A program made the translations under genes and the position numbers. A stretch of 58,387 bases of DNA. Origin: Stramenopiles sp. TOSAG23-6 (lineage: Eukaryota > Sar). This document shows positions 1 through 58,387 of this stretch, piece by piece. The number at the start of each line of letters is the position of its first letter. The first letter of the stretch is position 1. The stretch covers positions 1-58,387 of the forward strand of contig LT635918.1 of the NCBI GenBank assembly GCA_900128565.1, read 5' to 3'. The notes below the pieces were generated by a model. That model had not been told where the DNA came from and did no database searches. It was given only the letters and a program-made list of their open reading frames with translations.

Positions 1-535
1 ACGATTTCGTCGATGTTCTTTTTGTAGCTGTTTAAAACTCGTTTGTCTATCCCCTTTGGAAACGTCGAAGTGTAATCAACATCTTAAAGATTTTGACAAG
101 TGTATGAAGTTGACAAGAAAGACAAAAGGTAAAGGTTCTTCTCTCCTTTTTCATTTGAGTCGAATTACCGGGGCTAAACGTTAGAAAATGTGTTATTTTG
201 CATATATAATATGCATAAATCATCTTTATAAAATTTGTTATATAGTTTTTATGTCTTATCTTATGTCTTGCATTTCACAGTTGTGTCAAATAAAACTTCT
301 GTAAAGTGGCTTTATTTTCTTTATGAGCATCCTATAAGTTTAGTTGATGTTGCTTCAATATATGTATGACAAACTCTTACGTACGTATAACAATGCCAAA
401 ATATGCACCTTTTCTATATTATAACTTTATATACAAATTTATAGTTGTACAATTTATTGTTATCACTGTTTGAAATAATTTCTTCATAGCTATAATGTTT
501 ACCAATTTCTATATATTCTTTGCATTCACTAAAAC
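1..535. other. left-edge non-coding stretch
   Basis: AT-rich sequence with no convincing reading frame, RNA gene or repeat that I can recognise. It lies beyond the 3' end of the minus-strand gene at 536-1333, so it probably holds that gene's 3' flank and part of an intergenic spacer. Confidence 0.5.
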
Positions 536-1333
536 TTAACGTGATTCCTTGGTTGACAGAGGCGAATTGATATCAACTTCTTTGGCATATATAGGTATCG
601 CTGCAATTGCGGAAACTGGGATAGTTTTGTTAGCAGTCAATTTGAAAGCTGAATGATGGAAACCTTTCACTGGGGAGTTCGACTTTGACTTTGGAAGAAT
701 TTGCTTCTTTTTCTTTTTTGGAATTTTTGGTATTACACAACCAAGTTCTCGAAGCCGTTTTACAAATCTCCACATTGATGTTTTAGGTATACTTTTTAGT
801 AAAGGTCTTTTGAATAATGATGCTTCTTGATTAGCGACTCTAAGTGTTAAAGCTTCAATTTCTGTCCTTGAAAGGAATCCACTATCAATCTTCTCCTTAA
901 TTTTCAATGTACCCTCTAATGAAACAAGATGCCGACGTCCTCGTCCATTGAGTAATAGCATTATCTGTTGTTCACACATACCAATTTTACTTGCATGTTT
1001 TAAAGTATTCAACCAACGCCGGGCGGTGGAAGCAGACGCACCGGTATCTTCTCTTGCAATTCTTTCCAAAACAGACATTTGTAAACTTCCCTCTGGTAAA
1101 TCTAGTTGAAGAAGTTTCTTAGCACACGCAAGTCGATCTTTTGAAGTCACGCCCGCTCTAACTCCGCCTGGTATTTTTTTCTTCGTGATCACCGGTGCAG
1201 AGACTGGAGTAGCCGTGACGGAAACTTTAACCGCATCAATTGTACTCGGATGTAAAACTACTGAAGCTGTCGCAAAAATACGGGGTTTCTTTGAAGCTTT
1301 CGCGGCTATTGCAACTGGAATAGCTCGTTTCAT
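536..1333 (-). CDS. putative helix-turn-helix protein, unknown function
   Basis: 265-aa protein starting at an ATG (1331-1333). I do not recognise a named family. The N-terminal 60 residues are rich in Ala, Lys and Val and look disordered. Residues about 65-120 contain short helices with ARRWLNTL, and residues about 190-205 contain SMWRFVKRLRELG followed by a basic run KIPKKKKK. Both resemble the recognition-helix style of homeodomain-like or transposase-type DNA-binding domains, but there is no catalytic domain. The C-terminal tail is low complexity. Function is therefore not assigned; a DNA-binding nuclear protein or a domesticated transposase fragment are possibilities, both inferred. The gene is a single uninterrupted frame and is followed upstream by about 500 bp of spacer before the EGF-protein gene. 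Confidence 0.6.
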   Translation of the reverse strand: MKRAIPVAIAAKASKKPRIFATASVVLHPSTIDAVKVSVTATPVSAPVITKKKIPGGVRAGVTSKDRLACAKKLLQLDLPEGSLQMSVLERIAREDTGASASTARRWLNTLKHASKIGMCEQQIMLLLNGRGRRHLVSLEGTLKIKEKIDSGFLSRTEIEALTLRVANQEASLFKRPLLKSIPKTSMWRFVKRLRELGCVIPKIPKKKKKQILPKSKSNSPVKGFHHSAFKLTANKTIPVSAIAAIPIYAKEVDINSPLSTKESR

Positions 1334-1832
1334 GTATTGAGTATTGCACCAATGTATTTTACACTCTGAACGCTGATACTTATTTTGAAATGACTACCAA
1401 AGCTTATTGCTATTTTACGAGTGATAGATTCAACTAGTATTGCCTAACCAAAGATCTTTTTATTTTTCTTCCAATGCACGGATATGTGAATCATCAATAG
1501 AATTATTAATGTATATAATATTCAGTATTCATAATTATCTAAGGAATCTGTTTAGGGGACTCCGCGGGGTCATTTTGTTGGCATATTATTATATTTGCCT
1601 CTTTTTGGATACACAAGAGATACACTTATACCTAGAGTAGCTAGTCTGACTTGTATAATAGCTAAACCGCTGACTTCGCGTGTAACCGTACGTAGCCACA
1701 AAAAATCGCTTTCGCTCTTTCAAGCAATTTCACATAAATTCGGTTAAAAAAATGATTATATTTATATACATCAAATTTCATCTCACCTGTGTCAGTGTAA
1801 CCCTACCAAAATCCTTCAATGTTTCCATAAAG
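1334..1832. other. intergenic spacer
   Basis: About 500 bp between the start of the 265-aa gene and the stop of the EGF-repeat gene. A 66-codon open stretch at 1440-1640 starts with TTG and has no recognisable features, so I see no supported gene here. The spacer must contain the promoter of the 265-aa gene and the 3' end of the EGF-repeat gene. Confidence 0.5.
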
Positions 1833-2942
1833 TTATGCAAGAGCTTCAACTTTACTACAGTCTTCTCCAGTATACCCAGAGAAACATGTACAAAGGCCAA
1901 TAGCGTAGTCGCACACTCCACGTCCTGAACAATCACGACCTTGATTATTACCATGAAAAAGTAGAGGGTCGTCGGAAGATGGACATTCTTTCATGGAGCA
2001 ATCAGGCCCTCGGTAACCAGAGTCACATTTGCAACCATAATGATTTCCTGAATCCCAGGAATCCTGGTATCGAGCAAGAGCATCTTTGGCGAATTGCATA
2101 TTAGACTGACAAATACCATGACCAGAACATTCATTTTCACATGTTGCACGTTGACATGCTGACCCTTCATAACCAGCAAAACAGTTACAGACTCCAGTGG
2201 TTCTGTCACACAAACCTGCATCAGAGCATTCAACATTATCCACGTGTGTCTGAAGTTGATCAATGTGCCAAGCACGGTCCTTCCATTCACCAAAAGCAGC
2301 TTCACAAGAATCCTTAGTAATCAAATTAGTAGAACAAACAGGATTAGGTGCTTCAGCAGCAGCATCATACGTACCACCGAAATACTCACATTCATTCTCT
2401 GAAACTGCATCTAGTGATCGGAGTGAACACCAACTTCTAGATGCACTTTCAAGAGTCCACATAGTATTTGATTCAGTTTCGCACGCAAGTTCTGTTGTAT
2501 AACCATACAAAACACATGAAAGACTAGCGCCGCCTTTGTCTTCCAAAACTCCAATCGGTGCAACAGCACAATCTCCTGATGTTTTAATACAAGAATGGGT
2601 ACAGGATTCTTCTGTGTCAAATCTTAGGTCACCGCAATAAGAACGGTTAGATATTTCAGCTTTATTCCATGATATTCCACGAGCACATGTATATTGAGAA
2701 CAATCTGCGCCAGTATATCGCTTCTGTATATGTGTTCCCAATTGTTCGACGTGTGCGGTGTACTCATACTTTCGACCTTTCGTTGGGTCATTCGTTTTTC
2801 CAAAGTAAAGCACTTTTCCTTGATCATAACAAGTACAAATATCAGCAGCATTACACGTACCATTACCTGAGCATGAGTTTGGACATACTGCGTCAGTAGT
2901 TGTCAAAAAAATAATCACAAAGAATATAGTAAACTTGTACAT
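1833..2942 (-). CDS. secreted EGF-repeat protein, mastigoneme-protein-like
   Basis: 369-aa protein; I place the start at the ATG at 2940-2942 because it opens directly on a hydrophobic signal peptide (MYKFTIFFVIIFLTTTDA) and the open frame upstream begins with TTG only. The mature protein is Cys-rich. An EGF-like module follows at once (CPNSCSGNGTCN), with the phrase GADCSQYTCARGISW near residue 75. Two or three further EGF modules occupy the C-terminal third (CSDAGLCDRTTGVCNCF, CENECSGHGIC, GRGVCDYAIGLCTCFSGYTGEDC). The middle holds paired cysteines without EGF spacing. The CSGHGxC / DCSxxxCxxGxSW arrangement is what I recall from the heterokont flagellar mastigoneme and cell-surface proteins; that link is family knowledge plus inference. 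No transmembrane segment follows the signal peptide, so it is probably secreted or incorporated in an extracellular structure. Confidence 0.8.
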   Translation of the reverse strand: MYKFTIFFVIIFLTTTDAVCPNSCSGNGTCNAADICTCYDQGKVLYFGKTNDPTKGRKYEYTAHVEQLGTHIQKRYTGADCSQYTCARGISWNKAEISNRSYCGDLRFDTEESCTHSCIKTSGDCAVAPIGVLEDKGGASLSCVLYGYTTELACETESNTMWTLESASRSWCSLRSLDAVSENECEYFGGTYDAAAEAPNPVCSTNLITKDSCEAAFGEWKDRAWHIDQLQTHVDNVECSDAGLCDRTTGVCNCFAGYEGSACQRATCENECSGHGICQSNMQFAKDALARYQDSWDSGNHYGCKCDSGYRGPDCSMKECPSSDDPLLFHGNNQGRDCSGRGVCDYAIGLCTCFSGYTGEDCSKVEALA

Positions 2943-3162
2943 GATGATAACAATTGTCAAAATTCGAAACGCAACTGCGAAAGCACCAAAAGAATCTTTT
3001 GACTTGTTATCCGTTGCTCGAAAAAAAGTTACGTTGGCGTTGTAACGGAATCAGTACCGGGTAACTGGACAAAAATCTCCGAATCCGGGAGCCCAAAAAA
3101 AAACATAAAAAGATTGTTTTTTTTTTAATTTCAATTCAATTCAATTTTCATCCTTTTTAGAT

Positions 3163-4394
3163 TTAATGTAGTGGGAGTAATGGCTCGGGTGGTTCTGGTG
3201 GAAATAAAGCATCTTCTCTATAAAATGATTTTTCATTTCCTCCGTTGTCCAAATTATTCAGAGGAAGGATAGGAAAGTCACTCGATAGTGGTGCTTTAAA
3301 AGCATTATGCCAATCAGTATTACCGGGTGTTTTTATTCGTTGCGAGTCATTGATAAAACCACTGAATCCTCTGATTGCTGATGAAGGATAATTCATCCAT
3401 GTAGGAAATTTTCCTGTTATTCTACCATTTTTCCTGCCATTTCTCCATCTACCAAAATTAGCTCCTGTCATCATTGATATGTATTGTGAAAAAATATGCC
3501 AAACTCAAAAAGTCTTCAAAACTCAATCAATACGAATTTGGTAGAAAAAAATATATATTTGAAATTAATGATGAAAATATACATATCATGTGCATCTAAA
3601 GAGCTTGGTGCCTGTTTTATAGGGAGCATGTTTTGTAGAATATAATTTGAGAAAGATCTAAGATTGCTACTTGTTTGTAAGGCAACAAATGAAGATCCCA
3701 CATTCGCCGCCACATTCTTGTTATCACCCGTCGTTTTTCTGTCTTTTACATTTTTTAGCTCTGAATGAAACTCAATATATGCTGATGGATTAAATGATGA
3801 TTTTTTTAATTGTGAGGGCACGGGGTGTAATGGATTGCGATAAAACCCATTTGGTTTGTACCCATGCATAATAAAAAGTGGCCCATTCGGGAGCAAAGGA
3901 GGGATTTTACGCACTGGCATTTGCTCTTCATCAATATGATGACGACCAGTATGTGGGTTATCTCCAAAAATAAAAGGCGGGGCGTGTGCTGGTACTGCTG
4001 CGGATAAACTTTCTGCTCCTTGACTACCCATATCTGTGTGTATATCAGGGAATCCGTTAGAACCACTAATACCTGGTTTGCCCCAACCTGCCATAGTTGA
4101 AAGACGATGTTTATTACCTGGGGTTGTTACAACAGGACTCCTCCATGGCGTATCCATACCTTGCCACGGTATAGACGCCCTACGAAGTTGATTTGGGCTC
4201 AAATCAACCTCTTCTACCATTGTTGTGACTGGAATGCCAATTGGATTTCCTGGAAGTGATCCATTTTCTGGGTTATAATTTGTAAATTTTATACTTTGAG
4301 TAAGTTTTGCAAAGAGTAAAATTATCACAAGTATCGATTTAGATTGAGAAAACATGGAAAGTAAGACTCTATATCTTCCATGAGAAGCTTTCAT
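3163..4394 (-). CDS. unknown secreted or membrane-anchored protein, two exons
   Basis: Two coding blocks on the minus strand (4394 to about 3582 and about 3471 to 3163) interrupted by a copy of the repeated intron family. Start is the ATG at 4392-4394; a second in-frame ATG 13 codons on begins a good signal sequence (MFSQSKSILVIILLFAKLTQS). The rest is rich in Pro, Gly, Asn and Ser with no recognised domain, followed in exon 2 by GANFGRWRNGRKNGR and an acidic, proline-ending tail (PPEPPEPLLPLH). The first block reads on into the intron as a run of aromatic residues before a stop, which marks the boundary. Joining at the ATG shared by both ends keeps the frame; canonical GT-AG choices near the ends do not. 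Its neighbour downstream is another secreted protein, but I infer no shared role. Confidence 0.6.
3472..3581 (-). repeat. introner-like intron, copy a (diverged)
   Basis: About 110 bp between the two exons of the unknown secreted protein. In gene sense it begins TGTATATTTTCATCATTAAT and ends CATATTTTTTCACAATACAT. Both ends match other copies in the window, but the central palindrome and CCTAAC core are degraded. The exact ends are uncertain; a 3-bp ATG repeat at both junctions gives an in-frame join. Confidence 0.65.
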
Positions 4395-4616
4395 TATAAA
4401 TACATCAATTAGAATATAACCAGTGGTAATTTATATCATGTAAAGCTGGGCCAAAGGATGCGATGATTTTTTGAAATATGAAGCGATATGAAGAGAACGA
4501 AAGGAGGATACGATTTGAATTGAAATTTTTTTGAAGCAAATAATTTCAAAAAAAACTCCGAAAAGGAAAAATCGGTATTCGTATTCTATTATTGGTTGAA
4601 ACGGTTACAAATTACT

Positions 4617-4756
4617 ACTTTGTTTCACTTTTACATACGTATAGTATCTACTCTCGCGTTTTCGTCAACATTACTTGGGTAAAGTTACTTTGTTTCACTT
4701 TTACCTACTTATAGCATCTACTCTCGCGTTTTCGTCAACATTACTTGGGTAAAGTT
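4617..4756. repeat. 70-bp tandem duplication in promoter region
   Basis: Two head-to-tail copies, 4617-4686 and 4687-4756, each starting ACTTTGTTTCACTTTTAC and ending GGGTAAAGTT. They differ at only a few positions (for example ATACGTATAGT against CTACTTATAGC). They lie about 100-240 bp upstream of the CFAP97-like start codon, inside the 461-bp divergent spacer 4395-4855 that separates it from the secreted-protein gene. I see nothing else in that spacer. Confidence 0.9.
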
Positions 4757-4855
4757 CCGATATTTATATTTATATCCCAGTGGAGATGAGAAAAGTATAA
4801 TTGAACATTCCATTCACATTTGTCGTTTGTAATCAAAACACCTACTTAAACTAAG

Positions 4856-7129
4856 ATGCCGACTAGGACTGGTTTTGGAGCGTATATTAATTACTCGAGG
4901 CTAATCAATCGTAAGCTGCGAGCTGCTGACAGGGAAGCACACAATAAGTTACTAGCTGATGCACGTGCTTCTGTTGATTCAGGTACACCAAAATCAATCA
5001 AAATGAAACATGTTCACTGGAATCAAGGTAATGATAACAAAAAAAGACGAATTTCAAGAAAAGTCGAGATGCAAAACCGTCAACTGTTAAAAATGTTAGA
5101 AAAAGTTGCCATCAGAGATATGAAGGACGGTTGCAGTTGGAATAAAAAATTAAAGAAACTAAAGATTGCCAAGAGCCCAAACCTTGCATGGCAAGAAAAA
5201 GAATGTAAACGAATAAATAGTCAGAATAAAATGCTTTTTTCTCGGCTTCAGCACGCTCCAGGGGATAGACAAACGAGTTTTAAACAGCTACAAAAAGAAC
5301 ATCGACGAAATCGTCAAATTGTTTGTAAACTTTCATCATATGACAAATCTATGATATCCAAGCGATCTAAAGTGAAAGAAGGGCGCAAGAGACCGGGTAA
5401 CTTTCAGGGTGAGAAAATAAACCCAAGTGTAGTGGGTTTGTCTGATACACAACGGACGCCTGTTGACTCAAGGAAATTATCTACAATAAAAAATAACTTT
5501 GTAAATGAAGATAACTTCTATGATGAAGAAAATGTGTCGTTGACTGAGAAGGGCTCAAATAACTTAGAAATAGATAATATGGAATCCATGTCAAAATACC
5601 CAGACACAACACAATTGCACACTTCAAATATAAATAGTCTAGTGCCAGAGAATTCAGATAAAACATGGAACTCCGCGGCAACCAAAAATTATCAGCATAA
5701 TAATGAAGTGAGTACAACATTATCTAATAAATTGAATAAAGATGGATCATTACCCTCCATGTTTCATGACGATGTTGAGTCCCACAACCCATTTGAATTA
5801 CAAATTCCTCGACATTTCAATGTTAAAAAGAGTAAAGTAAGCGATGCAAACAATAATGTAAGACAGATAAAAGAAAAACGAATAGATATCTCAGATGGCA
5901 ATGAATATACGTATGAAGAATTTATTGAATACTATGGAGGTGAAGAAGAATGGGATGCAGCCATTCTTAGTACGACGCAAATAACACATAAAACATCGAG
6001 TAAAAATCAACAAAAAGTTAGAGTATCTTTTACGAAACATCCGTCTACAAATAATCAAACTTTTTATCATCGGCAATCAAACAAGGTGGAAAGACGCCGC
6101 CCTCAAACTGCTCATGTGAAAAGATCATTCGAAAAACGTACAAAAACACCAATTGTGATTCGAGTGCGTCCTGCTACAGCATCGATAAAATCTGATAAAT
6201 GTATGCGGAAGAATCTTATTTTAGGAAATGCAAAGAGTATTCAGTCACCTTATAAAAAAATACAGATCCCATTTTCTGTAAAGCGACGGAGCAAGATAAA
6301 ACGCCATATTAAAATGTCAGCAAATCAAGCCCATAACAAGAAAGAAGCTCAAAACAATCGTAAAAAACGTGTCGTTGACATTGGCGCTAATACATTACCA
6401 AGGTCGAGAAAAAAAAGAATCAATGTGACCAATGTCTCCGATCAAGTGAAAACAGGTAAATCAAGTGTAGCATATGTAGGTAATAAATCAAATAGTCTTG
6501 GACAGAAAAGAAAGGTTGCAAGGCCAAGGAAAAATAAATGTCAGGGAATGTTAACTATTTCCAAACTGGAAAAACAACGATCCTATGAACAACAAAGATT
6601 TTCAAGATCATTCGCTTGGGAAGTTGGCGAAGATATTGTACTGTATCCTTTGGGAAATATTTTTCATAATTGTGAACATAAAGACCCAAATAGCACTGAT
6701 TTAGACCAGCAAAATTTTTCAATACAAAAGCTAAAGAATAGTCCACTTTCGTGGAACATCCATATAATAGATATTGGTACTAAAAGTACGGCAGGTGAAG
6801 ATGCTAGTACAGCAATCAAAATTATTGCAGAATCAAATGTCGAGCTAGATGATAAAACCCAAAGCGATCAATTAGAAAATCATAAACTTATAATATTTTT
6901 AAGTTGTTCTCAGATAAAAAAAGCCTGTCAAAAGTCACAGGATCTGCGCAAAGCTTTGAAAAACATCAATCTTTTAGATGCAAAGGGAAATCATAGTCGA
7001 TTTGCTGCTGCTCTTTATGATTCACATTTCGAGACAAGTTTGATTTGGCGTTTTGTAACCTGGATTACAAAAAATATTCACGTGGAAAATACTAAAGATG
7101 ATCAATTAGCATTGAAATTCAGTTGCTGA
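4856..7129 (+). CDS. CFAP97 (Hemingway) domain-like basic protein
   Basis: 757-aa single-exon protein starting at ATG 4856. Residues about 70-165 carry the recognisable part: QNRQLLKMLEKVAIRDMK, then AWQEKECKRINSQNKMLFSRLQ, then a basic helix with HRRNRQIVCKLSSY. This is how I recall the CFAP97/KIAA1430 'Hemingway' domain of axonemal proteins (a helix with RIxxxNxxLLxRL). The middle 400 residues are highly basic and disordered with many KKR clusters. One acidic patch (YTYEEFIEYYGGEEEWDAA) lies near residue 355. The last 130 residues (LSWNIHIIDIG ... LIIFLSCSQIKKAC ... LIWRFVTWITKNI) look like a folded alpha/beta domain I do not recognise. A ciliary role fits the neighbouring ciliary genes but is inferred. 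Family assignment is moderate because the domain is short. Confidence 0.65.
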   Translation: MPTRTGFGAYINYSRLINRKLRAADREAHNKLLADARASVDSGTPKSIKMKHVHWNQGNDNKKRRISRKVEMQNRQLLKMLEKVAIRDMKDGCSWNKKLKKLKIAKSPNLAWQEKECKRINSQNKMLFSRLQHAPGDRQTSFKQLQKEHRRNRQIVCKLSSYDKSMISKRSKVKEGRKRPGNFQGEKINPSVVGLSDTQRTPVDSRKLSTIKNNFVNEDNFYDEENVSLTEKGSNNLEIDNMESMSKYPDTTQLHTSNINSLVPENSDKTWNSAATKNYQHNNEVSTTLSNKLNKDGSLPSMFHDDVESHNPFELQIPRHFNVKKSKVSDANNNVRQIKEKRIDISDGNEYTYEEFIEYYGGEEEWDAAILSTTQITHKTSSKNQQKVRVSFTKHPSTNNQTFYHRQSNKVERRRPQTAHVKRSFEKRTKTPIVIRVRPATASIKSDKCMRKNLILGNAKSIQSPYKKIQIPFSVKRRSKIKRHIKMSANQAHNKKEAQNNRKKRVVDIGANTLPRSRKKRINVTNVSDQVKTGKSSVAYVGNKSNSLGQKRKVARPRKNKCQGMLTISKLEKQRSYEQQRFSRSFAWEVGEDIVLYPLGNIFHNCEHKDPNSTDLDQQNFSIQKLKNSPLSWNIHIIDIGTKSTAGEDASTAIKIIAESNVELDDKTQSDQLENHKLIIFLSCSQIKKACQKSQDLRKALKNINLLDAKGNHSRFAAALYDSHFETSLIWRFVTWITKNIHVENTKDDQLALKFSC

Positions 7130-7228
7130 TTTGTGATAACATGTTTTATTTAAAATTTAGAATCAGTACAACGAGTCTTTGTTCATTGTGTAATAAAAAT
7201 ACCTTCCACACTATAGTTTGAACCTATA

Positions 7229-10200
7229 TTATTTTTTACGTCGGTGCATTTTTCTTTGAATATTTTTACTACTCGGTAAAGTCAGTGATTTTCTGCTGGA
7301 GTTTTGATGCCGAGATTTAAAAGCTTGATCACCAGTTTGACTGTCACTACCTCTACTGTTTTTTTTCGAGTGATCAATACTTGGCAGAATCATTTCTGGG
7401 TGTACATTTGATGTGGTTGGTACTAATTTTCTACCATTACCTGTTGTTCCCATACTCGATTGGCTCAAATATTTGTTATTGCGTTTTTCACTCAATACAA
7501 AATATTTAATTTTGGAACCACATTTGCGACAGGTAAACCCACCAGGGTTCCGGAAGCCACATGATGTGCACAATATGTACTTGTAAGGCCCAACCATTTT
7601 AAGTAAATCTAGTGCTAGCCCAGCATTATTGCTCCCTCCATCTGCCATCTCAAGTAATTCATGAAGACCTTGAGATAATAGTCTTCGACAATTATCAGAA
7701 TTATTGGAACACATACCAATTAAACCCATAATAGCAGCTTCACTAATATCGTTATTTTCGTGTCGCAGTAACACTAGCATCTTCTTTGTAGCGCCGCCAT
7801 TCCCAACACGATCCTGGTTTCCTTTGTTGTCGTATGTAATATTGCGTAATGCCCATAGTGCGCGGAGGATGACGTCTTGGTGGTCATAATCATCAAGCAT
7901 TTCAATTAGGGAATTAATTCCTTCAAACTCCATAACTTCATCTTGAATTTTCCGACCGACAGCCCAAGATTCTTTGGCCAACTCTTCAGCCGCAAAACTC
8001 TGCATTGAATGGTCGTCTCCTCTTAACATGTCAACCAGTCCAGGTACAGTGCCAAACTGACTCTTTGCATGTCCCAATTCCTTGGCTTGTACCAAATCAG
8101 CCAAAATATTCAATGTATTCGAAACCACTTTACGAACTTCTAAATTATTCGAGCCATTGAGTTTTACAACTGCTTCAATGGCTCCAGCATCAATCATTTC
8201 CTTTTTTAAGCCATCATGAACTGCCATATTTCCGATTGCCCATACTGCATACTGTTGAACTCTAGAGTCAGTATGTCGACACAAAGCCGTTAACATTTCA
8301 CATCCATCATGTTTAGCTATGAATATGGCATTTGCGTCGTTGTGTGCCGCAGTGCCAAGGGCTCGACAAATATTTGCAAGAACCATGGGATTGTCACTCG
8401 AACACAACTTCATCAATATTCGAAGTCCTCCTCCTTCAGAATTACCAGCAATCAACATACGCCGTCGGTTTCCTTCGTGATAATACATTATATTTGCCAA
8501 TAACATTAGAGCATTTTCTTGAACACTCTGATTTATACATTGACATACTTCAATAATTTTACCTGTGAACTTTCCAATTTCATCTTGTGCATCTGCTGAC
8601 CAGGCAAGATTTGACAATGCCCAGAGAGCATTTGCTGCAACATCTGGGTGTTCCTCGTGGCAATCTACAAGGAGTAGTAACGCATGTACACCGCCAGCTT
8701 TAATTAAGTTCTTTCTGTGTTCATCTAAAAGTGCGAGATTGCCCATTATTAGTCCAACTTGTAGCTGCACACTAGGGTATTGTGAAGCACACAAAAGTAC
8801 AAGTGATTCAACGCCTATATCATGGATACATTTACTGAGTTCTTGACTCCGCAAGCATGTCGCATTTGCCAATAACTCTGCTGTATTTGATTGGACTTCA
8901 ATCGAAGATATTGCCAACTCTCCATGACATAGACTTAGCGCTGTTTGAATACCACCGTGCTCATGAAATATTGCTCTATTGTTATCGTTGTTAAGTAACA
9001 TATTTACCAATGCTGCTGTCACAGTTGCTAAAACATCAATTTCTTTTGAATGGACCAAAATCTTTGTGAGATTAGCAACAGCTCCGCATTTACCCATTTT
9101 CTTTATATTTGTTGGATTATTGTATGCCATATTAGCCAAAGTAGCTGCAACAGAACTCTGTACTTCTTCTTGGGATTCAATGTCTAGAAGATGTGTCATA
9201 TGCTGCAAGAAATCATCAAGTTTAAGTAATCTATGACGATTTGCGGCTTGCAAGGATACAATTGCTAAAATTTCACATGCAAATTTTTGGGTTTCTTTAT
9301 CTGTCGACTTACTCAAGTCTACCAAAATTTGCAGGGATCCTGAGGTTGAACCAATATGTTCTTGGTTTGAAAAGTTTGAATCATTCACAATATCTGTACC
9401 TTCTATTTTTTCTGGTGTATTCCCAATGGATAATAATCGGGCCATAATTGTTTTTCGTCCAATTGCTCGGCCAGCTTGTGCTGCCGCTGCCCAAAGTCCA
9501 CGTTCTTCTTTTACATCTGCAAGTCTATCCTGCCATTCCATAGCATCCTTTCGAAGGTCATCCTCAACCTTATTTGCGATTCGATTTGTCCACGAAATCC
9601 ACATTTCACGCCCAATATGATTTACAACTCGAGTATCACATGTACCATTCCACATCATGCGCCCTATAGATCGAACTGCCATTCGCATTATTTCAATTCT
9701 TGGAGACTTGCTAAGCGCAAGCAAGATTTCAATAGCACAGTTATGCCGAAGTTTATCATTGAGCAAAGGTGACCTGCCTGACATGCGGTCAATTGCTTCA
9801 CAGAAAAATCGGAACAGCTCATCGACATCTGTAATAATAGTTCTGGCAGTTTCGTCGCGTCGCCATGACTCCCGTAGTAGAGCATCTCTCTTACCCGCCC
9901 ATTCTTGGGCAGATTGTTTTGCCCTTTCTTCCATGTCTGATACTCGTGCTTCCAGAACACTGATCTTATTTTCAAGAGCAGTAATCCACATTCTACGATT
10001 TTGACTTTCATTTGATTTGGCGTTTAGTCTCTGTCTAGTCTCTATATAACTTTGAGCTTGCTTCTTGTTTTTTTCCATAGTATTATTACTAAGTTCTGTG
10101 TATGTATTGCGCAATTGTCTCATATCTTCTTTCATGGCATACACCCATGTCTTTCGTTGGGCTGCAAGTTCTTGCAATCCTAATATTCTATTCTCCAATC

Positions 10201-13200
10201 CCTTTTCTTTCTCAGAGAAATCCATTGCCATCTTCTTGATTGTACTGGCCATTTTGCGCCGCTCCTCTTCCATTTCTTCTTGTTTCTGAACAAAGTAACT
10301 TCGCATAAAACCGAGAGCATCGGCTTTTGCGTGCCTAATGGCACGAACTTCTGCATTCAATAATTTTCTTTTCCCGGCAGATATTTCCTGTTGTAGAGTC
10401 ATTTCATATTCAATGTTATCAAGCTTTCTTTGTAACTTATCAATCACATTCTTATATGATTTAACTATAGCCTTCGTTTTTAATTGATTGTCTTGATATT
10501 CACTACGACGAAGAAAGAGGAACATTGATTCACTGCTCATTGCACCAAATGTCTGCAATGACAAACCACGTGCATCCGAAGCAGTACCCATCGAATGACA
10601 AAGTAAAAGTATGTGAATAGTGTATTCAGCCTCCTTTTCGGCCAATTTCCTTCGTACAAGCATCTCCGATTTTGTTGCCATAGTTTTCACGAATATTTCC
10701 ATGTTTCTTTCTTGTAGCTTTAAATGCGCAATTCCTAATTCTGCTGCAGCTATTCCTCTTTCATAATTGTTTATTTTTTCGACTTTGTCACATCCTGTAG
10801 GTGGAATTGGAGTATCCTTGGACGACTGCTCATTTTTAACACTTTCAGTTTCTTGGCTAATGCTTTCACCAGCCTTTATTTTCATATGTTGTAATAATGA
10901 TATGCGACCTTTAATTTCATGAAGACGATGGACATGATATGGCTTATTACACTGTTCAGCATTCTCCCATAGCTCATCTGTCTTATTAAATTGAGAGATG
11001 GATATTTGTAAAGCAGATGTCAATGCGACGTATTCCTTCACCTGAGATTCTTGGCGCAGTTGCTCTCCTATTTGAAGTGTTTCTAGGTGTAGTGCCAACT
11101 TACGCCGACGAGTATTTACCAACGATTGATTCACGTAGTTTTCAGTCATAAAAACTTGAATTTCTATTAGTAAACTTCCAACTTCCTGTTGAATCGACAT
11201 AAAGTGAAGTGCATTGTCATTGGTATCTAATTTTGAAAATGCTTTACTGTATTCTTCTTCCAAGGACATTGCTTCTCTTTCCAGTTTTTCGCGCATCGAA
11301 GCCACAACACCCCATGCGTCATCTAGCTGCTTAACTTGCAGCTGAACGGCAGCTGACTGTTGTGCTGAGACTGACCATTGGCGCCCTTCTGCTCGAATAG
11401 CTCTTTTACATGCCTCGGACATTTGTTTTGTGAGATTTATTCTTTGATTTTGGTAAATCTTCTCTGCCGCCTCCCTTTCAGCTCGTATTTCGGCTTCTAT
11501 TCGTCGGCGTTCTTCCATAGTAGCTCTAATCCTCAACGCTTCTTCCCGTTTTGCCTTCTTTTTCTCGAAGTATTTGATTTTTTTATCTAAAATATCAAAG
11601 AAAGTTGTATATGTTTTCAGTGTATTTGCCGGAACATATTGAGGAGGGCGATCTGGGTCATTTGGATCATCTTCGGGGTCTAACATTTCGTCTGGTGTAT
11701 ATTCTGGATTTTCTACTTGCTTTTCTCTATTTACAAGACATTCTTGATCAAGCTGCGGCGCAGTTATAGCCATCTTTTTCTTTATTGCATCCAAGGCTTC
11801 TTTCTCAGGGAAAATTTCTGGACCGAGGTCTTCTTCTTCCTCTTCTTCGCCACCACTACCCACGTCGTATTCAAAAAGACCCGATTCTTCAATGGACGTT
11901 TCAACTAACTGATGTGTCTTTGCATTTAACTCTATACTCCAGGCATTGATTTCCTGTAGGTATTGTACTCGCTCAGTGGAAATATTATTTTCGAGGACAT
12001 TAAATATATCTAAGGTTTTATTGACAAACGTCGACCACTCAACATCATCGGGGGCAATTATATCACCTTGTCCAGCCCTTTTATCTTTGATTTCTTTCTC
12101 TTTCATGGAAATTTCGTTCCGTAGTTTATCTACAAGTTTGTGATCTATACTATGCAAAACAACATTCTGCACACCTTCTGATTTAATATGTACTTCAGGC
12201 TGGGAAAAGTTTTCTTCGAGGATGTCAGTATTACCAAATTTAGGTATACTGTTTTCGATTTCCTTGTTTTCCAAGCGAATGTCATCTATTTCATCAATAC
12301 TGTTTTCGATATTTTTTTCTTTTTCTGAATCATTCGTTTTATCATTATTTTCAATTTGATTATTCTCAAATCGAGACTCATTCTGTTTATTCATGTTAAT
12401 GCCAGTCGTACTATCATTTGATATACTGCTATTGATATCATTTTCAGTATTTTTAGAATTAACGCCTTCTTCTTCGATAACTACTAAACTTTGATTTTCA
12501 ATATTCTCAACGTTTGTAGGCTTATCATCGCCAGTTTTATCCGTAATATCTTCACTCACTTCATTTTCCTCTTCACTATCACTATTTGATTGGTTTGGTG
12601 GTGGTTTCATCGCTATTCGGAGATCTCGCTCAAGAATACCTAATTCCATTTCAAGGACAGAAATTGGCTTGGTTGAGACAGCTTTACGCTTTATGATTTT
12701 TCTTGAAGCTTCCAGTAGGTTTTTAGCTTCTTGCATATACTGAGCTATTTGTGTTTTTTTTTCCAGATTTGCCTTTACAAGTTGGGATGCAAATGAATTA
12801 TCAGGAACCGAATGCGTAAATCCAAGTTCTTCTGCAGTCAACTGGCGTGGGCCCTGTCGGATAATAATCGGTTCATCATTTGCCTCCTCTTCGGAACTAT
12901 CATATTCGTCTACATCAATATCTATTAGTATACCAGCTTCGGCTTCACTTAAATTTTCTTCTTCACTTGTTCCAGATTCATTTTCATCAATTTTTGCATC
13001 ATCTTTTTTTATAAGTCTAACACAAGATGCGCGCATCGCATTCTCGGTTTCTCCATCATCATACTCTACATCAACTTTATAGTCTTCTGGATAATAATTT
13101 TTCACAACACCAGGGTACCATTCATCGCCTTCACCACCATACAGTGCTTCAATACGCTGGCCATTCTTTAGCTGTTTCATCGGTTTTAACATATTACGCA

Positions 13201-14353
13201 GCACGCCCATTTCAGAATCCCCATCATTGTACTCAATGTTGTATGTATTTGTTTCCGAAAATACCGCCGTAATAGTTGCCGGGTAGAATTCACCTTCTCC
13301 GCCATAATTTGCGTCAACAGCTTGTCCCAATTTCATTGGCTCCTCGGATATGAGATATTGTTCATGCTCTCGTTCTCGTCTTTGGGCCATTCGTATAGCT
13401 TGTTTAAATTTAATGAGCTTTTTGATTCCAAGCCAACCACGAGCCATTCTTTGTATTATTTGTGCCGCGCTATTCTCTCGAATTGATCGACCTTTTCCTC
13501 GGGGAGCAAATCTTACTAGATAAGGGGGGAGTTTATTCACTGCTTCGGGTCCAAATTCAGCCAGGAATAGCGCCACAAGAACGTGATTACTTCGGGTATA
13601 CCGAGACAAAGAAAGTTGTTGTTCTCGTCTGATACGCCGAACTTCTGACTTGCACCGTAATACTTCCATATCCTTTGCATTGACTGCAACTGCCATGTTC
13701 TTGCCTGCTTGTGCAACTTTCTCTAAAGCATCATTGCGTTCTTTCGTTAGATCTCGAATTACCTGATGGCTTTTTGCATACGTGTTACGCATTTCTTGCA
13801 TCTCAGCTTGCAAAGAAGCAATCTTTTCAGTATGCATCGCCTTGAAATCATCTATTTTTTTCTGCATATTAAGTATTTCAGTTTCTTTCTGAGTATATTG
13901 TTTATGGCAATTGCGGTAGTGGTGATCTTTGAACTGTACCGTTTCTTCGAGAAACATATTTAATAACTCGTACTTTTCTTCCATTCCGGTAATTCGACGG
14001 GTATTGTCAAGCATCATGTTATCTAGCGCTAAACGACAAGCGTCTCTACCTTTAATAGCTTCCATTTGCTTTTTCTGTGCATCCTGTGCTTTCCCCTCTA
14101 ATCGTCGCTGTTCTTTTTGATATTCTTTTCTGGTATATGTCTCCTTAGTGGTGCTTTTTCTTGAAACAGGATTCTTGGACTTTGTTGAAGCTGTTCTCCC
14201 ACCGCGAAGACGCTGCACTTTTTTTACAGCTGGAGCTTCAGAATATGCCCCGGATTGTGCCCAATCACTAGGTGGTTCCCACGACTGTTCACCAGTACTA
14301 TTATTGTAATAATAAAGTTGACCCTGCTCATCGTAAGCCTCCACCCAATCCAT
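7229..14353 (-). CDS. giant WW / IQ / Tudor-like / armadillo-repeat protein, probably axonemal
   Basis: 2374 aa in one uninterrupted frame from the ATG at 14351-14353. Order of parts: WW domain at residues 2-32 (WVEAYDEQGQLYYYNNS ... W-PP); coiled coil to about 260; IQ motif near 295 (IIQRMARGWLGIKK); two Tudor/Agenet-like repeats at about 340-450 (each with a YGGEGE...YPA/G...VEYDDGE pattern); a long acidic Ser/Asn-rich linker; further long coiled coils from about 1000 to 1600; armadillo repeats at about 1670-2250 (repeated ALWALSNLAW, ALRNITYDN type helices); and a small two-CxxC zinc module near 2260-2277 (CTSCGFRNPGGFTCRKCG). I know of no named human orthologue with this order. WW, IQ and ARM modules together are common in protist flagellar proteins, and CFAP57 and a CFAP97-like gene flank it, so I infer an axonemal or cytoskeletal scaffold. 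A nuclear chromatin role is an alternative because of the Tudor-like repeats. Confidence 0.8.
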   Translation of the reverse strand: MDWVEAYDEQGQLYYYNNSTGEQSWEPPSDWAQSGAYSEAPAVKKVQRLRGGRTASTKSKNPVSRKSTTKETYTRKEYQKEQRRLEGKAQDAQKKQMEAIKGRDACRLALDNMMLDNTRRITGMEEKYELLNMFLEETVQFKDHHYRNCHKQYTQKETEILNMQKKIDDFKAMHTEKIASLQAEMQEMRNTYAKSHQVIRDLTKERNDALEKVAQAGKNMAVAVNAKDMEVLRCKSEVRRIRREQQLSLSRYTRSNHVLVALFLAEFGPEAVNKLPPYLVRFAPRGKGRSIRENSAAQIIQRMARGWLGIKKLIKFKQAIRMAQRREREHEQYLISEEPMKLGQAVDANYGGEGEFYPATITAVFSETNTYNIEYNDGDSEMGVLRNMLKPMKQLKNGQRIEALYGGEGDEWYPGVVKNYYPEDYKVDVEYDDGETENAMRASCVRLIKKDDAKIDENESGTSEEENLSEAEAGILIDIDVDEYDSSEEEANDEPIIIRQGPRQLTAEELGFTHSVPDNSFASQLVKANLEKKTQIAQYMQEAKNLLEASRKIIKRKAVSTKPISVLEMELGILERDLRIAMKPPPNQSNSDSEEENEVSEDITDKTGDDKPTNVENIENQSLVVIEEEGVNSKNTENDINSSISNDSTTGINMNKQNESRFENNQIENNDKTNDSEKEKNIENSIDEIDDIRLENKEIENSIPKFGNTDILEENFSQPEVHIKSEGVQNVVLHSIDHKLVDKLRNEISMKEKEIKDKRAGQGDIIAPDDVEWSTFVNKTLDIFNVLENNISTERVQYLQEINAWSIELNAKTHQLVETSIEESGLFEYDVGSGGEEEEEEDLGPEIFPEKEALDAIKKKMAITAPQLDQECLVNREKQVENPEYTPDEMLDPEDDPNDPDRPPQYVPANTLKTYTTFFDILDKKIKYFEKKKAKREEALRIRATMEERRRIEAEIRAEREAAEKIYQNQRINLTKQMSEACKRAIRAEGRQWSVSAQQSAAVQLQVKQLDDAWGVVASMREKLEREAMSLEEEYSKAFSKLDTNDNALHFMSIQQEVGSLLIEIQVFMTENYVNQSLVNTRRRKLALHLETLQIGEQLRQESQVKEYVALTSALQISISQFNKTDELWENAEQCNKPYHVHRLHEIKGRISLLQHMKIKAGESISQETESVKNEQSSKDTPIPPTGCDKVEKINNYERGIAAAELGIAHLKLQERNMEIFVKTMATKSEMLVRRKLAEKEAEYTIHILLLCHSMGTASDARGLSLQTFGAMSSESMFLFLRRSEYQDNQLKTKAIVKSYKNVIDKLQRKLDNIEYEMTLQQEISAGKRKLLNAEVRAIRHAKADALGFMRSYFVQKQEEMEEERRKMASTIKKMAMDFSEKEKGLENRILGLQELAAQRKTWVYAMKEDMRQLRNTYTELSNNTMEKNKKQAQSYIETRQRLNAKSNESQNRRMWITALENKISVLEARVSDMEERAKQSAQEWAGKRDALLRESWRRDETARTIITDVDELFRFFCEAIDRMSGRSPLLNDKLRHNCAIEILLALSKSPRIEIMRMAVRSIGRMMWNGTCDTRVVNHIGREMWISWTNRIANKVEDDLRKDAMEWQDRLADVKEERGLWAAAAQAGRAIGRKTIMARLLSIGNTPEKIEGTDIVNDSNFSNQEHIGSTSGSLQILVDLSKSTDKETQKFACEILAIVSLQAANRHRLLKLDDFLQHMTHLLDIESQEEVQSSVAATLANMAYNNPTNIKKMGKCGAVANLTKILVHSKEIDVLATVTAALVNMLLNNDNNRAIFHEHGGIQTALSLCHGELAISSIEVQSNTAELLANATCLRSQELSKCIHDIGVESLVLLCASQYPSVQLQVGLIMGNLALLDEHRKNLIKAGGVHALLLLVDCHEEHPDVAANALWALSNLAWSADAQDEIGKFTGKIIEVCQCINQSVQENALMLLANIMYYHEGNRRRMLIAGNSEGGGLRILMKLCSSDNPMVLANICRALGTAAHNDANAIFIAKHDGCEMLTALCRHTDSRVQQYAVWAIGNMAVHDGLKKEMIDAGAIEAVVKLNGSNNLEVRKVVSNTLNILADLVQAKELGHAKSQFGTVPGLVDMLRGDDHSMQSFAAEELAKESWAVGRKIQDEVMEFEGINSLIEMLDDYDHQDVILRALWALRNITYDNKGNQDRVGNGGATKKMLVLLRHENNDISEAAIMGLIGMCSNNSDNCRRLLSQGLHELLEMADGGSNNAGLALDLLKMVGPYKYILCTSCGFRNPGGFTCRKCGSKIKYFVLSEKRNNKYLSQSSMGTTGNGRKLVPTTSNVHPEMILPSIDHSKKNSRGSDSQTGDQAFKSRHQNSSRKSLTLPSSKNIQRKMHRRKK

Positions 14354-14701
14354 AATGGATTCCCTGTAACTTAACCGTAGCTGATTTGTCTATTTATGTG
14401 TTTTTGCTACATACGTATAGTGTATGCAATCATAGATACATTCACGATTAGCATCGATTGGATTCAATTTCAAAATATAGATGATTAAACCCTTAATTTG
14501 CTATATATACTGTATTTTAGCCGATGTATTGACTACTTTGGTATGTAAGCGCAATGGCCTACATTTATGTAACTGTTATTGTCGTGAAACGAATTTCAAA
14601 TATGTCCTTCAAAGAAACACGAAATCTTTCAAAAATATTTAGTTTATTTTATTTCACATAACTTTACATGGTGGTTTATATATAGTACTATAGAAAATCT
14701 T
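14354..14701. other. intergenic spacer
   Basis: About 350 bp between the stop of the 400-aa basic protein gene (14702) and the start of the giant ARM protein gene, both on the minus strand. AT-rich, with no reading frame, repeat or RNA gene that I can support. It should contain the promoter of the ARM gene. Confidence 0.5.
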
Positions 14702-15904
14702 CTAACTAGTACACGGTTCTTCAAGAGACTCCTGAACATTTTTTTTACGTTCAGTGATAATTCGTTTTTTTCCACCTCTAATACTTCTATTAGGGTTAGG
14801 GTTACTTCCAGCTATAGAATCAATAATAGTACTAGAGGGTATTATTTTGGACATTATGTTATGTAATAAACCAGGTTCGTGCATATCAGAATTTACATTA
14901 TTACAAGAAACGTGATTTAGTTTGAGATGACCATTTTTTGGATCTATAGGCACACTAGTAGTTGTTTGACAACCACTTCTAGCATTAACATTTTTATTAG
15001 GGTTAGGGCTAAACCTTTTCTTTATTTTTTTTTCCCATCGTTCTTTTTGCAATTGCAAGCGTTTCTCTCGCTTGGCTTTAGCAATTTGTTGTTTTTCTTT
15101 TTCTCTATTTCTGGCATCTCGAAGACTTCGTTGTTTTTGAACAGATTCCATTCTATTAATATGTTTAGACGTGGGGCGATGTCGTGAAGGGTTGGCTTTT
15201 ATTAATTTTTCATCATTAGGCCTCGGAGGTTTTGGAGGTAACATTGAAGATGTAAAATGACTTTTTGGAGAGTGTAAATTGTCAGTCAAAGGTATTGGAG
15301 GAGGACAATTTATACCCATCGATTTGCGTTCATTCATACATTCTTTGTAAGTTGAAACTGCATCTTTTCGAATCTTCTGATTTATTTTGGCTTGACGAGC
15401 ACGGGACAACTTATTCATTTGAGAGGACGATCTATTCCGATGTAGCTTTTCGCATTTCAACTCAAACCGCCTATGTTCTAACTGAACTTGTGTTTTGAGC
15501 CCCTGTTTATACCTAGCTCTAACTGACGCCTTTTCATCTTCTATAGCTATTTGTTTGAGCTGTCGAGCTGCTCTTATGTCAGCGAGCTTCTCTTTTCGTT
15601 GGGCATCACGTTCCGCTAGAAGTGCTGCACGCCGAGATCGATCAGCTTCAAGTGCCTCTTTCCGGGCTGGTGACATATTTACCCTGGATAGGCGATCAAC
15701 TGAACCTTTTATAGAGATTTTTGGTTTAGTATTTTTTGTACAACGAAGAGAGTTGAATTCTTTCAAGACTTCATCTTCCAGTACAGCTGGTGAATTTTCA
15801 GCTTCCACGGTAGTACCTGATTTCAATGGTGCTATAACTTCTGCAACTCGGGTGTCTATATTATTTCCAACTTTCAGCTGAGCATTTTCACACGTCGAAT
15901 CCAT
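14702..15904 (-). CDS. basic coiled-coil protein, unknown function
   Basis: 400 aa, starting at the ATG at 15902-15904; the open frame extends one codon upstream only through a TTG. Residues 75-185 form a highly charged helix rich in Arg, Lys, Glu and Ala (for example SPARKEALEADRSRRAALLAER), and residues about 245-300 form a second (NREKEKQQIAKAKREKRLQL). The helices resemble microtubule-binding proteins of the MAP7/ensconsin style, but I cannot name the family. Two NPNP stretches in the C-terminal third (SPNPNKN and GSNPNPNRS) are encoded by telomere-like CCCTAACCCTAA sequence, which may be tandem-repeat insertion into the frame. Single exon. It sits between CFAP57 and the ARM giant, so a cytoskeletal role is possible but inferred only from context and composition. 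Confidence 0.65.
   Translation of the reverse strand: MDSTCENAQLKVGNNIDTRVAEVIAPLKSGTTVEAENSPAVLEDEVLKEFNSLRCTKNTKPKISIKGSVDRLSRVNMSPARKEALEADRSRRAALLAERDAQRKEKLADIRAARQLKQIAIEDEKASVRARYKQGLKTQVQLEHRRFELKCEKLHRNRSSSQMNKLSRARQAKINQKIRKDAVSTYKECMNERKSMGINCPPPIPLTDNLHSPKSHFTSSMLPPKPPRPNDEKLIKANPSRHRPTSKHINRMESVQKQRSLRDARNREKEKQQIAKAKREKRLQLQKERWEKKIKKRFSPNPNKNVNARSGCQTTTSVPIDPKNGHLKLNHVSCNNVNSDMHEPGLLHNIMSKIIPSSTIIDSIAGSNPNPNRSIRGGKKRIITERKKNVQESLEEPCTS
14791..14804 (+). repeat. telomere-like TTAGGG repeat inside a coding region
   Basis: TAGGGTTAGGGTTA on the plus strand, two and a third TTAGGG units. On the coding (minus) strand it gives the Asn-Pro-Asn-Pro-Asn of the 400-aa coiled-coil protein. 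Confidence 0.8.
14997..15012 (+). repeat. second telomere-like repeat inside the same coding region
   Basis: TTAGGGTTAGGGCTAA on the plus strand. It encodes a Ser-Pro-Asn-Pro-Asn stretch on the minus strand, about 190 bp from the first copy and in the same reading phase. Confidence 0.8.
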
Positions 15905-16001
15905 CAACTGAGATTATAGACGAAATTACTAACTACTAGTGCGTATATTATATTCCATTCGTACTAGCAGACGAAAAAAAAAAAAACGGTCCGTTGTTAT
16001 C

Positions 16002-16015
16002 TAGGGTTAGGGTTT
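16002..16015 (+). repeat. telomere-like repeat between two genes
   Basis: TAGGGTTAGGGTTT lies in the 177-bp spacer between the CFAP57 stop and the start of the coiled-coil gene, about 100 bp upstream of the latter. Confidence 0.75.
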
Positions 16016-16081
16016 GAAAAAGGAGTAATACAAATGATACTTCAGACACAATGTCATGAAATGCAGAATAATTTATTTTCC

Positions 16082-19000
16082 TTATACTTCTAATTCATTA
16101 AGTCTCTGAGCAAGTTGACCAAGTTGCATTTGCTGTAAGCTCAACTCTCTTTGTGCTTCTTCTTCGGTAATATTGATTTTATTATTACCTTCACTTCTTT
16201 TGTTCTTTGCCCTCACTTTTATTTGGGCCATTTTTAATTCTCTTCTTAATTTATTTATATCTCCAGTCAAAATTACATTTTCTTTTGTGAGTCGAGAATG
16301 ATCACTCAAATGTATTGTAGCATCTTTATCTAACTTTTTTTTCAAGGATTGGACACTCTTTTCTAAATACTCGCGTTGTCTGTTATATTCCTTTTGTAAA
16401 CCTCCTGATGAGGCACCAGCTTTTGCTGATTCAAATGTTTTTTCTTGTACATATATTCTATACAATGAAGCGACCCGTTTCTTTAATTCTTTTGCATCAA
16501 ACGATAAACCTGATGAATACTGATGAGCATCGTGTAAAGCAATTCTCATCGCCTTTTTAATTGATTCATTATTAAGAATAATACTTTTCTGGGAGTCAGT
16601 TTCTCTTTGCAAGCCACCCAATTTTAGCGTCAATTCGCCAATCATAAGTTTCAAAGCGGCGTTAGATTTATGGTATTGTTTCAACTCTACATTCATTTCT
16701 TTGATTTGCTTCTTCATGTCTGCTATTTCATTCATTCGAGGCTCAATTTGACGACGAAGTTCTTTTACTTTATAATCCAAAACAAATTTAAATTTTTCCA
16801 ATTCTTGGTTTTTCTTATTCAAGTCATATACTCGTTGTTCCTTATCATGGATGGTATCCTCCCGTTCCTTTATTTCTTTTTTGTGTCCTGCTATTGCTTT
16901 TTCCAGACTCTTTATCTGGCTGAATCTTTCAGTTTCTCTGCCTTTGAGTACGTTCATTTCCTCCCGTTGATCATCAATATCCTTACGAAGTGATTGGAAT
17001 TTTTTCTTCATCAAAACATTCTCTCCTTTTAAAAGTAAAGTTGCTTCTCTCTCATCCTTTAATAAAACATCGTACTTTGTTTTCAATGATTGGATTTCTA
17101 ATTGTGCATCCTCCTCCTGTAACCCCTCATTGACAGCAAATTCATTGATCAATATTTCACGATCATTTCGTAACATTTGTCTTAAATTTCGTTCATCTAA
17201 AGTTCGTTTTTCAAAGTCTTCTTTTATTTCACTGACATATTTCTCATGACTTTCCACAAGGAAATTATTTTGCTCATCCCACTCCCTCTCCCTCTTTTCT
17301 TTTTCTTGTTTTAGAGTTTCGTAACGTTCTTTCTCTATACCTATCTTTTGTTTATAGCTCACATCCATTTCAGTCATTCCATCTTGATGTTCTTTGTGTA
17401 GTTTCTGCAAAGAATTTTCATGATCATCTTTTGATTCTGCATCACCGAGGAGTAATGTCTGATACTTTTGTTTTTCGACATCAAGTTCTTCTTGCAGTTT
17501 TCGCGAAACTCCGTCCATCTTTTCACTGTATCTTGAATCGCGAAGGCGCAACTGATATTCATTATATATGTGTAACTGCGAAACTTTCCTATTGAGTTCA
17601 ACAACTGATGAATTAATGTCATCAACAACAGATTTAGCTACCAAGACATCACGAGACAAAGGAGGCAGTACATCTCTCTCTTTCTTTGATAATGGATGAG
17701 TTGCATTTGTTTTTATTATTGCTAAACTGCCATCATTACCAACAGTAAACAATAATGTTTCATCAATCGAAAGCTTCATTATACTCACTGGTGCACCATG
17801 ACAAACTAAACTTTTTGAACCAAGGGACTTACAATTTGGTTTAAATGGAAATGTATAGCTACGTACCACACCAGGTCGTAGTCTATCTGCAGTTCCAACA
17901 TAAACACTTTTTTCTCGATTACATATTTGTAAAGTACGAACATGTTGCTGACCAGATTGTACAACACATGTTTCTCTTACAAGCTCTGGCAACGATTCAA
18001 CAGTTACCTTTATAGGCCAAAGTAATTCGACTAAATTAGTGCTTGGTATTTCAGAATCCTGTAGAACTCCAACAGCAAGAAACCGACGGCCATCACCGGG
18101 AACTTTCCCACCAGTTCGAACCTGCTGTAAATCTGTCCAATTATATTTGTCATTTAAATAATCCGAATCTTTAACACCCGTACGCACTAGCCATTGAATA
18201 ATGGAACCATCTTGACATGCTGTTGTGACCTTTCTATCATCTGGCGACCATAGAATTGCCTGAACTTTATCTTTATGTCCACGAAGTGTGTGTAGCATAG
18301 ATCCATTTTTGGTATTAAATAATTGAATAATGTTACTGTGAGAAGCAGCAAACATGTGTCCTCCATGTGAAAAGCTTATACAGCTACACCCCGCTACATT
18401 AAATTCATGTACTATTTTAATATCATCCATGAGGATAGACATCAAGCAGAGTGTATCATTAAAACCAACTGCAACTTGTAACCCTGAAGGATGAAATGCA
18501 AGACACATAGGAGTATCATCAAACCTTTTCATTACTTCAATAGTGCTGTCTTCATAATTCCAAATTCTAATCTGTCCATCAGAAGAACTCGATGCGAGAA
18601 GAGGCTTACGAAGACAAGTATCGAGTCCTGTAACAGTGCTGTTTCCTTCTGAATCTGGTCCATGAAATGAAGTTAAAGCATACTCAAAACGCATATCTTC
18701 TACGCTCATAATATCAGCATTACTTAGACGAAGAAAGTAGAGTTGATTATGATCTGTCGAACAAATTAATTTCTCTTCTGTTGACGACATTGCCATACTT
18801 TGAATACGTCTCGGATTATCCAGAATTCGGAATATTGTGTTACATTTAAAATATTCATTTTCTTCGTCACTTCTTTCATAGACTCGAAGAAGACCTTCAT
18901 TGCAACCACATAGAAATCCTTTCGAAAAGGGTATGATAGAATCGATGGAGTTGCCGTCGGAGGGTGACGATGGAAGTACGATAGTCCATTCATAATCTTC

Positions 19001-19660
19001 AAAAAGAACAATATTCCCAGAATCCGTACTGGCAACCAATTTATTCTGACCAACAAACGCATGAGCTAAAAAGTTCTGGGGGTCGCGCTTTTTTAAACCA
19101 TTTGCTAAAGGTTTGAAGGAATTGTCAACTATACGGAAAAATTTCAAGACTCCGTTGCCAGAACAACAAATTACAGAGTTGTCCTCAGGTTGGAAACTGA
19201 CGTTATATATAGTTTTAAATGTTTCACTATTTGTGGAAGTTGACATCAAAGGTTTCATTTTATCCCAAACCCAGAGTACCGCAGTCCATTTTGGAGGACC
19301 TCCTTGAGTGAGCAGTTGTTTTCCGTCAGGAGAGAAGCACATACTGACAACAGTTTCAGAGTCAGGCAGACTCAATTCTCGTCGTTTTCGTTTTTTTTCA
19401 ATATCATATATACTGACAGTAGCGAATTCTGTACTTTCTGCGACAGCTAAAAATCGCTTATTTGGCGATAAAGAAAGTGCTGTAATATCTGATGTTTCCT
19501 CTGAACTGCTAAAGATATGTTGAGCCTTTGTTTCCATATTCAATAGTACAACACCGTGTCCACAAGGATATATTATAGTATTTTCATCCACATACAACAC
19601 ACTACCATTTACTCTTGAATTAAAACCATATAAAGAATGTAATTCATGTTGTGCCGACAT
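16082..19660 (-). CDS. CFAP57: cilia- and flagella-associated protein 57 (WD40 plus coiled coil)
   Basis: 1192 aa from the ATG at 19658-19660, close to the usual length of CFAP57/WDR65 (about 1250 aa). Residues 1 to about 640 are WD40 repeats, with typical ends such as SSDGQIRIWN, TACQDGSIIQWL and GHKDKVQAILWSPDDRKV. The start (LYGFNSRVNGSVLYVDENTIIYPCG) matches the family's opening. From about 690 to the C-terminus it is one long coiled coil (EKYVSEIKEDFEKRTLDERN and similar heptads), again as in CFAP57. The protein is known in other organisms as a component of axonemal structures that help assemble inner dynein arms. Single exon. It is the strongest evidence that the organism is flagellated. 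Confidence 0.9.
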   Translation of the reverse strand: MSAQHELHSLYGFNSRVNGSVLYVDENTIIYPCGHGVVLLNMETKAQHIFSSSEETSDITALSLSPNKRFLAVAESTEFATVSIYDIEKKRKRRELSLPDSETVVSMCFSPDGKQLLTQGGPPKWTAVLWVWDKMKPLMSTSTNSETFKTIYNVSFQPEDNSVICCSGNGVLKFFRIVDNSFKPLANGLKKRDPQNFLAHAFVGQNKLVASTDSGNIVLFEDYEWTIVLPSSPSDGNSIDSIIPFSKGFLCGCNEGLLRVYERSDEENEYFKCNTIFRILDNPRRIQSMAMSSTEEKLICSTDHNQLYFLRLSNADIMSVEDMRFEYALTSFHGPDSEGNSTVTGLDTCLRKPLLASSSSDGQIRIWNYEDSTIEVMKRFDDTPMCLAFHPSGLQVAVGFNDTLCLMSILMDDIKIVHEFNVAGCSCISFSHGGHMFAASHSNIIQLFNTKNGSMLHTLRGHKDKVQAILWSPDDRKVTTACQDGSIIQWLVRTGVKDSDYLNDKYNWTDLQQVRTGGKVPGDGRRFLAVGVLQDSEIPSTNLVELLWPIKVTVESLPELVRETCVVQSGQQHVRTLQICNREKSVYVGTADRLRPGVVRSYTFPFKPNCKSLGSKSLVCHGAPVSIMKLSIDETLLFTVGNDGSLAIIKTNATHPLSKKERDVLPPLSRDVLVAKSVVDDINSSVVELNRKVSQLHIYNEYQLRLRDSRYSEKMDGVSRKLQEELDVEKQKYQTLLLGDAESKDDHENSLQKLHKEHQDGMTEMDVSYKQKIGIEKERYETLKQEKEKREREWDEQNNFLVESHEKYVSEIKEDFEKRTLDERNLRQMLRNDREILINEFAVNEGLQEEDAQLEIQSLKTKYDVLLKDEREATLLLKGENVLMKKKFQSLRKDIDDQREEMNVLKGRETERFSQIKSLEKAIAGHKKEIKEREDTIHDKEQRVYDLNKKNQELEKFKFVLDYKVKELRRQIEPRMNEIADMKKQIKEMNVELKQYHKSNAALKLMIGELTLKLGGLQRETDSQKSIILNNESIKKAMRIALHDAHQYSSGLSFDAKELKKRVASLYRIYVQEKTFESAKAGASSGGLQKEYNRQREYLEKSVQSLKKKLDKDATIHLSDHSRLTKENVILTGDINKLRRELKMAQIKVRAKNKRSEGNNKINITEEEAQRELSLQQMQLGQLAQRLNELEV

Positions 19661-20009
19661 TTTTACAAATAACTTGTGGAAATATACACTTCAATATAGA
19701 CAATGTTAGTCAAATATTGGGAATGACGATAATGATATCAGATATTACTTATCTGCGTATAAGGTAATAGTCACCTAATTTCTTATGGACGTTACAAGTC
19801 GTGTAACGTAATCTCAAAAAACACGAATTCTTGTTCCTGCTACTAAATATTGAAAATATTTGAATTTATAAATTTACCTACTTCAAATTATTATAGAGAT
19901 AAAATTTTGTGTAATTAACTGAACACTTTATAAAAAAGAAAATACAATAACTACTTTCTGAATTCTTATATAGAATAGTAGAAAATATAAGCCATATTTT
20001 TGATTCTGA
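19661..20009. other. intergenic spacer
   Basis: About 350 bp of AT-rich sequence between the stop of the U2AF-like gene and the start of CFAP57 (both minus strand). No gene or repeat seen; it should hold the CFAP57 promoter. Confidence 0.5.
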
Positions 20010-21965
20010 TCATTTATTCATCCAAGCTGGGAGTGTGGCACCCCTACCTCTACCTCTAGCACTATTGGCTGGAGGTGGAAATGCAGAGTTCGGGTTACCT
20101 CTAGCATTATTGACTGGAGGTGGAAATGCAGAGTTATGGTCTTGTCTAGTTTGATGAGGTACTGCATTATGACCATTATAGTATTGATGTTGAGATCTTT
20201 GCTGTGGAGGTTTATAATACTCTGCTGGAGGCGAACGCGTAAGGTCTTTTTTCATTTGTGTATTATTTGGTTTATAATACTCTGCTGGAGGCGAACCTGG
20301 AATGTCTTTTTTCACTTGTGTATTTTGGTAATACGGTTTCGTGCCACTGCCCATATTATTATTAGAGGGAGCCACTGAAGGAACTTTTGAAATATCTTTC
20401 AAAATACCCTTCAAAAACAAATCTTCAGGGTAATAATATACAGCCACCTTCTTGTTATTAAAAGTACGATCAGCAACAGCTGTTTTAGCTCCAATTGCCC
20501 CATTCACAGCATTAAAATGAACATAAACCATGCCAACACCATTCTCTTCTAATTTATTTTGAGAGTTTGGCCTTGGTATTGAAATCGTTAAAACGCTTCC
20601 AAACTTTTCCATTTCTTCACGAATATCCTCAACTATGTCTACATATTCTTCTTCATCCATTAATTCCTTTTTCTCAACCATATTAGTCATTTGCAATACT
20701 TTGGTAGGTAAAGTTTCATCAACGTCTGTTTCAGGAAAAACAGACTCAATTGTTGGCACTTGCGAAGTTGAAGCACCATATTTTCGCCGAACTCCATCAA
20801 TTCCAATTGCACATAGCTCTTGCCAATTACTGTTCATTCTACCATCATTTTGATAATTCCTCGGACGATTAATTCGTAGTCGGCTATTTAAAAGTGGTAT
20901 GCCTGTCATATGCATGGCATTATCAGTTTCAATGACGCTTCTAAATTCAACAAAAGCAAAACGTTTCTGAAGACGTGAAGCGATAACAGGTAATGGATGA
21001 ACATGATTATTATCTTCCACAGTAAGCCCTGACTGTTTCATTGCAGCAGAAAGAAATTGACTTAATTGATCTGAAGTAACAACGTCGGGGACATTACCGA
21101 CATATAACTCACGACCTGATCTACAAGAGTACCACTTAGCATCACCATAAGTTGTTTTCTTCGCTTTTGCTGCTTCCATTTCAGATGCACCCAGACCAAT
21201 AACTTTTCCCTTCAATGATGGATTCTCCTGCACACGGAGTGCCATAAGTTCCTCCCATGTAGTATTAAGAGTCTCAGGACCAACATATTGCTTTGGTCGG
21301 CAAACAGTAATAATTCTACCACGTAAGACAATTCCGTTCAGATTTAGCGAGTTTGAAGCGTCTTCGACAGTACGAAATTCAATAAAAGCAAATTTATCAC
21401 ACAACCGAGTATTTAGTATGGAATTCACATCTGGATCTACCCGAAGTCCACCTTGTTTTATAGCCTCAGTCATGTATTCTTCAAGCTCAATAGGTTCGAG
21501 GCCATCCGTTGGTACGTTACCAATATAAACTTCTCGGTTAACTTTTGTGGAAGGATCAATATATGATTTTAGACCAACACCAGCTCTATTACTTGTCCCA
21601 CAACTACCATAAGACAAACTGGCGTAGAATGCAGTATCTTCAGTGGGACCGTCAGTAAAGTTGGACTTTTTACGCCTCTTCCTACTCGTCTGTTTACGAG
21701 GGCGAGAGGTAGATCGTGAACGACGATCACGGCGAGCGTGACTTGAATATTTTCCACGAGAGTTCGAACGAGAACGACGCGACTCACGAGGTCGCTTTTC
21801 ACGATGCCTTGGTCTATCGCGAGACAATGATCGGCGTCGACTACGTGAACTAAACCGTTCCTCAACCCGCTTGCCGCTCCTGCTACTGGGCCGATCTGGT
21901 TTTTTTGAAGTTTTTGAAGAATCTATCTTTTCATTTCTAGAAGTCTCAGCTAAAACGGATGGCAT
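20010..21965 (-). CDS. U2AF large-subunit-like splicing factor (RS domain, three RRMs)
   Basis: 651 aa; I start at the ATG at 21963-21965 (MPSVLAETSRNEK) because the slightly longer open frame begins with TTG. Residues about 25-105 are an Arg/Ser domain (RSRRRSLSRDRPRHREKR). RRM1 at about 145-235 (REVYIGNVPTDGL ... KFAFIEFRTVEDA), RRM2 at about 285-380 (RELYVGNVPDVVT ... RFAFVEFRSV) and a C-terminal UHM-like RRM at about 430-540 (VLQMTNMVEKKELMDEEEY). This is the U2AF65/Mud2 order; the large subunit binds the polypyrimidine tract upstream of the 3' splice site. A Pro/Gly/Asn tail with two near-identical segments around PPAEYYKP and two SAFPPP segments follows the UHM, longer than in most relatives. 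It is of special interest in a window whose introns appear to lack a normal AG acceptor. Single exon; divergent from the YIPF gene. Confidence 0.85.
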   Translation of the reverse strand: MPSVLAETSRNEKIDSSKTSKKPDRPSSRSGKRVEERFSSRSRRRSLSRDRPRHREKRPRESRRSRSNSRGKYSSHARRDRRSRSTSRPRKQTSRKRRKKSNFTDGPTEDTAFYASLSYGSCGTSNRAGVGLKSYIDPSTKVNREVYIGNVPTDGLEPIELEEYMTEAIKQGGLRVDPDVNSILNTRLCDKFAFIEFRTVEDASNSLNLNGIVLRGRIITVCRPKQYVGPETLNTTWEELMALRVQENPSLKGKVIGLGASEMEAAKAKKTTYGDAKWYSCRSGRELYVGNVPDVVTSDQLSQFLSAAMKQSGLTVEDNNHVHPLPVIASRLQKRFAFVEFRSVIETDNAMHMTGIPLLNSRLRINRPRNYQNDGRMNSNWQELCAIGIDGVRRKYGASTSQVPTIESVFPETDVDETLPTKVLQMTNMVEKKELMDEEEYVDIVEDIREEMEKFGSVLTISIPRPNSQNKLEENGVGMVYVHFNAVNGAIGAKTAVADRTFNNKKVAVYYYPEDLFLKGILKDISKVPSVAPSNNNMGSGTKPYYQNTQVKKDIPGSPPAEYYKPNNTQMKKDLTRSPPAEYYKPPQQRSQHQYYNGHNAVPHQTRQDHNSAFPPPVNNARGNPNSAFPPPANSARGRGRGATLPAWMNK

Positions 21966-22338
21966 CGTGTACAACTATTTGGCAAATATGTATGATGCTA
22001 TTCAATGACGGTCTTGATAAATTAAAAATAGTGGTAGCTACTTCTTTCTGAACAGAGGAGGATACACACTCACGGGTACCGAATACGAAGTACCGTCGTG
22101 TGCGAGCCGAGCTGCCCTTCAAATGGCATCCTGCTGAATTTCAATTCAGAATTTTGAAAACCAAAGAAAATTTTTCCCCGATATTTCGTGTTTGGTGTTT
22201 GACAGCATCAGATATGACTTCATGAAATCATGACTAACCAGTTTTTTATGTTCTTCTGTGTTAAACTCTTTGATTTTCAAGACTCTGTGTGTATTTTTCA
22301 AGGAGCTTCAAACATTCAGGGTATGCAACCGACTGAAA
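21966..22338. other. divergent promoter region
   Basis: 373 bp between the divergent U2AF-like and YIPF start codons. A more GC-rich patch at about 22050-22140 contains GGTACC-GAATACGAA-GTACCG, a short interrupted inverted repeat. No gene is supported; upstream GTG-initiated extension of the YIPF frame (22258) is unlikely to be used. Confidence 0.5.
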
Positions 22339-23310
22339 ATGTCACAAGATGAGGAAAATCCGTTTGCCCACGAATTCGGGAACATTGATATAGACGTTGC
22401 TCCCACAATAGTACCTCACGACGATGATGACTTTCAGCAAGCTCGAGCAAACGAAGACTTGGTTGCAACCTTACATGAACTTGCTATTGAGAAACCAATA
22501 GACACTAAATCTGTATCCTCCATTTCAAATGAATCGACTGAAGTAGAATCACTTTTGAGTAAGCCGGAAGCTTCGGATGATTTCCATGGAGTTAGTGGTG
22601 TCATGTCTAATAGTCTTGATGTTTTGGATAAAGCGTCGAATAAGTCAGAAAGCTGTAGTTTGGTTTTCCTACAACAATTTTTTAATGTGAATTCTATGTC
22701 TATAATGAAACGAGTGAAAAATATATTTCTACCCAGTCAAAGATTTAAATTTGTATTTTCAGGAGATGACAGGGTGGATTATACTTCTTTTTTCAGTGTT
22801 ATACTTGATAATCCGGATTTCTATGGACCTTTCTGGATTTCGACTACACTTATATTCATGCTATGTGTTGCAAAAAATATAGCACAATTTGAGAATCTAA
22901 CTCAAGAAGATGCACAGAAATGGCATTCAGACTTGATCAGCTCTTCTACTGCAATAACCATCGTATATGGTTTTTTTGCTTTTATATCACTCAGTCTCTG
23001 GCTTTGCTGTACTATTTTAGGTACAAATAATAATGATGAAAAGTTTTCTTTGTCTTCATGCATTTGTTTTATTGGCTACACCTTGGTATATTTTTTTCCT
23101 TCTGTAATAATTTCAATGTATCCGTCAAATATTGTACAATGGGTTTCGTTTTTGGTAGCTGGATTTTTGTGTTCTGCTGTGATTTTGATAGATGTTTCAT
23201 ATACTACATCTCAAACAGTCATTACGAAAAATAGCAAATATATTCTTAGTGGTGTAGTTTTAAGCGAGTTTTTATTGTTTGCATTTTTATTGAAGTATTT
23301 TATGTTTTAA
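22339..23310 (+). CDS. YIPF1/2-like Yip1-domain membrane protein
   Basis: 323 aa from ATG 22339. The first 120 residues are acidic and soluble, opening MSQDEENPFAHEFGN. About residue 165 on, the Yip1 domain begins with the signature LDNPDFYGPFWISTTLIFML. Four or five transmembrane segments follow (WLCCTILG, CFIGYTLVYFFPSVIISM, FLVAGFLCSAVILI, VLSEFLLFAFLLKYF). In other eukaryotes these proteins sit in the Golgi and bind Rab GTPases. The signature DFYGPFWI points to the YIPF1/2 branch. The next gene on the same strand is a Rab, a possible but unproven functional neighbour. Single exon, stop TAA at 23308-23310. Confidence 0.85.
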   Translation: MSQDEENPFAHEFGNIDIDVAPTIVPHDDDDFQQARANEDLVATLHELAIEKPIDTKSVSSISNESTEVESLLSKPEASDDFHGVSGVMSNSLDVLDKASNKSESCSLVFLQQFFNVNSMSIMKRVKNIFLPSQRFKFVFSGDDRVDYTSFFSVILDNPDFYGPFWISTTLIFMLCVAKNIAQFENLTQEDAQKWHSDLISSSTAITIVYGFFAFISLSLWLCCTILGTNNNDEKFSLSSCICFIGYTLVYFFPSVIISMYPSNIVQWVSFLVAGFLCSAVILIDVSYTTSQTVITKNSKYILSGVVLSEFLLFAFLLKYFMF

Positions 23311-23687
23311 CAAGAATGAACAAGTTGTTGTGACAATGCTTTTCTGATTTTATTGATTTTAGTTTTTTTGGCGTAGGTACCAGATATATTATTATTTAGC
23401 CTTCAATTGTTCGAAATATTCGAATTCGAATTTAATAAATTTTTTTCAAAATATGGTTGTTGTGTCTCTCTTTTGACATTCGAGTTTCGAGTTGACTCGA
23501 CTCGAACCTTGATGATGATGTCAAACAACAACAACTTACTAACTCAAAAGCCGACAACCACAAAAAATCTTTTCAAAGGTGTCAAGACTTGGGAGAAGAA
23601 AGAGGAAATAAATAAGGAGAATCAATCACAAAGTGAGTAGTTTCCCTGAAACGTAGTTAGCTCTTTGATTCTACTGCTGATTTAGTC
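23311..23687. other. intergenic spacer
   Basis: About 380 bp between the YIPF and Rab genes, both on the plus strand. A 77-codon open stretch at 23407-23640 starts with TTG and ends in low-complexity Lys/Glu/Asn; I see no domain and treat it as chance or as part of the Rab 5' leader. Confidence 0.5.
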
Positions 23688-24470
23688 ATGTCAGCAAGTG
23701 CCGCCGACGAATCGATCAGGACTGAGGTAATAGAAGAAAATGTTGATACTAATCGTAGTCACGTTGGCAGTAAATCTATTGATGGTGAAAACCGTAGACA
23801 AAGCAATAATGATGAAAGTGATATACTACAACAAGCAAATATGAAAGAACCTCCTTCGGATAAAAAATTTGTGTTTAAGGGGAAACTTGTAGTTGTAGGT
23901 GATATTGCGGTGGGGAAAACTTCGATTGTATCTCGATTTATTGATAATAAGTTCGAAAAGGATCAGCGGTCCAGTATTGGGGTTGCTTATTCAACAAAAA
24001 CAATTACTGTGGACCAGAAAAAGACAGTGAAACTTGATTTATGGGATACCGCAGGTCAGGAGCGTTTCCGCAGTATTAGTTCCCTGTTTTATCGTGGAGC
24101 TGGTGCTGCTTTGATGGTTTATGATGTGACCAACAGGAAGTCTTTTGAAACTGTTCGAAACTTCTGGCTAAAACAACTGCGTCAATATGCAGTGAAAAAC
24201 GCAATTATTGCACTTGCAGGTAACAAAAGTGATTTGGATGGTATGCGGCGTCAAGTTTCTAGAGAAGAGGCTGAAGCTTTTGCAGAGGAGGAGAATATAA
24301 TATACTACGAAACTAGTGCAAAGAGTGGCGAAAATGTCTTTCAGATATTTGGTTCAATTGCGAGTGAGGTTTCCGATTGTATTGGGTTTAAAGTAATCGG
24401 AGTGGAAGCAACACGCAATCTAAGAGAAATCAATGTTCCAAAATCTGGCTGTGGATGCGTCATTTCATAA
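23688..24470 (+). CDS. Rab-family small GTPase with N-terminal extension
   Basis: 260 aa from ATG 23688. Residues 1-60 are a hydrophilic extension not seen in ordinary Rabs. The G domain follows: P-loop GDIAVGKTS (residues about 72-80), switch I with a conserved Thr region (SSIGVAYSTKT; the usual xT is shifted to a Val-Ala-Tyr context), G3 WDTAGQERFRSI, G4 NKSD, G5 ETSAKSG. The C-terminus ends GCGCVIS, so it can be prenylated at the two cysteines or through a CVIS CaaX box. RFRSISSLFYRGAGAALMVYD places it in the Rab5/21/22-like endosomal group by eye, but Rab6 and protist-specific Rabs are alternatives. It probably acts in vesicle traffic. Three tandem 37-38-bp repeats lie just after the stop, in the likely 3' UTR. 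Confidence 0.85.
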   Translation: MSASAADESIRTEVIEENVDTNRSHVGSKSIDGENRRQSNNDESDILQQANMKEPPSDKKFVFKGKLVVVGDIAVGKTSIVSRFIDNKFEKDQRSSIGVAYSTKTITVDQKKTVKLDLWDTAGQERFRSISSLFYRGAGAALMVYDVTNRKSFETVRNFWLKQLRQYAVKNAIIALAGNKSDLDGMRRQVSREEAEAFAEEENIIYYETSAKSGENVFQIFGSIASEVSDCIGFKVIGVEATRNLREINVPKSGCGCVIS

Positions 24471-24493
24471 CGTAAATGAAAGTCAATGTAAAA

Positions 24494-24590
24494 GAAATAT
24501 CTAGATGTATTTAGAGAAAGTAAATATAAGGAAATATCTAGATGTATTTAGAGAAAGTAAATATAAAAGAAATATCTAGATGTATTTAGA
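24494..24590 (+). repeat. three tandem 37-38-bp repeats in the Rab 3' flank
   Basis: The unit GAAATATCTAGATGTATTTA followed by GAGAAAGTAAATATA starts at 24494, 24531 and 24569; the last copy is truncated after TTTAGAG. It lies about 20-120 bp past the Rab stop codon. Confidence 0.9.
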
Positions 24591-24724
24591 GGGCGCAACA
24601 CTAAGCAAATTTTGAAAAATCTGATTCATAGTAGTTCTTATTTAGATGTAAAAAATAAATAAAATACAGCAATACAATAAATGAAAATGTCAGTATTGGT
24701 TTTTACTCCATAATAATACGACAT

Positions 24725-26335
24725 TCAAGGTGCCGTCTTTTTAATATTTCTAGTACTTGATCTTCTAGATGACGATTTCTTTGTTCCACTTCCACGTTTT
24801 ATTAGCCCTTGAAAAAAATCCGCAAGGACAGCAGCATTAGGTTCATCACCAGCTGTGATGCGTTGTTTTTGTTTAGCCAAACCTAATAATTTGCTGTTGG
24901 TTTTCCCTTTTTTATTTTTCACTTTACGTTCAGAAGTCACAGAATCACTAGAAAATCCAGTATTCGTTTTATTCATTCTTTCTCTTTGGCGGGCATTTCT
25001 AGAACCACGGGCAGCAGATGAAGCATTTGATACTTTTAGTAGAGTTGAGAGAAATGCGCCAATGTTTGTAATATCAGTATCCTCTGAAGAGTTATTAGAG
25101 TCATTTTTATTCTTTGTGTTTGACTCAGAAAGTCCTAACCAATTTTTTGGTGACTTCACATAATCAGAAAATTTATAATTTTTATTGTCTTCATTTGAAG
25201 AAGATAAAGAACTTGACATATTTTCTATAAGCTCAAAAGAATCCCAACCACTGGGGACAAATATCAATGAATGATTTGATGTTTCAGCAGGAAACCCAAA
25301 TGGTTTGTAAAATCCACTATATTTAGTTTTTCTACTTTTTTGTACATTCAAACTACTCTTTGATACTGACTGTTGTTTTTCTTGTTTTTGATATGTAGAT
25401 ACATTATTAGTCGTATTATTATTTTCATCAACACCTTCAATACTATTTGCAACAGCATCAATTGGTAATAAACTATTACGTTTTGTTGAAGGTTCTATAC
25501 CACCTAAGTAAAGTCGATGGAAAATATATTTGCGAAGTAATTCGCAATTACTACCGGACTTTGCTGAGGTGTATACCAATGAAGCTCCACGTTCAATGCA
25601 CCAAGTACGCAGATACTGCTGTATGTAGTCGAAATGTGCAGTTGAGAGATCGACCTTTGACGATTTCACAAGTTCGTCAATACAGTCACTTTGGGTACAG
25701 ACAATGATCACAGGGACGCCGAAGTTCTTAATAAGAACTCCATCTTCGAGTTCATCAAAATTATTTAGTTGCTTGGTTTTTTCTGTGTTTGAAGGAGGGT
25801 TGTTGTCTTCGGTTACTCTTGGTTCACAATAACTCTGCAAGTATTGACGAATACAATCATTCAAAAACTTTTGTTCTTCTTGGGGTAGTTTTGATAATTT
25901 GGACTTTAGTTGATCTTCAACAACTTTTGACCATGCATTTAAGCGACGTTCTATGTCCCATGGTCTTGCGAGGTTAACGCATATAAGAACAACAGTTTTA
26001 TGTAAACTTTCCACGTTATTTTTAAGTGCAAACTGAAGAAGATCTCCATGCTTAGAATCCCCCAGAGACCATATATTCACTTTCGCTGGTACATCCACCT
26101 TTAAATTATCCCCGACTTCATCTTCAGGGTCAAATAGATCAAAAAACGAATACGTTAGTGCAGAGGTGCTTGGCATCTGTTCAACATTTTCCTCTTCAAG
26201 TGGATACATTTGTAGGGCTTTCAAAAGTGTTTGCTTACCAATACCGTGATCACCGCAAAAGACTACATTTGCGTCAGATAGTTTTGTCTTTTTTTGCGCA
26301 CTCCGGAGTAATGATGCCCATAGAGATTGAGCCAT
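24725..26335 (-). CDS. dynein light intermediate chain
   Basis: 536 aa from the ATG at 26333-26335. The protein opens SLWASLLRSAQKKTKLSDAN and has a Ras-like fold with P-loop GDHGIGKQT at about residues 28-36, followed by KVNIWSLGDSKHGDLLQFAL, which matches the dynein light intermediate chain family (DYNC1LI; P-loop protein that binds the dynein heavy chain and cargo adaptors). IIVCTQSDCID and LVYTSAKSGSN are the later nucleotide-binding motifs. After residue 330 the chain is Ser/Asn/Lys-rich and disordered, ending with a basic tail SSSRRSSTRNIKKTAP. The first 30 residues and the FIPSGWDS-type element (LIFVPSGWDSFELI near residue 357) support LIC1/2 rather than the ciliary dynein-2 LIC. The LTR retrotransposon begins only 106-110 bp upstream of this start codon. 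Confidence 0.85.
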   Translation of the reverse strand: MAQSLWASLLRSAQKKTKLSDANVVFCGDHGIGKQTLLKALQMYPLEEENVEQMPSTSALTYSFFDLFDPEDEVGDNLKVDVPAKVNIWSLGDSKHGDLLQFALKNNVESLHKTVVLICVNLARPWDIERRLNAWSKVVEDQLKSKLSKLPQEEQKFLNDCIRQYLQSYCEPRVTEDNNPPSNTEKTKQLNNFDELEDGVLIKNFGVPVIIVCTQSDCIDELVKSSKVDLSTAHFDYIQQYLRTWCIERGASLVYTSAKSGSNCELLRKYIFHRLYLGGIEPSTKRNSLLPIDAVANSIEGVDENNNTTNNVSTYQKQEKQQSVSKSSLNVQKSRKTKYSGFYKPFGFPAETSNHSLIFVPSGWDSFELIENMSSSLSSSNEDNKNYKFSDYVKSPKNWLGLSESNTKNKNDSNNSSEDTDITNIGAFLSTLLKVSNASSAARGSRNARQRERMNKTNTGFSSDSVTSERKVKNKKGKTNSKLLGLAKQKQRITAGDEPNAAVLADFFQGLIKRGSGTKKSSSRRSSTRNIKKTAP

Positions 26336-26440
26336 TATGGGGTGTTTTATTATTATTCCAAGTGGTACAATAAAAATAAAAACGCCGTTGTCACTTCGAA
26401 CCTGTGTGAGTGAAAGGAGGACTGTTTATTTTAATAGTTC

Positions 26441-26445
26441 ATGAT
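26441..26445. repeat. target-site duplication, left
   Basis: ATGAT immediately outside the left LTR; the same five bases follow the right LTR at 36074-36078. Length and position are as expected for copia-type integration. Confidence 0.95.
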
Positions 26446-26774
26446 TGTTATAGCGAATATCTCTGGATTAGATATCGCTGGGATTTCGTGTATCGATAGT
26501 CTCGTATTCGAGTCTCGATATAATACAAATAGATATTGTATTAGATTGATAAATATATTGGCTTGATAGATATCAATATAGAATAAAGGTACTTAGTTTA
26601 TTCTATTATAATGTGTTGGAATATACTGGCTTGTTACTTGGTTTCGTATGTATATACCATAGACGAGAGACAAAAGTCCTCGAGTAGTCGAGTTGAAGTG
26701 TAACGGCATTAGCTCAAACGTTCTTAAGCTGGACAGACCTGTTCTTACGACCTGATCGCACACATTCTATAACA
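26446..26774 (-). repeat. 3' LTR of the copia element
   Basis: 329 bp beginning TGTTATAG and ending CTATAACA, an 8-bp perfect inverted terminus with the canonical TG...CA. Identical to the copy at 35745-36073. Contains several TATA-like stretches; because the element points towards the dynein light intermediate chain gene, this LTR could influence its transcription (inference). Confidence 0.95.
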
Positions 26775-26786
26775 CCCCTCCATACC
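26775..26786 (-). promoter_or_regulatory. polypurine tract
   Basis: In element sense the bases just before the 3' LTR read GGTATGGAGGGG, a purine-rich run adjoining TGTTATAG. This is the expected position of the plus-strand DNA primer. Confidence 0.75.
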
Positions 26787-26877
26787 TACATATATGTTGC
26801 TTCATATGTTTAGGTAGAGAATGTGTTGTTATAACTTTATAAAAGTTATTCTCGTACTATTTTAAATCTTAAATTTC

Positions 26878-27115
26878 TTAGGGTTAGGGTTTTAGAGATT
26901 GGCTTACTCTAGGGTTAGGGTTCGGAGATTGGATTGCTCCTTTGGAGATTGGATTGCCCCGTAGTATAGAGATTGGATTGCTCTAATGTAGGAATGTTCA
27001 GAGTATAAATTTAGTTGACTTCTGAAATATAAATATTCACTTTTGGCTTAAGCGAAGTTCCTGGTTTATTCATTTTTAGTTTGAATGAATTGGCTCAGAG
27101 ATTTAGATTGCTCTG
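26878..27115 (+). repeat. short repeats in the 3' non-coding region of the retrotransposon
   Basis: Two telomere-like runs (TTAGGGTTAGGG at 26878 and TAGGGTTAGGG at 26910) are interleaved with four or five copies of GAGATTGGATTGCTC (near 26894, 26925, 26945, 26967 and a diverged one near 27099). They lie between the pol stop and the 3' LTR. I see no reading frame here; function unknown. Confidence 0.85.
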
Positions 27116-27267
27116 ATGTATAAATAATTTTCACTTTTAGATTGAGTGAGTCACTTCTGGTTTAAGTGTACAGTTCCGTGTTATTAGGAATTGGATGGTT
27201 TAACATAAATATTATTAGTTATTTTACGTTGTATATGAGTTATTCTATAAGTATTTTTGGATTTGGA

Positions 27268-30200
27268 TTATATACTCATGAACATGTTTGAGAATTTTTC
27301 AAACTTTAATCTTGGTAATGACTTTGTAAAGAAATCGGCAATATTGTCATTTGATGGTACACGAATAATTTCAACTAATTCGTCATGACAACATTCACGC
27401 AGAAAAGCTACGCGTGTATCAATATGTCTTGATGCTCTATGATTTCTTACATATTTTGCATTGAGTTGTGCTGCTGCATTATCCTCATATATTGGAATGG
27501 CTGTGGTTCTAGTATATTCTTTGTTTGAAATGGAAGGATCTCCAAATCTATATCCTTTAAGATCTAAGTATTGAGCTTTTGCCCATAATGAATCGCGAGC
27601 TGCTTCAGTTAAAGCATATAATTCGCTTTCATAAGGTGATAAACAAACTATTGAAGTTCGTTTTGTTGACCAAGACACAAGGCAACCCCACATAAATACT
27701 GCATTGCCCATTAGGCTTTTGCGTTTTAATATTGGGTCGGCGAAATTTGCATCTGCATATATTTCAATTTCATTATGTCCAATTAATTTTTGTTGAACAC
27801 CATTTGACATAATTCTTGTTTCAGATGACTTTCTGCCATAAATCAGTCCTAAATCTCTTGTTCTTTTGAGATAGGTAACACAATGGATTGCTAAATTTTG
27901 TGAAACTCTGGTCGGTTTAGTCACGAATTGACTTAGATAAGTGAATGCGGCTTGTATGTCTGGTCGACATGATCCGGCTGCATAATTTAGTTCACCTACT
28001 ATTTGATACATTGATAAATTGGGAATTAACTTGTCTACAATAGTTTCTTCATTTGTAGAAGTTCGTAATTCTTCGGCTTTGAGTAATAGATTCATATTTG
28101 GAGGTAAAGGAGTAGCGTGTTTCTTTTCATTTGGTTCTAGTTTATAACCTAAAATTTCTTCAAGACCATCGACTACTTTGTCGATAAATGCAGGTATAGA
28201 CAATTTTATAGATTTGTCTTCATTTTCTGTGATTGATAATCCTACATATAAATTTGCATCTTTACCCCATAAGGTTGTACTATCGAATTTTTCTGTGAAC
28301 ATATCGGTGTGTGCTTTGATGATTTCTTTGCACCCACGAGTATAAATTGTATAAATATCATCGACGTATATCGAAGCAATCATTTTACATTCGGTTTCGA
28401 TTCCTTTGTCATTAGTGTATTTAACACTCTTAGATAATATGCTGGAATCTGTAGATATGGCTGTCCATCCTTGTTCAGTATACCAAGTGATGAGCATTCT
28501 GCGCCATAAATATCCGGCTTGTTTAGTGCCGTATAAACCGCGAAGTAATCTCCAACTCCATTTATTATGTGTATACGGAGTTTGTTCAAATATTTTTGCG
28601 AGCTCTGGATTGCTTTCGACCATTTTTGCGACTAACGATTTTCCTACTTCCTTTGGAAATGATAGATGTAATTCTTTATCTATATTTGCTTTTAAATATG
28701 CACCAGAAACATCTTGTAAAACTTGATCCATATCATGAGTTACGGCGTACGCTAATAACGTACGGATGTTTTGCATTCTGGCTACTGCACTGTAAGTTTC
28801 ATCGTAATCACGTCCTTGTATTTGATTATATCCTAATACAACTAATCTTGCTTTAAGACGTTCGATTTTTCCTAAATGATCTAATTTTGTTTTTAATACG
28901 ATTCTGGTACCAATTTTTGGACCTTTATAATCATATTCAATTTCTCCTACGCCATTATATATCATGTTCATTAATTCGTCAGTAATACATAATTGCCATA
29001 TTTCTTGATCTCTTTTGGGTAGTTTATTGAATTCGCGTGAGTTATTTGGCGTAATCCAATTTCTTAAATTTAGATGGCTTAAATCTTGGGATTTTGCACG
29101 AATTGTATCGCTATATTTTACTCCTCCATATCCGATTGTATCATTTGTAGATGTAGCAAAGGAGTTTGTTAGATAAGTTTCAGACATTCCTTTTGCTGTA
29201 GGCTTATTTATATATGATCGATTGGATATATTATCTCTTTGATGATGAGAATGTGTTAGATATGCATTTAATTCTGAGAGGGTGATTTCCTCTTCAATCA
29301 TATCTGGGTGTAGAATATTATTTGTAGCGGCATATAATGTATGAATAATATCATTTACATTATAAGAATAGCTATCATTTTGAGCCGTATATTGAGGGAC
29401 TATGTCGATTGAATTTTCGACAATTTTACTTTCATTTAAGTAGTCTGTTACTGCTGAATATACATTTACGTAATCTAATGATGCTGTATTTGAAGTAGCT
29501 GTATGTAAGGCGTATGCATTATTACATTCTGCTACGATTGTGGAATAAGTTGATTTTTCTTTTGATGATTGATCTTTAATATCATGATGATGTAACTTTT
29601 CCATGAACGGAGATTGAAAGTTTTCAATATAACTTTCTTGTCTGCTAAATATGTAATTATCTCTTCCACGTTGGAAGCCTCGACCTGTATAAGTGAGCCC
29701 GTAAATAGGTAAATTATTGCTCCAATAGGTTTCGGTATATTTAACATTATTTATATTGCCTGTAATCCGTCGAGTTACGGCTTGGATTTTATAACGATGT
29801 TGTATTTCATCGATTTTCTTCTCTTTAACTTGGAAATCTATAGGCTGAGATTGGAGCCTATAATTATATTCATCTCTTAATTCTGCAAAACGTTTCTTGC
29901 TTGCGCATCGATGTAATCTATTGATCCATTGCGATATGTTTTTAGTCCATGGTAAGGTTCTTTGTTTCATATGTAACTGTGCTGATTCGATGTCATTGTT
30001 ACACTTTTTACTGTGTTTTCCGAATCTATTTGTTTGTATTTCAGTGACAAACTTTGGCATAGATTCTGTTTCGTCATTGATGTTATAATGAATTACACTG
30101 GAGGTAAATGAAAAACTTACTGATTTATTGATTTTTGGACTCTTTGAGTTCTTAGTGGCTTTCGCCAAGCATGATGAAATTAATCTTTGAGGGATTTTCC

Positions 30201-32883
30201 GTTGACGTTTAGAACGTCGTTTTAAAGGCAACCTTTTATTTTTGGTTGGTTTTGTTCTTTTACATTTTGATTTGTATTTTAGGGCAAGATTTTTGAGGTT
30301 CTTGCGTATTAACTTTGTCCGATATTTATTATATAGGTTTGTTAAGTATTTACGAAATGGTTTTCTTGCATCTCGTTTGATTATTGGGTAGTTATCCAAT
30401 AATTTGCTTAGTTCGAATCTAGGAATACTTGGGTAGAGTCGCATGTATAAGCTAAGTCTTTTATGGGCATAATATAATCTCTGGGATTCGAGATATATTG
30501 ACTTTGGTTTTGGTATTTCATTTGATTTTGCACGGTTCTTGGTTAATATGGACGCATAATCATTCGTTAATGATAAGTCGTTTCCTGGTTGGTGTATCAA
30601 TTTTGATTTCTTCAACTTTGCTAGTAATTTCTTAGCAATGTACATTCGAGCCATTTTCTGTATTAGAATGATAGCGAGTACTGTTATTTTATTAATCCGT
30701 ACTTCTTGGAAATGTTCATACTTCCCATTAGTTATTTTTAATTCAAGTAGATTATGAATTGGTTTAGTTAAGTTTTTGATTTTCTGGCTAATAACGGCTT
30801 TGTTATTTTCTGGATCTTTTTGTTCAAGATCTTCAATTCGTTTAACTTCTTTTTCGTATTGTACTGTGGACTTTGACGGTAGTTTATGAAATACTTTGGA
30901 TTTAGTATGATATTTATCATAGTATGGTTTTATAATTTTATCTTTTACCTTGATATCATTATGATAAATCGCTGCATGTGGGGATGGATCTCCGCATGGC
31001 TCGCCGTCGACTAATGACTGTAATCTATTATTTGTAGATTTATTTGTCTTTGGATGTATGTCCGTGTTCGCTTTTCCGAGTAATTTATTAAATGTTTCGT
31101 CGGACATTGTTTTAATTGCGAACGATGTTGGTTTAAATTTTTGTACAATATATTTGGCGGAGTGGCTGTTAGATACATTTTGAATGCATCGATGTCCTTC
31201 TCCTGTGCTATCATTTTTAGTTATAAATGGTAGATTTTTATATAAAGAGTGTTCATCTTTATATCCTATATTCCAATGTATTTGGGGTGCGTTGACGGTA
31301 ATTACTCGTCCACCTGATTCCCCTTCGGGGTGATATACGTAGAATCCAGAACCATGTTCGTTCGGATAAAGTATTATCACCTCTTCGCTCGGGGGTTTGG
31401 CACTTTCGCGTCCTCTCTTTGGCAGTATTACTGCGGATGCGTGTGTTCCGAATGGAACTAATAAACGTAGTAGAAAATTTGTATTGGGATGTTGGTCATG
31501 TTTGCGATAAAATGGAGTCTGTCCATCTTCTCCTGTATCAATATAATTGTGTAAGAAACATGCTTTTATACATGCATCTGGGAAGAAGTTTGTTGGCAGA
31601 TCTTTTGCAATACACATAACTCTAGCTTTTACTGCGAGTTTTCCAATGCGTCTTTCTGGTAGACCATTGATGTATGATGCATGTCCTGAGTTCATGACTG
31701 GTAATGTACCTTGTTCTAATGCGTCTTTGACTCCTTCCTTAGTGTGTTGAATTTTAATTTTATCGGTTTTGAATTTGTATGGCGGTATTGATTTGCCTAT
31801 ACGATGTAAATTCACTAATTTTGTATAGTCAATTACTTGTTTTCTTGCGTCTTTGACTCCAGTTAAGTCTTTCATAGGATAGACTATTGTCCAATCCGTA
31901 AGAGCTTCGACTGACACTTGAATGTGTCGTTCGCCACATAACCCTGGGGTTGTTAGCGGTCCTTTGGTGTCAGACGCCCATATTCGTCCGAATGGCTTTT
32001 TATTTTCCTGTATAAATGGTGCGGAGAGATTCAGTTTTATGTTATTTTCTGAATATTTTTCGATGAGACGGTTGACATCTACATTACTGTGATTTCGGAT
32101 TTTTCCTTTTGCTTTAGAGCAGCTGTCGCAATTTAGTGCGTCTGCAAGTTCTGATGGAAATAATCCGGGGTTTAACCCAAGGTGTTTAAATTCACCTTTG
32201 TTTATTTTGTTTATTATTATCTTCCCTGGCAGATGTCCAAGCATTTCGTGGACAAATTGAAATAGTTCAATTGATGGTAATGATAATATACGTTTGTTTG
32301 ACAATGTGTGCCCCTGGGCGAAGTTTGCAGATACAGATGAAATTTTGTATCCATATGCATTGGTTGTTCCTTTGAAATAGAGGTTGTTTTCGGGCGCAAA
32401 CAAGTATGTTTGTTTCCCTTGTGGCATATAGCCAATCTTGTTGCATTTTGTGTTGACAAGGATGTCGTCACATGTTCCGTTGAACATGATTACTTTTTCG
32501 TGATCGAAGCAAATGCAACGATCATTGTTAGGTACGCCATTTTCGTTTCGATTCTTTGCGAGTTCACCTACAGATAGTAGTGTGGTGGAGCCCATTTTTG
32601 GTAGTAAGTTGGCGTTTGGGATTAATGAAATTGTTCCATTATTCGATTTTACTTTTAAGGCACCTACTTTGATGACCTTATCTATATTACCATATGCGGA
32701 AGATACTTGATTTGTTCCTCCAGTTAATTTGTATATCGAGTCGATTGATTTGGGCGATCTTAATCCTTGTACACACTTACTGGATGCATTACCAAATAAG
32801 TGTGTGTCTGCTCCGGAATCTATAAATATTTTTAGGCGCTCACAGGGATTCCAGGAACCTGTGTAGTACGCCGTTGTTGATAG
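27268..32883 (-). CDS. pol: copia-type Pol: protease, integrase, reverse transcriptase, RNase H
   Basis: Open for 1871 codons from the codon after the gag UGA (32883) to the stop at 27268; no ATG is needed because it shares the gag frame. Protease signature IDSGADTHLFG lies about 22 codons in. Integrase zinc region: HEMLGH ... CDSCSKAKG. Integrase core: acidic residues in WASDTKGP and at NGLPERRIG, consistent with DDE. A basic spacer of several hundred residues separates integrase from reverse transcriptase and includes an IQ-like IQKMARMYIAKKLL. Reverse transcriptase has the YVDDIY active site (IASIYVDDIYTIY). RNase H has EIYADANFAD and, further on, YESELYALTEAA, IYEDNAAA and SRHIDTRVAFLREC, all typical of copia Pol. 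All catalytic signatures I looked for are present, so it may be active. Pol is longer than most copia Pols mainly because of the spacer. Confidence 0.9.
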   Translation of the reverse strand, partial: LSTTAYYTGSWNPCERLKIFIDSGADTHLFGNASSKCVQGLRSPKSIDSIYKLTGGTNQVSSAYGNIDKVIKVGALKVKSNNGTISLIPNANLLPKMGSTTLLSVGELAKNRNENGVPNNDRCICFDHEKVIMFNGTCDDILVNTKCNKIGYMPQGKQTYLFAPENNLYFKGTTNAYGYKISSVSANFAQGHTLSNKRILSLPSIELFQFVHEMLGHLPGKIIINKINKGEFKHLGLNPGLFPSELADALNCDSCSKAKGKIRNHSNVDVNRLIEKYSENNIKLNLSAPFIQENKKPFGRIWASDTKGPLTTPGLCGERHIQVSVEALTDWTIVYPMKDLTGVKDARKQVIDYTKLVNLHRIGKSIPPYKFKTDKIKIQHTKEGVKDALEQGTLPVMNSGHASYINGLPERRIGKLAVKARVMCIAKDLPTNFFPDACIKACFLHNYIDTGEDGQTPFYRKHDQHPNTNFLLRLLVPFGTHASAVILPKRGRESAKPPSEEVIILYPNEHGSGFYVYHPEGESGGRVITVNAPQIHWNIGYKDEHSLYKNLPFITKNDSTGEGHRCIQNVSNSHSAKYIVQKFKPTSFAIKTMSDETFNKLLGKANTDIHPKTNKSTNNRLQSLVDGEPCGDPSPHAAIYHNDIKVKDKIIKPYYDKYHTKSKVFHKLPSKSTVQYEKEVKRIEDLEQKDPENNKAVISQKIKNLTKPIHNLLELKITNGKYEHFQEVRINKITVLAIILIQKMARMYIAKKLLAKLKKSKLIHQPGNDLSLTNDYASILTKNRAKSNEIPKPKSIYLESQRLYYAHKRLSLYMRLYPSIPRFELSKLLDNYPIIKRDARKPFRKYLTNLYNKYRTKLIRKNLKNLALKYKSKCKRTKPTKNKRLPLKRRSKRQRKIPQRLISSCLAKATKNSKSPKINKSVSFSFTSSVIHYNINDETESMPKFVTEIQTNRFGKHSKKCNNDIESAQLHMKQRTLPWTKNISQWINRLHRCASKKRFAELRDEYNYRLQSQPIDFQVKEKKIDEIQHRYKIQAVTRRITGNINNVKYTETYWSNNLPIYGLTYTGRGFQRGRDNYIFSRQESYIENFQSPFMEKLHHHDIKDQSSKEKSTYSTIVAECNNAYALHTATSNTASLDYVNVYSAVTDYLNESKIVENSIDIVPQYTAQNDSYSYNVNDIIHTLYAATNNILHPDMIEEEITLSELNAYLTHSHHQRDNISNRSYINKPTAKGMSETYLTNSFATSTNDTIGYGGVKYSDTIRAKSQDLSHLNLRNWITPNNSREFNKLPKRDQEIWQLCITDELMNMIYNGVGEIEYDYKGPKIGTRIVLKTKLDHLGKIERLKARLVVLGYNQIQGRDYDETYSAVARMQNIRTLLAYAVTHDMDQVLQDVSGAYLKANIDKELHLSFPKEVGKSLVAKMVESNPELAKIFEQTPYTHNKWSWRLLRGLYGTKQAGYLWRRMLITWYTEQGWTAISTDSSILSKSVKYTNDKGIETECKMIASIYVDDIYTIYTRGCKEIIKAHTDMFTEKFDSTTLWGKDANLYVGLSITENEDKSIKLSIPAFIDKVVDGLEEILGYKLEPNEKKHATPLPPNMNLLLKAEELRTSTNEETIVDKLIPNLSMYQIVGELNYAAGSCRPDIQAAFTYLSQFVTKPTRVSQNLAIHCVTYLKRTRDLGLIYGRKSSETRIMSNGVQQKLIGHNEIEIYADANFADPILKRKSLMGNAVFMWGCLVSWSTKRTSIVCLSPYESELYALTEAARDSLWAKAQYLDLKGYRFGDPSISNKEYTRTTAIPIYEDNAAAQLNAKYVRNHRASRHIDTRVAFLRECCHDELVEIIRVPSNDNIADFFTKSLPRLKFEKFSNMFMSI

Positions 32884-32886
32884 TCA
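32881..32886 (-). promoter_or_regulatory. probable stop-codon readthrough site between gag and pol
   Basis: The gag frame ends GAT GAT TGA CTA TCA and continues open in the same frame through the protease and the rest of pol. UGA followed by CUA is a well-known leaky context in plant and animal RNA viruses. No frameshift or separate ATG start is needed. Whether readthrough occurs here is inferred. Confidence 0.75.
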
Positions 32887-35706
32887 ATCATCGATCTTCT
32901 CATCATTGTGATGAGTTGATGATGATTGGCCGAGTGGCGGGTCGTTGTTGCTGTCTCGGGTGACTTTTTCTTCAGTTTTGCTAGTAACTGAATGGGCGCT
33001 TGTAGGGATATTTCCCATAAATTTCATTTTATGGGCACGATCGCCTTTCATTGGGCATTTGCCTTGCTTGTTTGCTGAGCAAGGTAAGCCGTGTTTTTCG
33101 AATATACATTGTGCATTTTTGTCGTTTTTGACTCTGATTCCTTCGTCGTTCAAGTTATTCCATATACATGCTTCGTCTTTATGACCTTTTGCACAGATGC
33201 TACACTTTAGGGAATTATTTCTTTTTAATCCTTTGAACGGGCATTTTTCATTTTGTTTATGCACTTCGTTACATGTAAAGCACCGTCCGTTTTTGGGAAT
33301 TCCAAATTCTTCTGCGACTTTGATCATGCCACAACTGTTACAATCTTGTGGGTTGTTGCCATGTTTACATTTACCAGATTCGGTTAGATTTACATTTATC
33401 GGTTCTTCCGGCATTAATTCAAATCGTTTTTGGATTTTTGCATTTAAATTGGATACGTTAACTGATGAATAACATTCGATGTTTTCGAGGGCCCATGTAA
33501 TGTGTTGTATAAATGTGTTAAATGTCATGTATTCAGTTGGTACTTTGACTTGTTGAGCCATTTCAGTTGTGAACGATCCTTGTTTGAATACCTGTACGAC
33601 GGGTTTATATTTGTCATTTATTGAATTTAGATACATTTCGATAAATTCACCATCATGGTGTTTTTGAGGTAGTCGTATAGACGATATTGGGCGGATAAAG
33701 CGATTAACCATTTCAGCTGCTGTAGCTAACTTATTTTCCATATACTTTTTATTCGGTAAATTTTGCAATGGTTTAATTGATACTTCGGACAATAATCTCC
33801 ATATGTTGACAATGAATATATCCATGTCAGTTAATTCATCTATGGATTTTATTGGCATACTTGTTGTAAAATTTTCTACTTTCAATCTTTTTCCTTTGTT
33901 GGATAAAAATTTATAACATGGAGGCGATTTTATAGATCGAGCATGATGAGTTACAACGTTTTTATGTTGAAACGTTGTTGTTTTTCCTTTTGGGATATTG
34001 ACAAATGCTGTTGACGTTCTCCTGGCGGCTGTATTGATGTCATTTTTGCCTCCTTTCGATTCCTGTATTAACTCGTTAAGTTCTTCCAAAACTGTACCTC
34101 TTATTACTATTGATTTATCGAGGTCCGTTTCATTTGTTTCATTTGTTTCGATTTCCCCTGATTGGGCCTTTTGGACGAATTTAACGACATATTGGAGGAT
34201 TTCTTCAATTTCTTGACTGTCATCTGGTTTGTTGATTGAATTTGAGATTACTTTAAATCGTTTAGAAAATTCTTTTATGTCCTGCATTGGTTGTAATGTT
34301 TCGAGATTATCCTTCTTTAGGAGGAATGATTCTGTCCAATCTTGGGATGACATATGTTTAGGTTGACGTTCAGTTAATGACTTTAAACAATTACTGTATG
34401 TGGTTGCTGTTCCACACCCAACGACTTCTAGGATCTTTTTGTAGATTCCAGACACCGATGTGGCGTATTCTTTCATTTTTGAATGCTCGTTGTTTCCGGT
34501 CACTTGATTAAATAAACTTGTTTCCGTTGTGGTCCTCATGAATTTAATTATTTTCGACTTTAGGATCGCTTCGGCTGCTTTTTGTTTATTGATATTTTCG
34601 ATTGTGATTTTGTCACGATCGATCTGCTTGTCAGCGATTTTGATTTCGTCGTCTAATTTGGTTATTTCTTCATATGATTTCAGTGTTAATACAAGTTTTG
34701 CTAGCTTCGGTTGTGCTTTTAGTCGTTCACCGTCGAGGTGCTTTATTTTTCTTTTTATAGTGACAGTGTTTATTTTCTTATTGTCTTCCTTCAGTTCTTG
34801 GATGTCATCTCTTAGGTCTTGTCTTTTCATGAGTATATTTTCTATATCATGAACTAGTTCTATGTTTATGGAACTATTTTCGACCTCTATTGGGCTAAGT
34901 GGCCTTCCTTCAGGTATTGGTACAATTGTGGCTGCAACATTTTCCCTTTGATTTTCATCAGGAAATTCGTCTGCTGTTGGTGCAGGTAATGGTGGATATG
35001 CTCTAGCTGGGCGATTTTGTTCAGCTGCGGCTTCGGCTGCAGCTTCGTTATTTGGTTCAGCTGCAGCTTCATTATTTGTTTGGGCTGCGGCTTCGACAGT
35101 TTCAAATTCCGCATCGATGTCATCCGTTGTGCTTTCTTTTGTTTCAGAATTAACTAGATTATCGTTAGCTTGTTCAAGGTCTCTGATTTGGATTTCTTTT
35201 CTTCGAATTTCGATTTTATTGTCTTGCTTGGCGTTAAGCTTATGTTCAAGCTCATGGATTTTGCTTTCCAACTTTTGGATGAATAATTGCTTTGCTTTGC
35301 AATCCGCTTCTGTCATTGTTTGGCTTTGAGCATTTTCTGCTTTTAGCTTTTCTTCGATCTTTTTCTTTTTGTTTATATTTATGTTTTGTTGATCGATTAG
35401 TTTCCTTTGTAGGTTGGTGACTTTGGCGGCATCTTTTTCTGTTATCCAATGGTCTTCATTTTGGAGTATTGACTCTTGATCTATAGTTTGGTAATCCGTG
35501 TTTGTTTCTTTCACAGCATTCTTAACAAAATGTCGAACTTGAGATGACCAGATGGAAGTATATCCTTGATTGTTTCGCGACAATTTCGGTTTTTGTGGAG
35601 AGTTTTTCTGTTTCCCTCCTGTTCCTCTGCCTTTACTTTGAGCAGAGTTAGCGTGAGCTTTTGATGCTCTCTTCTTTGAGCGACGTTTCCTGGGTCGCCT
35701 CTTCAT
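32884..35706 (-). CDS. gag: copia-type Gag polyprotein
   Basis: 940 aa from the ATG at 35704-35706 (MKRRPRKRRSKKRASKAH); an open frame nine codons longer starts with TTG. The N-terminus is very basic. Residues about 90-420 are coiled coil with charged repeats and an Ala/Glu/Asn patch (EAAAEPNNEAAAEAAAE). A central helical region that should form the capsid follows. The C-terminal 150 residues hold Cys/His clusters: CKHGNNPQDCNSCG, CFTCNEVHKQNEKC and CSICAKGHKDEAC. The last is CX2CX3HX4C, one residue short of the classical CX2CX4HX4C retroviral knuckle. Gag is unusually long for a copia element. It ends at a UGA and continues in frame as pol. Confidence 0.8.
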   Translation of the reverse strand: MKRRPRKRRSKKRASKAHANSAQSKGRGTGGKQKNSPQKPKLSRNNQGYTSIWSSQVRHFVKNAVKETNTDYQTIDQESILQNEDHWITEKDAAKVTNLQRKLIDQQNININKKKKIEEKLKAENAQSQTMTEADCKAKQLFIQKLESKIHELEHKLNAKQDNKIEIRRKEIQIRDLEQANDNLVNSETKESTTDDIDAEFETVEAAAQTNNEAAAEPNNEAAAEAAAEQNRPARAYPPLPAPTADEFPDENQRENVAATIVPIPEGRPLSPIEVENSSINIELVHDIENILMKRQDLRDDIQELKEDNKKINTVTIKRKIKHLDGERLKAQPKLAKLVLTLKSYEEITKLDDEIKIADKQIDRDKITIENINKQKAAEAILKSKIIKFMRTTTETSLFNQVTGNNEHSKMKEYATSVSGIYKKILEVVGCGTATTYSNCLKSLTERQPKHMSSQDWTESFLLKKDNLETLQPMQDIKEFSKRFKVISNSINKPDDSQEIEEILQYVVKFVQKAQSGEIETNETNETDLDKSIVIRGTVLEELNELIQESKGGKNDINTAARRTSTAFVNIPKGKTTTFQHKNVVTHHARSIKSPPCYKFLSNKGKRLKVENFTTSMPIKSIDELTDMDIFIVNIWRLLSEVSIKPLQNLPNKKYMENKLATAAEMVNRFIRPISSIRLPQKHHDGEFIEMYLNSINDKYKPVVQVFKQGSFTTEMAQQVKVPTEYMTFNTFIQHITWALENIECYSSVNVSNLNAKIQKRFELMPEEPINVNLTESGKCKHGNNPQDCNSCGMIKVAEEFGIPKNGRCFTCNEVHKQNEKCPFKGLKRNNSLKCSICAKGHKDEACIWNNLNDEGIRVKNDKNAQCIFEKHGLPCSANKQGKCPMKGDRAHKMKFMGNIPTSAHSVTSKTEEKVTRDSNNDPPLGQSSSTHHNDEKIDD

Positions 35707-35744
35707 TGTGCTCGCTTGGGTAGTCTCTAGCAAGTCTTATAATC

Positions 35745-36073
35745 TGTTATAGCGAATATCTCTGGATTAGATATCGCTGGGATTTCGTGTATCGATAGTC
35801 TCGTATTCGAGTCTCGATATAATACAAATAGATATTGTATTAGATTGATAAATATATTGGCTTGATAGATATCAATATAGAATAAAGGTACTTAGTTTAT
35901 TCTATTATAATGTGTTGGAATATACTGGCTTGTTACTTGGTTTCGTATGTATATACCATAGACGAGAGACAAAAGTCCTCGAGTAGTCGAGTTGAAGTGT
36001 AACGGCATTAGCTCAAACGTTCTTAAGCTGGACAGACCTGTTCTTACGACCTGATCGCACACATTCTATAACA
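35745..36073 (-). repeat. 5' LTR of the copia element
   Basis: 329 bp, TGTTATAG to CTATAACA, identical to the left copy. The gag ATG lies 39 bp inside the element from this LTR, so the leader is very short. In element sense the bases after it read GATTATAAGACTTGCTAGAG; this is where a tRNA primer should anneal, but I cannot match it to a specific tRNA. Confidence 0.95.
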
Positions 36074-36078
36074 ATGAT
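36074..36078. repeat. target-site duplication, right
   Basis: ATGAT directly after the right LTR, identical to 26441-26445. Confidence 0.95.
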
Positions 36079-36282
36079 TGACCAATGTCGATGTGTGGCT
36101 ATTTTTTTGCGGTCAAAAAAAATTGAATTTCGGAATTTAAATTTTTTAAAATTGAAAAAAACTGTTAAAGATTGATTTTAAAGGATTTTTTAAAGACGTT
36201 TTTTTAAATCTAGATTTTAATAAATAATATTATAGGTGAAAACAACGGTATCTACAAAAAAAAATCACTTATTTTGGTGTAA

Positions 36283-37336
36283 TTATTTTCCAGAAGGTAC
36301 AGCTCTAATCTTATCAATTGGACAAGTGCCATTTGATAATAACCACGGATCAATGCACGCAGCGTGAAATTGATGAAAACATGTGTTGTGAAAAAATATT
36401 TTAGAAAAAAATCGTTAGGTACGTAATTTCGTATGAAAACAAAAATGAAATGCATCATGAAAATATACATGGAAGCCTCCGGACTTCTTCGCCAGGAAAC
36501 ATCTCTCCAAGACAAATAGCGCATTCGTCATTTTTGTCATTTTTGTCTTTTATTTTAGGTGTATCGACAGTTAGATCACACACTTTGCCACAACTACCAT
36601 CCTTGTTTCGTTTTCTACTTTTGGGCAGCATTGCTAATTCGCTCTTAGTTAAACGATTTTTATTCACTATGTTGTCATCAAGTCTACTTAAACGAAAAAA
36701 ATCTTCCTCTGATAATTCTCGACTCATTAATGATAATTGTGAGACTATATGTGATCGCAGTCCATTAAGGAAATTTTGATGAGTTCGGTTAGGTCTGCTT
36801 ACATGCGGATGAGGTCGAGTGTTATTTCTACTCGAATTATCGATATAGTCTTCCAAGTCTTCATCAGATTCGTCAGAATTAAAAAACACACCTAAACCTG
36901 CTGATCTTGAGCGTGACTCAAGTCTAATCCTTTGGAGGCGACTCAAACTTCTACCAGCATTGGCCTGAAGGATTCTATTTCTTTGCTCTTGTCTGGATCT
37001 TTCATGCTCTTGCCTTTGTAGTGAACGTGCCATGGCAGCATCAGCATCAAGTTGTTCTTCCAAGGCATTTCTATTACTATTTCTATTCTGCACAGAAGAA
37101 CGCCGATTCAATCTTGGACTACGACGAAGTGGGCTTGAAGATGGCGGAAGCAAGATCACATCTGGTGAGGAATTCGTGCGACGTCGCTTTTTTGGTCTAC
37201 GGACTGCAACATGTTGTTGGTTTGACGATGAAGACGTCGACACAGAGTTACTCGTAGAACGCGTACGCCGTCGACGTCGATTAGATTCTTTGGGAGAATC
37301 ACCACTCAAATCTATCACACTGTCAGCATTACTCAT
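36283..37336 (-). CDS. RING-H2 E3 ubiquitin ligase with SUMO-interaction-like motifs, two exons
   Basis: Exon 1 runs 37336 to 36467 (290 codons from ATG at 37334-37336) and exon 2 from 36378 to the TAA at 36283-36285 (31 aa). Joined, the C-terminus is a complete RING-H2: CAICLGEMFPGEEVRRLPC, then FHQFHAACIDPW, then CPID, giving C-x2-C-x14-C-x1-H-x2-H-x2-C-x10-C-x2-C. The split falls right after the third cysteine. The N-terminal 240 residues are disordered, Arg/Ser-rich, with three hydrophobic-acidic stretches of the SUMO-binding type: VIDLSGDSP at the start, DVILLPPSSSP, and CDLTVDTP before the RING. This arrangement recalls SUMO-targeted ubiquitin ligases (RNF4/RNF111 type); that role is inferred. 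Divergent from the DNMT5-type gene with 356 bp between the starts. Confidence 0.85.
36379..36466 (-). repeat. introner-like intron, copy b, with 5-bp direct repeat CATGT
   Basis: 88 bp. In gene sense exon 1 ends CTTCCATGT, the insert runs ATATTTTCATGATGC ... CATACGAAATTACGTACC, TAACGATTTTTTT ... ATATTTTTTCACAACA, and the second CATGT precedes TTTCATCAATTTCAC. Keeping one CATGT restores the RING ligands exactly. No AG occurs on the sense strand from 36471 down to 36312, so the acceptor cannot be AG. Confidence 0.85.
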
Positions 37337-37692
37337 TGCCCAAAATGTATTATTGCTCTCTCTATATTTCTTTGCATTATATTTTCGCAATCACTCAAAT
37401 CAAATTGAATAAATTATTTATAATAGAGGGAAGACAGGTAATCTATCTAAATCAAGGCAGTTTACTTATTTTCAGATTCCAATTAATTTTTGCGATTTTA
37501 TTCAAAATGATGGATTTATAAATTTTGAGCCGTTTGCGTTTGGGTTTGCCGCGAAATTTGAGAGTCAATTTTTGATGGACATCACCCGACGTTTGACAAC
37601 TTTTATTGGTGCCTACGAGAAGAAGTTCAGGGATTTCAGGCTTTTCAGCTCTCTTCTTCCCTCGTCCCGAGGATATCACAAAAGCTGGAGCT
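37337..37692. other. divergent promoter region
   Basis: 356 bp between the RING and DNMT5-type start codons. The DNMT5 frame is open upstream to 37606 but only from a TTG; a short out-of-frame ATG at 37574 exists. Nothing else recognised. Confidence 0.5.
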
Positions 37693-40600
37693 ATGATCAA
37701 ATTATATTCAGATTCTCGTTCTGGTGTAGAATGCATAGATAAAGGTGAGTTTGCATTATCGAAGCTCAAAAAGTTGTGTGAAAAAGTGCGTATGAAAGTG
37801 GATAATGACTGGTACGTTCTTGTTATGTCACACCCGATTACGAAAGATGAATCTGAAGCTGAATCTCAACAAACAGTATTACCTAATGATTCTTCAAAAT
37901 GGATAGAAGGTGATCACTTAGATGTTGATTTCAATGGCACTTTTTATGGTGCTAAAGTTCTGAAAACGGTGCCCACGAAACTTTGGGTGAAATATCTCGA
38001 TGGATCTAGAGAAGGAATCGTTTGGGAAGATGTACCGGATCGTGTAGAAAAACGTAGATTAGAGGTATCCTACCATTGTGGCTCTAAAACGTTTAACAGT
38101 ATTAGAGATGTAATGCAAGAATTATCGAAAAGAAAATCTTCCATTCACAAGGAAAATTCAAGTGATAGTTCTAATTCAAGTAAGAGCTCAGCAAAAAACG
38201 CAACCAAAAAAAAAGCAAGAAAAATACAAAGTAAAACGAACGCAAATGGTAAGAAGAAATCAAAAGCATTTGACAAGAAACAGTCAAATTTATTCTCATT
38301 TTTTGCATCTCCAACAAATCAATCGAAATTAACAGAGTCAGAGATGAATAAAGATGTTGATGATGACGAGCAATTCGGAGGAAATAATAAAGATGTTGAT
38401 GATGACGAGCAATTCGGAGGAAATAAGAGAAAAAGGCGAAAAATTAATTATTCAGAGGTAATCTCATTATCCTCAGACGAAGAAGTAGTTTCAGAAAAAG
38501 TAGTTTCAGAAGAATCTGAATTTGAAGAGGTTGAGGAAATAATTTCTGAAGAATCTGAATTTGAAGAGTTGGAGGAAATAATTTCTGAGGAGGAGGAAAA
38601 TGATGACTTCGAAGAAGATTCGGAATTCGGAGAGAGAGTTCCTAAAAAGAGAAGGAAACAAAGTAATAAAAATAAAAACTTGTCGAAAAATAAAAAAGGA
38701 AAAACCATGAAAACAAAGTCAACGAATGAAATTTCGGATAAATATGTTCAAGTGGATTCGAATGACTTATTTGAACTATCAAAAAAACGTTTGAAGAAAG
38801 AAAAGGATGCATTACGAAAACGAAAAAATGCTCGTAAGGCAAATGATCCTCTAAATCAACGTGGAAACAAAGCCGATTCTGCCATTCAAGACGGAGGAGA
38901 GTATTTCGATCCAGCAACATTACAAGGCGATATGTCGTCTCTTCCAGTTGAAGTTTTAAGACGACAATTTGTTACACTTTGGCCTCTCCTTTCGAAAGCT
39001 CAAAAGAATGGTGATTTTGTATTTGAATATGGAAAAAGCAAAAATTTATTCGAAGGTATCACTGTGCAGACTGCATGTAGTGGTACTGATGGCCCAGTCA
39101 TTGCACTACAGATATTCAAAGAAATTGCTACCGAACTCCGAAAGCGTCAAGAGACACTTTGTGGGGAACATTGGAAATTTGATTATCAACACGTTATGAG
39201 TTGTGAAATTGTTCCTTTCAAACAAGCTTATCTTGTTCGAAATTTTGAGGACGTCAAAGTGTTTGCTGATATCAAAGAAATTGCAAAGAGTGAAGCTAAA
39301 ACTGCATTTGGTGGTACTGTTTCTGTTCCCAAGGGGAATTTTTTCATGGCTGGTACATATATGTTTTATTTTTTTTCAATTTCGAGTTTTATTTTTTTTC
39401 AATTTCGAATTTATTTTTTTATAAAAATTTTTTACCTAACAAATTTTAGGGTTTTTTTTTTGAAATATTTTTCCAAAATACATCGTGTAAAGATTTTTCG
39501 ACTTTAAGAACTTCTGGTAAGTTAGATATGCTTGAAAGTAAAGGTATTAGTGGTGAAACATTTTTTGCTGCGTGTGAATTTATTTTTAGTCAGGCTCAAA
39601 ACTGGATAATATTTGAAAATGTTGATGGTGCACCATGGGAACAGATGGAACAGTACATCACTGGTCGACTTCCATTGTGGAGTCTTTATGATAAAGCAAA
39701 AAGTGGAAAAAAATGCGGAGATCTTGAGAGTACACAAAATAAATCGAAAGAGAATTCACAAATTATGTTTACTTTAAGCCAAGACGGTCGATGGGAAACA
39801 ACTCATGTTCCTCCAAAGAACGGTTGTCGACTTGGTGGTATATTATATGCAATTGATCGTGGATACACTCAACGTGGTCATACCGCTGATGGTTCGCCTA
39901 TTAAGAAACCTCAACGAAGGCTTGTTGAAAAGGAAAAGGAAATTGAAGTTGGGACAACGATGACTATCGAACAATTAGCATCTCACTTAGATTGTGAAAT
40001 GACATTAGATACATTTGTTTTTGAAGGACCAAAAGATTTATTAACTGGAGAAATAGTTTTTTATAGATCGCAAGTCGTGAAATGTGATACAAAAGAATAT
40101 GGTTTACCACAAGTTCGTAGAAGAAAATATATGTTTGTATATAGATTAGATTGGGTAGCTGACATACAAGATGATTTAGATGAAGCAGGAATAGATTTAG
40201 GAGAACTTTTTGAAGAATTAGTAGAGTGCATGCAAGAACCCGTCAATTATGCTCTTACAGCATATGTACCAGATGATACCGATCCTAAAGTTCGTCGTAT
40301 GAGAGATAGACTACGTGGTCCAGTTGGGCGTAAAACTGCCCGAGATGAATTGCGTAATAATTCTTATTATTATAATCTTACAGCAAACGTGAAGCACGGT
40401 GTTAAAATGCGAAATGATTGTAATTTGATTGAACGTTGTGATAAAGATTTTTCAACAAAGCCAATTACGGGATGGGGCGAAAGAGGTAAATCAAAAAGTA
40501 TCATGTATAATTTATGGCCTTGTATGTGGGATACTGTAATGACTCAAAGACGTCGAGATATGATTGATATTTTTGCGATGAATCAATCTGCTCCTGTTGT

Positions 40601-43600
40601 ATTAAAACACTCAGATAAATGCCACGATTCTTTACATACAGGTTATATATGGGATCTTTCACAAAATGCTACAATTACGACTCCACATCCTGCAACACCT
40701 GGTTGCTCTGGTTGTATTACTCCAGCTGGATTAAGTTTCCTCCCACAATTTGGTCGGATGCTCACTGGTGGAGAAAAACTTGCTTTCCAAGGTATTCCTA
40801 TTGATCGACTTCAACTAGGACAAGAAACAGAAATGCAACTTGGTGATTTAGCAGGTAATGCAATGAGTTTGACTGTGATTTCTGCGGCAATGCTGGCAGC
40901 TCTTAGTGTAAAACAATTTGCAAGAGAGAGATTGGCAAATAAGAAATTTCTACTCAAAGAACCTGTCCCTGAATTATTAGTTACGACAACATTTGCACCC
41001 CCTGAAAAAGATAAAAATGTGACATATCAGAAAGACTCAAAAGAGTTAGATGCAGTATCCTCTTTCCATGATATAGCAAAACTTGCATATGAAGCAGAGT
41101 CCGCTTCCGTATTGTGTGTCTGTGAAACAAGTGGTGGTTCATCAGCGTCTAGTATATTGCGATGTTCAAATTGCAATTTCACTTTTTGTAGATCATGTGC
41201 GTCGCGTGGCCTTGATTTGGCATGCCACAAAGTTTGTGATTATTCTGTCATGCATCCAACCGAAACATCCACTGCATCTGCAGGAAATAAATCTCGAATT
41301 GGATCTGTGAGTTTCGAGCAGAAATTACGTTGTGCAGCACCATCGTGTCTTTCATTACCATCTAAAACTGAAGCAAAACTTATAGGTAATTCAGATCTTT
41401 CGGATTCTATATTTTATTTACGAAAAGTGAAACGCAAACGTGGATTTTGGGAGTTAACGTATGTTGCTGCTGCTCAAACAGGTCAACTCCTTGGAGATTT
41501 TATTTGTTGTGTCGGTCGAGTTCCTGAACTTTCTAGTGAAATTTCTAATTATGGTATGACTGCGTATGTACGTCTTTTCCCAAAAGGTAAGCGTGGTATT
41601 TTACCTCCCGTTGTTCGCCGTCACTTTGTTGTCGATGACTCTGGAAATATCAAACCTTCAACTTGGGAAACACGAAATTCATTTTCTCTTCAAGTTGAAG
41701 TCAATGGATCCGAACCTACTCCATCGTATAGAAAGACCATGGGAAATAAAACATTTCAGACAGGTACAATGTCTATTTGGCCTAAATTGATAGAATTTAC
41801 TGTTACAAATATGGAGACCAAAGAAAATGAAAATGAATATAATCTTTTGAACGATAGAATATTTAAACGATTAAGCTGTAAAGGTACAATAAATCAAAAT
41901 GCAATTTGGCAAAGTAAAGCAGATTTGAAGAAAAAAGATGATATTGAACTCTTTATTTTAATAAGACCATCTAGCAATCGGACCAGTCGTGTCAATATGA
42001 TTGTCTGTAGTTCTCGTGACTATCATAGGCAGGGAAGTTTACTCGCCGAATTCCCCACTACATTTATGCCAGAAGTCATATTATCTCCTGACAAATTTGA
42101 AAAATTCGCTGATAAAAAAGAAGAAATCGAGCAGAAATCTATTGCGTCATTCTTTACTGGTAAGGTAAGTTCAAATACAAAAGGAAAAAAACGAAAGTTA
42201 CCACCGAAAAAGAAAAAAGTAACAGATCGTTTAAAGATTAGCATGGCAGTACTGCGTGGAGGGACACAACGTGTGACTACATACACATGGACCAAGACAC
42301 CTCAAATTAAGTTCATTGCTCCACCTCAATCTCTAAAAATTAGTGGGCCTAAAGATACTTCGATATCTGGATTAGATGAATTAGTTGTTTCTTTAGTCGA
42401 AAGTATTCCGTTTGGTACGATGAAACATATTTCAGAGCCAACACGCATCGAAGAATTAATGAGAACAGGTAGTAATAATGATCAATTTATTATTTTTATT
42501 AATGGCACTGGTGGAACTGCATCACAAACTAGACATCGATTTGCTGATTCATTAACTGCTCCACTTTTACAGTTTTCTGCAAAAGGAAAAGGTATCAAAA
42601 GTATTAATTCATGGCAGGTATTAAAACAGAAATCAAATGACTCTGATAATTGTGGTCAGTGGGGCTTAAATACTATATATTCGCCTAAACCACCTGTTGC
42701 CGAATTTTGCAAGGTTGTTACAAGAAATAAAACATATTTTGAGCCAAAATATGATGGTATGGGAAGTAATGAATATGAAAAAGCCCTGCGCGCTGTTCCG
42801 GAACCTTGGCATCTTAAAGTTGATATGGAAAAACGAGTAATGGAAATTGTTGCAAGCCCGTGTGTTCCTTGCCATCAAGTTGCAGCTGATCTTCTTATAG
42901 GTCGTCATTTTACTGCTGCTGCAAACGTGACTGTAGAATGGAGAGTATCAGGATCAGCAACGGAAACAATAATCACTGGTACTACCACTGCTGATGTCGC
43001 ATCGACTTCAACTTTCAAAGTCCCTACATCATCAAAATATGTTGAAACAGTTCCACAAGATTGTAAAACACCAGACCAATTTGTTGGTAAACATCCAGTT
43101 ACTGGAGATCCTTTGAAACTTTTCCCGCGACAAGAACTTGCGTTAACTCGTATGGTATCTATGGAATCAGGTAATGTTTATTTTACTGAGAAAGAGTTGA
43201 GACAAGTTCCTTTCCGAGGTTTGCCGTCATGGGTTATGGAAGCAAAAGCATCAAGGAAAGTTAAACTTAGAGGTGGCGTACTTGCGGACGTCATGGGTGG
43301 TGGAAAAACTGCGACTATAATTGCTTTGATTGCTCGATCTTGTGAAGAGAGTCGTCGAGAACGAAAAAGACTTCAAGAAGAAGGCAAACCATGGGCAAGC
43401 TCTGCAACACTTGTAATTGTACCACCAAATTTAACTTCATCATGGCATCATGAAGTGAAGAAATTTACACGGGATAAGCTTGCTATGGTTGTTATAGACG
43501 ATACTGAAAATTTATTAAAAATTACTAGAAAAAAACTCTGTGAAGCCGATATTGTAATCGTAAATATGGCTATTCTTATTGATGGTTCCGGTGATCTTGG

Positions 43601-45119
43601 CATTACAGCCCTTGAAAAAAAATTGAAAGGGTCCTCTTTTATTACGTATTTATCGAACTTATCGAAAAAATCCAAATTTGGTGAACTTCCGATACAACTT
43701 CCGAAAGTATCTGGTTTCAAAGCTGTAGATACTCTCAAGGGTCGTACTTACGTTGATCATCCTGCCAATCCATATGGTGGACATGGTGCCCAAGGCGTCC
43801 GTGGTCAGAATAAACGTAACGATGCTGCATATTTCACTTCAAAATATTGGGAATCTCTTTCTAAATTACGTAAAATTAAATTTTCCGAGGACACTAAAGG
43901 AATTCCATTGGAATGGTTTTCTTGGACACGTTTAGTATTTGACGAGTGTCACGAAGCAACTTGCCCTCCTGAACTAGAAGCTGATTTCGATGAAGATGAA
44001 GGTTCTACAAAGATTCGTGGGAAATCCAAGGAAGCTAAAGCTGCTAAACTAAAAGCTATGTCAAAAGAAAAGAAATCAGAAAAGAGACGTAAAGTTAAAA
44101 ATGTCACACAACGAGCTCTTGCGGCACGTGAACTTCTAGGACTTGCAGCGGAAGGAGATGCAGAACGTCCACTTAGGGCTCGTGGTGGAGTATGGGGTTT
44201 GACTGGTACACCAATGCTTTCGTCGGAAGATCGAGTTATTGAGCTTGCGTCAATGTTTCGAACATATTGTATTGGTCAAGCGAAACATTGGCGTCGTTCA
44301 GAACGAGCTAGCCGTCGTGATCTTTTCTTACAACAACTTGATTCTGAAGGATCCATTGATTATGCAATTGCAAGAAGAGAACACGCCCAAGAATTTATAA
44401 ATTTCGCAGTCCAACGAAATCGTGCAACTGAATTTAATGGTGAAAAAGTAGAGAAAATTTGCGAAGTATCTATGTCAGCTGAAACATCACAAAAATTTCA
44501 TGAATTATCACCACAATCTGCTTTTGCAATTGGTATGAAAACAGATGAAGTGGTATGTAAGAATTTCAATGAAATTGAGATACTTCGCGAGATAGCTCCA
44601 GCGCGCTCAATAAAGGTAGCAGAGATTGTTCGAAAGATTCATGTCGAAGATCCAGTCGGTAAGGTTGTCGTCTTTGCACCAGATGCAGATGAAGCCTTTA
44701 ATGCAGTTTGCAAAGCATTATCTGACGCTCCAGGTGGAATGAGCTTCTTTAACGATGAAACTCCTGCATCACAGAGACGTGAAATTATCTCCTCTTTTGC
44801 ATCTGTAGATCAGCTCGAAAGTGATCTTAAAAATCCACGTGTACTTGTTTTACCATTTTCTCATGCTGCTGGACATAATTTTCAGTATGTAAGTTGTAAT
44901 ATGATTCTTGTTGCACCTCTTTGGCTCGGTGATGATGGGGTAAGAGCAGTAGCAAATGAACAACAAGCGATTGGTCGAATATTTCGTTCTGGACAACTTA
45001 AGAAATGTACAATATATCGAGTACTTCTGTGTGGACCAAATGGGGAGAAAACAATCGACCATTCTCTTTATGGGGTTAATACTGATGCATCTAACATTGA
45101 GGCTGCGACTAGTTGTTGA
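37693..45119 (+). CDS. DNMT5: DNMT5-type cytosine-5 DNA methyltransferase with RING-like and SNF2 ATPase domains
   Basis: 2433 aa in two exons (37693-39358 and 39484-45119). Start chosen at the first ATG of the frame. The N-terminus has a Tudor/chromo-like segment (residues about 70-120, GDHLDVDFNGTFYGAKVL) and an acidic, Lys-rich stretch with a duplicated KDVDDDEQFGGN unit. Methyltransferase: motif I TACSGTDGP at about 458, motif IV TSCKDFS at about 556 with the catalytic Cys, motif VI ENVDGAPW at about 600, motif VIII/IX region QVRRRKYMF at about 762, motif X AGNAMSLTV at about 1011. A Cys-rich RING/PHD-like module lies at about 1097-1141 (CSNCNFTFCRSC). SNF2: Walker A DVMGGGKTAT near 1823, DECHE near 2040, IGRIFRSGQ near 2384. 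This is the DNMT5 order; in fungi and some algae it is an ATP-dependent CG maintenance methyltransferase. All key residues are present. Confidence 0.93.
39359..39483 (+). repeat. introner-like intron, copy c, with 5-bp direct repeat TACAT
   Basis: 125 bp. The exon reads GCTGGTACAT, the insert starts ATATGTTTTATTTTTTTTC, includes TTTACCTAACAAATTTTAGG, and ends GAAATATTTTTCCAAAATACAT before CGTGTAAAGATTTT. Keeping one TACAT gives Ala-Gly-Thr-Ser-Cys-Lys-Asp-Phe-Ser, methyltransferase motif IV. The last AG of the insert (39449) is about 30 bp from its end and in the wrong phase. A T-rich unit with TTTTTTTTCAATTTCGA is duplicated in the 5' half. The palindrome is lost in this copy. Confidence 0.8.
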
Positions 45120-45219
45120 TAGTGAGATGTTTCACGCGAGAAAAATATTTCTATTTTATAAAAAAAAAAGGAAAAAAAATATTTAACGGTGATTTAAAAT
45201 ATTTAAAAATGAAAATATT

Positions 45220-48200
45220 TCATAGAAATGACAATAGTGATTTCCCTGTTGCTCCAAGTGCACTCCGTCGCAGTGCTTCTCCTGGATAAGAATTGAACCA
45301 CCCCCCACTACCTTCAGATGTATCAGTTTCATTGAAGCCTGGTGCGCGAACTTGGTTATGAATAGACACAATTTCAAATGCAGGATTAAGCAACTCTAAG
45401 CCAGCACATTGCAAACGTCTAACCATTACACCATCTCCCCGAAGCATTCCTAATTGAATATCTCCCGAGTTTTCAAGTACAGATTTGCAACCAGCTCCAT
45501 CACGTCGATGTGTGTACTGTAATGGATATCCATCTAATCCAATAAACTCCGTTGAATTAATATCTTGTGGTTGAGGAATTTCAAATGTTTTCAAAAGTTT
45601 TGGAGGTAATGGAGGAAATACAACCCACGCATCCTGGGAATCAACACGTGGCCATAAAATTTTTCTGCCTTCATAATTAAGTTCCCAATGTACAAGTGAT
45701 AAAGCAGTATTTTTTAGACGATGACGCGGAATTTTCGATAACTTTGACAAAGAAAGATCAAAATAAATATCTGCATTAATCAGAATAGCCGCTTGATTTT
45801 TTAGATGTTCCTCTGCATACCGTAAGGCATCACCAAATGATATGTGTTTTCCAATCGGAACGTGGACCAATTTATCGAGACCTCGATATTTTCTACTAAA
45901 AGAGTGGAATTCTTCAATGTTGATGTCTTTAGTAGTGTTGCCTTCGCTTAAGACATGAATATTATATATAAATGGATTTAAAGTGTTATTGCGCAATGCT
46001 TCGTCTAACTCTCTTTGTCTACTTTTTCGTTTAGGGTTATAATATTGTACTATTAAATGCACCTCAAGACAGTTTGGCTGATCACTATGAATGACATCAT
46101 CTCGACAAACATGGTGTACATCAGTAGAGGTGATTTCATTGTCTTCATTCATTCTGCTTTGCACTAGCGTTTTTTCCATAGTTTCCCTAATATTTTGACG
46201 TCGTTTATAAATGTCACGAAATAACTGATCAATAGCGGCATCTCTGTTTTCGAGAAAATCTGGTACATTTTCTTCAACATTATTTGCCGAATTATGCAAC
46301 ACATATTCATTATTATCTCTTGTATAGTTAAAGGATTGACCATATAAAAATGGAAGAATAGAATCGGTTTGCAAACTACTCCAACAATGACTCATTGCAG
46401 ACAAAAGACCCGACCACTGATTTTGCAATGTATAAATCATAGTTGCCAATGAACCATCACCATTACTGTGAAGTAGTTTTGCACCTCTACTATTTCCAAA
46501 AAAGTTAGAATCATTTTGTATCTCATTTAGTAAAATCAGATCTATAGATGGAGCCCTCCACTTCACCAAAGCAAGATGGATTACTATCATAAACTCTTTT
46601 TCATTAAAAGCTTCAAGGCTTACACCCATATATTGTGAAAAATATTCCAAATTAAAAAACTTGTTAGGCACGAAACCTCTACATTAAGTTGGGTACAAAA
46701 AAAAATCTGAAATTAGTACTGAAAACAAAAAAATCAAAAGGTAGTACTGAAAACGAACATTAACCTTGAGAAAGCTTTCACATTTTGTAATCCGAGATCT
46801 GAGTTAGATGCAATCGATAAAAGTAACCTAGCAATAAAAAAACTTATCGATTCGTCCTTTGGTTCACCATCTAAATTCCATTCANTNGNTNCNANCTGTT
46901 TTTTTTTNTATGAANATTTNCATCACAAAAATCTCTCCCATGACATTGATCTAATTTAGTATCGTTGTTGTCTTCATATTCTTCATATTCGACTTGTGCA
47001 TATATTGCACTCAAATACCGTTTCACCAAAAGATCACTACAAAGATCAACTCTTTCAATAAACGGAGTTCCTGTTTCATATACTATATTACTTGTTTTAT
47101 TGTCTATCTCATAGTCAGTCAAAGCAGATAAATGACCACCATTTGTATATAACCAGAGCGCTTCTTCGTGTGTAACAATTGACTCAGAAATACGACGCTG
47201 TGCCATTAAATTCCATCCAATTAGACTTAATAGTTCAGCAAGTTGAAGTCTTACTCCATCAACAACATCAGTTATATTATGCAGATATTCAAACCCACCG
47301 TTAATAAACTTAGCAGCTCGAGTTTGATATTTTTTTAATTTCTTAATAATTGTTCCATAAGTAACATTGTATGAATTTGATAATGATTTTGAAATGTTGG
47401 GTAGTCTATCCAACAAAATGGATAAGCACATTCGAGCATCATTGTATCTACGATGAGTGGAGAGGATTGAAGACATTTGAACAATTCGACGAATTTGTGA
47501 TCCAACATTTTCTAATTCTTCTTCGATGTTTTTTTTCTTTTTTGAATTCAATATTATGTTCGAACGATCAATCTCTCGTCGTATAAACTCATTTGATAGT
47601 TTTGGAACATTTGGCAATTTTCCATGTGAATGAACTATTCCAGACCAACTGATTTCAGATTCACTTCCCCATCCTAGTGTATAATATTTCTGTATCGATG
47701 CTGCTAGTGATTCAGCATCTACACTAAATGTTACATTATTTGATATTTTCGTTTTGTTTTCTCTTAAATCAATTGGTTTCATACTTTTAATACCATCTAA
47801 ACAGACTAGACACTTACCTCTAGAAATTCCAGGGGACCCACAAGTATTGTGAAAAAATATCTCAAAACAAAATCGTTAGGTACGAAATTTCGTATGAAAA
47901 AACAATTTAAATTAGAAATTCATATAAAACATACTCCATAAACCTTCAGCGTCAACAAACGAAGACAACCATGGATCAATTAGCATATACAATGATTCAT
48001 ATTTTTTATGTGGCCCATGAGCATTCGATGTAATGTAACTCATCCAAAATTCATTTGGATGAATATTTGTATGCTTGGGTGGTTTATGAATTTTACCCGT
48101 GGAACTTTTAAATGTTTCTGTTGGAGTATTTTCTGTATTTATATAATTTACAAGCCATGAACGAAATTTATGCCATGATGAAACAGTTGGCGAAAATCCT

Positions 48201-49692
48201 CTAAAACTTACTCGTTTGTTGAATTGTGTTCCTTGAGGAGTCGCCATCCACAAAACTTTATTTTTTTCAAAATATTCTTTCTTTGTATTTGCATTTATAA
48301 TTTGATGCTTTTCATCTACAGATTTTGCAACATTTGCACGAAGTTTTTTCCACTTTGAGTTATCTAAAGTCCAATCTTCAGGATTTTCGTCATTTAACAA
48401 ACCAGCGATATGAGTGCGCGAATAGTTGACACCTAATCGATATAACTCTGTGGTAGATATACATATATTGTGAAAAAATATATTTTTTTATAAAATTTGT
48501 TAGGTACGAAATTTCGTACGAAAAAAAAACTAAATTTGAAAAAAAATAAAACATCCGCTTACCTTCTACAAAATCTGGACGTGCTCCATTTGGAAGTAAC
48601 CCTAAGAAACCAAAAACATGAGGAAGTATTGTGAAAAAATATATTACCTTTGAAATTTGTTATTTACAAAATTTTGTACCAAAAAAAAATAAATTCAAAG
48701 TTGATTGAAATACAAGAGCAAAAAAAATATTAGGTACAAAATTTCGTATGAAAAAAAAATCGAAATTGAGATGAATGATGAAAACAAACATTACCACCAT
48801 ATGCGTAATGTTCCGCTATGAGCCATTGTGCAAAATGTGGCGAGACTCTCATTTCACTACTCAAAAATATCATCGGCCAACTTGAAGTGTCAGGTTGATT
48901 GAAAATAGTCAATTGATTATCAACCCATTCAAGGACTTCTGTTGCTGATAAACGTGTCGTGTCAGTACTGAGTGGAACTTTTCGAATATATTTTTCTCCC
49001 CATATCCATTTTATGTTTTGAGTATTTCGTATAAATTTTTTTGTACCCACATCAGATATTGAGTTTATTTCATATATTGTAACACATAAGTGCACAGCAG
49101 GAATGTTACCATACTCTGCATTGTTCAGTGAAACAAGTAGGCTATTTAAATCTTCCCAGTTGTAGTCAGTAATAATTATGTGAATTAATAGTCCAATAGA
49201 TGGATATTGATTGACCAAAGGGAGTTGAGCTGATAGAGGCCAATATGAAAATTCAACTGTTTGTGATTTTTGAATATTCCCATACACTGCCATTACAGTA
49301 AACAAAAAAAAACCTCCCGTGGAAGGTAGTTCAAAAGGCAAAGTCTTTTTATAGTCCATGATATCAGTACTATTAGGTGACTCCGTGATATCGGTATTAG
49401 GTGAAAATGGTGTTGGTAAACAGTCTACATAGAGCGATGTTGCGTGATATACATCTCCATCGGCACTATTCACGTTAATTTGCCGCAGACGTACACAAAG
49501 ATTTTCTATTTCAACGTCGCTGTCCCCAGAAAAATGTCTTCTTACTTTTGCTTTTACAAGGACGGACGGAGAAAAGAGTAAGGACAAATTTGATGGACTC
49601 CGTATTTCTACAGATTCAGAAATACTTAAGGTTGCACAGTTCTTTACATGAATAAACACTATCAATAAAGTAACTAAATATATGTAACGCAT
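45220..49692 (-). CDS. secretory-pathway glycosyltransferase-like protein, five exons
   Basis: Begins at the ATG at 49690-49692 with a signal peptide or signal anchor (MRYIYLVTLLIVFIHVKNC). Exons, by my joins: 49692-48786, 48613-48560, 48459 to about 47934, about 47842-46758, 46626-45220. Exon 1 resembles a GT-A-type glycosyltransferase core (LLIHIIITDYNWEDLNSLLVSL ... SWPMIFLSSEMRVSPHF); exons 1-2 joined read YAYGGNVFGFLGLLPNGARPDF. The last exon holds a second glycosyltransferase-like domain: LEVHLIVQYYNP, AAILINADIYFDLSLSKL (DxD-like), DSQDAWVVFPPLP and DIQLGMLRGDGVMVRRLQCAGLELLNPAFEIVSIHNQ. I recall similar stand-alone domains in algal and bacterial glycosyltransferases but cannot name the family or substrate. 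Four introns belong to the repeated family. A patch of ambiguous bases (46885-46920) shifts the frame within exon 4. Confidence 0.65.
46627..46757 (-). repeat. introner-like intron, copy g (glycosyltransferase intron 4)
   Basis: About 131 bp. Sense 5' end TTCGTTTTCAGTACTACC, centre GTTTCGTGCCTAACAAG, 3' end TTGGAATATTTTTCACAATAT. A 3-bp ATG repeat at both junctions gives TCA AGG TTA ATG GGT GTA in frame. Here a canonical choice (AG|GTTAATG ... GTGTAAG|C) is also in frame, so this copy alone does not discriminate. Confidence 0.75.
46885..46920. other. cluster of ambiguous bases
   Basis: Nine N interspersed with called bases and a run of T, inside exon 4 of the glycosyltransferase-like gene. 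The frame before it (CHGRDFCD) and after it (WNLDGEPKDES) differ, so the consensus is wrong in length or two alleles were merged. Confidence 0.9.
47843..47933 (-). repeat. introner-like intron, copy f (glycosyltransferase intron 3)
   Basis: Sense: exon ...GGATTATGGAGTA, insert TGTTTTATATGAATTTC ... CATACGAAATTTCGTACCTAACGATTTTG ... GATATTTTTTCACAATA, then CTTGTGGGTCCCC. Cutting at the shared TA keeps the frame. An alternative 6-bp repeat AGTATG at 47930-47935 and 47780-47785 is also in phase and would make the intron 150 bp; canonical GT-AG options also exist. Ends are therefore uncertain. Confidence 0.7.
48460..48559 (-). repeat. introner-like intron, copy e (glycosyltransferase intron 2)
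   Basis: About 100 bp. Sense 5' end GTAAGCGGATGTTTTATTTT, core TTTCGTACGAAATTTCGTAC (contains a 16-bp perfect palindrome), CTAACAAATTTTATAAAAAA, 3' end TATATTTTTTCACAATATAT. The 3-bp repeat GTA gives GTA GAA GGT ATA TCT ACC in frame; GT-AG (GAAG|GTAAGC ... CACAG|AG) is also in frame. Confidence 0.8.
48614..48785 (-). repeat. introner-like intron, copy d, double copy (glycosyltransferase intron 1)
   Basis: 172 bp containing two copies of the core: CATACGAAATTTTGTACCTAAT, then about 55 bp on GGTACAAAATTTTGTAAATAAC, and a single 3' end TATATTTTTTCACAATAC. A 6-bp repeat ATGTTT flanks it in the same codon phase; keeping one copy gives GGT AAT GTT TTT GGT TTC. A canonical GTAATG ... CTTAG join is also in frame but would remove Phe-Gly-Phe-Leu coding sequence. 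Confidence 0.75.
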
Positions 49693-50007
49693 TGTTTAAA
49701 GATATACTGAAACTCTGCCGAAATAAAAATAATCCTCTTTTTACCTCAGTCCACTAAAACTTTATAAAAAGAGGCTAAAAACTTGGTTTGAATTCATTCA
49801 ACATTTGAACATCAAATATGCAAAAAACAAAAAATTTAGCCGCAGGTTTGTCCGCCGACCGGTCAATTTTGACGTTTCGGTTTCACTTTTCCATAAAAAG
49901 GATACATTGCCTTTGCAACAACAACGAGAGATCTTGACAAACGTAAATCAGATTCAAGTAAGCTCTTTTCCAAATATCATTTTGACATAAATCTCAAATA
50001 GTGCATT
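49693..50007. other. divergent promoter region
   Basis: 315 bp between the start of the glycosyltransferase-like gene (minus) and the TPR protein gene (plus). AT-rich; no gene, repeat or RNA recognised. Confidence 0.5.
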
Positions 50008-53000
50008 ATGTCTGGGGGAGATGTTGCAAAAAATTCAGAGCTTCTCGCACTACAAAGACTTGATGAGAAGTCTGTGCGTCTACAACAATCTGGTCGATAC
50101 ATGGAAGCCTTGGAATGTATGGAACGAGGTCTAGTGCTTCGACAACATTTTTTTGGAACTGACAGTGATGAAGTTTGGACCGCATGTAAAACCGTTGGCG
50201 AATTGTGTAATTTGTTATCAATGACATATTTGCAACAAGGAGAGTTTCGAATGGCAGAAAGTTTATTACGTAAGGCTGAAATTCTTCACCAAAACGATGA
50301 CGCAGGTCTAGCAGTAACATTTAATAATCTCGCTTGTTTCTATCGACGACGTGGAAAGTTGCGTGCCGCATTACTATATTTAAAGAAGACTCTTCGCATA
50401 GAAGCTCAACTCGAAGATGCAGATAATCCTGGTGATACACATTTGAATATGTGTGCTGTTCTGTCTCAGCTTGGTCGGCATTCTCAAGCTCTGGAACATG
50501 CTCAAGCTGCACTTATACTCCTGCAGGAAGAATTGTTCACACCTTCTCCTGATGGTACACAGAGAGAGCTCGGTTCTGATCGTATTGCTGTATTGGCTAT
50601 TGCTTACCACAATATTGGAGTAGAACAAGAATTTTTAAAGAAAATGTATATGGCCGTTCGATCGTATGAGAAAGGTGGTGAGCTTGCAGAATCTCATTTA
50701 GGAGGAGATCATGGTATCACGACGACTCTTCGTAATTCACTTATGGCTGCGCGAAGGACATTGAATCGAAAGTCACCGAAAGGTAGATCTAGTAAACGCT
50801 CGGGTAAGTTACCTGCCTTATCGTCGCGTAGAACTTCATCGCCTGGAGGTAAGGGTAGAAGAGGTCGAAAAGGATTCATTGGAAACAGATCTTCAACAAA
50901 GTCAACAAAGAGTCCAAAAGGCGGAAGAAGTCGAAGATCAAATGGAAGAAATGAACAGCAAATAAGTAGTGTTGAATATGAAGGAAGAAGAAATAGTACA
51001 TGGACTGACAATGATGATTGGGCACAAATATCGCGTCAAAGTGCTGGTAGTAGCTATGGTGGTGGAAGTTCATATGGTCAACAATTGCCACCATTAGAAG
51101 AACCAAGTTCATCACCTGCGCAATCTCCAATGTTTAATACGGGGGGAAATATATCTGCAGCTAGTGCACCCCCATTGACAAGGCCTTTAACAAAACGTCT
51201 GAAAGGGGGAGATGATGCACAAATTAATATGGTATCTAATCGTAATGGAATTGATAAAGTTCAACATGCGAAATATAATAGTCTTGAAGATGAGATCACG
51301 GCGATATGCCGAGAAAAAAGCCAATTACTCTCTATGTGGCAGAGTATTGACACAAAAATGGAAGGCCGTGTCCCTCTGTCAAAATTCGATGCATGGGCTG
51401 AAAAGCGATTTCCTTTATTAGATTACAAACCAGCATTGGTGAAAGCGTACAGATTCGTTTGTGCAGGTGCAAATAATGTTGCTAACAGAGGGGAAGATTC
51501 AGTTGAAAGTCATGAATTTAGAGATTTAATCCGCATGCTATTTTATTTTAATAGAACTAGTATGATAAGCGATGTAAATATGATTGACGGAACAGAATAT
51601 CTTAGTAAAGAGCAATTGACACGCGCGCTGTTGCATATGGGATTTTCTTCTATAGAATCACTTGATGTTAATGATATATTTGAAACGTTAACAAAGAAAC
51701 TGTCTGCATCTAAGAGCGAATCTTCAGGAAATTATGTAAGTCGTCATGACTTTTGTGAATGGTGCTCTTTAGAGAGACTTCCGGTCAATACGCCTGGAAA
51801 TATACTTGAAGTTACGAAAGAAAAGCGGAACGATGGTTATACGAAAGAAAATGTGGGCGATGATCATGCGAAAGAAAAGGGGAATGATGAAGTATACGCG
51901 AAAACAAATAATGATAAAAGTATCAATGATAGCGCTTCTTTTATTACTGTGGATAACAGCGATAAAGATGAATTAAGCACTGAAGACAAAATAAATCAGA
52001 AAAAGGTTGCAATAAAAACAGATGAAACAGAAGACAATCACACATCGAAAAAAACTGAAGGTAAATCCACTACAGAAGAATTTAAAGCAGAAACAGTCAG
52101 TGTCAGGGGAAATAGAAAAAGAAGTAGTCGAGCATCAACAAGTCATTCACATTCCAAAAGTAGGCCATCAACAAGCCATTCAGTTTCCAGTGTATTTGGG
52201 AAAATAAAAGATACAGCAGTTAATATCAAAGACACGATTAAAGATACAACCGTTCATATCGTTCATGAATTAGAGCATGAATTAGAGCATGATTTACAAA
52301 CAATGGAAAATTTTGTTCTTCATAAAAGCGACATGCACGCAGATGCAGATAAAAATCTAGCTGTTACAGAAGTAGCAGATAAAGCTAAAACAAAGGAAGA
52401 AACAGTTCCATTAGCAAGTGGTGAAGCAGATGCAGATGTAAAAGAGGCAAAAGCGAAGGCCGAGGCAAAAGCTAAAGCTGAAGCCAATGCAAAGGCCGAA
52501 GCAGCTGAAAAAGTAAAGGCTGAGGCAGATGCAAAAGAAAAGGCTGAGGCAGAGGAAAAAGAAAAGGCTGAAGCAGAGGAAAAAGCAAAGGCTGAGGCAA
52601 AAGCAAAGGCAGAGGCAAAAGCAAAGGCTGAAGCAGAGGAAAAAGAAAAGGCTGAAGCAGAGGCAAAAGCAAAGGCTGAAGCAGAGGAAAAAGCAAAGGC
52701 TGAAGCAGAGGAAAAAGCCAAGGCTGAAGCAGAGGCAAAAGCAAAGGCTGAAGTAGAGGCAAAAGCAAAGGCTGAAGCAGAGGCAAAAGCAAAGGCTGAC
52801 GCGAATGCAAAGGCTGAAGCAGAGGCAAAGGCTGAAGCAGAGGCAAAAGCAAAGGCTGCGACAGATGCAAAATCAGAATCTTCTCAAAGGACAAATACAC
52901 CATCTGACGTTGTAGTAGTTGTAAAAGCAGGTCCATTTTTTGCAAAGTTTCAACCTTCTGCAACAAACAAAAGTGTTATAGTAAATTCATTTAGACCAGA

Positions 53001-53409
53001 AAAAGCTGGGGGTTCCCCATTAGATACGGGAGGTGTAAAGATTGGAATGCTACTTGTTCAAATTGATGCAATCAATGTTGAGAATATGAAAAGTGAAGAA
53101 GTATCAAAACTGTTAGCCGAATCAAGACCAAGGGAACGAATGGTAACGTTTACATTAGTCGATGAAGTATTGATATCAGACGATGTATCTTCAGGCTCTA
53201 AATCAGCACCTGGACCACCTAAAGCACAAGTAGTAACACCTGGACCACCGAAACCAAAAGTAGTAACACCTGGACCACCTAAACCAAAAGTAGTAACACC
53301 TGGACCACCGAAACCAAAAGTAGTAACACCTGGACCACCTAAACCAAAAGTAGTAACACCTGGACCACCGAAACCAAAAGTAGTAACACCTGGACCGCCT
53401 TCAAAGTAA
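50008..53409 (+). CDS. TPR / EF-hand-like / PDZ multidomain protein with repetitive linkers
   Basis: 1133 aa, single exon, from ATG 50008. Residues 1-250 are tetratricopeptide repeats (YMEALECMERGLVLR, AVTFNNLACFYRRRGKLRAALLYL, HSQALEHAQAALILL). A basic Ser/Gly/Arg linker follows. Residues about 427-594 match the degenerate EF-hand domain of protist flagellar calcium-binding proteins (FDAWAEKRFPLLDYKPALVKAYRFVC, then FRDLIRMLFYFNR). Residues about 811-950 are nearly pure Lys-Ala-Glu-Ala repeats that would form a long single helix. A PDZ domain follows at about 966-1050 (KAGPFFAKFQP ... IGMLLVQIDAINV), and the C-terminus is six copies of a PGPPKPKVVT decapeptide. A scaffold role, possibly in the flagellum, is inferred from the domains. 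I know no named orthologue with this order. Confidence 0.85.
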   Translation: MSGGDVAKNSELLALQRLDEKSVRLQQSGRYMEALECMERGLVLRQHFFGTDSDEVWTACKTVGELCNLLSMTYLQQGEFRMAESLLRKAEILHQNDDAGLAVTFNNLACFYRRRGKLRAALLYLKKTLRIEAQLEDADNPGDTHLNMCAVLSQLGRHSQALEHAQAALILLQEELFTPSPDGTQRELGSDRIAVLAIAYHNIGVEQEFLKKMYMAVRSYEKGGELAESHLGGDHGITTTLRNSLMAARRTLNRKSPKGRSSKRSGKLPALSSRRTSSPGGKGRRGRKGFIGNRSSTKSTKSPKGGRSRRSNGRNEQQISSVEYEGRRNSTWTDNDDWAQISRQSAGSSYGGGSSYGQQLPPLEEPSSSPAQSPMFNTGGNISAASAPPLTRPLTKRLKGGDDAQINMVSNRNGIDKVQHAKYNSLEDEITAICREKSQLLSMWQSIDTKMEGRVPLSKFDAWAEKRFPLLDYKPALVKAYRFVCAGANNVANRGEDSVESHEFRDLIRMLFYFNRTSMISDVNMIDGTEYLSKEQLTRALLHMGFSSIESLDVNDIFETLTKKLSASKSESSGNYVSRHDFCEWCSLERLPVNTPGNILEVTKEKRNDGYTKENVGDDHAKEKGNDEVYAKTNNDKSINDSASFITVDNSDKDELSTEDKINQKKVAIKTDETEDNHTSKKTEGKSTTEEFKAETVSVRGNRKRSSRASTSHSHSKSRPSTSHSVSSVFGKIKDTAVNIKDTIKDTTVHIVHELEHELEHDLQTMENFVLHKSDMHADADKNLAVTEVADKAKTKEETVPLASGEADADVKEAKAKAEAKAKAEANAKAEAAEKVKAEADAKEKAEAEEKEKAEAEEKAKAEAKAKAEAKAKAEAEEKEKAEAEAKAKAEAEEKAKAEAEEKAKAEAEAKAKAEVEAKAKAEAEAKAKADANAKAEAEAKAEAEAKAKAATDAKSESSQRTNTPSDVVVVVKAGPFFAKFQPSATNKSVIVNSFRPEKAGGSPLDTGGVKIGMLLVQIDAINVENMKSEEVSKLLAESRPRERMVTFTLVDEVLISDDVSSGSKSAPGPPKAQVVTPGPPKPKVVTPGPPKPKVVTPGPPKPKVVTPGPPKPKVVTPGPPKPKVVTPGPPSK
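52442..52860 (+). repeat. coding repeat: Lys-Ala-Glu-Ala helix
   Basis: Degenerate 6-24-bp units such as GCAAAAGCAAAGGCTGAAGC repeated across about 420 bp of the TPR/PDZ gene. Its low complexity opens long spurious frames on the opposite strand. Confidence 0.9.
53205..53400 (+). repeat. 30-bp minisatellite encoding the C-terminal decapeptides
   Basis: About six units of CCTGGACCACCGAAACCAAA plus AGTAGTAACA at the end of the TPR/PDZ gene. Units alternate between ACCG and ACCT at one position, suggesting that a two-unit block was duplicated. Confidence 0.92.
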
Positions 53410-53661
53410 AAAATAAAAAGTTACATGATGTAAATTCTAATTCTAATTTTAAAGACTTAAAAAAAAAATCTTCAATTGAATCCTCTATTTAAACTTTCAA
53501 ATACAAATTAGTTGACTATTTTTCATAAATTCTTACACTGTCATAACAGAAATTTGACATCAAAATTGACCGACATCCGTATCGCCAAGACGGCTACTTC
53601 TCTCTATTGTATTGTAAAATAAAAGCATAAAAGAAAGTGTTTTGTGGTTTCGCCGATAAGA

Positions 53662-54408
53662 ATGATGTCAGCATTATATTGTACTCGACGTACTTTTTCA
53701 TCAGCACCTGTTATGATGGGTAAACTTAGTCCTGAAGACTGTTGGGATATACTTCGCGCTTCCAAAGTAATATGCTTCGATGTGGACAGCACAGTGAGCT
53801 CTGAGGAGGGTATTGACGAACTAGCGGATTTTCTAGGCAAAGGGCCAGCTGTAACAGAATTAACTAATCAAGCAATGGGGGGTGGGATGCTTTTTCATGA
53901 CGCACTTCAAGCGCGCCTTGACATTATGCATCCTTCTCGACAAAATATATCGGACATGTTAGAGACTCAGCCACCTCAGTTGAGTCCTGGAATCGCCGAC
54001 TTATTCAAGGCCCTTCGAAACCATAATAAGGAAATTTATCTTGTGTCTGGTGGATTTCGCCCACTCATTAATCCAATGGCTGAAAAACTTGATGTCGCAG
54101 TACCTACAAATATATATGCAAATGAATTTTTATTTAACAACGATGGAACATATAGAGATTTCGACAGAAGTGAACCCACCTCTAGAGCAGGTGGGAAAGC
54201 AAAAGCTGTGGCTAGTATAAAAGCTAAACATGGAGGTTGTAAAGTTGTCATGATTGGAGATGGAATGACAGATGTAGAAGCTAAATACGAAGAAGGAGGT
54301 GCAGATTTAGTCATTGGATTTGGTGGGATTGTCACGAGAGAAGCTGTGAAAGAGGCAGCTGACATTTTCGTGACTGATTTTAAAGAAATTAGTGAACAAT
54401 TGTCATAG
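53662..54408 (+). CDS. PSPH: phosphoserine phosphatase
   Basis: 248 aa from ATG 53662 (a second ATG follows at once); the longer open frame starts with GTG. HAD-family enzyme that hydrolyses L-3-phosphoserine to serine, the last step of the phosphorylated serine pathway. Motif 1 is CFDVDSTVSSEEGIDELA, with the two catalytic aspartates in DVDST; motif 2 is LVSGGFRPLI; the conserved Lys lies in the GGKAKAV region and motif 3 is VMIGDGMTDVEA. The length without the leader is as in the family. The first 18 residues (MMSALYCTRRTFSSAPVM) are basic and Ser-rich, so a mitochondrial or plastid transit peptide is plausible. Single exon; convergent with the EF-hand gene downstream, only 25 bp between stops. 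Confidence 0.92.
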   Translation: MMSALYCTRRTFSSAPVMMGKLSPEDCWDILRASKVICFDVDSTVSSEEGIDELADFLGKGPAVTELTNQAMGGGMLFHDALQARLDIMHPSRQNISDMLETQPPQLSPGIADLFKALRNHNKEIYLVSGGFRPLINPMAEKLDVAVPTNIYANEFLFNNDGTYRDFDRSEPTSRAGGKAKAVASIKAKHGGCKVVMIGDGMTDVEAKYEEGGADLVIGFGGIVTREAVKEAADIFVTDFKEISEQLS

Positions 54409-54433
54409 TAATAAACTATTTTTTCTTTTGCGT

Positions 54434-56084
54434 TTATTTAGTTTCAAAGTTATTTAACATTCTACTTCTTTCCCAAATACGAACAGCAATGAGATCACAG
54501 AGATTTGTTTCCTTTATATTATCATCTGTCATACATTTATCCTGCGGTAGTGATGGCTTCAGTTTTCGTGTTTTTCGTGTTTTTCGTTTTCGTTTGATAT
54601 TAGTATTTCCTTTTGAATTCAATTGTTTTACATCTTTTGAAAATTTCGGTTTTATGGAAGGAAGTAAGCATATTCCAGATGTTTTTGAGTTTTTTGTGAT
54701 TCTCATTGGATCTGATGACTTATTGAAATGCATCACATCATGACTGGAAAAGCCGAGCATTTTATTCAGTCGAATAATCCATCTTCGTGCCAAATTAATA
54801 TCTGATGAAGTAATTACACCGTCTTCATCTGAATCAATCATATTAAATGCATCTCGTANTTCTGNTTTTTTTNAANTTGNTTNTTCCTATTGCTGATAGA
54901 ACAACACCAAATTTATTCAAGTTTAATACTTGCTTAATGTTGTGTCTTGATGGTTTTGATGCGGTAAAAGTATTTTCTTTTGTTTTAGGATAAATATCTT
55001 GTACAGCTTTAAATATATCTAATTCTGTCACATTTCGCAATAATAATTCGGAATGTAGAATTCTTAAAGCATAGGTAGCTTTAGTATCTGTCATACTTGT
55101 CTTTACTAGAGTGTAAAAAGCAATTGATCTAAAAGCACTTGTTGCAGCTTTTAATGCTGCAAACTCTGCACTTGCAGCAGTATAAGCAGCAAATGAAGAG
55201 CATACTTTAACGGCTGCATCTTGGGCAATATTAGATGACTTCTTAGCTGAAAGTGCTGAAAACTTCGCAATATTTGCCGCAATTGCGACTTGTCGTTTTG
55301 TTGCAAAACCTTGTGAAAGGCGAACTAACCAGACAAAACGAACACATTTACACACAATAATCTGAATATCCCGGCTTGCTTCCAACGAAGCAGCGGCTGC
55401 ATTCGAATTCATAATGAGTGAAAATCTATTTATTATACATTGAACCACCTTAGCGTCATTTGCGGCATTTTTTCCTGCTTGAAGTGCCTGATGAGCTGCA
55501 GCAGCAATCATTTGATTACTCAGTATGTTTTGATATAATGTTAATGAAGTAGTTATTGCGATATCACTAGCTCGTCTACTGCTTCGCGAAGCCTTAAGTG
55601 CAACGCCGGCAGATATTGCACTCGCAGTTTTTGCCCGAGATACTTGTGCCATTCGAGCCTTTCGGCGTCGTTCTCGCCGAGATGGACAATTTCTATCTAT
55701 AATTATATTCGTTGCACTATTTTCACCTCTGTTAGTAGTGCACACCACGTTTTGTTTTACTTGGGCTGTGCTTTTACCAACATTTGCAGCAGCAATTAAT
55801 GCAGCTTCGAATAAACTATGAGCAGCACATCTTGCTTTAATCTCGTTTAAGTGTTGAAGCTCAGTTGCAACTTTTTGCATTTGTCTTTGATGCTCATATC
55901 TTAGATGCGTTGCAAAAACATCAGACGCAAGTTTTACACAGTCATTTAATTTCGATGCAAAAACATCCGCAGATTTAGCAGCTGAAACAGCACAAGCTGC
56001 AGCAGTAGACGTTGATTTTGACAAGGAACGACAATTTCGTCGTCTAACTGCTTGAAGTCTTTTGCGAACTTCAGGAAAACTCAT
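54434..56084 (-). CDS. Ala-rich helical protein with C-terminal EF-hand, frame broken by ambiguous bases
   Basis: Starts at ATG 56082-56084. The first 400 residues are helical and very rich in Ala, Ser and Lys (TAAACAVSAAKSADVFASKL and many similar runs). I know no family for it. The frame then enters a patch of ambiguous bases (54859-54883) and exits in another phase; after the patch it reads RDAFNMIDSDEDGVITSSDINLA, a canonical 12-residue EF-hand loop D-x-D-x-D-G-x-I-x-x-x-D, then a basic tail and a stop at 54434. FGVVLSAIG just before the patch and RDAF just after it are the expected first helix of that EF-hand, so I treat both parts as one gene of about 540 aa. A calcium-regulated structural role is inferred only. 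Confidence 0.7.
54859..54883. other. cluster of ambiguous bases
   Basis: Six N around a run of T in the coding region of the Ala-rich EF-hand gene. The coding phase differs by one base on the two sides. Confidence 0.9.
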
Positions 56085-56426
56085 ATTAGATTAAAGGGTA
56101 TGTATGCATGGATACTGCGTTTGATTGCCGAGTATTATTATACATCACAAAATAGCATATCTGCATTGACCTAACCATTATTATGATATAATTGGACTAC
56201 TTGGAGTGGGTACTCTCCAGGGGTAGGCCGTAGGGTATCAGAGATGTCAAATGTGACCTTTGCGCTGCGTGGCAGTTACGGTGCTTTTTTGGGTATCATT
56301 TGGCTACTATATATACGAAGTTTGCACTAAGAAAGGTTTTACATAGGTTGCTTTTTAGATGTCATCAAGGAATATGATTTATACAATTAGATTCCTAAAC
56401 CTGAAAACCAAAATTAATCCTATATA
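56085..56426. other. divergent promoter region
   Basis: 342 bp between the starts of the Ala-rich EF-hand gene (minus) and the small EF-hand-like gene (plus). A more GC-rich part lies at about 56205-56290. No gene or known element recognised. Confidence 0.5.
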
Positions 56427-57236
56427 ATGTCAGCTGAAGCCACTTCAAAGATATTTTCGGGTCTCGAAGGCAGCGATGGACTTGTGAGTGTATCAGAGTT
56501 TATTATTAAAGTTTTGCGAGATGAAGATACTTCATTAAAGCTAGGGATTTCCCCTCCTGTACCACCGCAAAGGAATGCATGTGAAAAGCTAATGAAGATT
56601 TTTGAACTTCTAGACAAAACGATGTCTGATAGGATTGACTTTTCTGATTTTCAGCACTTTTTAGCGATACTTTTACATATTAACGTTGAAATCCTTGACG
56701 ATACACATGACAAAGTAGATAGGAAAAGCATTTCTAAACCGAACAACTTACCACCTATACTCCCTGAAAATACTCCATCAAAGAAATCTGTTGTATCACC
56801 TACATCATCGATCGACGTTGAGAAACCAAATTCTGAAGCAAAATCTACTAGTTTTGAAGAGCAAAGCATCCATGATTTATCACTGGATAGCTCAAGAAAT
56901 ACTACACAAACTCCAATACCTATCCTATTTGACACAAATCAAAGTAGCCTGTATCACTCCCTATTGAGAAATGTAAAGCCGAAGATTAGAACTTGTAAAA
57001 ACCAATGGAATTCTCGACAACGGCGTCATTTATATGATGAACAGAGAAAAAAATTTCTGAAATCTAGTATTACAAAAAAAAAAAAACAGAACAGAAAACA
57101 GAAAAATAATAAAAGTCCTTCTAAAAAAATAGCTCGTGATCGTAGTGTAAGTTCTCAATCAAATATTGTAAGGCCATCGAAATCGAAGAAGGCGAAAAAG
57201 AAGATAAAAAAGAAACGAATAAATAAAAGAATTTGA
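56427..57236 (+). CDS. small EF-hand-like protein with basic tail
   Basis: 269 aa from ATG 56427, single exon. Residues 1-90 look like a degenerate EF-hand pair: FSGLEGSDGLVSVSEFIIKVL and IFELLDKTMSDRIDFSDFQHFLAILL; the second loop lacks most of the acidic ligands, so calcium binding is doubtful. Residues 90-190 are disordered and Pro/Ser-rich. The last 60 residues are almost entirely Lys, Arg, Asn and Ser (KKKKQNRKQKNNKSPSKK). A PVPPQRNACEKLMKIF stretch links the two loops. I do not recognise an orthologue. Divergent from another EF-hand gene and convergent with the transporter gene downstream (54 bp apart). Confidence 0.65.
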   Translation: MSAEATSKIFSGLEGSDGLVSVSEFIIKVLRDEDTSLKLGISPPVPPQRNACEKLMKIFELLDKTMSDRIDFSDFQHFLAILLHINVEILDDTHDKVDRKSISKPNNLPPILPENTPSKKSVVSPTSSIDVEKPNSEAKSTSFEEQSIHDLSLDSSRNTTQTPIPILFDTNQSSLYHSLLRNVKPKIRTCKNQWNSRQRRHLYDEQRKKFLKSSITKKKKQNRKQKNNKSPSKKIARDRSVSSQSNIVRPSKSKKAKKKIKKKRINKRI

Positions 57237-57290
57237 TTTACTTTTAATTTGAACTATACATACAATGACATGTCAATGTCATCAAAATAA

Positions 57291-58387
57291 TCATACTGCA
57301 TCAATGTGAAATATAACTTTCCCCAAAAATGAAGATCCAGAAAATATACAAGTGAAAAATCCCACAACAAAGAGAATAAATGAAAACAATAAAACCTTAC
57401 TTTTTTTGCGTCGTCCTAATTCTTCTATTAACTCCACAGTACATGAATGGTTACGAAATCTCTGTGGTTCAATCATTGAAGATTGTTTAGGTTCAGTATG
57501 AGCCCATTGCCAGACAATCTTTGACGGTATAAAGAATATAACAATCATACCAATACTCATTGCTGTAAGTTCAAATAAAATGTCAAGGTTTGGAATGATA
57601 AATGCAAATAATAAAGATGTTGTCCAAAATAGTATTGCGGAAACATAAAAGAATGCTGTCGGGATTTCTTCTAAAATTGCTGCTTTAGTTTCATCCATTT
57701 CTGCTTCCTCAGCTTCAAGTAGTGCAGCAGTTTGCATAGCAACAGCTGTGTTTGGACTCAGTGGACTCGTCATTGCTTCTACGTCATTATTACTACTTTG
57801 TAAAAGATTGTCATTAACAGGATATACTCCATACATTGGATCATGATCCATTCCATTTGCTGCAACCATGTAGTGTAAAAAGATATTTTAAATTCGAAAT
57901 TCGTTAGGTACAAACTTTGGTACGAAAAAAAAAACTTCATGATGGAAACGTACAAAGGCATTGTTTCAGTTTTCTTATAGAAAAAAGGCTTGAGAAGAGA
58001 AAATAAAGCAGAACGCGCCGGGAAATGATTGATCGGAAATTGTGAAATCATAACTACAACTAGAGCTATCCGAGCTACATCAAGTGGCCAAATACTGTAA
58101 AAAAATATTTGAAAAAAAATCGTTAGGTACAAAATTTCGTATGATAAAACAAAATAAATTCGAAATCGAAAAAAAATAAAACAAACAACCTCCAATATTT
58201 CCATAGCCAGTTGGAAAAGAGTTTTTTAAAATATTCGTTTTTGACGTGGAACCGAATTCGATGTAACCCAAAGATGCTACTAAAGCATATAACATCACTT
58301 GAAATATGATAGAATAAATAATTACTCTGTCCATGTATTTTGGAAAAATATTTCAAAAAAAATCGTTAGGTACAAAATTTCGTACGA
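57291..58387 (-). CDS. amino-acid transporter of the AAAP/SLC38 type (3' part; runs off the window)
   Basis: C-terminal part of a membrane transporter; the 5' end lies beyond 58387. Exons: about 58332-58194, 58090-57950 and 57869-57291. Joined, it reads LYALVASLGYIEFG, then ILKNSFPTGYGNIWPLDVARIA, then ISQFPINHFPARSALFSLL. The GYxxFG, the DVARIAL helix and the FPINHFPARSAL motif are hallmarks of the AAAP family (SLC38, AVT), which moves neutral amino acids across the plasma or vacuolar membrane. A hydrophilic insert of about 60 residues (MVAANGMDHDPMYG ... EEAEMDETKAA) follows, then TM helices FFYVSAILFWTTSLLFAFII, LFELTAMSIGMIVIFFI and LLFSFILFVVGFFTCIF. Three introns of the repeated family split it. 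Substrate is not deducible. Confidence 0.85.
57870..57949 (-). repeat. introner-like intron, copy h, flanked by TAC
   Basis: 80 bp, the shortest complete copy. Sense: exon CCTTTGTAC, insert GTTTCCATCATGAAGTTTTT, core TCGTACCAAAGTTTGTACC and TAACGAATTTCGAATTT, end AATATCTTTTTACACTAC, exon ATGGTTGCAGC. Keeping one TAC gives CCT TTG TAC ATG GTT GCA. The nearest AG acceptor (TTGCAG) is out of phase. Confidence 0.8.
58091..58193 (-). repeat. introner-like intron, copy i, flanked by TATT
   Basis: 103 bp. Sense: exon GGAAATATT, insert GGAGGTTGTTTGTTTTATTT ... ATCATACGAAATTTTGTACC, TAACGATTTTTTTTC, AAATATTTTTTTACAG, then TATTTGGCCACTTGATG. Keeping one TATT gives Gly-Asn-Ile-Trp-Pro-Leu-Asp-Val-Ala-Arg, the conserved transporter helix. 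A GT-AG join (TTGTTT|GTTTTA ... ACAG|TATT) is in frame but inserts four extra residues. Confidence 0.8.
58336..58387 (-). repeat. introner-like intron, copy j (cut by window edge)
   Basis: The 3' 52 bp of a further copy: sense TCGTACGAAATTTTGTACC, TAACGATTTTTTTTG, AAATATTTTTCCAAAATA, then exon CATGGACAGAG. The ending is nearly the same as that of the DNMT5 copy. The 5' end is outside the window. Confidence 0.8.

Follow-up and report, generated by a model that had tools for sequence, protein, structure and literature searches.

Almost every known intron ends in AG, and few eukaryotic signals are as conserved as this AG at the 3' splice site. Gozashti et al., 2022 (PMC9860276) surveyed introner elements; in the parts of that survey drawn on here, the splice sites are GY/AG, the duplications measure 3-9 bp, and the target-site duplication can itself provide a splice site. 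For Fritillaria borealis, the sections of Soo et al., 2026 (PMC13326754) used here report that about 95% of introns are non-GT/AG, some of them ending in AU or AC, and attribute this non-canonical splicing to a U2 spliceosome with a divergent U2AF. The relevant part of PMC12621601 gives a MITE-like origin as a proposal for noncanonical introns in hemistasiid diplonemids and in euglenids.

The DNA analyzed here, called the window throughout, is a 58,387-nucleotide contig from the draft genome of Stramenopiles sp. TOSAG23-6, probably a MAST-3 stramenopile, which carries a single short repeated intron family with hundreds of copies within genes. Judged from their sequence, these introns appear to have an ordinary-looking start and an AT end where most known introns have AG.

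The intron family in the window and across the genome

Ten inserts had been claimed in the window by an initial annotation, all supplied by one dispersed family and all lying in gene sense within five genes. All ten were found, nine of them complete and one cut by the window end; a single family as their source is supported, and the five gene models confirm their placement and orientation. The longest ORF grows on excision in all five of these models, from 304 to 387, 311 to 337, 1889 to 2465, 487 to 823 and 198 to 285 codons, and about 11% of the window, estimated by eye, is intergenic, too little for this window by itself to bear out the earlier claim that no copy lies between genes.

Excision of intron 1 (3479..3582, minus strand; GTATAT...AATACAT, 104 nt) fuses two ORFs in frame. 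Intron 2 (36381..36468, minus; GTATAT...AACACAT, 88 nt) lies within a RING-H2 domain, and its excision joins RRLPC to FHQFHAACIDPWL, giving a gapless zf-RING_2 match of 42 residues to 42 profile positions (E 1.6e-13); with the intron still in place the RING match is partial and sub-threshold only. Intron 3 (39359..39483, plus; ATATGT...AATACAT, 125 nt), whose start was set by hand (automatic 39363), belongs to an SNF2-like gene, the one whose ORF reaches 2465 codons once it is excised. The 5.6-kb frame at 39450-45119 is the second exon of this intron-bearing gene, so that the earlier description of a 5.6-kb frame as intronless does not hold there; the other frame of that size, 27268-32883, is a Copia element.

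Four inserts fall in one gene: intron 4 (46628..46758, minus; GTTCGT...AATATAT, 131 nt), intron 5 (47842..47934, minus; GTATGT...AATACTT, 93 nt), intron 6 (48463..48556, minus; GGATGT...AATATAT, 94 nt) and intron 7 (48624..48789, minus; GTTTGT...AATACTT, 166 nt). The last, reported near 48614, is indeed present, but it is a compound with two cores rather than a single simple insert. Three of the four joins lie inside the lengthened ORF; that of intron 4 lies outside it and is locally in frame as read by hand, with assembly Ns nearby. This gene had no homolog among 8000 candidates at E 0.001 and no match in a similarity search of a phage collection. Introns 8 (57868..57953, minus; GTACGT...CTACAT, 86 nt), 9 (58090..58186, minus; GTTTGT...GTATTT, 97 nt) and 10 (58333..58387, minus; 3' part only, cut by the window end) share an amino-acid transporter gene, in which an Aa_trans domain match (E 1.4e-16) spans the joins of introns 8 and 9.

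With up to three mismatches, AATATTTTTTCACAATAC is matched 10 times in the window against 0.36 expected from shuffles; nine matches are inserts and one (13093, plus) is a chance match in coding sequence, while the insert at 46627 is not caught by this pattern. At the same tolerance CCTAACGATTTTTTT has 15 matches in the window against 5.9. A genome-wide search gives 938 occurrences of the 3' signature TTTYCAMAATACAT (duplicated contigs included), with 2 in the backward control, and a family 15-mer is matched exactly 196+203 times, with 0 in its backward control. Contigs C13 and C14 resemble duplicate contigs rather than alleles.

Full-length nonredundant copies number 72, at non-homologous sites, and reach 96% identity in unrelated flanks; the median pairwise identity between family copies is 75%. 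The repeat unit, some 85-125 nt long, runs GTAYGTTTT, a T-rich stretch, a palindromic core, CCTAAC, a second T-rich stretch and CAMAATAC. The donor consensus is GTAYGT (98% of 57 copies have its G and 91% its T), and a CTAA motif, branch-like as far as the motif goes, lies 32-56 nt upstream of the 3' end in the 69 listed copies out of 72. Family membership in Rfam was rejected, a search of the window at the gathering score having given no match, self-splicing introns included. A family pattern met in two viral contigs and another in one bacterial MAG proved to be chance matches in coding sequence, and a second family pattern scanned against viral contigs had no matches.

When the 77 complete copies are excised, 71 lie in a sense ORF, one in an antisense ORF and five in neither; the many antisense copies that had been named beforehand as refuting an introner origin are not seen. 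The genic share, 72 of 77, is a modest excess over the 84% for random positions (p 0.013).

Frame restoration and the 3' end

Removal of GTAYGT...AATACNT joins the flanking frames in 56 of 63 complete copies, and in 37 of the 40 with unambiguous flanks; copy lengths modulo 3 are distributed 20/23/20. The joins are residue-exact in the SETD3-like, kinase, kinesin and RING genes, three junctions of the SETD3-like gene being exact against 10 aligned homologs (of 393 found), and excision also gives an exact join in a diaminopropionate ammonia-lyase. By the automatic rule seven of the 63 joins are out of frame, at least two of these from ties between frames. Three extra residues stand alongside the actin-like join and five alongside that of PAN2; in the PHO4-like gene (L019) an out-of-frame join at 5917 is followed by sequence unlike PHO4, and Ns and a frame break occur within a split kinase match in C361.

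The right-hand dinucleotide is AT in 45 and AG in two of 57 copies, and genome-wide ACAT ends number 938 vs 35 for ACAG. Among 16 introns located by protein domains, independently of the repeat, 15 have a non-AG end and one is GT-AG. This canonical GT-AG intron lies in the assembly outside the window, in C275. The initial annotation had missed this intron, as well as the non-AG 3' ends and the 2-bp repeat at the insertion site.

That repeat is seen in 44 of 57 copies, in which the left and right dinucleotides are the same (0 of 100000 permutations reach 44). Four copies have unequal dinucleotides, and in each of them the sequence indicates that the left, donor-side one is kept in the message: in the SETD3-like copy it contributes to an H found in 10 of 10 homologs, in the TPP enzyme copy the alternative leads to a stop (worked by hand), in the kinase copy it lies at HRD and in the kinesin copy at DSLGG. 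The predicted intron therefore reads GTAYGT...CCTAAC...AATACAT, with the cut after the final T. Three of these four tests share a T, so that GT...AT and TG...CA both fit; in the fourth, the SETD3-like copy, the cut is fixed, but the copy ends in AG.

Proposed mode of removal and its alternatives

We think it probable that this is an introner family which arises by DNA insertion with a 2-bp duplication, and that a U2-type spliceosome able to use 3' ends other than AG splices it. The repeat would insert into coding DNA at NT, mostly AT, duplicating two bases; copies in pre-mRNA would then be removed by the spliceosome through the GTAYGT donor and the CCTAAC branch site. The duplicated dinucleotide, mostly AT, would act as the 3' end instead of AG, and the old reading frame would therefore be exactly restored. 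PRP8 is present: its PROCN domain is matched at E 8.6e-231, and the open frame is 2021 codons long. A candidate 3' splice-site factor is encoded by an intronless gene at 20010..21974 (minus), whose U2AF65-like protein has RRM and UHM domains, matches the RRM1 and UHM chains of U2AF65 and is the genome's best TIGR01642 match, at 96.9 bits, below the family cut-off. U1 and U2 snRNA models had no matches in the genome, their controls being silent too, and U2AF1, sought through CCCH zinc fingers, gave 10 matches, of which two places were read, neither of them U2AF1. The 3' end may be recognized by an altered U2AF or by an extended motif, and the family may be recent and mobile and may spread by DNA transposition.

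Removal in RNA by an agent other than the spliceosome would follow if, as proposed for euglenid nonconventional introns, GUAU/AUAC ends paired and the intron were cut and ligated without U1. Terminal complementarity of the form GTAT...ATAC is common (ATGTAT/ATACAT when the flanking AT is counted) and the core is palindromic; yet the ends resemble splice signals (GTAYGT) with a conserved GT, and the pairing is not maintained: where position 4 is C, as in 16 copies, the compensating G is always absent. Core pairing across the family, 734 of 904 cells, is just weakly above the mean of 723 for shuffled arms (8 of 500 shuffles reach 734), and the core was rejected as a conserved stem on that account. 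Structure-driven excision, rejected for its lack of compensatory change at the ends, is thus improbable. Excision at the DNA level between the 2-bp repeats, leaving one, as with the internal eliminated sequences of ciliates, would account for the short direct repeat and the exact restoration of one copy, its expected remnant; we regard it as very improbable, since the copies are still there in the assembled DNA, and neither the sense orientation of 71 of 72 assigned copies nor the donor- and branch-like motifs at fixed places would have a role in it.

Two further readings keep the spliceosome and move the boundary. Ordinary GT-AG introns with the true acceptor AG downstream of the repeat can be drawn for single copies (in frame from 48614 to TTTCTTAG, by hand), but such an acceptor cannot be fitted into the SETD3-like, RING, kinase and kinesin genes, where the joins are residue-exact, nor would it yield agreement of frame in 56 of 63 copies at a fixed boundary; on these grounds this reading was rejected, and has very little credibility. 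U12-type introns have the donor consensus ATCCTT and a branch site nearer to the 3' end than 32-56 nt. Moving the boundary two bases left makes many family copies read AT...AC, as such introns may, but that shift is incompatible with the four copies with unequal dinucleotides, the donor does not have ATCCTT, and the branch-like A, 32-56 nt from the end, is too distant; AT-AC ends were rejected, and we give this reading almost no credence.

Relationship to known introns

The family is like introner elements, as the consulted parts of PMC9860276 describe them, in its many similar introns in unrelated genes, genic enrichment, target-site duplication and short inverted ends, and unlike them (GY/AG, 3-9 bp) in a 3' end that is mostly AT and a duplication of 2 bp; a target-site duplication is also a feature of TIR DNA transposons and MITEs, and as candidate terminal inverted repeats the family has GTAT/ATAC, 4 bp that overlap the splice signals. 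It shares with Amoebophrya, in the portion of Farhat et al., 2021 (PMC7789003) drawn on, a marine protist host, repeated introns with direct repeats and a mostly broken GT-AG rule, though there neither end has a clear dinucleotide, whereas here the donor is uniformly GTAYGT and only the 3' end is, uniformly, altered. To judge from the same sections of PMC13326754, Fritillaria borealis likewise has introns off the GT/AG rule, AU-type ends and an invoked U2 spliceosome, but it is an animal with both ends diverse and a duplicated U2AF, in contrast to a protist with a uniform AATACAT end. The hemistasiid diplonemid and euglenid introns, as presented in the part of PMC12621601 used, also have ends that can pair and, in euglenids, direct repeats; their end pairing is strong and they have no conserved GT donor, while the present family keeps its donor and shows no compensation in the pairing.

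If the proposed reading is true, a genome in which mainly the AG signal has changed, with hundreds of similar copies of a spreading intron family as natural test cases, would make it possible to ask what in the spliceosome recognizes the 3' end and whether splicing rules can be changed by an element as it spreads; it would also suggest that such families are overlooked by introner surveys and gene finders built to expect AG. We incline, by a little, to the view that a mobile element has changed the intron-end rule in a stramenopile lineage: almost all of its introns would come from one introner superfamily, and a U2 spliceosome with standard donor and branch site would treat AATACAT, cut after its AT, as the normal 3' site, which the 2-bp target duplication would provide. 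The rules for the 3' and 5' ends would then be uncoupled, unlike in Amoebophrya, the diplonemids and Fritillaria.

Copy number, placement and age of the family

All ten inserts named by the initial annotation have been confirmed as real members of a larger family. A profile made from 31 copies was searched against the window and 17 of 20 regions picked for 15-mer presence on their contigs (the three from contig C14 were omitted as duplicates of C13). It gave 125 matches at E 1e-3, or 113 after dropping duplicate loci L009 and L014. Of the other sequence read, 6 kb contained a known copy and 30 kb came from contig starts picked irrespective of copies. In the whole genome there are 399 occurrences of CCTAACGATTTTTTT (control 0) and 938 of TTTYCAMAATACAT (control 2), counts that include duplicated contigs and so exceed the number of distinct copies. 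Several contigs, including that of the window, terminate within copies, as expected since repeats break assemblies.

The draft genome comprises 8.03 Mb in 408 contigs, of which the window is C376. Inverted duplicate stretches and near-identical contigs (C2, C37, C120, C372 and C13/C14) suggest an amplified single-cell assembly, the same pattern being that of chimeras of amplified single-cell DNA. The window is eukaryotic from its gene content: dynein light intermediate chain, a CFAP57-like WD40 protein, SNF2, Ras and a Copia polymerase, the last (RVT_2) in a Copia-type element read as one long frame at 27268-32883 (-). The CFAP57-like protein is 93% identical, over 100% of the query, to a EukProt entry labelled GSMAST32; we infer from the label that the entry is a single-cell genome of MAST-3 such as PMC5778133 describes, and our organism would likewise belong to MAST-3.

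The orientation of the copies is extremely biased toward gene sense, as first proposed. After excision, 71 of 77 complete copies (one at a locus edge excluded) fall within a sense ORF of 100 codons or more and one within an antisense ORF (p 3e-20), this last with 106 sense versus 114 antisense codons. A codon-usage test, correct in 100 of 105 calls on held-out genes, placed both flanks in sense for 61 of the 113 matches, partial ones included, and both in antisense for none; one flank was called antisense in 13 and both were non-coding in four. Genes are modestly enriched in copies (p 0.013), 84% of random positions also falling within such ORFs. Of the 77 copies, 72 lie in an ORF of one sense or the other and five in neither kind; intergenic copies may exist but are rare at most.

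Among 72 full-length copies, pairwise identity reaches 96% in unrelated flanks with a median of 75%, which argues for a range of ages rather than one burst. One copy, in locus L007 at about 8930-9070 (-), contains telomere-like CCCTAACCCTAACCC.

Introns defined by domains and reading frames

To avoid circular use of the repeat, introns were also located where Pfam matches to kinesin and kinase domains were split. Sixteen were resolved, with C361 (Ns) and splits such as C23:1619-2821 and C12 outside the count; a split in C86 was rejected, its frame being continuous. Fifteen of the 16 have non-AG ends -- 12 ACAT, one ATAT, one AAAT and one AACT -- and all 15 are in frame when worked by hand. The sole AG belongs to a kinase-gene intron of canonical type, GT...TATAG (L047, G000:C275:2258-2371), on a contig not necessarily from the same organism. 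One of the 15 gaps, in a kinesin gene (L033:2521-2701), consists of two introners head to tail, with the terminal AT of the first being where the second begins; L017 may hold a comparable pair near 4968. One intron in C262 keeps GTATGT and TTTCACAATACAT despite a divergent interior, suggesting that the ends function as signals, beyond mere shared descent. The introner-like intron of L048 (G000:C94:195-430) carries long poly-A runs and has CATACAAACT as its 3' end, yet it still joins a kinase domain in frame.

For 63 complete copies, the best frame left of GTATG was compared with the best frame right of AATACNT. They agree in 56, and are off by two in five and by one in two; among copies with unambiguous flanks, agreement is 37 of 40. 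Copy lengths modulo 3 are nearly evenly spread (20, 23, 20), so frame is not preserved through length. Three junctions in a SETD3-like gene show no adjoining gap against ten homologs (picked from 393), and homology also supports the join in diaminopropionate ammonia-lyase (one junction) and RING-H2. Less clean are an actin-like gene and PAN2, with three and five extra residues alongside, respectively. Downstream of a copy in a PHO4-like gene (L019:5917-6020), the sequence is out of frame and lacks a PHO4 continuation.

The flanking dinucleotides and the 3' end

The dinucleotides to the left of GTATG and to the right of AATAC match in 44 of 57 copies, a number reached in 0 of 100000 permutations, and have the look of a duplication of 2 bp at the insertion site, AT in most cases and GT or TT in some. 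Four copies with unequal dinucleotides indicate which side is kept. In the SETD3-like gene, keeping the left version yields CAT, for the H that 10 of 10 homologs have, and keeping the right one yields CAG (Q); in a TPP-enzyme gene, keeping the right one would create TGA (worked by hand); and the conserved motifs HRD, in a kinase gene, and DSLGG, in a kinesin gene, require the left GT and the left TT, respectively. At least the first base of the left dinucleotide is therefore exonic, which rules out AT...AC ends, shifted left by two bases. In three of the four, a T common to both dinucleotides makes GT...AT and TG...CA indistinguishable; the SETD3-like copy is cut exactly before the donor, yet its own 3' end is AG. 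The GT start is preferred because GT is the donor consensus. On the right, the 57 copies have AT 45 times, TT five, GT four, AG two and AC once, and genome-wide ACAT outnumbers ACAG by 938 to 35 (ACAG control 1).

Proposed splicing and spread, and relation to known introns

The donor is GTAYGT, a branch-like CTAA motif lies 32-56 nt upstream of the copy end, and PRP8 has an intact PROCN domain in a frame of 2021 codons. Excision driven by structure could draw on the terminal pairing of GUAU with AUAC, but the compensating G is missing from all 16 copies that have C at position 4, so that a U2-type spliceosome reading linear signals seems the likelier agent. The first suspect for reading AT in place of AG would be U2AF, given that a divergent U2AF is reported to recognise non-canonical 3' ends in Fritillaria (PMC13326754), and that the genome's best U2AF65-like match (below the family cut-off) lies in the window at 20010-21974 (-), an uninterrupted 654-codon frame alongside the odd introns. 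As for spread, DNA transposition is suggested by the 2-bp duplication and perhaps by the short inverted ends (GTAT/ATAC, 4 bp, overlapping the splice signals), each copy presumably having inserted as DNA with its own duplication.

On the boldest reading, one introner superfamily supplied nearly all introns, and AT rather than AG is the normal 3' site of this U2 spliceosome, a site derived from the 2-bp target duplication, with the 3' and 5' rules uncoupled. We lean toward it by a little, our confidence being lowered by the one-base ambiguity between GT...AT and TG...CA.

Introners are already known (PMC9860276), as are non-canonical introners and introns (PMC7789003, PMC12621601, PMC13326754). 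For MAST-3, no report of introners or GT-AT introns was found in the accessible text of the open-licence PMC literature (preprints excluded), nor any in that of PMC5778133. What is new, as far as we know, is the pairing of a nearly uniform AT acceptor with a canonical donor and a branch-like site.
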